From NCBI GenBank assembly GCA_017553545.1, contig JAFZKT010000056.1:1-37577 (forward strand): a DNA stretch of 37,577 bases. Reading direction: 5' to 3'. A program made the position numbers and the translations under genes. The notes under the pieces are model-generated. The model saw nothing but the letters and a program-made list of their open reading frames with translations. It searched no databases and had not been told where the DNA came from. Each line of letters starts with the position of its first letter. Position 1 is the stretch's first letter. Of this stretch, positions 1 to 37,577 are shown one piece after another. This DNA comes from Bacteroidales bacterium. GTDB lineage: Bacteria > Bacteroidota > Bacteroidia > Bacteroidales > UBA932.

Positions 1-1
1 C

Positions 2-814
2 TCCGTACGTGAGAAGACCGACATCCTTGACTCCCTTGGAAACACCACCGCAGCTACCGGTAAGGGCTTCGCTATTGGTTCTGCTGCTCTCACTGCTCTG
101 GCCCTGCTGGCTTCCTACATTGAGGAAATCAAGATCGGCTTTGATCACCTGGCCAAGAATATGATAGCGCATGGTGAACAGATGGGGGACAAGTGCTCCG
201 AATATATGCGACTGGCTAAAGGCAGTATCATTGATATTGTCGACCATTACGACATCACCCTCATGAACCCGAAAGTGCTGGTAGGTGTGTTCGTAGGCGC
301 CATGATGGCCTTCCTGTTCTGCGGCCTTACCATGAACGCCGTGGGCCGTGCCGCCGAAAAGATGGTGGTGGAAGTCCGCCGTCAGTTCCGCGAAATCAAG
401 GGCATCCTGGAAGGCAAGCAGCGTCCGGACTACACCAGCTGCGTACGCATCTCCACGAAGGCCGCCCAGCATGAGATGATCTTCCCGTCCCTGCTCGCCA
501 TCATCGTCCCCATGCTCGTGGGTATCATTCTGGGTCCTGCGGGTGTGATTGGCCTGCTGGCCGGCGGTCTGGGTGCAGGCTTCGTCCTGGCCATTTTCCT
601 CGCCAACTCCGGCGGCGCCTGGGACAATGCTAAAAAGTATGTGGAGGAAGGCCACTTCGGCGGCAAAAACTCCGCTTCCCACCACGCTACTGTTGTGGGC
701 GACACCGTGGGCGATCCCTTCAAGGACACCTCCGGTCCTTCGCTCAATATTCTGATCAAGCTGATGAGCATGGTCTCCATCGTGATGGCCGGCTTGACAG
801 TCATGCTGCACTAG
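2..814 (+). CDS. hppA: Membrane-bound ion-pumping pyrophosphatase, C-terminal part
   Basis: The reading frame is open from base 2, so the gene enters from the left edge and only its last 270 codons are visible; the ATG at 161 is internal. The family hydrolyses pyrophosphate and pumps H+ or Na+ across the inner membrane. Family signatures are clear: [13 protein letters not shown] followed by [11 protein letters not shown] near the start, and near the end [12 protein letters not shown] and [19 protein letters not shown], with several hydrophobic membrane segments between. In this family Ala after GNTTA (rather than Lys) marks the K+-dependent class; the residue here is Ala (GNTTAA), so I infer a K+-dependent enzyme; whether it pumps Na+ or H+ cannot be decided from this part. 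A strong terminator follows 46 nt after the stop codon. Confidence 0.96.
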
Positions 815-859
815 GCCGCCCTTTTTCTCGCAAGGCCCCCGCTTTGCGGCTCCTTAAAG

Positions 860-884
860 CCCTCCCTTCGCGGGAGGGTTTTTT
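860..884 (+). terminator. Rho-independent terminator of hppA
   Basis: A perfect 7-bp stem (CCCTCCC at 860-866, GGGAGGG at 872-878) with a 5-nt TTCGC loop is followed by six T. It lies just downstream of the pyrophosphatase gene. Confidence 0.93.
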
Positions 885-1002
885 GTTGCCGCGTAGCTTT
901 GCGTGCGTGTGGCCGACCAGTCTCGCGGCAGGCACGTTAAGGCCAGTTCTTGTGCCTGACGTGTATCAGCGCGGACACGTTGGGCACGGGGAATCTTGGA
1001 TC

Positions 1003-1168
1003 GGAAGGGAGAGTACAGGTGCTGGCGGAACTCCGCTCACTTCGTTCGCTCCGGCCCCTCCCATTGTCTCCTGCGTCCCTGCTGCGCAGGAACTTGTATC
1101 CAACGGGCCCCTCCCCCTGCCCGAGTGCGGGGGTGCACACGCCCGCCAGCACCTGTACTCTCCCTCCC
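1003..1168. repeat. Palindromic dispersed repeat, intergenic copy
   Basis: Inverted-repeat arms at 1003-1028 and 1143-1168 pair over 26 bp with one mismatch (22 perfect) and enclose a 114-nt core. The core is a repeat: 1051-1078 (28 bp) and 1089-1117 (29 bp) are identical, in reverse orientation, to 18442-18469 and 18407-18435 inside dapE. The arms of the two copies are unrelated in sequence. All three plus-strand frames are free of stops across 996-1183. No transposase or other protein gene is recognisable, so the open frames here are taken as a property of the repeat, not as genes. Confidence 0.85.
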
Positions 1169-1179
1169 ATCCCTATCCA

Positions 1180-1247
1180 CTGACCATCTTCCGCACGATT
1201 TCCGGCCCTAGCGCGCTTTAGATGGTCAGCGTTGTCAATCTTAAGCA
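1180..1247. repeat. Small inverted repeat shared with the asd-dapE gap
   Basis: CTGACCATCT at 1180-1189 pairs with AGATGGTCAG at 1220-1229. A 14-mer at 1215-1228 recurs inverted at 18033-18046, and the 12-mer CAATCTTAAGCA at 1236-1247 recurs at 17984-17995. Both places adjoin a copy of the larger palindromic repeat. The function is unknown. Confidence 0.5.
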
Positions 1248-1334
1248 CGCTGGAGTGGGTTTTTGTGCGGAAGATTGCACGCGACCGAACTGCACCTCAA
1301 CAGACAACACGCGGCAGGTGTCGGAAATTTGTTG

Positions 1335-1342
1335 TACCTTTG
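1335..1342 (+). promoter_or_regulatory. Bacteroidetes -7 promoter box (TACCTTTG)
   Basis: TACCTTTG fits TAnnTTTG. It lies 8 nt before the ATG at 1351. No clear -33 TTG is seen. The position argues that the upstream ATG at 1222 in the same frame is not used, and that the transcript has almost no leader. Confidence 0.65.
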
Positions 1343-1350
1343 CCCTTTGT

Positions 1351-2781
1351 ATGAAAGCACGGCAGGTATTACTCTTTATTATAGGCGTTTTCGTCCTGTT
1401 GGGCGCTTTGTGGCTGGCAACGCCGGCCGATGGCGTACCGCTGGGACCGCTCACGCTGCGTTTCGCCTCATACCGGGGGGACCTTCTGGAAGCCCAGGAA
1501 GTCAAAGTGGACGTAGACAAAAGGCTGAACGAGGAAGAAGGCCGCTTCATCATGGCCAACAAAGACACGCTGGAATTCTACCGCAGTTTCTTCTTCGACG
1601 AACCCAACTTTTACCTGCCCGGGGACGACTATACCTTCTTTGACGACTTTTTCCGTGAGGCCGAAAACGCCAAAAAGAACGGAAAAACGGTTCGTGTGGT
1701 GCACTACGGGGACTCGCAGATTGAGATGGACCGCATCTCGAATGACCTGCGTGACGGACTGCAGGGTAAATTCGGAGGAAGAGGGACGGGGTTGTTCCCG
1801 GCCCTGACCAACGTTCCGTCGGCCAGCATCAGCAAAAGCGCCAGCGGCAGCTTCGTGCAATACACAATGTACGGAGACTCCACCACCATGCGTGCCGGCC
1901 ACAACCGCTACGGCATCCTGGCGCAAGTGGTAAAGCTTTCCGGCAGCGGCACCGTGACCCTTCGCGCGACCAAGAGCAAGGGCGCCTTCGAAAGGGTAAA
2001 ATCCTTCTCCAGCGTGAGCGTCCTCTCCGGCAAGGAATCGCAGAAATTCACCATCTCCGTATCCAGCGATACCTTAAAACCCAAGGAAACCGTCACAAGC
2101 GGCGAAAACGCAACCCTTCGGACCTGGACGTTCTCCAGGCCCGTGGAAAAAGCCAGCGTCCGCATCAACGGCAACGCGGAAATCTACGCAGTGGGGGCCG
2201 ATGGCAACAACGGCGTGGCCGTGGACAACGTTCCGCTGCGGGGCTGCTCGGGGACCATCTTCCATCGGATCAGCAAGCCGCTGATGACAGAATCCTTCGA
2301 ACTCACCGACACGCGGCTCATCATTCTCCAGTTCGGCGGCAATTACATGCCCGTCGCCCGCAGCACGAAGGTTATCGAGCAATATCAGGAACAGATTGCC
2401 CAGGAAATCCGGTATTTCCACGAGGTGGCTCCACAGGCAAAAATCCTCTTCATCGGCCCGTCCGATATGGGGAAAAGCGTGAACGGACGCATCGTCACAT
2501 GGCCCCGTCTGCCGGAAATGGTGGACTCCCTGAAAGCAACGGCACTGGCCAATGACGCCGCCTACTGGGACCTCTTCCGGATGATGGGCGGAGAGAATTC
2601 TATGGGTCAATGGGTGAAGCACAAACCGCCCTACGCCGGCCCTGATTACATCCATTTCACCACCGAGGGCGCCCACCAGGTGGGTGACGTCCTGAGCCGT
2701 ACCCTCCTTACCTGCTACGACTTCTATCGGCTGAGGAAGGAGATTCCAGCCGCTCGGATCAAGGAGGTTATGGGCCGATGA
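1351..2781 (+). CDS. SGNH/GDSL-family hydrolase or acyltransferase, membrane-anchored
   Basis: This 476-residue protein has one N-terminal hydrophobic segment (about residues 5-25), so it is probably anchored and faces the periplasm. SGNH blocks are visible: HYGDSQ with the nucleophile Ser122, GGNYMP near residue 328, and DYIHF with Asp432 and His435 near the C terminus. Such proteins pair with MBOAT acyltransferases to move acetyl or acyl groups onto exported glycans. It overlaps a second SGNH gene by 4 nt, and that one overlaps the MBOAT gene by 4 nt, so the three form one translationally coupled operon. I chose the start at 1351, since the same frame is open to 1222 but the -7 box lies at 1335-1342. 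The acceptor polymer cannot be read from sequence. Confidence 0.85.
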   Translation: MKARQVLLFIIGVFVLLGALWLATPADGVPLGPLTLRFASYRGDLLEAQEVKVDVDKRLNEEEGRFIMANKDTLEFYRSFFFDEPNFYLPGDDYTFFDDFFREAENAKKNGKTVRVVHYGDSQIEMDRISNDLRDGLQGKFGGRGTGLFPALTNVPSASISKSASGSFVQYTMYGDSTTMRAGHNRYGILAQVVKLSGSGTVTLRATKSKGAFERVKSFSSVSVLSGKESQKFTISVSSDTLKPKETVTSGENATLRTWTFSRPVEKASVRINGNAEIYAVGADGNNGVAVDNVPLRGCSGTIFHRISKPLMTESFELTDTRLIILQFGGNYMPVARSTKVIEQYQEQIAQEIRYFHEVAPQAKILFIGPSDMGKSVNGRIVTWPRLPEMVDSLKATALANDAAYWDLFRMMGGENSMGQWVKHKPPYAGPDYIHFTTEGAHQVGDVLSRTLLTCYDFYRLRKEIPAARIKEVMGR

Positions 2782-3953
2782 AACGCCTGCTAATCATCAT
2801 TTTACTTTTTGCACCTCTGCTTGCAGGCGGCGCACACTATCCCTTTGTGCGCTACGATAAAAACGTTTTGGAAAAACCGGCCGGCAGTTCCCCCAACTAT
2901 GACCTTTTCCTGCGGAAACTGGACACCCTCGTCACCACCGGCGGGGCCGATGTCCGCATTCTCCACGTAGGCGGTTCCCATGTGCAGGGCGGCACCTGGA
3001 GCGACAGGCTTCGGCGCCATTTCCTGAGCCTGCGCTACGGCTGCGACGGCGGACGCGGACTCGTTTTCCCCTTCGCCGCCGCGGGGACGAATACCCCCAC
3101 CGGCTATTCCAGTTTCTGTACCGGGAACTGGGAATACTCCAGTTGCGTGCGGCCGGGGGAATCGGCCCTGGGCGTTACCGGGATGGCCATTGTGGCGCGG
3201 GATACATCGGCCCGGGCGGCCATCGACCTCAAACCCCGTGAAATGCATCTCATGCAGCCGCGCTATACCTTCCGGGTGATGGATTTGCTGGGCGAGGGAA
3301 CGCTTGAGCCCGTGCTGATTTTAAACCGGAAAGATACCCTTCGCGGACAAAACGGCCATTTCGAGATTCCGTACTATACCGACTGGCTGCAACTGGCCTT
3401 TGTCGGAAAGGGATCCTATACCCTGCGCGGCCTCTACCTGGACCGGCCGGGGCACGGTCTCACCTACTCCGAGGCCGGCGTGAACGGCGCCTCCACCAAC
3501 TCCTGGCTTCACTGCAGCCTCTGGGCGAAGGACCTTCGGCGGGTCCGGCCGGACCTGGTGATCTTTTCCATCGGCATCAACGACATCCAGGGGCCCGATT
3601 TTGACGTCCAGCGGTTCAAGGAACACTATCGCCAGCTGATCAAGACCGTGCGGCAGGTAAATCCCCGCTGCGCCATCCTCTTCACCGGCATTAACGACAG
3701 CTGGTATCGCGGACGGAAGGTGAATGAACACACAGATACGGCAGAGAAAGCTTTCCGGGAACTGGCAAAGGAATGCAAGGGCGTATTCTGGGACTGGTAC
3801 GAAGTGATGGGCGGCTACGGCTCCATGGCCAGCTGGCAGGAGGCCGGCCTGGCCCAGGGAGACAAAGTGCATTTCACCGCCACCGGATACCGGCTTTTGG
3901 GCGATTTGCTGTTCGAGGCCATTTATGACAGTTATCAGCAGTCACGCAAATGA
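2778..3953 (+). CDS. Secreted SGNH/GDSL-family protein
   Basis: This is a 391-residue protein with a signal peptide (MKRLLIIILLFAPLLAGG). SGNH blocks are VGGSHVQ with Ser67, IGINDIQ (block III, Asn) near residue 270, and DKVHF with Asp362 and His365. The usual GDS of block I is GGS here, so Gly replaces the Asp before the nucleophile Ser; the catalytic Ser-Asp-His set still seems complete. It starts inside the last codons of the preceding SGNH gene (ATGA overlap) and ends overlapping the MBOAT gene. Its likely role is the periplasmic half of an O-acylation system; deacylase activity is an alternative. Confidence 0.85.
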   Translation: MKRLLIIILLFAPLLAGGAHYPFVRYDKNVLEKPAGSSPNYDLFLRKLDTLVTTGGADVRILHVGGSHVQGGTWSDRLRRHFLSLRYGCDGGRGLVFPFAAAGTNTPTGYSSFCTGNWEYSSCVRPGESALGVTGMAIVARDTSARAAIDLKPREMHLMQPRYTFRVMDLLGEGTLEPVLILNRKDTLRGQNGHFEIPYYTDWLQLAFVGKGSYTLRGLYLDRPGHGLTYSEAGVNGASTNSWLHCSLWAKDLRRVRPDLVIFSIGINDIQGPDFDVQRFKEHYRQLIKTVRQVNPRCAILFTGINDSWYRGRKVNEHTDTAEKAFRELAKECKGVFWDWYEVMGGYGSMASWQEAGLAQGDKVHFTATGYRLLGDLLFEAIYDSYQQSRK

Positions 3954-5818
3954 ACCTGTGGGACCTCATACGGGACTTCTTGGGAAACCTGTTCGCTTTT
4001 GACCAGGCGCATCCGCTGCTGTTCACCCAGTTCTACTTCTGGGCTTTCTTCGCGCTGGTGTTCGCCGTATTTTCCTGTTTCCACTCGAAGGTACTGCTGC
4101 GGAACGGATACCTGTTCGCCTGCTCGCTGTTCTTCTACTACAAGACAAGCGGAGTATTCCTGGCGCTGCTGGTCTTCGTAATTGTCTATAACTTCTTGGC
4201 AGCCAAATGGTTGCACCGGACAAAAAACGAACGGGGGCGCACAGCCATCACCGCTCTGAGCGTAGTGGTGGACCTGGGGATTCTGGCGTATTTCAAGTAC
4301 GCCTATTTCCTGGCAGATTTCGTAGGCAACCTCTTCGGGCTGTCCATCCAGGTGCACGACGTGCTGGGCGAATTCCTGAACGCGGTTACGGGGACATCGG
4401 CCTTCCGGGTGGACGCGATTATCCTTCCTGTGGGTATATCCTTCTTTACCTTCCAGGCGGTGAGCTACATCGTGGACGTGAAGCGGCAGAAGATAGAACC
4501 CGTGCGGAATTTCCTGGATTTCGGCTTCTACCTTTCCTTCTTCCCGCAGTTGGTGGCCGGTCCCATCGTTCGCGCCGTAGAGTTTGTCCAGCAGCTGCAC
4601 AAGCCGTATAATCTTTCGCGCCGATGGTTCGGTATCGCCATCTTCTGGATTATGAACGGCCTGATGAAAAAGCTCATCCTGGCCGACTATCTGGCGGTGA
4701 ATTTCGCAGACCGCGTCTTCGAGAACCCGCTGATGTACAGCGGTTTCGAGAATTTGTCGGCCCTCTTCTGCTATTCCCTGCAGGTCTATGCGGATTTCTC
4801 CGGCTACACGGACATCGCCACGGGTGTCGCCATGCTCTTCGGCTTCTACCTGCCGCAGAACTTCAATTCGCCCTATAAGGCCGAAAACACCCAGCAGTTC
4901 TGGCGCAGGTGGCACATGACTTTGAGCCGCTGGCTGCGGGATTATCTGTATATTCCCCTCGGAGGCAACCGGAATGCATCGGCCGGGACGTTCATCATTA
5001 TTGGCGCCATTGCCGTAATCGGGAGCTTCCTGAGCGGTTCCTGGTGGGTGGCCTTCGGTGTTTTTGTGCTGGCGTTCGGGATTGGAATCTGGGCGTGGCT
5101 CCGGCCGGATGACCGCAAGCTCATCACCACAAACATCAACTCCATGAACACCATGCTGCTGGGCGGCCTCTGGCACGGCGCCAGCTGGAATTTCATGATC
5201 TGGGGCGGCCTCAACGGCGTCGGCATGGTGATTTATAAGATCTGGACCAAGCGGGCGCCGTGGGTGAAACTGCTGATTATTTCCATTATTACGGCGTTGT
5301 GCTTCGCCCTGGCATACTATACCGGCTATCCCGTCTGGAACCTGTTCTTCGTCTGGACGCTGATTATCCTGGTAGGGACGGTGGTGAAGACCCTGATACG
5401 ACATTTCTGTCATTCTGAGCGTAGCGAAGAATCTCATTTATCACGCGCCTGGGACATCTTTCAAACGTTCGTGTTTATTACGTTTACCCGTCTGTTCTTC
5501 CGCAGCGGTTCCAACCTGGACCCCGCGCTGGCCAATGAACAGGCCTGGAACACCGCCAAAAACATGGTGAACCAGATCGGCGGCCACTGGGACCTTTCCC
5601 TGGTGCCGGCCATGGCCTGGCAGCACCGCACGGTGCTCATCCTGTTTGTGGTGGGAATGATTATCCACTGGCTGCCGGACCGCTTCAAACGGCGTTATCG
5701 GCTCACATTCGCCAGCCTGCCGCTCTTCTGGATGGCCTTGGTGGTGGTGGCTATCCTGGTATTCATCTACCAGTTCATCACCGCCGACCTGCAGAGCTTC
5801 ATCTATTTCCAGTTCTAA
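3950..5818 (+). CDS. MBOAT-family O-acyltransferase (AlgI/DltB-like)
   Basis: This 622-residue polytopic membrane protein carries the MBOAT signatures PQLVAGPIVRA, FNSPYKAENTQQFWRRWHMT with His322, and GGLWHGASWNF with the conserved membrane His409. Such proteins pass an acyl group from a cytoplasmic donor across the membrane to a periplasmic SGNH partner; two SGNH genes lie directly upstream with 4-nt overlaps. Between a membrane segment ending near residue 482 and the next conserved block (about residue 500) there is an in-frame stretch containing CHSERSEESH, which is translated from a dispersed DNA repeat (5408-5434). The protein reads through it without interruption. The product is probably an O-acetylated surface glycan, but the acceptor is not known. 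Confidence 0.92.
   Translation: MNLWDLIRDFLGNLFAFDQAHPLLFTQFYFWAFFALVFAVFSCFHSKVLLRNGYLFACSLFFYYKTSGVFLALLVFVIVYNFLAAKWLHRTKNERGRTAITALSVVVDLGILAYFKYAYFLADFVGNLFGLSIQVHDVLGEFLNAVTGTSAFRVDAIILPVGISFFTFQAVSYIVDVKRQKIEPVRNFLDFGFYLSFFPQLVAGPIVRAVEFVQQLHKPYNLSRRWFGIAIFWIMNGLMKKLILADYLAVNFADRVFENPLMYSGFENLSALFCYSLQVYADFSGYTDIATGVAMLFGFYLPQNFNSPYKAENTQQFWRRWHMTLSRWLRDYLYIPLGGNRNASAGTFIIIGAIAVIGSFLSGSWWVAFGVFVLAFGIGIWAWLRPDDRKLITTNINSMNTMLLGGLWHGASWNFMIWGGLNGVGMVIYKIWTKRAPWVKLLIISIITALCFALAYYTGYPVWNLFFVWTLIILVGTVVKTLIRHFCHSERSEESHLSRAWDIFQTFVFITFTRLFFRSGSNLDPALANEQAWNTAKNMVNQIGGHWDLSLVPAMAWQHRTVLILFVVGMIIHWLPDRFKRRYRLTFASLPLFWMALVVVAILVFIYQFITADLQSFIYFQF
5408..5434 (+). repeat. Short dispersed repeat inside the MBOAT gene
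   Basis: This 27-bp stretch (key part CATTCTGAGCG then AGCGAAGAATCT) resembles a short repeat that I recall from many Bacteroidetes and other bacterial genomes, usually intergenic. Here it is read in frame as CHSERSEES. Only one copy is in this window, so the repeat status rests on recall. Confidence 0.6.
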
Positions 5819-5854
5819 GATTAGCCCTGGGGCGTAATTAATTGATTATTTGTA

Positions 5855-5933
5855 ACTTGCAAATAGAGGGGTGCACTTCTAGGTGCACCCCTTTGTTAGC
5901 AACACGCTATCAATCAGCATCTTGCGCTCCAGC
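5855..5933. repeat. 79-bp palindromic repeat, copy A, with bidirectional hairpin
   Basis: A 10-bp perfect stem AGGGGTGCAC/GTGCACCCCT (5867-5876 and 5883-5892, loop 6 nt) is the centre. The whole 79 bp aligns without gaps, in reverse orientation, to 19304-19382 with 57 of 79 identical positions, including both ends. It lies between the convergent MBOAT and rsmA genes and ends 5 nt from the rsmA stop codon. A short T-rich run (TTTGTT) follows the stem on the plus strand, so it may also stop transcription. Confidence 0.75.
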
Positions 5934-5937
5934 GCTT

Positions 5938-6744
5938 TTATGCCAACAGATTAGTGAGGGCAACAAAGTCCTCCACGGAGAGTTGTTCCGGGCGCTGGGT
6001 GAAGACGGGTTGGGCCAGGAATGCCTGAAGTTCTTCCGGGGACCAGCCGAGGCGGGCGGCCTTGGCGGCGGCGAGGGGCTTCAACGGATTCCGCATCATC
6101 TTGCGGCGCTGGCCGAAAGCGGTTTTCACCACGGTCTTGAAGAGTTTTTCATCACAACCCAATGACGTGCGGCCGTTCCGCGTGAGCCGAATCACTGCGC
6201 TCTCCACTTTTGGCGGCGGAGCAAAGCAGCCGGAGCCCACGGTGAACAGGTATTCGATATCATACCAGGCTTGTAGCAACACGCTCAGAATGCCATAGGT
6301 TTTGCTCCCCGGTTTTTCGGCAATCCTTTCGGCCACCTCCTTCTGGACCATCCCCACCACTTCTGGGATACGGTCCTTATAATCAAGGACTTTGAAGAAA
6401 ATCTGCGAGGAAATATTGTAAGGGAAATTGCCGATGATAGCAAACTCCGACGGGAAGATTTTCTCCAGCTTTAGCTGTAGGAAATCCCCTTCCATCAGCC
6501 GCCCCTGCATCCCCTGGAAATGCGTCAGCAGATAATCCACGCTCTCGTGATCTAACTCGATGAGCCGAAGATCAATATCCTCCCTCTCCAGCAGGTACTG
6601 GGTGAGCACTCCCATGCCGGGGCCTACTTCCAGGACCTGCAGGACAGAGGCAGACTCTGCCTGCAACGCATCAACGATGCTCCGGGCCACTTTCTGGTCC
6701 GTCAGGAAATGCTGCCCCAAGGCTTTTTTCGCGCGTACTTCCAT
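5938..6744 (-). CDS. rsmA: 16S rRNA (A1518/A1519-N6) dimethyltransferase
   Basis: This is a 268-residue RsmA/KsgA, the usual length. It transfers four methyl groups from S-adenosylmethionine to two adjacent adenines of the 3' hairpin of 16S rRNA late in 30S assembly. Visible signatures are the N-terminal KKALGQHFL, the SAM-binding VLEVGPGMGVLT, and the catalytic NFPYN (IIGNFPYNISS). It is transcribed leftwards, divergent from aspS, and has its own -7 box 7 nt before the ATG. Its stop codon lies next to repeat copy A. Confidence 0.97.
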   Translation of the reverse strand: MEVRAKKALGQHFLTDQKVARSIVDALQAESASVLQVLEVGPGMGVLTQYLLEREDIDLRLIELDHESVDYLLTHFQGMQGRLMEGDFLQLKLEKIFPSEFAIIGNFPYNISSQIFFKVLDYKDRIPEVVGMVQKEVAERIAEKPGSKTYGILSVLLQAWYDIEYLFTVGSGCFAPPPKVESAVIRLTRNGRTSLGCDEKLFKTVVKTAFGQRRKMMRNPLKPLAAAKAARLGWSPEELQAFLAQPVFTQRPEQLSVEDFVALTNLLA

Positions 6745-6751
6745 GGTAAGG

Positions 6752-6759
6752 CAAAGATA
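6752..6759 (-). promoter_or_regulatory. -7 promoter box of rsmA (TATCTTTG)
   Basis: On the minus strand TATCTTTG fits TAnnTTTG and lies 7 nt before the rsmA ATG, so the transcript should have little or no leader. No convincing -33 TTG is seen. Confidence 0.6.
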
Positions 6760-6772
6760 AGTATATTTTTCT

Positions 6773-6799
6773 TATCTTTGTAAGTTAGATTATAACTTA
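6773..6799 (+). promoter_or_regulatory. -7 promoter box of aspS and leader hairpin
   Basis: TATCTTTG at 6773-6780 matches TAnnTTTG, 28 nt before the aspS ATG. Just downstream, TAAGTTA (6781-6787) and TAACTTA (6793-6799) can form a 7-bp hairpin in the short leader. It is back to back with the rsmA promoter. Confidence 0.6.
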
Positions 6800-6808
6800 C
6801 ACAGAGGT

Positions 6809-8578
6809 ATGTACAGAACTCACACTTGCGGGGAACTCCGCCTGGAGAACAAGGGACAGCGCGTGACGCTGGCCGGATGGGTGCAGAAAGTCCGTAAACT
6901 GGGCGGCATGACCTTCATCGACCTCCGGGACCGCTATGGCATTACGCAGATTGTGGTGGCGGCCGATGCATCGGCCCAGATGGTGGAGGCAGTCGCCTCC
7001 CTGGGACGGGAATTCGTGATCCAGGCCACCGGCACCGTGGTGGAACGCCAGGCCAAGAATGCCAAAATGCCCACCGGTGACATCGAACTCCAACTGGAAA
7101 GCTTCAACGTGCTGAACAAGAGCGTCACCCCGCCCTTCACCATTGAGGAAGAAAGCGACGGCGGCGAAGACCTCCGCATGAAATACCGTTACCTGGACCT
7201 GCGCAGAGGGCCCCTGCAGCGCGCCCTGGCCCTCAGGCACAAAGTGGCCCATGAATGCCGCAATTACCTGGATTCCAAGGGATTCATGGAAATTGAAACC
7301 CCTTACCTGATCAAGTCCACCCCGGAAGGCGCCCGCGACTTCGTGGTTCCTTCCCGGATGAACCCCGGTCAGTTCTACGCCCTGCCCCAGAGCCCCCAGA
7401 CCTTCAAGCAGCTCTTGATGGTAGCCGGCTATGACCGCTATTTCCAGATTGTCCGCTGCTTCCGCGACGAAGACCTCCGCGCGGACCGTCAGCCGGAATT
7501 CACCCAGATAGACTGCGAGATGGCTTTCGTGGAGCAGGAAGACGTGCTGGACACCTTCGAAGGGATGATGCGCACCCTGTTCAAGAACGTGCTGAACGTG
7601 GACATCCCCAACCCGCTGCCCCGGATGAGCTGGTACGACGCCATGGACAAATACGGTTCCGACAAACCGGACATCCGCTTCGGGATGACCATCCACAATA
7701 TTACATCGGCCGCTAAAGGAAAGGGCTTCAGCATCCTGGACGACGCCCCTTACATCGGCGCCATCTGCGTACCCGGCGCGGCGGAATACACCCGCAAGCA
7801 GATCGACGAACTCACGGACTGGGTCAAACGTCCGCAGGTGGGCGCAAAGGGGCTCATCTACATCCGCGTGAATGGGGACGGCAGCTTCAAGTCCTCCATC
7901 GACAAATTCTACGGGGCCGATGACCTTAAGCATATTGCCGATGTAGCCGAGGCCAAACCCGGCGACCTCATCCTGGTTCTCAGCGGCGCCCTCCGCAAGA
8001 CGCAGACGATGCTGGGCGTGCTCCGCATCGAGATGGGGAACCGTCTGGGCCTCCGCAACCCGCACGAGTTCGCCCCGCTGTGGATCGTGGACTTCCCGCT
8101 GCTGGAATGGGACGACGAAACCCAGCGCTTCTACGCCATGCACCACCCCTTCACCGCCCCCAAGCCGGAGCACGAAAAGTGGTTCTACAGCGACAAGAAG
8201 GAAGACCTGGAGCGCGTGTGCGCCAACGCCTACGACTTTGTGCTGAACGGCAACGAACTGGGCGGCGGCTCCATCCGTATCCATAATGCCGACATGCAGA
8301 AGCGCATGTTCGAAGTCCTTGGCATCGGCCCGGAAGAGGCGGACTACAAGTTCGGCTTCATCATCAACGCCTTCAAGTTCGGCGCCCCGCCGCACGGCGG
8401 CCTCGCCTTCGGCTTCGACCGCGTGTGCGCCCTGATGGGCGGCCAGGACACCATCCGGGATTACATCGCCTTCCCGAAGAACAACCAGGGCCGCGACGTA
8501 ATGATTGACTCCCCGTCCCTCATCGACCAGGTGCAGCTGGACGAACTCCAGATTGACGTCAAGGTAAAAAGCGAATAA
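6809..8578 (+). CDS. aspS: Aspartyl-tRNA synthetase
   Basis: This 589-residue class II synthetase has the usual bacterial length and charges tRNA-Asp (cytoplasm). An OB-fold anticodon domain comes first ([22 protein letters not shown]), then class II motif 2 ([19 protein letters not shown]), the bacterial GAD insertion, and motif 3 ([13 protein letters not shown]) with the C-terminal [10 protein letters not shown]. It opens a run of tightly spaced genes: its TAA shares one base with the murB ATG. At 6961-6976 it contains the octamer GGCCGATG directly followed by its reverse complement. Confidence 0.98.
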
Positions 8579-9585
8579 TGAAACAGTTCCCCTATTTCGA
8601 TCTCTCAAGGCACAACACCTTCCGCATGAAGGTGCGCTGCGCCCTGTACCTTGAAATCGAGAAAGAGGAAGAACTGCTGAAGCTGGACTGGAACGCCCTG
8701 CCGCAGCCCGTCATGGTCCTCGGCGGCGGTTCCAACCTGCTCTTCACCGGCAATTACCCCGGCACCATCCTGCACATAAACATCTTAACGCAGCAGGGCT
8801 ATACTTTCGGCGCCGGCGTGGTGTTCGATGATTTCTGCGCCTGGGCGGCCCAGGAGGGCCTCTGGGGCCCGGAGAATCTGTCGCTCATTCCGGGGGAATG
8901 CGGCGCATCGGCCGTACAGAACATCGGTGCTTACGGCGTGGAGGCAAAGGACATCATCGCCGGAATCCGTGCCTTTGACCGCCAGGAGGGCAAGTTCGTG
9001 GACATCGACCCGGCGGACTGCGAATACGGCTATCGCACCTCCCGTTTCAAGACGGAGTGGAAGGGCCGATTTGTCATCACAGCCGTCACCTATCGCCTCT
9101 CGAAAGAGCCCAGGCCCGTCCTGGACTACGGCGGCGTCCGCAAGGCGCTGGAGGCCACCGGGCACACGGGAGCACTCACCCCTCAGATTATCCGCGACAC
9201 CATCATCGGGATAAGGCGCAAAAAACTGCCGGATCCGGCGGAAACGGGCAGTGCCGGAAGCTTCTTCTGCAATCCCGTTATAAGCAGGGAGCAATTCGAC
9301 AAGGTGGTCGCCATCGCGCGGGAAGACAACGGGCCGGACTACCAAGTCCCGCACTATGAGGTGGACGACCGAATCAAAGTCCCTGCCGCCTGGATGATCG
9401 AGCAGTGCGGCTTCAAGGGCCGTGTGCTCGGCGGCGCGCAGGTGTATCCCAACCAGCCGCTGGTGATAGTGAACGCAAGCGGGGAGGCTTCCCCGGAAGA
9501 AATCATCGGCCTGGAGCAGCAGGTCATCGACGGCGTAAAAGCCAAATATGGAATAACCCTCCACCCCGAAGTAGAGCACGTCTGA
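8578..9585 (+). CDS. murB: UDP-N-acetylenolpyruvoylglucosamine reductase
   Basis: This 335-residue FAD enzyme makes UDP-MurNAc from the MurA product with NADPH. Signatures are HNTF near the start, the FAD-binding VLGGGSNLLF, NIGAYGVE, the substrate-binding YGYRTSRFK, and GSAGSFFCNPV, in which the second Ser is the proton donor of the family. PAAWMIEQCGFKG near the end fits the E. coli-like type I enzyme. The start codon overlaps the aspS stop by one base. murA lies three genes downstream, so both committed steps of peptidoglycan precursor synthesis are in one transcription run. Confidence 0.97.
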   Translation: MKQFPYFDLSRHNTFRMKVRCALYLEIEKEEELLKLDWNALPQPVMVLGGGSNLLFTGNYPGTILHINILTQQGYTFGAGVVFDDFCAWAAQEGLWGPENLSLIPGECGASAVQNIGAYGVEAKDIIAGIRAFDRQEGKFVDIDPADCEYGYRTSRFKTEWKGRFVITAVTYRLSKEPRPVLDYGGVRKALEATGHTGALTPQIIRDTIIGIRRKKLPDPAETGSAGSFFCNPVISREQFDKVVAIAREDNGPDYQVPHYEVDDRIKVPAAWMIEQCGFKGRVLGGAQVYPNQPLVIVNASGEASPEEIIGLEQQVIDGVKAKYGITLHPEVEHV

Positions 9586-9587
9586 AC

Positions 9588-10202
9588 ATGCCCCGATTCC
9601 CGCTCATACCATTTGGAGTCCTTCTGCTGGCCCTGTCCTGTTCTTCCGTCGCGGAGGAGCGGGTATTCCCGCTGGAGGAAATGAGGGAAGGGGACCTGGT
9701 CTTCCGCCGCGGACGGAGCCTCTCCAGCCACGCGGTGATGATAGCGGAAAAAGACGGCCGATACAGCCATATCGGCATGCTGGTCAAAGATGGAGGCACC
9801 TGGAAGGTGGTTCACTCCGTCCCCGACGAAGAAGAATTCGACGGAGACTTCGACCGCGTGAAAATGGACGACCTCTCAGTCTTCTTTTCGGCCGATCGGG
9901 CCAGCAAGGGCAGTTTTGTGCATACCGCCCTCATGGACAGCGCCCGCATCGCAGACCTTTGCCAAACAGCCATCCGGATGGCCAGGGACAGCGTCCGCTT
10001 CGACCACGACTATAATACCGACGACCCGTCGGAGCTCTACTGTACCGAATTCATCTGGAGACTTTACGCCCGCGAAGGGATTGACCTCTCTGAAGGCCGA
10101 CGCCAAACCGTCCACCTTCCCATCCTTGGAATCGACGGAGACATCCTTCTTCCCGAACATCTGTTTGCCCATGCCGGCAATCGTGAATATCATTCTTTTT
10201 AA
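9588..10202 (+). CDS. YiiX/YebB-like permuted papain-fold lipoprotein
   Basis: This 204-residue protein starts at ATG 9588, two nt after the murB stop; the frame is open further upstream but inside murB. The N terminus has a lipobox-type signal (LLALSC, Cys18). It contains EGDLVFRRG, then SRYSH-like GRYSHIGML with the conserved His, and later ELYCTEFIWRLY with the conserved Cys, the pattern of the permuted NlpC/P60-related family around YiiX. In that family the Cys and His form a papain-like amidase site. The location after murB suggests a cell-envelope role, such as cleaving an amide in peptidoglycan or lipids; the substrate is unknown. Confidence 0.8.
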   Translation: MPRFPLIPFGVLLLALSCSSVAEERVFPLEEMREGDLVFRRGRSLSSHAVMIAEKDGRYSHIGMLVKDGGTWKVVHSVPDEEEFDGDFDRVKMDDLSVFFSADRASKGSFVHTALMDSARIADLCQTAIRMARDSVRFDHDYNTDDPSELYCTEFIWRLYAREGIDLSEGRRQTVHLPILGIDGDILLPEHLFAHAGNREYHSF

Positions 10203-10222
10203 CCAATAAAACCCAAACACTT

Positions 10223-10792
10223 ATGAAAAAGTTAGTCATTTTCCTTTCAATCGCCCTGTGCGCATTGTTCACCGTTTCCTGCAAATCCGGCCCTGAGGCT
10301 GTTGCAGACAAAGCCATGAACGCCCTCCAAAAAGGGGACCTCGAAACCTATTTCTCCACCATGGACCTCGACAAAGAATCAAAAAGCGTGGTTTCCCTGA
10401 TGGGAGATAAGATTCTCGAGCCAATTAAAGAAAAAGGAGGCATCAAGAGCTATACCATCGGCAAGGCTGTGATTGACGGCGAAAAAGCCACTGTCCCTGT
10501 CTCCATCAAATATGGTGACGGATCCGAAGAAAATTTCGACATGGCTTTCATCAAAAAGGATAAAGAATGGAAACAGACCGGCAATTCCAGTTTTGGATCC
10601 GGCTTGGGTTCCGCTTTTGGCGACATCTCTGAATCGGAAGCCGACAATTTTGGATCCGACAATGATTACGCTTTTGACGATGAATCTGAATCGGAAGACG
10701 AAGACGCTTTCGAAGACGAAGACGCTCTCGAAGACGAAGACGCTTTCGAAGACGAAGATATTGTTGAAGTTCAAGACACTCTTGAGTGGTAG
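10223..10792 (+). CDS. DUF4878-like lipoprotein with acidic repeat tail
   Basis: This 189-residue protein has a lipoprotein signal (ALFTVSC, Cys at about residue 20). The middle part (about 24-125) resembles the DUF4878/NTF2-like fold: SGPEAVADKAMNALQKGDLE then ending KKDKEWKQTG. The last 35 residues are very acidic, mostly four repeats of EDEDA(F/L). The gene has lower GC than its neighbours and uses more GAA/AAA. It lies 20 nt after the YiiX-like gene and 44 nt before murA. Function unknown; the assignment to DUF4878 is from memory. Confidence 0.75.
   Translation: MKKLVIFLSIALCALFTVSCKSGPEAVADKAMNALQKGDLETYFSTMDLDKESKSVVSLMGDKILEPIKEKGGIKSYTIGKAVIDGEKATVPVSIKYGDGSEENFDMAFIKKDKEWKQTGNSSFGSGLGSAFGDISESEADNFGSDNDYAFDDESESEDEDAFEDEDALEDEDAFEDEDIVEVQDTLEW
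10694..10765 (+). repeat. Tandem 18-bp coding repeat (4 units)
   Basis: Four units at 10694, 10712, 10730 and 10748 each encode EDED plus two residues. The first three differ by one base (CTTTC/CTCTC); the fourth has diverged. Near identity at DNA level indicates recent slippage-type expansion. Confidence 0.9.
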
Positions 10793-10836
10793 CGGAGAAA
10801 AAGAAGCAGCCCAGAAAAAGTATTCAATAGCGTTTA

Positions 10837-12144
10837 ATGTCTAAATTCATCATCGAAGGGGGGCACAAGCTCTCCGGGACCATTACCCCGCAGGGGGCCA
10901 AGAACGAGGCACTGGAAGTAATCAGCGCCGTGCTCTTGACCAGCGAACCGATCACCATCTCCAACATCCCGGAAATCCTGGATGTAAAAAACCTTATCGA
11001 GCTCTTGCAGAAGATGGGCGTGAAAGTCACGCGTCTTTCAAAAGGCACCTACACCTTCCAGGCCGATGAGGTGGACACTTCCTACATCGAAACGGAGGAA
11101 TTCGTGGCCAAATGCGCCAAGCTCCGGGGGTCGGTGATGGTGGTTGGGCCCCTCTTGAGCCGCTTCGGGCACGCCTGGTTCGCCAAACCCGGCGGTGACA
11201 AGATTGGCCGCCGCAGGGTGGACACCCACCTGGACGGTCTGGTGAACCTGGGCGCGCAAATGGATTATGATGCCAAACGCCGCGCCTTCCACCTCACCTG
11301 CGAGGACCGTCTTTCGGGCCGATACATGCTGCTGGACGAAGCCTCCGTCACCGGTACGGCCAACATCGTGATGGCCGCCACCCTGGCCAAGGGAACCACC
11401 ACCGTCTACAATGCAGCCTGCGAGCCCTACATCCAGCAACTGTGCAAGATGCTCAACACGATGGGCGCCTTCATCGACGGGGTGGGGTCCAACCTCCTCC
11501 GCATCCACGGTGTGGAAACCCTCCACGGCACCACGCACAGGATTCTGCCGGACATGATCGAGGTGGGCTCTTTCATCGGCATGGCCGCCATCTGCCGCAG
11601 CTCCATCACCATCAAGGACGTGAGCTATTACGACCTTGGTATCATTCCGGATTCCTTCAAGCGTCTGGGCATCAACCTGGAGCAGCGCGGGGATGACATC
11701 TTCGTCCCGGAGCAGGAGAGTTATGAAATCGAGTCCTTCCTGGACGGCAGCATCATGACGCTGGCCGATGCCCCCTGGCCCGGACTCACCCCGGACCTCC
11801 TGTCCGTAATGCTGGTGGTGGCCACCCAGTGCAAGGGAAGCGTACTCATCCACCAGAAGATGTTCGAGAGCCGCCTGTTCTTCGTGGACCGGCTCATCGA
11901 TATGGGCGCCCAGATTATTCTGTGCGACCCTCACCGCGCCGTTGTCATCGGCCATGACCATCGCATCACCCTTAAGGCCGCACACCTGGTATCCCCGGAT
12001 ATCCGTGCCGGTATCGCGATGCTGCTGGCCGCCATGAGCGCGAGGGGTACCTCCACCATCGACAACATCGAACAGATTGACCGAGGTTATGAAGACATCG
12101 AAGGACGCCTGAGCGCCCTCGGTGCGCATATCACCAGAGCGTAA
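10837..12144 (+). CDS. murA: UDP-N-acetylglucosamine 1-carboxyvinyltransferase
   Basis: This 435-residue EPSP-synthase-fold enzyme transfers enolpyruvate from PEP to UDP-GlcNAc, the first committed step of peptidoglycan synthesis. The N terminus FIIEGGHKLSGTITPQGAKNEAL and LRGSVMVVGPLLSRFG are typical. The loop that carries the catalytic Cys115 of E. coli reads PGGDKIGRR, with Asp121 in its place. Cys-to-Asp at this site is known to keep activity and to confer fosfomycin insensitivity. The gene forms a run with murB upstream. Confidence 0.97.
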   Translation: MSKFIIEGGHKLSGTITPQGAKNEALEVISAVLLTSEPITISNIPEILDVKNLIELLQKMGVKVTRLSKGTYTFQADEVDTSYIETEEFVAKCAKLRGSVMVVGPLLSRFGHAWFAKPGGDKIGRRRVDTHLDGLVNLGAQMDYDAKRRAFHLTCEDRLSGRYMLLDEASVTGTANIVMAATLAKGTTTVYNAACEPYIQQLCKMLNTMGAFIDGVGSNLLRIHGVETLHGTTHRILPDMIEVGSFIGMAAICRSSITIKDVSYYDLGIIPDSFKRLGINLEQRGDDIFVPEQESYEIESFLDGSIMTLADAPWPGLTPDLLSVMLVVATQCKGSVLIHQKMFESRLFFVDRLIDMGAQIILCDPHRAVVIGHDHRITLKAAHLVSPDIRAGIAMLLAAMSARGTSTIDNIEQIDRGYEDIEGRLSALGAHITRA

Positions 12145-12146
12145 AA

Positions 12147-13241
12147 ATGAAGATACGGCTTGTATTCATATTTTTGCTAATCCTCTCTGGCGCCAATCTT
12201 AAAGCACAGACCTATGAGGAAAGCATTCGGCAATGGTCCGACGGCCCCCTGAAATGGGAGGAGTTGAATCTGAAATCGCCCAGGGATTATTCCACCTGCG
12301 ACCTGCGGTTCAGATGGACTTCGGATACCCGGAAGACACGCACCTCCTGGAATACCGTCACATATCTTCGTACCTATTCCCTGGCCCTGGATAAATCCAT
12401 TTCGTGGCACAATGTCGACAGGGTGTCCCCCAATTACCTTCTCTACGACCAGACAATCTTCGACCTGAACGAACTCTACCTCCGCAAGACTTTGAAAGAG
12501 TTCTACGAAGGAAACGAAAGGAGTTTGAACACGCTGTACAGCTTCTACGCCGACCAACTCCGAAGCAGGTGGACCGATATTTTTGAAGGAACAAGTGATG
12601 GGGCGGACTCCACGATGGTGGCTTACTATGCCAAGCAGGTGGCCGACGAATTGTCCGCCACACCCAATCCTCGGAACTTGTCCACTCCCAAAAAAACGGG
12701 ATCTGTAATGTATTTAGGGGTAGGATATGCCTGTTCCCTGTTTTTAGGAGATGCCGCCAAAACGTTCAGTCCTGCGCACGGCATGTATTTAAGCGGTGGC
12801 ATAGGAATAAAAAGGCACGAAATCGATTTCTATATGGCTGTAGGCTCGGGTACCCTCCTGGGGGATTACGACAATAAAGGATACCACTGGCAACAAATAG
12901 GGGCAACCGCCAATCACGGCTATATTGGGGCCTCATACGGCTATCGGGTTTACGACGGGGACGTATTTGCCATTAACCCTTTTGTTGGTGCAGCAGGCCG
13001 GAGACTGTATCTTCACGACAAATCGGTGCAGGAAGAATACCGTACCTCGGAACAATTTGTCGTCCTGGGGGGAGCAGAGATTCATTTTAAATTTGCCCGC
13101 TCCTTTTTCCTCCAAACCTCTTCCGGATTCGAGCACTGCCTGTCCTTCCGCGCTTTCGTGGCCCGGGATTTCGGTCCGCTTCACGCGACATCCATCAATT
13201 TTGGCATCGGTTATACACCCGCTTATGTAGAGATAAAATAA
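12147..13241 (+). CDS. Secreted protein of unknown function with possible outer-membrane beta-barrel part
   Basis: This 364-residue protein has a signal peptide ending near ANLKAQ. The first half (about 24-165) contains SIRQWSDGPLKWEELNLK, which resembles Bacteroidetes secreted proteins I cannot name with certainty. The second half (about 185-364) has alternating hydrophobic/polar strands and glycine-rich turns (YLGVGYACSLF, GYIGASYGYRVY, FGIGYTPAYVEIK), as in a small beta-barrel ending at the C terminus. It starts two nt after murA and its stop directly abuts the next ATG, so it is co-transcribed with peptidoglycan and DAP genes. No catalytic motif was recognised. Confidence 0.7.
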   Translation: MKIRLVFIFLLILSGANLKAQTYEESIRQWSDGPLKWEELNLKSPRDYSTCDLRFRWTSDTRKTRTSWNTVTYLRTYSLALDKSISWHNVDRVSPNYLLYDQTIFDLNELYLRKTLKEFYEGNERSLNTLYSFYADQLRSRWTDIFEGTSDGADSTMVAYYAKQVADELSATPNPRNLSTPKKTGSVMYLGVGYACSLFLGDAAKTFSPAHGMYLSGGIGIKRHEIDFYMAVGSGTLLGDYDNKGYHWQQIGATANHGYIGASYGYRVYDGDVFAINPFVGAAGRRLYLHDKSVQEEYRTSEQFVVLGGAEIHFKFARSFFLQTSSGFEHCLSFRAFVARDFGPLHATSINFGIGYTPAYVEIK

Positions 13242-15359
13242 ATGGACTACGGAAAGTACTTTTCGGCGGACGTGCCGTCGTTTCTGAGAAGCCCGGTAAG
13301 GGAGATATTCCGGAAGGTGGACCTTTCGGCTATCTGCTCGTTTGCCGGCGGCTATCCGGCGGCGGAGACCTTCCCCGTGGAGGAAATCCCGGCCCTTTCA
13401 GCGGCGGTCCTGGCCAAATACGGGCCGAAAGCCCTGCAGTACGGTGCCACGCAAGGGGTGCCTCAGCTGCGGGAAGCCATCGCCGCCCGTTACGGCGTCC
13501 CCGTCTCCCAGGTGCTCATCACCACCTCCTCCCAGCAGGGCATTGACATCTGTTCCCGGGTGTTCTTGAACCCCGGCGATGTAGTCCTGGCCAATAATCC
13601 CGTCTATCTGGGAGCTTTGCAGAGTTTCAAAGCATATAGGGCGGAGGTGGTGCCGCTGGAGGCCGCCAGATCGGCTGTGGTGGACCTGGTCCAGGGCATT
13701 TTTGGACGAGGTTCAATTCCAGGTGCTGGACCTGGTCCAAGCAGTGTGGCTTCCAGGCCCCTCCAGGGCAATGTGGGTGGACCTGGTCCAGGGGGTAAAA
13801 GTAAACCGCGTCCAAAAAGTGGGTGGACCTGGTCCAGGGCAAAAGCCGATGGCCCTACGACCGCCCCGAAATTCATCTACGTAATTCCGGATTTTAACAA
13901 TCCTACTGGGAAAACCTTATCTCTGGAGGAACGGAAGGCGATTGTGCGGATTGCGAGAGAATTGGATATATTGATTGTGGAGGACAGCCCTTACCGGGAA
14001 CTGCGGTACAGCGGCGAGAGCGTAACGAGCATCCGCGAACTAGCACCCGAGCGTACGCTGCAGCTGGGGTCCTTCTCCAAGATTTTCGCACCGGGGTTCC
14101 GGCTGGGGTGGATCATCGGCCCGGAAGAACTGCTGGAACAGATTTACGTCTGCAAACAGTGCCTGGACCTGTGCCCGCCCGTATTTGACCAGTATCTGGC
14201 GACGGAATTCCTCACCAGCGGCGCACTGGACCGCAACCTCAAAAAGACCGTGGAGCTCTATCGGCACAGAAGGGATAAAATGCTGGCCCTGCTGGAGAAA
14301 TATATGCCTGAAGGTGTCACCTGGACCCATCCGGAAGGCGGCCTGTTCCTCTGGCTCACCCTGCCGGAGAGCATCGATGCAGTGGCGCTCTATGACCGTG
14401 CGCTGGACGCCGGCGTGGCCTATGTGGCCGGCTCGTTCTTCTACACGGACGGCAGCCACCGCAACACCATGCGCCTCAATTACTCCTTTATCGAAGAAGA
14501 AAAGATGGAACCCGGCATAAAACTCCTCGCCTCCCTGCTGAGCCCGGCGGAAACCGCCTACAAATTCTCCGGTGCCGGCAACGATTTCGTGGTGCTGGAC
14601 GGCAGAAAGGCCGATGTCTCCGCTTATCGGCAGAAAGAACGCATCGGCGAGCTTTGCAGGAAATACCGCACCGACGGTCTGATGATCCTGGGCGAAAAGC
14701 CCGGCGTAGACTTCGCGATGGAGTTCTTCAATCCGGACGGCACGGGCGGAATGATGTGCGGCAACGGCGGCCGCTGCATCGTGGCCTTCGCCTCAATGAT
14801 GGGCATCAAGCCTGCATCGGCCGATGGCATCTGGCGCTTCCAGGCCCCCGACGGCCTGCACGAAGCGCAGATCCTGCAAGGTGGGGAGATACTTCCCCAC
14901 CGGAGCAAGTGGACTGTGCGGCTGAAGATGATTGACGTGGAAGGAGTCCGGCCGATGATGGGCGGCTACTTCCTCAACACCGGGACAAGGCACTTCGTGA
15001 AGTTCGTCAGGGACGTCGAAGGCATCGATATGGAAAAGGACGGTCCCGAATACCGCTGGGATGAGGCTTTCCAGCCGGAAGGCGCCAACGCCAACTTCGT
15101 GCAGGTGGCTCCGGACGGACTGCACGTCCGTACCTTCGAGAAAGGTGTGGAGGCCGAAACCCTGGCCTGCGGGACGGGGATTACGGCAAGCGCCGTGGCG
15201 GCCTGCTATGCGGGGATTCCCGGCGCGGCAGAAGGCAGTTACAGACTGCAGTGCCGCCGCGGGGACTGGCTGCAAGTGGACTTTAACATCAGCGGCGAAA
15301 AATACACCGACGTGTACCTCACCGGTCCGGCGGAAATGGTAAAAACGGTAAAACTATGA
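13242..15359 (+). CDS. dapF: Fused PLP aminotransferase (putative DapC) and diaminopimelate epimerase (DapF)
   Basis: This is a 705-residue two-domain protein. Residues 1 to about 430 are a fold-type I aminotransferase of the MocR/LysN-like group: VIPDFNNPTGKT, VEDSPYRELRY and SFSKIFAPGFRLGW, with Lys280 as the PLP lysine. From about residue 440 follows DapF: YKFSGAGNDFVVLD, MMCGNGGRC with Cys506 and ETLACGTGITAS with Cys643, the two catalytic cysteines. DapF interconverts LL- and meso-DAP. All other steps from aspartate to meso-DAP except N-succinyl-DAP aminotransferase are encoded nearby, so I infer that the N-terminal half does that step. Residues about 147-200 are a Gly/Pro-rich in-frame insert from a palindromic repeat. 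The stop overlaps dapA by 4 nt. Confidence 0.92.
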   Translation: MDYGKYFSADVPSFLRSPVREIFRKVDLSAICSFAGGYPAAETFPVEEIPALSAAVLAKYGPKALQYGATQGVPQLREAIAARYGVPVSQVLITTSSQQGIDICSRVFLNPGDVVLANNPVYLGALQSFKAYRAEVVPLEAARSAVVDLVQGIFGRGSIPGAGPGPSSVASRPLQGNVGGPGPGGKSKPRPKSGWTWSRAKADGPTTAPKFIYVIPDFNNPTGKTLSLEERKAIVRIARELDILIVEDSPYRELRYSGESVTSIRELAPERTLQLGSFSKIFAPGFRLGWIIGPEELLEQIYVCKQCLDLCPPVFDQYLATEFLTSGALDRNLKKTVELYRHRRDKMLALLEKYMPEGVTWTHPEGGLFLWLTLPESIDAVALYDRALDAGVAYVAGSFFYTDGSHRNTMRLNYSFIEEEKMEPGIKLLASLLSPAETAYKFSGAGNDFVVLDGRKADVSAYRQKERIGELCRKYRTDGLMILGEKPGVDFAMEFFNPDGTGGMMCGNGGRCIVAFASMMGIKPASADGIWRFQAPDGLHEAQILQGGEILPHRSKWTVRLKMIDVEGVRPMMGGYFLNTGTRHFVKFVRDVEGIDMEKDGPEYRWDEAFQPEGANANFVQVAPDGLHVRTFEKGVEAETLACGTGITASAVAACYAGIPGAAEGSYRLQCRRGDWLQVDFNISGEKYTDVYLTGPAEMVKTVKL
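13681..13836. repeat. 156-bp symmetric palindromic element inside the aminotransferase domain
   Basis: Four copies of the palindrome TGGACCTGGTCCA start at 13681, 13727, 13778 and 13824. The stem 13699-13713 pairs with 13804-13818 (14 of 15). All of these are placed mirror-symmetrically about 13758.5, with mismatched internal loops between them and a 38-nt centre. The stretch is translated in frame (VDLVQGIF... to ...GWTWSRAK) between conserved blocks of the aminotransferase. Confidence 0.85.
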
Positions 15360-16225
15360 ATAAGGTATTCAAAGGCTGCGGCACGGCGCTCCTGACTCCG
15401 TTCAAGGACGGAGAGGTGGACTACAACGCCTTCGCCGCCACGGTGGACTGGCAGGTGGAAGCCGGCATCGATTTTCTGGTGCCGCTTGGGACCACCGGCG
15501 AAACGCCCACTCTGAGCGAATCGGAAAAACTCCAGGTGCTGGAGGTTACCAGGCAGCATGCCGGCGGCCGTCCGGTAATGGCCGGCGTGGGCTCCAACAG
15601 TGTGAAAGGCACGCTGGACAACATTCGCCTGCTGCAGGACGCGGACGGCTTCCTGGTGGTGGTGCCCTTCTACAACAAACCGCCGCAGCGGGGCATGTAC
15701 CAGTACTTCAAGGCCGTCGCGGAAGCTACGGACAAGCCCATCATCCTCTACAACGTCCCCGGCCGCACCGGTTCCAACATCGAGGCGGAAACCACCCTGG
15801 CCCTCGCGAAGGATGTGCCCAATATCATCGGCATCAAGGAAGCTTCCGGAAACAAGGAGCAAATCGGCAAAATCCTGAAGGGACGTCCGGAAGGCTTCGC
15901 CGTGCTCTCCGGTAACGACGACGACACCCTGGCCCTGATGAAAGACGGGGCCGATGGCGTCATCTCCGTAGCCTCGAACGTGTTCCCGTCGGCGATGGTG
16001 GACCTGGTCCGCGCCCTGCAGGACAGCAAATGGGAGGACGCCGAAAAGATGAACGCCCGCCTCTCGCCCCTTTTCAAGGCCCTCTTCGTGGAGCCCAATC
16101 CCATCCCCGCAAAAGCCGCCATGGCGCAGTTGGGCCTGATGGAGAATTCGCTGCGGCTCCCGCTGGTGAAGGCCACGGAAGATACCGAAAACTTGATGAG
16201 AAAAACCCTGCAAGACCTGTTCTGA
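15356..16225 (+). CDS. dapA: 4-hydroxy-tetrahydrodipicolinate synthase
   Basis: This 289-residue TIM-barrel enzyme condenses pyruvate with aspartate semialdehyde, the first step of the DAP branch. LGTTGETPTLSESE and the Schiff-base Lys161 in IIGIKEASGN are present, and VLSGNDD and the Tyr of LYNVPGRTG fit the family. It overlaps the dapC-dapF fusion by 4 nt (ATGA) and is one nt from dapD. Confidence 0.97.
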   Translation: MNKVFKGCGTALLTPFKDGEVDYNAFAATVDWQVEAGIDFLVPLGTTGETPTLSESEKLQVLEVTRQHAGGRPVMAGVGSNSVKGTLDNIRLLQDADGFLVVVPFYNKPPQRGMYQYFKAVAEATDKPIILYNVPGRTGSNIEAETTLALAKDVPNIIGIKEASGNKEQIGKILKGRPEGFAVLSGNDDDTLALMKDGADGVISVASNVFPSAMVDLVRALQDSKWEDAEKMNARLSPLFKALFVEPNPIPAKAAMAQLGLMENSLRLPLVKATEDTENLMRKTLQDLF

Positions 16226-16226
16226 T

Positions 16227-17003
16227 ATGGAAATCGGCCTGAAAGAATTCAACGAAACCCTGGACGCCCTGGAAAAGGGGCAGCTGAGGGTTGCCGAAAA
16301 AGTGGACGGCGTTTGGAAAGTGAACACGCACGTCAAGGAGGTGATCCTGGCGGGCTTCAAGCTGGGCGCCGTGAAGGAGATGTCCCAGGGGCAGTTCTCC
16401 TATTTTGACAAGGAGACCTTCCCGGTGCGGCAGTTCAGCGCCCAAGACGGCGTCCGCATCGTTCCGGGCGGCAGCAGCATCCGACGGGGAGCCTATCTGG
16501 CGCCTGGCAGCATTGTGATGCCTCCCGCCTACGTGAACGTGGGCGCCTATGTGGGCGAAGGCACCATGGTGGACAGCCACGTCACCATCGGCTCCTGCGC
16601 TCAGGTAGGGAAACGCATCCATATATCGGCCTCCACGCAAATTGGCGGGGTACTGGAACCGGCAGGCGCCCTTCCCACCATCATCGAGGACGACGCCTTT
16701 GTGGGCGGCAACTGCGGCATCTATGAGGGCACCATCGTGGAAGAAGGGGCGGTCATCGCCTCGGGCGTAATCATCACCTCCTCCACCGCCATCTTCGACG
16801 CCACCACCGGGGAATTTATCAGAAGGAATGCCGATGGCCGCATCGTGGTGCCGAAAGGCGCCGTGGTGGTGAGCGGCTCCAAACCCATCGTGCGGGACGG
16901 AAAAGCGTTGGAGAGCGGCGTGCATCTCTACTGCCCCGTCATCGTGAAATACCGCGATGCCAAAACCGCCGGAAGTATTCACTTAGAAGATTTGTTAAGA
17001 TGA
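16227..17003 (+). CDS. dapD: Tetrahydrodipicolinate N-succinyltransferase
   Basis: This 258-residue protein is a left-handed beta-helix acyltransferase with hexapeptide repeats through the middle (SIRRGAYLAPGSIVMPPAYV, VNVGAYVGEGTMVDSHVTIG, GGNCGIYEGTIVEEGAVIAS). The match to the DapD family means that this organism uses the succinylase route and not the dehydrogenase or LL-DAP aminotransferase route. It is slightly shorter than the approximately 274 residues of the proteobacterial enzyme. It sits between dapA (1 nt gap) and asd (4-nt overlap). Confidence 0.93.
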   Translation: MEIGLKEFNETLDALEKGQLRVAEKVDGVWKVNTHVKEVILAGFKLGAVKEMSQGQFSYFDKETFPVRQFSAQDGVRIVPGGSSIRRGAYLAPGSIVMPPAYVNVGAYVGEGTMVDSHVTIGSCAQVGKRIHISASTQIGGVLEPAGALPTIIEDDAFVGGNCGIYEGTIVEEGAVIASGVIITSSTAIFDATTGEFIRRNADGRIVVPKGAVVVSGSKPIVRDGKALESGVHLYCPVIVKYRDAKTAGSIHLEDLLR

Positions 17004-17992
17004 AAGTCGCCGTTGTAGGAGCCACCGGCCTGGTGGGCTCGAAAATGTTGGAAGTGCTGGAGGAGCGCGGGTTTCCGGTGAGCGAACTGCTACCGGTGGC
17101 CTCCGAGCGTTCCTGGGGGAAGAAAGTGCGCTTCCGGGGCCGTGAGTGGACGGTGATATCGGCCGATGAAGCCATCGCCCAAAAACCCGCCCTGGCCCTA
17201 TTCAGCGCCGGCGGTGCGGTTTCGGCCGACCTTGCGCCGAAGTTCGCCGCCGTGGGCTGCTACGTGGTGGACAATTCCTCGCAGTGGCGGATGGACCCTT
17301 CGGTGCCGCTGATTGTGCCGGAGATCAACGCCGATGTTCTGCGGCGGGAAGACCACATCATCGCCAACCCCAACTGCTCCACCATCCAGATGGTCCTGCC
17401 GCTGGCGCCCCTCCACAAGGCCTACGGCATCAAGCGCATCGTGGTGAGCACCTATCAGAGCGTGACGGGCGCGGGCCAGCGGGGCATCGAGCAGCTGGAG
17501 GCCGAAGAAAAAGGCGGCTCCGGCAGTAAGTTCCCCCACTGCATCCACCGCAACATCCTGCCGCATATTGACATCTTTATGCCGGACGGCTCCACCCGGG
17601 AGGAAACGAAGATGGTCAATGAAACGCGGAAGATCCTGCGGGATCCTTCCATTGCCGTTTCCGCCACCTGCGTGCGCGTGCCGGTGGAAGGCGGTCATTC
17701 AGAGAGCGTAAATATCGAACTGTCAAAGCCTTACGAACTGTCGGAAGCCTGCCGCCTGATGGCCGATATGCCCGGCGTGGTTTTGCAAGATAACCCCGCC
17801 GAAAACCTCTATCCCATGCCCATCAACGCCTGGGGTAAGGACGATGTCTTCGTAGGCCGCATCCGCCGGGACGCCTCGGTGGAAAACGGCCTCAACCTCT
17901 GGTGCGTCAGCGACAACCTCCGCAAAGGCGCCGCCACCAACGCCGTGCAGATAGCGGAAGTGCTGTTGCGGAATGGTTGGTTGCAATCTTAA
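17000..17992 (+). CDS. asd: Aspartate-semialdehyde dehydrogenase
   Basis: This 330-residue NADPH enzyme reduces aspartyl phosphate to the semialdehyde that feeds both DapA and homoserine synthesis. VAVVGATGLVGSKMLEVLEERGF is the Rossmann start, NPNCSTIQM holds the catalytic Cys126, and TYQSVTGAGQRG and GGHSESVNIEL fit the family (active-site His in the latter). The start overlaps dapD by 4 nt. The stop codon lies within an inverted repeat (17988-17996). Confidence 0.97.
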   Translation: MKVAVVGATGLVGSKMLEVLEERGFPVSELLPVASERSWGKKVRFRGREWTVISADEAIAQKPALALFSAGGAVSADLAPKFAAVGCYVVDNSSQWRMDPSVPLIVPEINADVLRREDHIIANPNCSTIQMVLPLAPLHKAYGIKRIVVSTYQSVTGAGQRGIEQLEAEEKGGSGSKFPHCIHRNILPHIDIFMPDGSTREETKMVNETRKILRDPSIAVSATCVRVPVEGGHSESVNIELSKPYELSEACRLMADMPGVVLQDNPAENLYPMPINAWGKDDVFVGRIRRDASVENGLNLWCVSDNLRKGAATNAVQIAEVLLRNGWLQS

Positions 17993-18046
17993 GCATAAAA
18001 AGCATGGAAATCATGCTTAAGATGGTAAGCACTGACCATCTAAAGC
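17984..18046. repeat. Inverted repeats at the asd-dapE junction
   Basis: CTTAAGCAT (17988-17996) pairs with ATGCTTAAG (18013-18021). AGATGGT (18021-18027 region) and ACCATCT form a second small stem. TAAGATGGTA occurs at 18018 and again at 18070. The 12-mer at 17984-17995 and the 14-mer at 18033-18046 recur at 1236-1247 and 1215-1228. This is the only real gap in the plus-strand dap run, so it may act as a processing or attenuation site; that is only a guess. Confidence 0.5.
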
Positions 18047-18085
18047 ACAAAAATGGCACTGGGCGTGCCTAAGATGGTAGAGCAG

Positions 18086-19330
18086 ATGAATTGGAACTTA
18101 TATAAAGAGATTTTATCCATCGATTCCACTTCCGGCAAGGAGCGGAAGTTGGCCGAATGGCTCCTGGAGCACCTGGAAGCCCCCGCGAAACAAGCGATGG
18201 AAGTGGGCGACGGCACCCTGAACCTCCTCTTCAGCTGGGGAACGCCCAAAGTGGTGTTCTGCACCCATCTGGACACCGTCCCGCCGTACATCGCACCCTG
18301 CTTCGGGGGAAAACTCCCTCCGGAGGACTTGTCCACCCCCGGACAAGGGCAGCGTTTTCCGGAGGGAACAGGCGGCGGGGGGCTTGTCCACCCCCGGACG
18401 AGTATAGGGGGAGGGGCCCGTTGGATACAAGTTCCCGAAGGGGACGCAGGAGACAATGGGAGGGGCCGGAACGAGCGAAGCGAGTATAGTCCCCCCGCCG
18501 CCTGCTCCTCTCTAGAAGCTATTTTTGGACGCGGGACCTGCGATGCAAAGGGGCAGATTTTTGCGATGTATGAGGCGTGTAAGGCGCTGGAAGCAAAGGG
18601 ATGCAGGGACTTCGGACTGCTGCTGCTTGCCGGTGAGGAGACAGGCTCCGGGGGCGCGAAGGCGTTTTCCAAGACGGGCTTCGAGGCTCCGTTCCTCATT
18701 GTGGGCGAACCCACGGAGAACAAAATGGTCAGCGCGGCGAAGGGCACGCTATCTTATGACTTGAAGTTCGAAGGAAAGGCTTTCCATTCCGGCTATCCGG
18801 AGTTTGGCGAAAGCGCCATCGATAAGTTCAACGAATTCTATAACAAGCTGAAAGCGAAGGACTTCGGCGAGGATCCGGAACTGGGAAAGACAACCTGGAA
18901 TGTGGGGCTTCTCAGGAGCGACAATCCGCAGAACATCCTTTCGCCGGAAGTGACTTGCCGGCTGTATTTCCGTACCACTTTCGTTTCGCACGAGGCGGTA
19001 AAAGCGTGGATGCAGGAGATGGCCGGTCATGACGGAAGCGCGCACGGTCCCAAAGGCGTCATCCCCGGCTTGACCGGGGATCTCAGAGGTGGCGACGTCC
19101 CCGCCCGGTACGTCACCCTGCCGGGCTTCGAATCGGCCCCCGTCGCCTTCGGCTCCGACGCCCCGCACCTTACGGGCTTCGGCCACAAGATCATCTGCGG
19201 CCCGGGAAGCATCCGCTTCGCCCATCGGCCCGACGAACACATCCTCCCGCAGGAGCTGGAAGCAGCCATCGGCCTCTACACCCGCCTCTACGCAACCCTG
19301 ATGGCTGGAGCGCAAAGTATTGATTCATAG
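18086..19330 (+). CDS. dapE: M20 metallopeptidase, putative succinyl-diaminopimelate desuccinylase, with two in-frame repeat inserts
   Basis: The metal-ligand set of the M20 family is complete: CTHLDTVP (His61, Asp63), GRGTCDAKG (Asp153), AGEETG (Glu184/185), a further Glu in VGEPTENK, and the late His in RPDEH. It hydrolyses an N-acyl bond; given dapD and the dap genes around it, N-succinyl-LL-DAP is the expected substrate. His61 to Asp153 is about 60 residues longer than usual, because a palindromic repeat (18316-18504) lies in between and is read in frame. A second in-frame repeat (19058-19083, read as GVIPGLTGD) lies near the C-terminal domain. The final residues and stop codon belong to repeat copy B. 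Start is uncertain: the frame is open from ATG 18053; 18086 gives the typical N terminus. Confidence 0.88.
   Translation: MNWNLYKEILSIDSTSGKERKLAEWLLEHLEAPAKQAMEVGDGTLNLLFSWGTPKVVFCTHLDTVPPYIAPCFGGKLPPEDLSTPGQGQRFPEGTGGGGLVHPRTSIGGGARWIQVPEGDAGDNGRGRNERSEYSPPAACSSLEAIFGRGTCDAKGQIFAMYEACKALEAKGCRDFGLLLLAGEETGSGGAKAFSKTGFEAPFLIVGEPTENKMVSAAKGTLSYDLKFEGKAFHSGYPEFGESAIDKFNEFYNKLKAKDFGEDPELGKTTWNVGLLRSDNPQNILSPEVTCRLYFRTTFVSHEAVKAWMQEMAGHDGSAHGPKGVIPGLTGDLRGGDVPARYVTLPGFESAPVAFGSDAPHLTGFGHKIICGPGSIRFAHRPDEHILPQELEAAIGLYTRLYATLMAGAQSIDS
18316..18504. repeat. Palindromic dispersed repeat, copy inside dapE
   Basis: A small hairpin unit opens it (CCCTCCGGA 18316-18324 with TCCGGAGGG 18358-18366, containing CTTGTCC/GGACAAG). 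Then perfect 14-bp arms CAGGCGGCGGGGGG (18369-18382) and its complement (18491-18504) enclose a 108-nt core. Two core blocks, 18407-18435 (29 bp) and 18442-18469 (28 bp), are identical to the inverted copy at 1003-1168. The spacer between the blocks and the outer arms differ. CTTGTCCACCCCCGGAC occurs twice (18328 and 18383). It is free of stops in the dapE frame. Confidence 0.88.
19058..19083 (+). repeat. Hairpin repeat, second in-frame insert in dapE
   Basis: ATCCCCGG (19061-19068) and CCGGGGAT (19074-19081) form a perfect 8-bp stem with a 5-nt loop. In frame it reads GVIPGLTGDL, a peptide I recall as the translation of a common dispersed repeat in bacterial genomes. Only this copy is in the window. 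Confidence 0.65.
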
Positions 19331-19382
19331 CAAGATACGGAAAGAGGGGTGCACACCCAGGTGCACCCCTGAATAAGCAAGT
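19304..19382. repeat. 79-bp palindromic repeat, copy B
   Basis: Stem AGGGGTGCAC (19345-19354) and GTGCACCCCT (19361-19370), loop 6 nt. It aligns without gaps to 5855-5933 inverted (57 of 79 identical; 12 of 12 at one end, 6 of 6 at the other). Its first part supplies the last codons and the stop of dapE, and it ends 30 nt before dapB. Confidence 0.75.
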
Positions 19383-19412
19383 GATTGATTATTAAACAGG
19401 TACACTCCAGGT

Positions 19413-20075
19413 ATGATCAAGGTCATTATCAGCGGATACGGCCGGATGGGCCACATGGTGGAGAAAGAGCTCCAAAAACGCGGAATCGAACTGGTGGAAG
19501 CCAGCGAGGATATCACGGCGACGGACCCGGCGAAGGCGAAGGAGTGCGTCTGCATTGACTTTACCACACCCGAAGCTTTCCGGGCCAACTACCCCTTCAT
19601 CGCCAAAAACTTCAAGGCGGCGGTGGTGGGCACCACGGGCTGGAATGACATTGAGGCCGATGTCCGCAAGGCCTTCGATGATGCAGGCACCACCCTCATC
19701 TACGCCTCCAACTTCTCCCTGGGGGTGAACGCCCTCTATGCCGCCGTCACAAAGGTCTCGGCCATGCTGAAAGGCAACGGCTATAAGGCCGAAATCGAAG
19801 AAATCCATCACATCCACAAACTGGACGCCCCTTCCGGCACGGCAAAGGTGCTGGGTGCGCTGGTGGAAAAGGAACTGGGCGAAAAGCCCGAAATCACCTC
19901 CGTCCGCGAGGGTGAAGTGCCCGGCATTCACACGCTTACGCTCACATCGGCCGAAGATAAGATTACCCTTCGTCACGAAGCCTTCTCCCGCGAAGGCCTG
20001 GCCAAAGGGGCAGTAATAGCAGCCCTGATGACCGAAGATCACCAGGGCGTGCACGAATTCAGCGAATTGCTGTAG
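19413..20075 (+). CDS. dapB: 4-hydroxy-tetrahydrodipicolinate reductase
   Basis: This 220-residue NAD(P)H enzyme follows DapA. ISGYGRMGHMV is the Rossmann start, VVGTTGW and YASNFSLGVN are typical, and EIHHIHKLDAPSGTA holds the catalytic His and Lys. It is shorter than the 240-270 residues of the enterobacterial type; the compact form is usual for Bacteroidetes as far as I recall. It is convergent with the aspartokinase gene (4 nt between stops). No -7 box could be seen in the short gap after repeat copy B. Confidence 0.96.
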   Translation: MIKVIISGYGRMGHMVEKELQKRGIELVEASEDITATDPAKAKECVCIDFTTPEAFRANYPFIAKNFKAAVVGTTGWNDIEADVRKAFDDAGTTLIYASNFSLGVNALYAAVTKVSAMLKGNGYKAEIEEIHHIHKLDAPSGTAKVLGALVEKELGEKPEITSVREGEVPGIHTLTLTSAEDKITLRHEAFSREGLAKGAVIAALMTEDHQGVHEFSELL

Positions 20076-20078
20076 GGC

Positions 20079-22190
20079 TTACCTTAATATATCATTGAGA
20101 ATACTGCTGGCGGCTTCGCGGGCGCCTTCACCGGGGCCTTGAATCACCAGCGGATAAGGATGGAAGGCGCTGCGCACGATGATGGCATTCTCCGTCCCCC
20201 GCAGATAATAGGCGGGATGTTCGGGCGCCACTTCCTTGAGGGCGATGCTGGCCCTATAACCGCGGGCCGATTTCTCCAGACAAGCCACAAACCGCTGACG
20301 GAAGCCCTTGAAAGCAACCGCCTGCGCTTTTTCAGCCCACTTCGGTTCATAGGCCTCCAGCGCAGCGTAGAACTGCTCCAGGCTGCCTTCCAGCACGGAG
20401 GGCGGCACAACCGGCTCCACCTGAACCGCCGACTCTTCCAACTGCACGCCGGCTTCCCGTGCGAGAATAAGGAGCTTCCGGAGGGCGTCCCGTCCGCCCA
20501 GGTCCACGCGGGGATCCGGCTCGGTGAGCCCTTCCGCCGCGGCGCGACGCACAAGCGAAGCGAAGCTGGGTCCGCCGGGCTTATAGTCACTTAAAATCTG
20601 GTTCAGGGTGCAGGAAACCACGGCCTCGATGGACAGAACCTCATTGCAGCTGTTTGCTCCACGGGCGATGGATTCCAGGATGGGAAGCGCAGCGCCAACG
20701 GTGGTTTCATAGCGGAGCGGGACACCGTTTTCGCGCGCCGCAGCCACCATGGCGGCATAGTCCGCATAAGGAACGGCGAACGAGCGGCGGTTGGAAGAAA
20801 CGATGCCGATTCCCGCCTGCAGCAGGTCCGTATAGCGTTTGTAGAGCGTTTTGCTATTGGTGGCGTCAATGAAAAGCGAGCCCTTGGGCGCCACCTGAAG
20901 AATGGCGTCGATGTAATCCCCCTCCAGGCCGATGACAGGCGCTCCGCCCAGGTCAATCCCATAGCGGCGGCTGTTCGCCCGCCCCACTACGCGGAGGGTT
21001 TTTCCGCTGCGTTCCTTCACGGCCGATGCGCTTTCTTGAATGAGCTGAATCAAGGCTTTTGCCACGGCTCCGTCGCCGGCGATGAAGAGGTTTACCTCCT
21101 GCACGGGCAGTTCCTGGAAGAAAGCCCGGTGGATGGCCCGCAGGGCCTGGTCCAGCACGGCTTCCTTCACCTCGATATCCACCCCGGAACCATCCTCAGA
21201 GATACTCAAAGCCTGAATCCCGGCCTGTTGGAGGGCATTGTCGGCCTGTCCGGAGGCGGACACCCCTGAGGGAGCATCGGCCTTCTTTTTAGCGACCGAA
21301 GGGGTGTTCCCTCCGGCATGGCCGGCAGCCCCCACCAACCTGATGCACCCCCCCTCCGAAGCAACGCCAATCCAGCGGGCGGCATCCGCCTCCGCGCCGA
21401 TGACGGTGTACTTGCCGTCCGGAGCGAAAGTGTTGCGAATCTCGATATCGATCCCGGCGGCCATGGCGGGCGCCACGGTGGGCGCATACAGCACTTTGGC
21501 ACCGTGAGAGGCCATATCCAGTGCAGCGGCATAGGACATCCGCGGCACGGTACGGGCGGCGGGAACCTGCTTGGGGTTGGCCGTCATGATGCCGGGGACG
21601 TCGGTCCAAATCTGAAGACTATCGGCCTGTACTGCAGCAGCATAAAGGGCTGCGGAATAGTCCGATCCTCCGCGTCCCAGCGTGGAAATCTTCCCGGAAG
21701 CATCCCGGCAGATGAAGCCGGGCGCCACGAAAATCTCCGCGTCGGACGCCTCCACGGCAGCACGGATCCGCTTGAAACTCTCTGGTTCATCGGCCTTTAC
21801 CACCAACTCGCGCGAATCCAGCCACAGCACCCGGTAGCCTTCCGTTTCCAACTTTGCCGCCAGAAGGGTGGTGGAGAAGATTTCGCCGAAAGTGACACGT
21901 TCGTCCGCGGGAGCCTGACGCATCTGCTGGAACAACCCGTCCAGCCGCCGCTGCAGGGATTCCCGGTCCGCACCGGTAAAAAGGCGGCGCACCATATCGG
22001 CGTGCCGATGCTCCAATTCCTGCAACTGTTCCCCGTATCCGCTCAGGAGCGCGTCCGTGCAGCCCGCGATGGCGCTGCTTACCAGGATAACCCGGCCTTT
22101 CAAGGCTTCGCGTTCCACGATATCCAGCACCCGCGATACCTGCGTGGCGCCGGCAACGGACGATCCGCCGAATTTTAAAACCCTGTACAT
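20079..22190 (-). CDS. thrA: Bifunctional aspartokinase / homoserine dehydrogenase
   Basis: This 703-residue fusion phosphorylates aspartate (N-terminal, LKFGGSSVAGA from residue 6) and reduces aspartate semialdehyde to homoserine (C-terminal, from about residue 368; LFIAGDGAVAKAL, then ETTVGAALPIL and VVSCTLNQIL). It is about 100 residues shorter than the E. coli enzymes, mostly in the regulatory linker. The remaining ACT-type segment (IRLVGAAG ... ALSISEDGSGVDIEV) is split by an in-frame palindromic insert at residues 291-314. It may therefore respond differently to threonine or lysine. It is the head of the pathway served by the opposite-strand dap genes. A -7 box lies 7 nt before its ATG. 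Confidence 0.95.
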   Translation of the reverse strand: MYRVLKFGGSSVAGATQVSRVLDIVEREALKGRVILVSSAIAGCTDALLSGYGEQLQELEHRHADMVRRLFTGADRESLQRRLDGLFQQMRQAPADERVTFGEIFSTTLLAAKLETEGYRVLWLDSRELVVKADEPESFKRIRAAVEASDAEIFVAPGFICRDASGKISTLGRGGSDYSAALYAAAVQADSLQIWTDVPGIMTANPKQVPAARTVPRMSYAAALDMASHGAKVLYAPTVAPAMAAGIDIEIRNTFAPDGKYTVIGAEADAARWIGVASEGGCIRLVGAAGHAGGNTPSVAKKKADAPSGVSASGQADNALQQAGIQALSISEDGSGVDIEVKEAVLDQALRAIHRAFFQELPVQEVNLFIAGDGAVAKALIQLIQESASAVKERSGKTLRVVGRANSRRYGIDLGGAPVIGLEGDYIDAILQVAPKGSLFIDATNSKTLYKRYTDLLQAGIGIVSSNRRSFAVPYADYAAMVAAARENGVPLRYETTVGAALPILESIARGANSCNEVLSIEAVVSCTLNQILSDYKPGGPSFASLVRRAAAEGLTEPDPRVDLGGRDALRKLLILAREAGVQLEESAVQVEPVVPPSVLEGSLEQFYAALEAYEPKWAEKAQAVAFKGFRQRFVACLEKSARGYRASIALKEVAPEHPAYYLRGTENAIIVRSAFHPYPLVIQGPGEGAREAASSILNDILR
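21250..21316. repeat. Palindromic insert in the regulatory part of aspartokinase
   Basis: CCGGAGG (21250-21256) pairs with CCTCCGG (21310-21316), and ACACCCCT (21260-21267) pairs with AGGGGTGT (21300-21307), with a small asymmetric bulge between. The loop of 32 nt contains one CATCGGCC octamer. It is read in frame, Ala/Gly/Ser-rich, in the ACT-like segment. CCTCCGG arms also occur in the dapE repeat. Confidence 0.65.
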
Positions 22191-22197
22191 ATCACCA

Positions 22198-22205
22198 CAA
22201 AGATA
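22198..22205 (-). promoter_or_regulatory. -7 promoter box of the aspartokinase gene (TATCTTTG)
   Basis: TATCTTTG on the minus strand, 7 nt before the ATG at 22190. It is back to back with the cdaA promoter within about 50 nt. Confidence 0.6.
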
Positions 22206-22227
22206 AGGTTTTCTCCGGAAAATATGC

Positions 22228-22235
22228 TATTTTTG
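22228..22235 (+). promoter_or_regulatory. -7 promoter box of cdaA (TATTTTTG)
   Basis: TATTTTTG fits TAnnTTTG and lies 6 nt before the ATG at 22242. It overlaps the frame upstream, so the ATG at 22224 lies before the expected transcription start and should not be used. Confidence 0.6.
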
Positions 22236-22241
22236 TATGCT

Positions 22242-23057
22242 ATGTTGAAAGCGCTTACCATATTCGGTTTCCTCGGTTTCGGCTGGGCGGATATACTGGA
22301 CATCCTGATGGTGTCAGCGCTCATCTTTTTCCTTATCCGGAGCATCCGGGGAGACAGCACCGTGCTGAACATCGTGCTCATCCTGATATTCCTCCTTATT
22401 CTTAAGGGAGTGGTGAACGCGCTCAACATGCGCATGATGACGGTGCTGCTGAACACTCTGCTGGACGTGGGTGTGCTGGCCCTCATCATCCTGTTCCAAC
22501 CGGAAATCCGGCACCTGCTCAACCGTTTTGCCGTCCGGAGCGGCCTCACCCGCCGCACCGGTGAACTCTTCAACCGCATCATGGGCATCAAGGAGGAGAA
22601 GATGGATTCCCGCAGCGCGGAGGAACTGGTGGAAGCCGTGCGCGCCATGTCGGCCGAAAAAACCGGCGCCCTCATCGTCCTGCAGCACAAGGGGTCCATG
22701 GAAGATTACATGAACACCGGAGACCGTTTCGAGGCCGATATAAACCGTCGGCTCATCATGAATATCTTCTTCAAGAATTCCCCCCTGCACGACGGAGCCA
22801 TGATCATCGTGGGCGACCATATCGCCGCCGTCCGCTGCCAGCTCCCCATGACCAACCGCACGGATATCCCCGCCCATTACGGAATGCGGCACCGGGCTGC
22901 CATCGGCCTGACGGAAGATACGGATGCGGATGTACTGGTTGTCTCCGAAGAGACGGGCAAGGTCAGTTTTGTCCGGGGCGGAGAAATCAAAGAAGTGCAG
23001 GACGTAAAGGAATTACGCCAGATCGTAGGAGCGCTGATGACTAAGGAGGGTGAATAG
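22242..23057 (+). CDS. cdaA: Diadenylate cyclase
   Basis: This 271-residue protein makes c-di-AMP from two ATP. Three N-terminal membrane segments (about residues 1-80, DILDILMVSALIFFLI and the next two) precede the DAC domain, with the catalytic DGA (Asp184, HDGAMIIVGD) and RHR (Arg216-Arg218, GMRHRAAIG). c-di-AMP controls turgor, potassium and wall growth in bacteria that have it. The start at 22242 is preferred over the ATG at 22224 because of the -7 box between them. mutS2 follows directly. Confidence 0.95.
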   Translation: MLKALTIFGFLGFGWADILDILMVSALIFFLIRSIRGDSTVLNIVLILIFLLILKGVVNALNMRMMTVLLNTLLDVGVLALIILFQPEIRHLLNRFAVRSGLTRRTGELFNRIMGIKEEKMDSRSAEELVEAVRAMSAEKTGALIVLQHKGSMEDYMNTGDRFEADINRRLIMNIFFKNSPLHDGAMIIVGDHIAAVRCQLPMTNRTDIPAHYGMRHRAAIGLTEDTDADVLVVSEETGKVSFVRGGEIKEVQDVKELRQIVGALMTKEGE

Positions 23058-23058
23058 C

Positions 23059-25533
23059 GTGGACGCAAGGCTGGAATCGAAATTGGGGTTCGACAAAGTG
23101 CGCGCGGCCATTCAGGGCCGGTGCTCTACGGACTATGCCGCGGCCCGCGTGGCGGAGGAGGAATTCTCGGCCGATGAAAGCGAAATCCGCCGCAGGCAGG
23201 TCTTAACGGACGAAATGCGCCTCATCCTCATGTTCGAGGACGGCTTCCCCACCGCCGGATACATCGACGCCATCCCCTTCCTGGAGCCCATCGGCAAGAA
23301 CGCTTCCATCGACCTCCTTTCCCTGGGTAAACTGCGCACGCTGCTGGATACGCTCCGGCGGGCCCTCCACTTCTTCCATACGGTGAAAGAGGGGATATAC
23401 CCCAACCTGCAGCACCTGGCCGCGGGGGTGAACGCACCGGCGGAGGTCATCGCCCGCATCGACGCCATCCTGGATCGTCACGGGGAAATGAAGGACACCG
23501 CTTCGGACGATCTTTACAGTATCCGCCGCAGTATCAAGGAAAAGGAAATCAACATCTCCAAACGGATGAACGCCATCCTCCGCCAGGCCCAGGCCGATGG
23601 AATCGCGGACGCCGACGCCTCCGTAAGCATCCGCGACGGGAAGATGCTCATTCCGGTCTCATCGGCCAAAAAGAGACAGTTCCAGGGATACATCTACGAC
23701 GAAAGCGCCACGGGGAAAACCGCCTTCATGGAACCGGCGGAGATTGTGGCGCTGCAGAATGAGATTGCCCAGCTCCACTTCGACGAAACGCGGGAGATGG
23801 CCCGCATCCTCTACGAGTTCGCGGAGTTCCTGCGGCCGTTCGTGCCGGAGCTCATCGCCGGGGCTCGCTTTGTGGGAGAGCTGGATTTCAATATGGCCAA
23901 GGCCCAGGTGGCCCTGGACTACATCGCGGGAATGCCCGTGGTGTCCGAAGACGGCACGCTGCGGCTCCGCAAAGCCCGCCATCCGCTGCTGGAGAAATCC
24001 CTGCGGAAAGAGGGCAAGGAGATTGTCCCGCTAACCCTCACCCTTTCGCCCGAAAAACGAATCCTGCTCATTTCCGGACCCAACGCAGGCGGCAAATCCG
24101 TCTGCCTGAAGACGGCCGGCCTGCTGCAGTATATGTTCCAGTGGGGGATGCTCATCCCTACCTCCGAAACGTCGGAGTTGCCTGTATTCAAGCGGATCAT
24201 GGTCTCTATCGGCGACGACCAGTCGCTGGAAAACGACCTTTCCACCTACAGCTCCTTCCTCACGGATATGAAGGCGATGCTCGCCGCGGCCGATGACCAA
24301 ACGCTGGTTCTCATCGACGAATTCGGCTCCGGGACGGAACCGGCGGCCGGCGGAGCCATCGCGGAAGCCATCCTGCACGCTCTTGATGAAAAATGCGCCT
24401 ATGGCGTCATCACCACCCACTATACCAACCTGAAACTCTATGCCGCAGGGGCGGAAACGCACGTGGTGAACGGCGCCATGCAGTTCGACGCAGCCACGGT
24501 GGCGCCCCTCTTCCGCCTGGAGACGGGTCTTCCTGGCTCTTCCTTCGCCTTCGAACTGGCCCGCAAGATGGGCCTTCCGGAACCGCTGGTGCACGATGCG
24601 GAACAGCGCGCCGGGGAGCAGTTCGTGGGAATGGAGCGGAATCTCCGCAAGATTGCCCGCAGCCGCCGCGCCCTGGACGAAAAACTCACCCGCATCAAGG
24701 CCACGGACAAAACGCTGGAAGGCCTCACGGACCGTTACGAAAAAGAACTGGAGGAGATTAAGGAAATGCGCCGCCAGATCCTGGACGAAGCCCGTGCGGA
24801 AGCTGAAAAAATTGTCCGGGAAGCCAACAAACGCGTGGAGGGCACCATCCGTGTGATCCGTGAATCCCAGGCCGACAAAGAGCAGACAAAGCAGGCCCGC
24901 GCGCAGCTGCAGACTTTCCTGGGCGCCCTGGCAGAAGAAAAGGAAAAACGGGAAGATTACATAGAGGGTAAGCTCAAAAAGGTACAGCAACGGAAAAGCC
25001 GCCGCCGGCAGGAGCAGGCCCCGAAGAACGACGATGCCAAGATGGCCGCGTGGCGCAGTGCCCCGCTCAAGGTGGGCGAAAAAGTGCGCATCCTTTCGGG
25101 CGGAATGGTGGGCGAAGTATCCATCGTGAGCACAAAGGCGGTGAGCGTGGTGGTGGGAAGCGTGGTAACCAAACTCCCCCTGGACCGCGTGGAACGCATT
25201 ACCTCCAACGAATACAAAGCTGCCGCCCAGGCGCCCGCAGAACGCCCGCGGCAGGTTTACGACGCCGCACTCACCGAAAGAAAAGCCCGTTTTAAACCCG
25301 AATTGGACGTGCGCGGAGAGCGCGTAAACGACGCCCTCGAAATTGTGATGCATTTTATTGACGATGCCATCATGTTAGGGGTCCCCTCGGTGCGAATTTT
25401 GCATGGGAAAGGGACGGGCGCCCTGCGCGAAGAAATCCAGAAATACGTGCGCACCGTGCCCGGTGTAAAGTCGGCCCAGGACGAACATATCCAACTGGGC
25501 GGCTCAGGTGTAACAGTGATAACATTTGATTGA
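23059..25533 (+). CDS. mutS2: Endonuclease MutS2
   Basis: This protein of about 824 residues has the MutS2 order: core and clamp helices, ATPase with Walker A SGPNAGGKS (about residue 340) and Walker B LVLIDEFGSGTE, a charged coiled-coil (about 505-660), then a C-terminal Smr domain with LDVRGERVNDAL and HGKGTG. MutS2 acts on branched DNA and on collided ribosomes in different bacteria. The start is GTG: at 23059 an AGGAGG (23044-23049) lies 9 nt upstream, a rare Shine-Dalgarno for this phylum; the alternative GTG at 23050 has no room for it and overlaps cdaA. Confidence 0.94.
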   Translation: MDARLESKLGFDKVRAAIQGRCSTDYAAARVAEEEFSADESEIRRRQVLTDEMRLILMFEDGFPTAGYIDAIPFLEPIGKNASIDLLSLGKLRTLLDTLRRALHFFHTVKEGIYPNLQHLAAGVNAPAEVIARIDAILDRHGEMKDTASDDLYSIRRSIKEKEINISKRMNAILRQAQADGIADADASVSIRDGKMLIPVSSAKKRQFQGYIYDESATGKTAFMEPAEIVALQNEIAQLHFDETREMARILYEFAEFLRPFVPELIAGARFVGELDFNMAKAQVALDYIAGMPVVSEDGTLRLRKARHPLLEKSLRKEGKEIVPLTLTLSPEKRILLISGPNAGGKSVCLKTAGLLQYMFQWGMLIPTSETSELPVFKRIMVSIGDDQSLENDLSTYSSFLTDMKAMLAAADDQTLVLIDEFGSGTEPAAGGAIAEAILHALDEKCAYGVITTHYTNLKLYAAGAETHVVNGAMQFDAATVAPLFRLETGLPGSSFAFELARKMGLPEPLVHDAEQRAGEQFVGMERNLRKIARSRRALDEKLTRIKATDKTLEGLTDRYEKELEEIKEMRRQILDEARAEAEKIVREANKRVEGTIRVIRESQADKEQTKQARAQLQTFLGALAEEKEKREDYIEGKLKKVQQRKSRRRQEQAPKNDDAKMAAWRSAPLKVGEKVRILSGGMVGEVSIVSTKAVSVVVGSVVTKLPLDRVERITSNEYKAAAQAPAERPRQVYDAALTERKARFKPELDVRGERVNDALEIVMHFIDDAIMLGVPSVRILHGKGTGALREEIQKYVRTVPGVKSAQDEHIQLGGSGVTVITFD

Positions 25534-25535
25534 AA

Positions 25536-25910
25536 ATGAACCTGTTAAGTACCAGTAGACTGGGGCAGACGGGCGAGAATGTCGCCTGCGATTTCCTGCT
25601 TTCGCGGGGGCATCACATCCTGGACCGCAACTGGCGGGCCGGACACCTGGAACTGGATATTGTGACAGAAGCGCCCGACGGGGTGCACTTCGTGGAAGTG
25701 AAGGCCCGCACGGCGCCTGTGACATCGGCCCTCTCGGACCAGGTGAACACGCCCAAACAAAAACGCATCTGCGCCGCTGCGCAGCAATACCTCATCAAGC
25801 ACAGCCTTCCCGGCCGGGAAGTATACTTCGATATTGTTTCCGTGCTCTTCGACGGCCCGGAAACCCGCGTCCGCTACTTCCCCCAGGCTTGGATCCCCAT
25901 GTTCGTCTAA
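25536..25910 (+). CDS. YraN/UPF0102 family nuclease-fold protein
   Basis: This 124-residue protein has the UPF0102 pattern: LGQTGENVACDFLLSRGHHILDRNW near the start, then a restriction-endonuclease-like core with LELDIV and VHFVEVKAR (Asp, Glu-x-Lys). The function of the family is not firmly known; nuclease or Holliday-junction activity is suggested by the fold. It starts two nt after the mutS2 stop (ATG 25536; the TTG at 25530 would lie within mutS2). Confidence 0.9.
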   Translation: MNLLSTSRLGQTGENVACDFLLSRGHHILDRNWRAGHLELDIVTEAPDGVHFVEVKARTAPVTSALSDQVNTPKQKRICAAAQQYLIKHSLPGREVYFDIVSVLFDGPETRVRYFPQAWIPMFV

Positions 25911-25925
25911 TAACCACACAACACT

Positions 25926-26693
25926 ATGAACCACAGGTACTGTGTCATCATGGCCGATGGTACCGGCTCTTCCAAGCAATACCGGCACACCTATGAGCGT
26001 TTCGTACAGATAGTACCCCCCGAAAATATCCTGGTTGTCACCCTGGCCTCCTGCGCGGCCCAGGCACGCCGGGAGCTCCCGGACCTTCCGGAAGGCAATC
26101 TCCTGCTGGAGCCCTATGCCCGCAAAACCGCGCCCTGCATGGCCCTGGCGGCCTATACGCTGCTCTCCAGGGATCCGGACGCGGTGATTGTCGCTACGCC
26201 CTGGGACCTGGTGATCCGCGACGAAGAACTTTTCGCCTCCACCCTGCAGGAAGCCTTCGCCTACGTGGAAAGGCACGATGTCCTGATGACACTGGGTATC
26301 GTCCCCAAAACGCCGGACGTCAACTTCGGATACATCCAGGTGAAAGAGGGCCGCGACGCCCAGCGGATGGCGGGCCCGCTGCAGGTAAAAACCTTCACGG
26401 AGAAGCCCTCCCTGGAGTTGGCACAGGTCTTCATCGGCACGGGAGAATTCTTCTGGAACAGCGGTATCTTCATCTGGCGGGCCGCCACCATCGCCGCGGA
26501 AATGGAAAAATACGTCCCGGAAGTGACGGAACTCTTCAAAGGGTGGGAGGAGCACATCGCCGAACGCCCCTTCATAGAGCGGGCCTATGCCGAATGCCCC
26601 AAAGTGTCACTGGACTACGGTGTTATGGAACACACGGACCGCGCCTGGCTGTATCCCGCCCATTTCGGCTGGGCAGACATTGAACGTTTGTAG
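25926..26693 (+). CDS. Degenerate mannose-1-phosphate guanylyltransferase homologue, probably inactive
   Basis: This 255-residue protein clearly derives from a GDP-mannose pyrophosphorylase: LLEPYARKTAPCMALAAY, FGYIQV, VKTFTEKPSLELAQ, GEFFWNSGIFIWR and LDYGVMEHT are all family blocks. The nucleotide-binding start of the family (GGxGSRxWPxSR ... PKQFL) is gone: the protein reads MADGTGSSKQYRHTYERF, with some 20-25 residues missing. The PSDH metal site reads PWDL. It also stops at FGWADIERL, where family members go on for about 100 residues. The rest is intact and uniformly conserved, which argues for a retained non-catalytic role over decay. A promoter for secDF begins at its last codons. Confidence 0.8.
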   Translation: MNHRYCVIMADGTGSSKQYRHTYERFVQIVPPENILVVTLASCAAQARRELPDLPEGNLLLEPYARKTAPCMALAAYTLLSRDPDAVIVATPWDLVIRDEELFASTLQEAFAYVERHDVLMTLGIVPKTPDVNFGYIQVKEGRDAQRMAGPLQVKTFTEKPSLELAQVFIGTGEFFWNSGIFIWRAATIAAEMEKYVPEVTELFKGWEEHIAERPFIERAYAECPKVSLDYGVMEHTDRAWLYPAHFGWADIERL

Positions 26694-26731
26694 AATAGGA
26701 AAAATTGTTCTATCTTTGCAAGCTATTTTTG
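26687..26731 (+). promoter_or_regulatory. Tandem promoters of secDF
   Basis: First promoter: TTTG (26687-26690), 20-nt spacer, TATCTTTG (26711-26718), a full match to the Bacteroidetes -33/-7 pattern. Second: TTG (26705-26707), 16-nt spacer, TATTTTTG (26724-26731). The ATG is at 26759. Confidence 0.75.
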
Positions 26732-26758
26732 CAAATGATAATTTAAAAGATACAAGAA

Positions 26759-29740
26759 ATGCAAAGTAAAGGTTGGATCAGATTCGTCGCCATCTGCCTG
26801 GCTATCGCCAGCATTTGGCAGCTATCCTTCACGGTCGTTACCCGGATTGAGGAGAAAAAGGCTGCCCGGTATGCTCAGGAACAGAGACAGTTGTACCTCG
26901 AATCCCACAAAGACGCGCCCGAATATGAGCTGGACGCCGTGGCCGATAAGAGTAACGCGGCCTACATTGACGCCATCAACAACAAGAACGTTTACCTGGG
27001 ATACACCTTCAAGAGCGTAAAAGAGAAGGAAATCAACCTGGGTCTGGACCTCAAGGGCGGTATGAATATCATGCTGCAGGTGCAGCTGGAAGACATGGTG
27101 AAGGCGCTGGCCGGCAACAACCAGACGGACCCGGACTTCGAAGCCACTTTCAAAGAGGCAAGTGACAACAGGGAAAAATCCGGTAAAGACTTCATCGACC
27201 GCTTCGGTGATGCCTGGTCAAAGGTTACCAAGCGCGAGCTGGCGGAGATTTATGCCACGAGCGACAGTAAAGTAAAAGCCAACTTCAAGAAAGAACAAGT
27301 CCTCGAGTACCTTCACGAGGAAGCCGAGAGCGCTGTGGACAACTCCTTCAACGTACTCCGCAACCGTATCGACCGCTTCGGCGTCACCCAGCCCAACATC
27401 CAGAAAGTGGGCAATTCCGGCAAAATCCTCATCGAACTGCCGGGCGTGAAAGACCCCGAACGTGTGAGAGATCTCCTGAAGGGAACCGCTTCCATGGAAT
27501 TCTGGCTCACCTACCGGGCATCAGAAGTGGATCTCTACTCCGCAGATTACCGTGTGGCCGAAATCCTCAAGAGCCGGGCCGACAGCACTTCAAAGTCGCT
27601 TCTCCAGGCGCTCGTATCAACGGAACAGCTGGTGCGGCAGGGTCTGCTTCATCAGGATCTTATGAACGGTTCCTGTATCGGCTTTGCCACCAAAGCGGAC
27701 AAAGAATGGGTGGACAGCTGTCTGGTCCTGGCCGCCGACGAGCTCCCCACCAACTTCCGGGGCGTGTGGTCCGCAAAGCCCTACGATGACCCCTACGGTC
27801 TGTTTAAGGATAAGACTGTTTATGAACTGGTCGCCCTTACTTCAACGGACGGGAAGGCTGCGCTGGGTGGCGAAAAGGATGAAAAAGTCGTCAGGGATGC
27901 CAAAGTGGAATTCGGCGACAGCCGGCGTGGCGGCAACGGCGCACCTTATGTCTCCATGACAATGTACCCCAAGGCTGCCAGCACGTGGGCCCAGATTACA
28001 AAAGCCGCGATGCCGTCTGGGACCACACCCGGAAAGGATGTAGCCATCGTTCTTGACGGCATGGTCGTTTCCCACCCCACGGTGCAAAGCGCAATCGAAA
28101 ACGGCTCTTCCCAGATTACCGGCAACTTCGATATCCAGGAAGCGGAAGACCTGGTAAACGTCCTCAAGTCCGGTAAACTTCCCGCTCCCGCCTCCATTAT
28201 CCAGGAGCAGGTAGTGGGTCCGTCCCTGGGTAGCGCATCCATCCGCTCCGGTCTCATTTCCTTCCTCATCGCCTTCTGCCTGGTACTCCTTTACATGGTG
28301 TTCTTCTACCAGGGCGCCGGTCTCATCGCGGACATCGCACTGCTCTGCAACGTACTGCTGCTCTTCGGTGTACTGGTCAGCTTCGGCGCCGTCCTCACCC
28401 TGCCCGGTATCGCCGGTTTGGTGTTAACGCTGGGTATGGCCGTGGACGCCAACGTGATTATCTATGAGCGCATCAAGGAGGAACTGGCCGCAGGCAAGGG
28501 CTTCTCGCTGGCCGTCCACGACGGTTACAAGAACGCCTACAGCGCCATTATCGACGGTCAGCTGACCACCCTCATCACCGGTATCATCCTCTACAACTTC
28601 GGTTCCGGTCCCGTGCAGGGCTTTGCCACCACGCTCATCATCGGTATCATTACGTCGGTTCTTACCTCTATCTTCATCACCCGCATCATCTTCGACGACC
28701 GTATCAAGGCCGGGAAGACCGTGGCAATGTCCAACAAGCTCACGCAGAACATCCTGAAGAACACGAAGATAGACTTCATCGGCAAGAAGAAATGGTCCTA
28801 CATTCTTTCCGGCACCCTCATCGTCATCTCCATCGCATCCATCGCCTTCAAAGGCTTCAGTTACGGCGTAGATTTCACCGGTGGCCGCAACTACATTGTC
28901 CGCTTTGACCAGAGCGTTACTGCGGAAGATGTACGCGCCAAGGTGGAAGCCACCTTCGAGGCTGCCGCCAAAGAGGCCGGCGTCGACCAATACTCCGTGG
29001 AGGTGAAGCAATTCGGTAGCGACGCCCAGATGAAGATTACCACCCAGTACAAGAACAAAGAGGAAAGCACAGAGGTTGATAAGGAAATCGCGGGCCTGCT
29101 GTATGATGCCTTGAAGGGATTCTATGCAAATCAAGATATCCAGTTCGAGGAATTCTCCAACAGTACAGAGAACACCAACGGCATCATATCCTCTGATAAA
29201 GTGGGTCCCACCATCGCGCGCGAGATTACCCGCGGCGCCATCATCGCCGTTATCCTGGCCCTGCTGGCCATCTTCGCCTATATCGCCGTCCGGTTCAAAG
29301 GCTGGGCCTGGGGTCTTGGCGGTGTGGTATCACTGGCCCATACGGCCCTCATCGTGATTGGCTTCTTCTCCCTGTTCAACGGTATCCTGCCGTTCAACCT
29401 GGATGTAGACCAAACCTTCATCGCGGCCATCCTAACCATCATCGGTTATGCCATCAATGATAACGTGGTGATCTTCGACCGTATCCGCGAACAGAAGGGC
29501 CTGCATCCGAAGGAAGAATTCAACGTCACGGTGAATGCGGCCCTGAACGCCACCCTCACCCGTACCCTCAACACTTCCATCTCCACCCTGCTCCCGATGC
29601 TCGCCATCGCCATCTTCGGCGGCGAAAGCATCCGCGGTCTTGCAGTGGCCCTGTGCCTGGGTGTGGTGATTGGGACCTATGCCTCCATCATGATCGGCAC
29701 GCCCGTCATGTACGACCTTACCATGAGGCGTAAGAAATAA
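26759..29740 (+). CDS. secDF: Fused SecD-SecF protein translocase subunit
   Basis: This 993-residue membrane protein is the natural SecD+SecF fusion found in Bacteroidetes. It uses the proton gradient to help pull proteins through SecYEG. The SecD half has an N-terminal membrane segment, GLDLKGGMNIMLQV, a large periplasmic part with RIDRFGVTQPNIQ, and VTPG-like LTLGMAVDANVIIYERIKEEL. The SecF half starts near residue 670 (KKWSYILSG, then GVDFTGG) and ends with IGYAINDNVVIFDRIRE. No GGCCGATG octamer occurs in this gene. A bidirectional terminator follows 19 nt after the stop. Confidence 0.98.
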   Translation: MQSKGWIRFVAICLAIASIWQLSFTVVTRIEEKKAARYAQEQRQLYLESHKDAPEYELDAVADKSNAAYIDAINNKNVYLGYTFKSVKEKEINLGLDLKGGMNIMLQVQLEDMVKALAGNNQTDPDFEATFKEASDNREKSGKDFIDRFGDAWSKVTKRELAEIYATSDSKVKANFKKEQVLEYLHEEAESAVDNSFNVLRNRIDRFGVTQPNIQKVGNSGKILIELPGVKDPERVRDLLKGTASMEFWLTYRASEVDLYSADYRVAEILKSRADSTSKSLLQALVSTEQLVRQGLLHQDLMNGSCIGFATKADKEWVDSCLVLAADELPTNFRGVWSAKPYDDPYGLFKDKTVYELVALTSTDGKAALGGEKDEKVVRDAKVEFGDSRRGGNGAPYVSMTMYPKAASTWAQITKAAMPSGTTPGKDVAIVLDGMVVSHPTVQSAIENGSSQITGNFDIQEAEDLVNVLKSGKLPAPASIIQEQVVGPSLGSASIRSGLISFLIAFCLVLLYMVFFYQGAGLIADIALLCNVLLLFGVLVSFGAVLTLPGIAGLVLTLGMAVDANVIIYERIKEELAAGKGFSLAVHDGYKNAYSAIIDGQLTTLITGIILYNFGSGPVQGFATTLIIGIITSVLTSIFITRIIFDDRIKAGKTVAMSNKLTQNILKNTKIDFIGKKKWSYILSGTLIVISIASIAFKGFSYGVDFTGGRNYIVRFDQSVTAEDVRAKVEATFEAAAKEAGVDQYSVEVKQFGSDAQMKITTQYKNKEESTEVDKEIAGLLYDALKGFYANQDIQFEEFSNSTENTNGIISSDKVGPTIAREITRGAIIAVILALLAIFAYIAVRFKGWAWGLGGVVSLAHTALIVIGFFSLFNGILPFNLDVDQTFIAAILTIIGYAINDNVVIFDRIREQKGLHPKEEFNVTVNAALNATLTRTLNTSISTLLPMLAIAIFGGESIRGLAVALCLGVVIGTYASIMIGTPVMYDLTMRRKK

Positions 29741-29758
29741 GGTATAGTTGACGGATTG

Positions 29759-29792
29759 AAAAAACGGACGTTCTTTCGAGCGTCCGTTTTTT
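29759..29792. terminator. Bidirectional terminator between secDF and dnaE
   Basis: Stem AAAACGGACG (29761-29770) and CGTCCGTTTT (29781-29790) with a 10-nt loop, flanked by A on the left and T on the right, so it works in both directions between two convergent genes. Confidence 0.95.
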
Positions 29793-32700
29793 TATTTGCG
29801 GATGATCTGATACTGATCCACGCCTATCTGCTGCAGGTCCAACAGGAATTCCGAACTTACCGCCACCTGGTATTTCTTGGAGAAGAACTGAATCCGGTAT
29901 CTGGTGACCGGGTCAAAGAGATGGATGGTCAGCGGAATATTCCCTGTATGCTTTTTGACCACTTCCACCAGCTCCTCGCTGAACTTCTTCGTGAGCATGG
30001 GGGTTGTAATGTCAATGTTGAACCCCGCCAGGAATTTTTCTGACACGTTCCCCAGGAGCGTAATGCACTTCAGCTTGAAAACATAGGGTGCCTTCTTCCC
30101 CTGGGCCAGTTCTTCCGGCTTGAGATAGTACTTTTCGCCTATCTCCCCCTCCAAAAAGAGGGCGGCCTTTGGCTGCATGAACGACATGAAGCTCTCATGC
30201 TCCTTCCCGAAAAGCGCCAGTTCATAGGTCCCGCTGTAATCCTCCAGTACCGTACGGGAATAGGGCTTCCCGTTCTTGGTGGTAAGCGACTTGAAATCCG
30301 TTACGATACCGGCGATGCTAACCCTGGGCGTGGACTTGTTTGCCTCGCACTCGGAGATATAGTTGGATAGATCCGCCAGATTGCAGGTGACGAAATTGTG
30401 CATCTCAAAACTGTAGCGGTCCAGCGGATGGGAACTCAGGTACATCCCCACCAGGTCCTTTTCCCGCTGCAGCATCTCCATTACATCCAGATAACCTTCG
30501 TCTTCCGGCAGGGCGGGACGGACAGGCTTCATCTCCTCCATATCTCCAAAAAGGCCGCCGGCGCCCTTATCGTTCTTCACCATTTCCCCGTAACGGACGA
30601 TGGCGTCGATAAACAGTTCGTTGGAGCCCCTGCAAGGCTGGAAATACATGCTGCGCTTATGGCCGAAACCGTCCAGCGCACCGGCATTGAGCAGATTTTC
30701 AAAACTCTTGCGGTTCACGGCTCCGGACATCCTTTCCACGAAGTCATAAATGTCCGTGAACAATCCGTTCTCTTCCCTTTCCCTGATGATGGCGTCCACC
30801 ACGTTTCCGCCGAAGCCCTTGATGGAACCGAGGGCGAAACGGACGTTTCCGTCCTTATTTACGGTAAAATGGTCTGCGCTCTCGTTTACATCCGGAGACA
30901 GCACCTTGATGCCATGTCCCCGGCAGTCGTCCATGATCTTGACGATTTCCTCCATGCTCTTGGCGCAATCCAGGCAGGAGGCATAGAATTCCGAAGGGTA
31001 GTGGCACTTGAGCCAGGCCGTCTGATAGCTGATCCATGCATAGCAGGTAGCGTGCGACTTATTGAAGGCGTACTGGGCGAATTTCTCCCAGTCCTTCCAG
31101 ATTTTATCCAGCTTCTTTTCCGGATGGCCGTTCTTCATGCCGCCCTCCATAAACTTCCCCTTCAGGGCGCTCAGCATATCAAAGAGCTTCTTACCCATGG
31201 CCTTGCGCAACTGGTCTGCCTCGCCTTTGGTGAAGCCGGCCAGTTTCTGGGACAGCAACATCACCTGCTCCTGATACACCGTGATTCCGTAGGTATCCTG
31301 GAGGAATTCCTTCATTTCAGGGAGGTCATACTGGATGGCCTTTTCCCCCTGTTTGCGGGCGACGAAGTCCGGGATATAATCCATGGGGCCGGGCCGATAG
31401 AGGGCGTTCATGGCGATGAGGTCCTCGAAGCGCTCCGGACGGAGTTGCTGGAGGTATTTGCGCATCCCCTCCGATTCGAACTGGAACACGGAGGTGGTGT
31501 CTCCGCGGCCATAGAGGGCATAGGTGGGTTTGTCGTCGATGGGGATGGCCTCTATGTCGATATCCTCCCCATGATGCTCCTTCACCAAATCCAGCGTCTT
31601 GTGGATAATGGAGAGGGTGGCCAGGCCCAGGAAGTCCATCTTGAGCATGCCCACATCCTCAATATAATGGCCGTCGTACTGCGACGTACGCACGTATTCG
31701 CCGGTTTCCTTATCCTTGGACAGGCAGATGGGAAGATAATCCGTAAGGTCTCCCCGGCCGATGATGGTGGCGCAGGCGTGCATGCCCGTCTGCCGGACAG
31801 TCCCCTCCAGCGCCTGGGCGTAGCGGAGTACCTCCCGGTTGAGTTCGGGACCCTTTTCCAATTCCTCCTTGAATTCCGGCACCAGGCGGTAACAGTTGGC
31901 CAGGGTTACCTTCACATCAACATCCTCCATGCCCACCTGGAATAACTTCTTTTCCCCGTCCACTTCCCGCTCCACTTTCTTGAAGCCCGGCTTCAATTCA
32001 TCCAGCTTGGGATTGAAGGGATATTCGCGCTGCTTCTTTTCACTCAGGCGGTCCGGAACCAGATTGCTGAGGCGGTTGCTTTCGTCCAGCGGCAGGTGGC
32101 TGATACGGGCCACATCCTTGATGGCGCTCTTGGCCGCCATCGTGCCGTAGGTAATGACGCGTGACACATGGTCCGCGCCATATTTTTTCTCAATATAATC
32201 GTGCGCCTTGACCAGGTCCTCGAAATCCACGTCGATATCCGGCATGTTCACGCGGTCCGGATTCAGGAAACGCTCGAACAGCAGTTGGTACTTGATGGGA
32301 TCCAGGTTGGTGATGCGGAGGCAGTAGGCCACCACCGATCCGGCGGCACTGCCACGGCCCGGACCCACCATGCAGCCCATGGCGCGGGAAGCGGCGATGT
32401 AGTCCTGAACAATGAGGAAATAATCCGGAAAACCCATCCGGCAGATGGTTTTCAACTCAAAGTCTATCCGTTCCTCCTGTTCCTGCGTAAGGGTTTCCCC
32501 GTACCGTTCGTGCGCTCCCTTATAAGTAAGGTAGCAGAGATAGGCCACCGAATGGCAGAATCCATCCCCGCGGTATACGCCGTGCTTGTCATTCTTCCCG
32601 GCATCGATGATGTCCCTGTATTGCTCCAGATACTTGTCGATTTCGGCCATGAAGGAAGGGGAAATCTCGTAAACGGGGAGCACGGGATCCTCCCGGTCGA

Positions 32701-33541
32701 TGGTGTAGCGGTCTATCTTCTCCGCCACCTCCAGCGTATTGGCAAGCGCTTCCGGGTGATCCGGGAACAGCTCCAGCATCTCTTCCTCGCTCTTGATGTA
32801 CTCCTGCTGGGTATAACGCAGGCGCTTAGGGTCGTCAATATCCGCATTGGTGGATACGCAGATGAGGCGGTCATGAACGGGGCCGTCTTCCTTTCGGACG
32901 AAATGGGCGTCGTTGGTGGCGATAACCTTTACGCCGTACTTCTCCCCCAGGCGGAAAATTTCGTCGCAGTAGAAGCACTGCTGCTTATAGAGTTCGTTAT
33001 CCAGCCCGGGAACCTCCGTCTTGTGCTTCATCACCTCCAGGTAATAGTCTTCCCCGAAGACTTTCTTGTGCCAGAGGATGGCCTTCTCCACCGCTTCTTC
33101 GTCGTGGGCCAGGATGGCGCGCGGCACCTCGCCGGCAATGCAGGCCGACGAACAGATGAGTCCCTCCGCGTGCTGCTCCAGGAATTCGTGGCTGATGCGG
33201 GGACGCGTGTACATCCCGTTGATGCTGGCCTCCGAGCAGATCTTCACCAGATTCAGATAACCGGTGTAGTTCTTGGCCAGCAGGATAAGGTGGTAATACC
33301 CCTTCTCCTTGACGTGGTGGTCTCCCTTCGCCACATAGATCTCACAGCCGATGATGGGTTTCACCGCCGGATGTTTCTTGGCGTGTTTGAAGAACTCCTT
33401 TACCCCGTACATGTAGCCGTGGTCGGTGATGGCCAGCGCCGGCATCCCCAGTTCCTCCGCACGGTCGAAAAGGTCACTTATGTTGGAAAGTCCATCCAGA
33501 ATGGAATACTGGGTATGGACGTGAAGGTGAACAAAACTCAT
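29792..33541 (-). CDS. dnaE: DNA polymerase III alpha subunit
   Basis: This is a 1249-residue replicative polymerase. The N-terminal PHP domain starts FVHLHVHTQYSILDG and ALAITDHGYMYG. The polymerase active site has GPGRGSAAGSVVAY and MPDIDVDFED (about residue 430), followed by the finger and thumb parts and an OB-fold (VSIAGIVTDFKSLTTKNGKPY) near the C terminus. The frame is open to 33604, but the family begins at MSFVHLHVH (ATG 33541), and a -7 box lies 5 nt before it. It is convergent with secDF. Confidence 0.97.
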   Translation of the reverse strand: MSFVHLHVHTQYSILDGLSNISDLFDRAEELGMPALAITDHGYMYGVKEFFKHAKKHPAVKPIIGCEIYVAKGDHHVKEKGYYHLILLAKNYTGYLNLVKICSEASINGMYTRPRISHEFLEQHAEGLICSSACIAGEVPRAILAHDEEAVEKAILWHKKVFGEDYYLEVMKHKTEVPGLDNELYKQQCFYCDEIFRLGEKYGVKVIATNDAHFVRKEDGPVHDRLICVSTNADIDDPKRLRYTQQEYIKSEEEMLELFPDHPEALANTLEVAEKIDRYTIDREDPVLPVYEISPSFMAEIDKYLEQYRDIIDAGKNDKHGVYRGDGFCHSVAYLCYLTYKGAHERYGETLTQEQEERIDFELKTICRMGFPDYFLIVQDYIAASRAMGCMVGPGRGSAAGSVVAYCLRITNLDPIKYQLLFERFLNPDRVNMPDIDVDFEDLVKAHDYIEKKYGADHVSRVITYGTMAAKSAIKDVARISHLPLDESNRLSNLVPDRLSEKKQREYPFNPKLDELKPGFKKVEREVDGEKKLFQVGMEDVDVKVTLANCYRLVPEFKEELEKGPELNREVLRYAQALEGTVRQTGMHACATIIGRGDLTDYLPICLSKDKETGEYVRTSQYDGHYIEDVGMLKMDFLGLATLSIIHKTLDLVKEHHGEDIDIEAIPIDDKPTYALYGRGDTTSVFQFESEGMRKYLQQLRPERFEDLIAMNALYRPGPMDYIPDFVARKQGEKAIQYDLPEMKEFLQDTYGITVYQEQVMLLSQKLAGFTKGEADQLRKAMGKKLFDMLSALKGKFMEGGMKNGHPEKKLDKIWKDWEKFAQYAFNKSHATCYAWISYQTAWLKCHYPSEFYASCLDCAKSMEEIVKIMDDCRGHGIKVLSPDVNESADHFTVNKDGNVRFALGSIKGFGGNVVDAIIREREENGLFTDIYDFVERMSGAVNRKSFENLLNAGALDGFGHKRSMYFQPCRGSNELFIDAIVRYGEMVKNDKGAGGLFGDMEEMKPVRPALPEDEGYLDVMEMLQREKDLVGMYLSSHPLDRYSFEMHNFVTCNLADLSNYISECEANKSTPRVSIAGIVTDFKSLTTKNGKPYSRTVLEDYSGTYELALFGKEHESFMSFMQPKAALFLEGEIGEKYYLKPEELAQGKKAPYVFKLKCITLLGNVSEKFLAGFNIDITTPMLTKKFSEELVEVVKKHTGNIPLTIHLFDPVTRYRIQFFSKKYQVAVSSEFLLDLQQIGVDQYQIIRK

Positions 33542-33546
33542 ATGAG

Positions 33547-33554
33547 CAAAGGTA
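33547..33554 (-). promoter_or_regulatory. -7 promoter box of dnaE (TACCTTTG)
   Basis: On the minus strand TACCTTTG ends 5 nt before the dnaE ATG, so the mRNA is probably leaderless. It directly follows the T-run of the preceding terminator. Confidence 0.6.
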
Positions 33555-33556
33555 AC

Positions 33557-33586
33557 AAAAAACCGCGGCCCCATCAAGGGTCGCGG
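33557..33586 (-). terminator. Terminator after the DUF4923 gene
   Basis: Read on the minus strand: CCGCG and CGCGG plus CCC/GGG form a stem with an internal mismatch, followed by six T. It separates the DUF4923 gene from dnaE. Confidence 0.85.
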
Positions 33587-33607
33587 CTTCGAATTTATCA
33601 ACAATTT

Positions 33608-34249
33608 TTACTTGGCCAGCTTGAAGCCGATCTTGTAATTGTCGTAGCCGTCGGCCAGGGAAGCGATGGTGGCTATTTCGCTGCTGCGTTCGCCCAGTTT
33701 GCCAACGATTTTCTTCAGGAAAGCCATGGCTTTGTTGGCCGGGAACAGCATCTTGGCGCCGTTCAGGTCGCTTTCCAGCACACCGGTCATGCAGAAATAC
33801 TGCAGGGTCTTGCCGAAGGTGAGGGTCACGGTCTTTTCACCGTCGCCCACCTTGAATGTGCCGGGAATGGAAATGCCCATGACCTGCATCGTAAAGCTGT
33901 TGTCCTCTGCGTTGAAGTGGAACTTCATGGCGCCGGGAACGATGCCCACTTTAGCCAGGTATCCGTCGGCCTTGGATTCGAGACCGGAGGTGACGGCGCT
34001 GCCTGCCAGGTTGCTGATGATGCCGCCTTCGGAGCTGGTGGCCGAAATGGCGATGCCGTTGTAGGTGTAGTCGCCGTTCAGGCTGACGGGAGCCGAGTAG
34101 ACAACACCGGCGAGGCCGGAAATGATGTTGCCAAGGGTGGAGCCGCTGTCACTGGAACCGCCGCCCAGAAGGCCGCCGAGCAGCGACTGTGCGGGAGAAG
34201 CGACGCTGAAAGCCAGCGCCAAAGCAAGGATGGAAGCGATTTTCTTCAT
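33608..34249 (-). CDS. Secreted DUF4923-like protein
   Basis: This 213-residue protein has a signal peptide (MKKIASILALALAFSVASPAQS), then a Gly/Ser-rich linker (LLGGLLGGGSSDSGS), and a domain of about 150 residues beginning LNGDYTYNGIAIS. The overall layout fits the DUF4923 group of Bacteroidetes secreted proteins, predicted lipocalin-like; that name is from memory. It lies 30 nt after the ThiL-like gene and is closed by its own terminator. Function unknown. Confidence 0.72.
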   Translation of the reverse strand: MKKIASILALALAFSVASPAQSLLGGLLGGGSSDSGSTLGNIISGLAGVVYSAPVSLNGDYTYNGIAISATSSEGGIISNLAGSAVTSGLESKADGYLAKVGIVPGAMKFHFNAEDNSFTMQVMGISIPGTFKVGDGEKTVTLTFGKTLQYFCMTGVLESDLNGAKMLFPANKAMAFLKKIVGKLGERSSEIATIASLADGYDNYKIGFKLAK

Positions 34250-34279
34250 TGTCGTATAAATTAAATGGTTAATCTATTA

Positions 34280-35281
34280 TCATATTTCGGGCCACCCCTG
34301 CGCCTTTACAGGGAATTCCACGCCTTCAGGTGTAACAAGGACAGCGCCGGCTTCCGGCTGCGCAAGATGGCCGATGACTTCAAAGCCCTGGAACTCCCTG
34401 CGGAATTTTTCCGCCTGAAGGATGGGGATTACCAGGAGGAGACGGTTGTCGTCGCCGCCGTTCATCGCGGCCGATACGGGATCTATGTCCAATTCTTTCC
34501 CCAACTGGAAACTGTTCCCCTCGAAAGGGATTTTATCGGCGTATACCTTGGCGCCCAGGCCGCTATCCCGTTTCAGGCGCAGCAGGGCGTCCGAAAGCCC
34601 CCTGTTCACGAAGTAGGCGTAGGAGGGATATATCTCATTCTCTTCCAGCCGCCCCAGAGCGGAAGCGTCCAGTTCCGGGCGGAGAAAAGCGGCGACCAGC
34701 ATCTTATACTGGGCGATATCCGGCTGTTCTCCATTCTTGTGGAACAATTCCGCGCCATGTTCCATGAAACGCATTCCCAGATAGGCGGCGCCCAGGGGTC
34801 CGGAAACACAGATCAGGTCCATGCTTTTGGCGGCAGGACGGCGTTTATCCGTGAGCTGGGCGGTTTCTCCAGTGGCGGAAACGGATATGGAGAGTCCGTT
34901 GGGCGACGGTTGCAAGTCCAGGTCCACAGCCTCAAAGCCGTGTTCCTTGGCCGCCACCGTTATCCCCATCCAGAGGTCCTTTACCTGCGGGAAGTCCAGT
35001 TTGGCCGATATCCCCAGCACCACGTTAAGGAGTTTAGGGTGCGCCAGCGCAGCATAAAGCTCACCGGCAACGCCCACCACACACTTGTAGCCAAGGTGCT
35101 TCAAGGGGAAATAAACCAGATTGAAATCAATTCCTTCCGTATACAGGCGGGTGGCCGTGCTCACGCGCGCACCAACTTTTGAAGAGGTGTAGGAGAGGTT
35201 CTCAACAGGCTTATAAGCAGAAAGGCGATAGAGCTGGTCTATCGCCTCTATTCTGCCGATGTCCGCAAAAGATTCGGCCAT
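34280..35281 (-). CDS. ThiL-like (AIR synthase-related) protein without catalytic residues
   Basis: This protein of 333 residues follows Bacteroidetes thiamine-monophosphate kinase along its length: EGIDFNLVYFPLKHLGYK, KSMDLICVSGPLGAAYLGM, a final GHLAQPEAGAVLVTPEG and KAQGW. The functional motifs are lost. The GDDAAV block is replaced by SSKVGARVS; the SD(I/V)YAMN block reads GELYAALAHP; the GGDTT block reads LDLQPSP; the (D)VSDGLS block reads VNRGLSDAL; NGGEDYELL reads NGGDDNRLLL. It probably cannot bind Mg-ATP as ThiL does. The start is ATG 35281 (a GTG lies just before it), three nt after the tonB stop. Confidence 0.8.
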   Translation of the reverse strand: MAESFADIGRIEAIDQLYRLSAYKPVENLSYTSSKVGARVSTATRLYTEGIDFNLVYFPLKHLGYKCVVGVAGELYAALAHPKLLNVVLGISAKLDFPQVKDLWMGITVAAKEHGFEAVDLDLQPSPNGLSISVSATGETAQLTDKRRPAAKSMDLICVSGPLGAAYLGMRFMEHGAELFHKNGEQPDIAQYKMLVAAFLRPELDASALGRLEENEIYPSYAYFVNRGLSDALLRLKRDSGLGAKVYADKIPFEGNSFQLGKELDIDPVSAAMNGGDDNRLLLVIPILQAEKFRREFQGFEVIGHLAQPEAGAVLVTPEGVEFPVKAQGWPEI

Positions 35282-35284
35282 CAC

Positions 35285-35977
35285 TTAGCGAAGCATGAAG
35301 TACACGGGGAAGGTGTAGGAAACCTTCACTTTGCGGTCACGCTGTTTGCCGGGGGTCCATCTGGGGGAGCTGGACACTACGCGGACGGCCTCCTTGTCCA
35401 GGGATTCATCCACGCCCTTGAGCACCCTCACGTTGGTCACACGGCCGTCGGCCTCCACGGTGAAGGACAAGGTCACACGACCCTGCACGCCGTTTTCCTT
35501 GGCGATTTCAGGATAGACCAGCTTGGAATTCACCCATTTGGAGAATTCGTTGGCATCACCGCCGTTGAAGGAGGGCTTCGTTTCCACCAGCTGGAAGGGG
35601 ACGGCTTCCTCTTCCACTTCCTCTTCTTCCACCACGGCTTCCTTATAGTCCTGAATCTCGATGGCGGAATTGTCATCTTCCAGGTTCATGAACATGTCGT
35701 CGTCCACCTTGATATCATCTTCCACGATATCGATCTGGTCCGACAGCACGGGGATGTTCGGAGTCTCGGGCGGGGGCGGAGGGAGCTGATCCGGGATGGC
35801 AATCATTTCTTCTTCCATCAGCACGGAGGTGGTGTCCTCCAGCGCGGCTACCTGGGAATCCTTCGTGCTCCAGTTGAAGCCGACGTATACCGCCAGGAGC
35901 GCAATAACAAGGCCGATCTCCGTAAAGAGCAGCCGCTTGTTTTGCAGGTTGGCTTTTTCCGATTTCTTGATTTCCAT
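35285..35977 (-). CDS. tonB: TonB energy transducer
   Basis: This 230-residue protein has a short cytoplasmic N terminus, one membrane segment (about 17-35, LLFTEIGLVIALLAVYVGF), a periplasmic Pro stretch (LPPPPPETPNIP), an acidic region and a C-terminal TonB domain (about 140-230) with YPEIAKENGVQGRVTLSFTV and VSSSPRWTPGKQ. It links ExbBD to TonB-dependent outer-membrane receptors. It has its own promoter and is followed closely by the ThiL-like gene. Confidence 0.95.
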   Translation of the reverse strand: MEIKKSEKANLQNKRLLFTEIGLVIALLAVYVGFNWSTKDSQVAALEDTTSVLMEEEMIAIPDQLPPPPPETPNIPVLSDQIDIVEDDIKVDDDMFMNLEDDNSAIEIQDYKEAVVEEEEVEEEAVPFQLVETKPSFNGGDANEFSKWVNSKLVYPEIAKENGVQGRVTLSFTVEADGRVTNVRVLKGVDESLDKEAVRVVSSSPRWTPGKQRDRKVKVSYTFPVYFMLR

Positions 35978-36011
35978 AGCACTGAATTTTTGTTGATTTC
36001 TCTTTCTGGGA

Positions 36012-36042
36012 CAAAGTTACAAAGGCCTTGCCGTACCACAAA
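36012..36042 (-). promoter_or_regulatory. Promoter of tonB
   Basis: On the minus strand: TTTG (36039-36042), 19-nt spacer, TAACTTTG (36012-36019), a full match to the Bacteroidetes pattern, 34 nt before the tonB ATG. The rest of the gap 36043-36182 is AT-rich, with nothing recognised. Confidence 0.78.
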
Positions 36043-36182
36043 ATATACGCACGTGAAAAAACTCGCACCAGCGACTTTATAATGTATTGATTTATAATTA
36101 GTTAGCGGGAACTCTTATTTTTTATTTCTCGCAAAGAAGTTGTTTTACGACAAAAACCACCAAAAATTTGCCGTTTACATAC

Positions 36183-36208
36183 AAAAGCCAATTAGTGTTC
36201 CAATTGGC
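36183..36208 (-). terminator. Terminator overlapping the end of the HTH gene
   Basis: GCCAATT and AATTGGC (36187-36193, 36202-36208) form a 7-bp stem with an 8-nt loop, followed on the minus strand by TTTT. The stem includes the stop codon of the gene. Confidence 0.7.
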
Positions 36209-36770
36209 TCAGCAAGAAGTCTTTATCCGGGATTTCCGTGCTGCGGATGCGCTCTTTCAGGCGGTAAAGCCGGTTGTAGACGTAGGGTTTGTCTTTCTCC
36301 AAAAGGGTGGATATGGTGGTGGAAGAGAAGCCGGCCACGGTAAACATATAGAGGAGGTAATCCTCTTCTTTAAGCGTGGGAAAGGCAAGGCGGAGACGCT
36401 TCATCACCTGCTCGCGCCTTTCATTCAGCGTATGCTCCAGACTCTGGCGAAGTTTGGAATTCTCCCGGAGTCCGTCCACCAGCGAACGCACTTCCTTCAG
36501 CACGCGGGGCTGCAGATTTTCAGTCCCTTCATAAACGTAGTACTGTTCAAATAGTCTGTCCAGTACGTCCAGGCCGATTCCGTCGGCCTCGCCCTTGTTT
36601 CGGCCCTGTAGGGCGCTCAGGCGGCCCCGAAGGTCTTCGGCGGTGGAAAGGATACGGTCGTTTTCCTCCTGCTGCTCCAGGAGCTGTTTCTCCAGCTGCA
36701 CCTTCCTGGCCCACAGGTACAGTACCAGCGTGGCCAGGATGGCGGTAATAAGCAGGAGGATGGAGCCCAT
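36192..36770 (-). CDS. Small membrane-anchored HTH-like regulator
   Basis: This 192-residue protein has one N-terminal membrane segment (about 2-20), a coiled coil (about 24-60, QLEKQLLEQQEENDRIL), and a C-terminal part (about 115-190) with NERREQVMKRLRLAFPTLKEED, AGFSSTTISTLLEKDKPYVYNR. The C-terminal part matches the LuxR-like HTH ends of long Bacteroidetes TPR-type regulators. The sensory TPR part is absent, so it is either a stand-alone form or a shortened one. It starts six nt after the glyS stop. Confidence 0.7.
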   Translation of the reverse strand: MGSILLLITAILATLVLYLWARKVQLEKQLLEQQEENDRILSTAEDLRGRLSALQGRNKGEADGIGLDVLDRLFEQYYVYEGTENLQPRVLKEVRSLVDGLRENSKLRQSLEHTLNERREQVMKRLRLAFPTLKEEDYLLYMFTVAGFSSTTISTLLEKDKPYVYNRLYRLKERIRSTEIPDKDFLLSQLEH

Positions 36771-36776
36771 TCGGGT

Positions 36777-37577
36777 TTAAAGATTGCGGAGGAGATTGGT
36801 CAGGGACACCTTCTTGTCGATGATATCCCGCAAATCCTCAATCTTCACACGCTCCTGCGTCATGCTGTCGCGGTCCCGCAGGGTGACGGTACCGTCCGTA
36901 AGGGAATCGTGGTCCACAGTGACGCAGAAAGGCGTTCCTATGGCATCCTGACGGCGATAGCGCTTGCCGATGGAGTCTTTCTCGTCGTACTGATAGGAGA
37001 AGTCGTACTTGAGGGCGTCCACCACCTTCTGGGCCAGCTCCGGCAGGCCGTCCTTTTTCACCAGCGGCATTACAGCCACCTTGATGGGTGCGAGCGGGGC
37101 AGGAATGCGCATTACAACGCGTTCTTCGCCGTTTTCCAGCTGCTCCACGGTGTAAGAGTGGGCCAGAACGGCCAGGCACATACGATCCACGCCGATGGAG
37201 GTTTCAATCACATAAGGCGTATAGGAAGTGTTCTCCTCAGGGTCAAAGTACTCGATCTTCTTACCGGAGAACTTCTGGTGGTTGCCCAGGTCGAAGTTCG
37301 TACGGCTGTGGATGCCCTCCAGCTCCTTGAAGCCGAAGGGGAAGTTGAACTCGATATCCGTGGCGGCATTGGCATAGTGGGCCAGCTTCTCGTGGTCATG
37401 GAAACGGTAATTCTCCGCGCCCATACCCAGGTTTACATGCCATTTCATGCGGGTTTCCTTCCACTTGGCGAACCAGTCCAGCTCCGTTCCGGGCTTGATA
37501 AAGAACTGCATTTCCATCTGCTCGAACTCCATCATACGGAAGATGAACTGACGGGCCACAATCTCATTGCGGAAGGC
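36777..37577 (-). CDS. glyS: Glycyl-tRNA synthetase, C-terminal part
   Basis: The last 267 codons are visible; the frame runs on past the right edge, so the 5' end is missing. It is the dimeric class II type: AFRNEI and RMMEFEQMEMQFF (motif 2 region), WHVNLGMGAENYRFHDHEKLAHYA, VIETSIGVDRMCLAVL (motif 3), then a His/Gly/Thr/Pro-type anticodon-binding domain starting APLAPIKVAVMPL. It charges tRNA-Gly in the cytoplasm. A small HTH gene follows 6 nt downstream. Confidence 0.96.
   Translation of the reverse strand, partial: AFRNEIVARQFIFRMMEFEQMEMQFFIKPGTELDWFAKWKETRMKWHVNLGMGAENYRFHDHEKLAHYANAATDIEFNFPFGFKELEGIHSRTNFDLGNHQKFSGKKIEYFDPEENTSYTPYVIETSIGVDRMCLAVLAHSYTVEQLENGEERVVMRIPAPLAPIKVAVMPLVKKDGLPELAQKVVDALKYDFSYQYDEKDSIGKRYRRQDAIGTPFCVTVDHDSLTDGTVTLRDRDSMTQERVKIEDLRDIIDKKVSLTNLLRNL

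Follow-up and report, generated by a model that had tools for sequence, protein, structure and literature searches.

Five short segments read in frame within conserved genes of a gut Bacteroidales genome most likely represent (at a probability of roughly 0.7, judged from sequence comparison) palindromic selfish elements, short and non-autonomous, that form several families unrelated to one another and are tolerated within the genes of this lineage. The segments lie in a window of 37,577 nucleotides, the whole stretch of DNA analysed, which is contig C52 of a draft genome (G000; 1.76 Mb, 89 contigs, 80.5% complete), and the relatives used for comparison are uncultured Bacteroidales or Bacteroidia genomes, many of whose records name ruminants. 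A sequence-only reading had described the segments as in-frame repeat elements, mostly hairpins or palindromes, that may spread, and likened them to the palindromic elements of Rickettsia, and this is supported save in two parts, namely a link to the DAP pathway and the idea that tolerance follows from being open in several frames.

In-frame repeats in the window and the genome

The five segments were found at the positions and in the reading frames first noted, all in frame, in the genes for MBOAT, aminotransferase-DapF, DapE (two segments) and aspartokinase. The observation of in-frame repeats is thus confirmed, and its extent is larger than first noted. The repeats of the window are listed below.

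1009..1163, minus strand: family A, intergenic copy with 26-bp terminal inverted repeats
5409..5433, plus strand (segment first given as 5408-5434): REP of the GTCATTCTGAGCG type, read in frame within the MBOAT gene (3950-5818) as the peptide CHSERSEES
5827..5902, plus strand: GGGGTGCAC/GTGCACCCC hairpin repeat, intergenic
13681..13836, plus strand: family B array with four TGGACCTGGTCCA hairpins, read in frame within the aminotransferase-dapF fusion gene (13242-15359)
14880..14901, plus strand: small hairpin GGTGGGGAGATACTTCCCCACC, in frame in the dapF part of that gene; a sixth in-frame hairpin, beyond the five first listed
18310..18360, plus strand: extra in-frame hairpin joined to the family A copy, just upstream of it; nested or tandem
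18361..18512, plus strand: family A element of about 150 bp, in frame in dapE (18053-19330), site 1
19058..19084, plus strand: CGTC-tagged REP hairpin (tag CGTC at 19057-19060), peptide VIPGLTGDL, in frame at dapE site 2
19305..19380, plus strand: the GGGGTGCAC hairpin repeat again, in a copy that overlaps the dapE end
21250..21316, minus strand: family C element of about 67 bp, read in frame as the peptide TPSVAKKKADAPSGVS within the aspartokinase-homoserine dehydrogenase gene (20079-22190)

Searched as DNA against the draft genome, all five segments proved multicopy and dispersed, none of them being single-copy. The MBOAT repeat (GTCATTCTGAGCG, SERSEES type) occurs at 19 places (control 0), family B, which consists of arrays of TGGACC[A/T]GGTCCA, at 9 places in 16 rows, the dapE site 2 type (a GTCAT[C/G]CCCGG hairpin) at 15 places (control 0) and family C at 18, with an open reading frame across every copy. 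Family A likewise occupies 18 places, one of which is the intergenic copy of the window; its 20 rows reduce to this number because two places gave two rows apiece. Family A is in frame in dapE, tyrA, folP, truB and tilS. For family B the in-frame hosts are the aminotransferase, uvrA, a THUMP-like protein and trmB, and the MBOAT repeat type is also in frame in truB, truA and gcpE. A SpoU methylase holds a further copy of the CGTC hairpin type, as do, on visual inspection, uvrA and the region close to the truB start. Four of the five segments lie in genes of the DAP pathway, which is true of the window and not of the genome, where in-frame copies occur genome-wide. A special link to this pathway was rejected, as inserts were found in tyrA, folP, truB, truA, uvrA, uvrD, cysS, ileS, fmt, polA and others, and the apparent bias reflects the content of the window alone. 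Nor are genes the sole niche of the repeats, since many copies of family A, family B and the short REPs are intergenic or stand at gene ends.

The truB gene (L010, and L163 at 3682-4788) carries three in-frame repeats from three families (VIPGLTGNL, SERSEES and family A), and in the uvrA gene of the window's genome (L022, L283) two repeats are read in frame, one a family B array and the other a CGTC-type hairpin.

Four of the five segments are hairpins or palindromes, as first described, the MBOAT segment being the exception. Folded as single-stranded DNA and compared with 200 shuffles each, the aminotransferase segment gave z = -2.27 (13678-13810 only, which is part of the segment), dapE 18310-18512 gave -2.82, dapE site 2 -3.11 and the aspartokinase segment -3.20; the count of four thus holds at z of -2.3 to -3.2, for one of them in part only, and the MBOAT segment was not unusual as a hairpin in the same test (z = 0.19). 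Only dapE site 2 (19057-19084) has CGTC at the base of a hairpin of 20-40 bp; the MBOAT copy carries TGTC in its place, and families A, B and C show no CGTC in their window copies. The window also holds tandem repeats of 18-bp and 57-bp units at 10588-10783, which encode an acidic (E/D-rich) stretch and are unrelated to the hairpins, and a perfect hairpin with a 12-bp stem and a T run at 29758-29792, which is probably an ordinary terminator.

Shared loops, conserved cores and paired arms

Alignment with homologues revealed relatives that are empty or carry different repeats at the same sites, contrary to what would be expected of ordinary loops shared between homologues. For example, the DapE loop from HxDTV to GRGxCDAKG measures 19-20 aa in 23 of 56 relatives, 21-36 aa in 11 and at least 40 aa in 22 (the relatives come from two collections and one genome may count twice), and the spacing in the window is 87 aa. 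A family A, SERSEES-type or VIPGL-type motif was matched by 17 of the 22 long inserts, the other five matching none of the three, and family A stands at the same place as dapE site 1 in L085, L086, L087 and L091. The GTCATTCTGAGCG repeat is absent from the MBOAT orthologue of L107, the sole orthologue of this gene seen.

The aminotransferase loop, read in 21 sequences, holds unrelated repeats in different species. It is shortest in L104 (75 bases versus 273 in the window) and short in L091 and L103; full family B arrays are present in the window, L095 and L102, and L092 has one family B hairpin. Other sequences carry a SERSEES repeat (L107), a GTCATTTCGAGCG repeat (L114), a GTCATTGCCGGC hairpin (L109), a GGGCCAGGT repeat (L098), family A (L085, L089 and L096, with L100 in the opposite orientation) or, by eye, an apparent relative of family A (L088, L099, L115 and L129), and L097 and L101 show an apparent deletion footprint. 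Six of these sequences (L089, L092, L096, L097, L101 and L115) are 89-94% identical in DNA over their shared stretches and display four loop states. Between L100 and L085, family A is flipped between similar arms, and both orientations are open in the frame of the gene. An origin of the arms by inverted duplication of the target at insertion was considered for L115 against L097 and L101 and dropped, because the apparently empty alleles keep one arm and resemble deletion footprints. In ileS and birA the arms possibly reach into host codons, the relatives being too distant to decide, and for the window copies no base-exact empty site or target-site duplication was obtained among the relatives compared, nor was any transposition event observed.

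Family C gives the fullest view of how these elements sit within genes. Pfam supports the host gene at 15 of the 18 copies, namely lysC, uvrD, cysS, birA, fmt, dnaX, rmlD (two copies), a biotin-carrier protein, ileS, citC/G, atpB, polA, a helix-hairpin-helix protein and an M16 peptidase, and the remaining three hosts were judged by eye to be the end of rnfB, a NapH-like ORF at a contig end and the end of an amidohydrolase gene; here and below, the names RnfB, NapH, ComEA and DprA are tentative assignments. As long ORFs are common in such DNA, the protein matches outweigh the spanning of copies by ORFs, and translation of the insert is less sure in atpB and the helix-hairpin-helix protein, where it lies N-terminal of the matched domain. 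One frame is used by 16 of the 18 copies, the other two reading the reverse strand, although three of the six frames of the consensus are stop-free; the suggestion that the elements are tolerated since they are open in several frames is therefore too simple. Inserts were missing from PDB homologues of all three proteins tested, FolP (query 127 to 178 versus chain 88 to 95), TruB (query 281 to 404 versus chain 137 to 168) and CysS (gaps within 438-461), and TruB is single-copy in the 80.5%-complete draft.

The arms of family C vary between copies yet keep pairing around a conserved core. Across 17 full-length copies, identity is 92% in the 26-bp core, 54% and 63% in the two arms and 29-32% in the sequence outside. 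Codon position 3 of the core is 82% conserved versus 96% at positions 1 and 2, which suggests that part of the core's conservation may be at the level of the peptide. Standard pairs make up 80.6% of the arm pairs, and 49 double-change cells were counted versus 15.3 +- 3.4 in shuffles. Four of five covariation measures were reached by 0/500 shuffles and the fifth by 2/500, with slid controls much lower; the copy L040, which is cut by a contig end, was left out, and the shuffle figures are no probability for related sequences.

At orthologous sites the insert or its core differs between species. The family C insert is absent from birA in 3/3 relatives, ileS is short in 5/7, G028 included, and the aspartokinase core occurs in 0/61 other aligned rows, several of which are truncated there or are distant paralogues. 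In fmt, G028 and G005 have the core of another family, D, where G000 has core C, and two of five relatives are empty; the arms are similar between G000 (core C) and G028 (core D). Similarly, cysS of G028 has core D, inverted, where G000 has core C, and two of three relatives are empty. Among 101 genomes core C was found in G000, with one weak match in G028; core D, sought in 61 genomes, occurs in G005, G006, G019, G027 and G028 and was not found in G000; near-exact patterns of the two cores gave 0 matches each in viral contigs.

The 11 copies of family D have cores that are 91% identical and arms that are 51-52% identical. Arm pairing reaches 10-16 of 16 versus a cross-copy mean of 11.6 and maximum of 16, and the arms of the L094 copy pair no better than this control; as the control also reaches 16, single family D copies are weak as evidence of pairing. 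The clearest case comes from dapF of L108 and L109, where a family D insert stands at the same place with its middle 52 bp identical, while one arm differs by a block of five neighbouring bases and the other arm by the five complementary ones, with pairing kept; by its sequence, this paired change looks like template switching. In addition, an arm pair in the aminotransferase loop goes from T-A to C-G between L089 and L096, which are 93% identical. Arm homogenisation and spacer inversion are the two products of template switching given in PMC8604942, and both have counterparts here in the paired arm changes and inverted cores.

By eye, the family D element of L108 and L109 lies at a position of dapF similar to that of the small hairpin at 14880-14901, which is perhaps a pair of arms left over after loss of a core. 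Two further inserts were noted in relatives: that in ileS of G019 (L247) resembles family D with something nested inside, and polA of G005 (L255) has a linker with an apparent GTCATACCGAGCG-type repeat near the site of family C in G000.

Candidate mobilisers

A REP-associated transposase, which the sequence-only reading had proposed to look for, was sought in the genome and gave three matches, two of them below the Pfam cut-off and one adjoining family B. Y1-type (HuH) matches, many of which are weak, came from 27 of the 37 genomes searched within the genus. Among 53 RAYT-like ORFs tested (out of 84 same-genus rows), 26 are flanked on each side, within 900 bp, by the same hairpin and 27 lack such a matching pair; for control ORFs, taken from contigs other than those of the RAYT-like genes, the count was 3/384. 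Matching hairpins also stand on both sides of the RAYT-like locus L157, which is outside the 53-ORF count. Copies of the GGGGTGCAC/GTGCACCCC hairpin of the window also stand on either side of the RAYT-like gene in L163, at a distance of 20 bp on one side and about 1.06 kb on the other, and a variant of it lies on both sides of the RAYT-like gene in L187.

An HxH motif and an invariant tyrosine are shared by 23 aligned RAYT-like proteins. The NCBI REP transposase model NF047646 matches six of eight such proteins, all under its cut-off, and the other two not at all. Against the PDB, the RAYT profile reached the transposase 2xma at E 0.0016 and TnpArep 4er8 at E 0.089; the top matches, 3mlg (E 3.4e-5) and 21gi (E 1.6e-4), fall on the C-terminal part of the profile and were discounted as unlikely.

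Family B is plausibly moved by a RAYT, to judge from the following arrangement. A family B array starts about 33 bp upstream of the start codon of a G000 RAYT-like gene (L164), on one side only. This gene has a weak genome-level match (20.9 bits versus a cut-off of 23), and its protein has no Pfam or NCBIfam transposase match at the protein level. Its orthologue in G019 (L199; 59% identical) has GGGCCAGGT hairpins on both sides where the G000 gene has GGACCNGGTCC hairpins, and both genes adjoin what we take, by eye, to be dprA. The GGGCCAGGT pattern occurs at 10 places in G019, two of which flank the gene and two of which look like duplicates of two others, perhaps through duplicated contig ends, and at 0 places in G000, G028 and G005; by eye, none of the 10 is clearly within a conserved gene. 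This joint change of repeat and enzyme between G000 and G019 is the best evidence for a family B mobiliser, and the link of family B to a REPtron falls short of proof because the hairpins stand on one side of its gene. Families A and C and the two REP types were checked as flanks of RAYT-like genes at 54 loci and found at none; single, unpaired copies of family A and SERSEES occur within truB of L163, and partial, unpaired CGTC-type matches in L162, L164, L179 and L185.

Competing explanations and related systems

On the preferred reading, REP-like and larger hairpins would spread through the lineage, where they would be gained, lost, inverted and exchanged for one another in tolerant loops. 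Tolerance would be expected when an element lands in a variable loop with a stop-free hydrophilic frame and a frame-keeping length; the insert would then be translated as a flexible loop, and selection would purge insertions whose frame or position is harmful. The adjacent HuH tyrosine transposase may copy family B, and likewise the GGGCCAGGT repeat of a relative, in the form of single-stranded hairpin DNA, and the other families may be mobilised by another RAYT or in trans by an enzyme of the same kind. After insertion, template switching during replication across the hairpin would keep the arms complementary and invert the cores.

It is also conceivable, though rather unlikely, that the inserts are immobile now and represent old, vertically inherited loops, homogenised inside each genome by gene conversion and with arms rewritten by template switching. 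Such concerted evolution would account for the orthologous fmt and cysS sites, where G000 has core C and G028 has core D, for the similar arms in fmt, and for cores confined to G000 and one weak G028 match among 101 genomes (C) or to five of 61 genomes without G000 (D). However, the empty sites of birA (3/3), ileS (short in 5/7), DapE (23/56) and the MBOAT gene of L107 argue against it, and unrelated families at one site are beyond the reach of conversion alone. The enrolment of the inserts in regulating their enzymes, as peptide loops or mRNA hairpins that affect folding, translation speed or stability, appears improbable, since the host enzymes are unrelated and close relatives are empty or carry different repeats at the same site. 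The ORFs spanning 18/18 family C copies, the one frame with a charged flexible peptide in 16/18 and the paired changes that preserve hairpins would fit such adaptation, but template switching can also yield paired changes without selection (PMC8604942).

The strength of the hairpins and the size of the enzyme inserts might instead suggest small introns or bypass elements, removed at the RNA or ribosome level and absent from the protein. This is very improbable, as removal would make needless both the stop-free, frame-keeping character of the DapE and aminotransferase inserts and the frame bias of family C. Least credible of all is that the inserts are ordinary variable protein loops or artefacts of metagenome assembly: the draft is 80.5% complete, some linkers vary naturally and none of the three repeat motifs was matched in 5/22 long DapE inserts, but the repeats are dispersed at the DNA level and recur at the same sites in many separately assembled genomes. 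Returning to mobile selfish elements, we tentatively suggest, at somewhat less than even odds, that some sites act as 'docking loops', with long-lived in-frame hairpin cassettes whose species-specific core is exchanged or inverted and whose site-specific arms are rewritten by template switching; protein loops would then be permanent frame-safe niches that provide new peptide loops in essential enzymes.

Counterparts of the Rickettsia palindromic elements (RPE) exist in Wolbachia. The likeness to RPE drawn at the outset stands as regards in-frame repeated palindromes in unrelated genes, truB included, the host proteins of which likely function (PMC3733652); it does not extend to membership, as the relatives are Bacteroidales or Bacteroidia. 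In contrast to RPE, which belong to another phylum, several families coexist here, unrelated families have loops in common and cores are invertible; moreover, RPE are said in PMC6649704 to lose repeat identity with time, whereas the arms here stay complementary. The elements appear to work like RPE, and filing them as RPE members would be wrong.

Similarities to REP/RAYT systems (REPtrons) and the TnpAREP subclasses include the CGTC tag at dapE site 2 and the RAYT-like genes between matching hairpins. However, the REPs of those systems are mostly intergenic, and families A, B and C are larger, without CGTC and GTAG tags in the copies read; the coding preference of family C and its species-specific cores were likewise not met in the available literature on REPs. 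PMC6006769 describes REPs that lie in frame within tnpAREP genes, as well as a Bacteroidetes subclass with atypical structures. Perfect coding inverted repeats with complementary arms, for which template switching is proposed, are known from nematomorph mitochondria (PMC6649704), but these are animal mitochondria, and the available part of that article mentions no dispersed family with a shared core. MITEs are also short and non-autonomous with terminal inverted repeats, whereas the terminal repeats of family C are unconserved between copies (arms 54% and 63% versus a core of 92%).

The general phenomenon is not new, since CGTC repeats in Bacteroidetes and intragenic REPs in uvrA, a UvrD-type helicase, polA, truA and truB are listed in PMC3733652. 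New here are the scale, the loops common to unrelated families, the species-specific cores and the jointly changing arms. No description of in-gene families A to D or of swapping cores was met in the literature searched, which largely excluded subscription papers and is thus weak evidence of absence.

In-frame palindromic elements are best known from Rickettsia, and several coexisting families of them are found here in gut Bacteroidales, in genes such as ileS, cysS, truB and polA. The joint change of arms offers a natural example resembling template switching in bacterial coding DNA, and the empty, filled, swapped and flipped states of one site in close relatives make insertion, the survival of the gene and a role in protein evolution testable.
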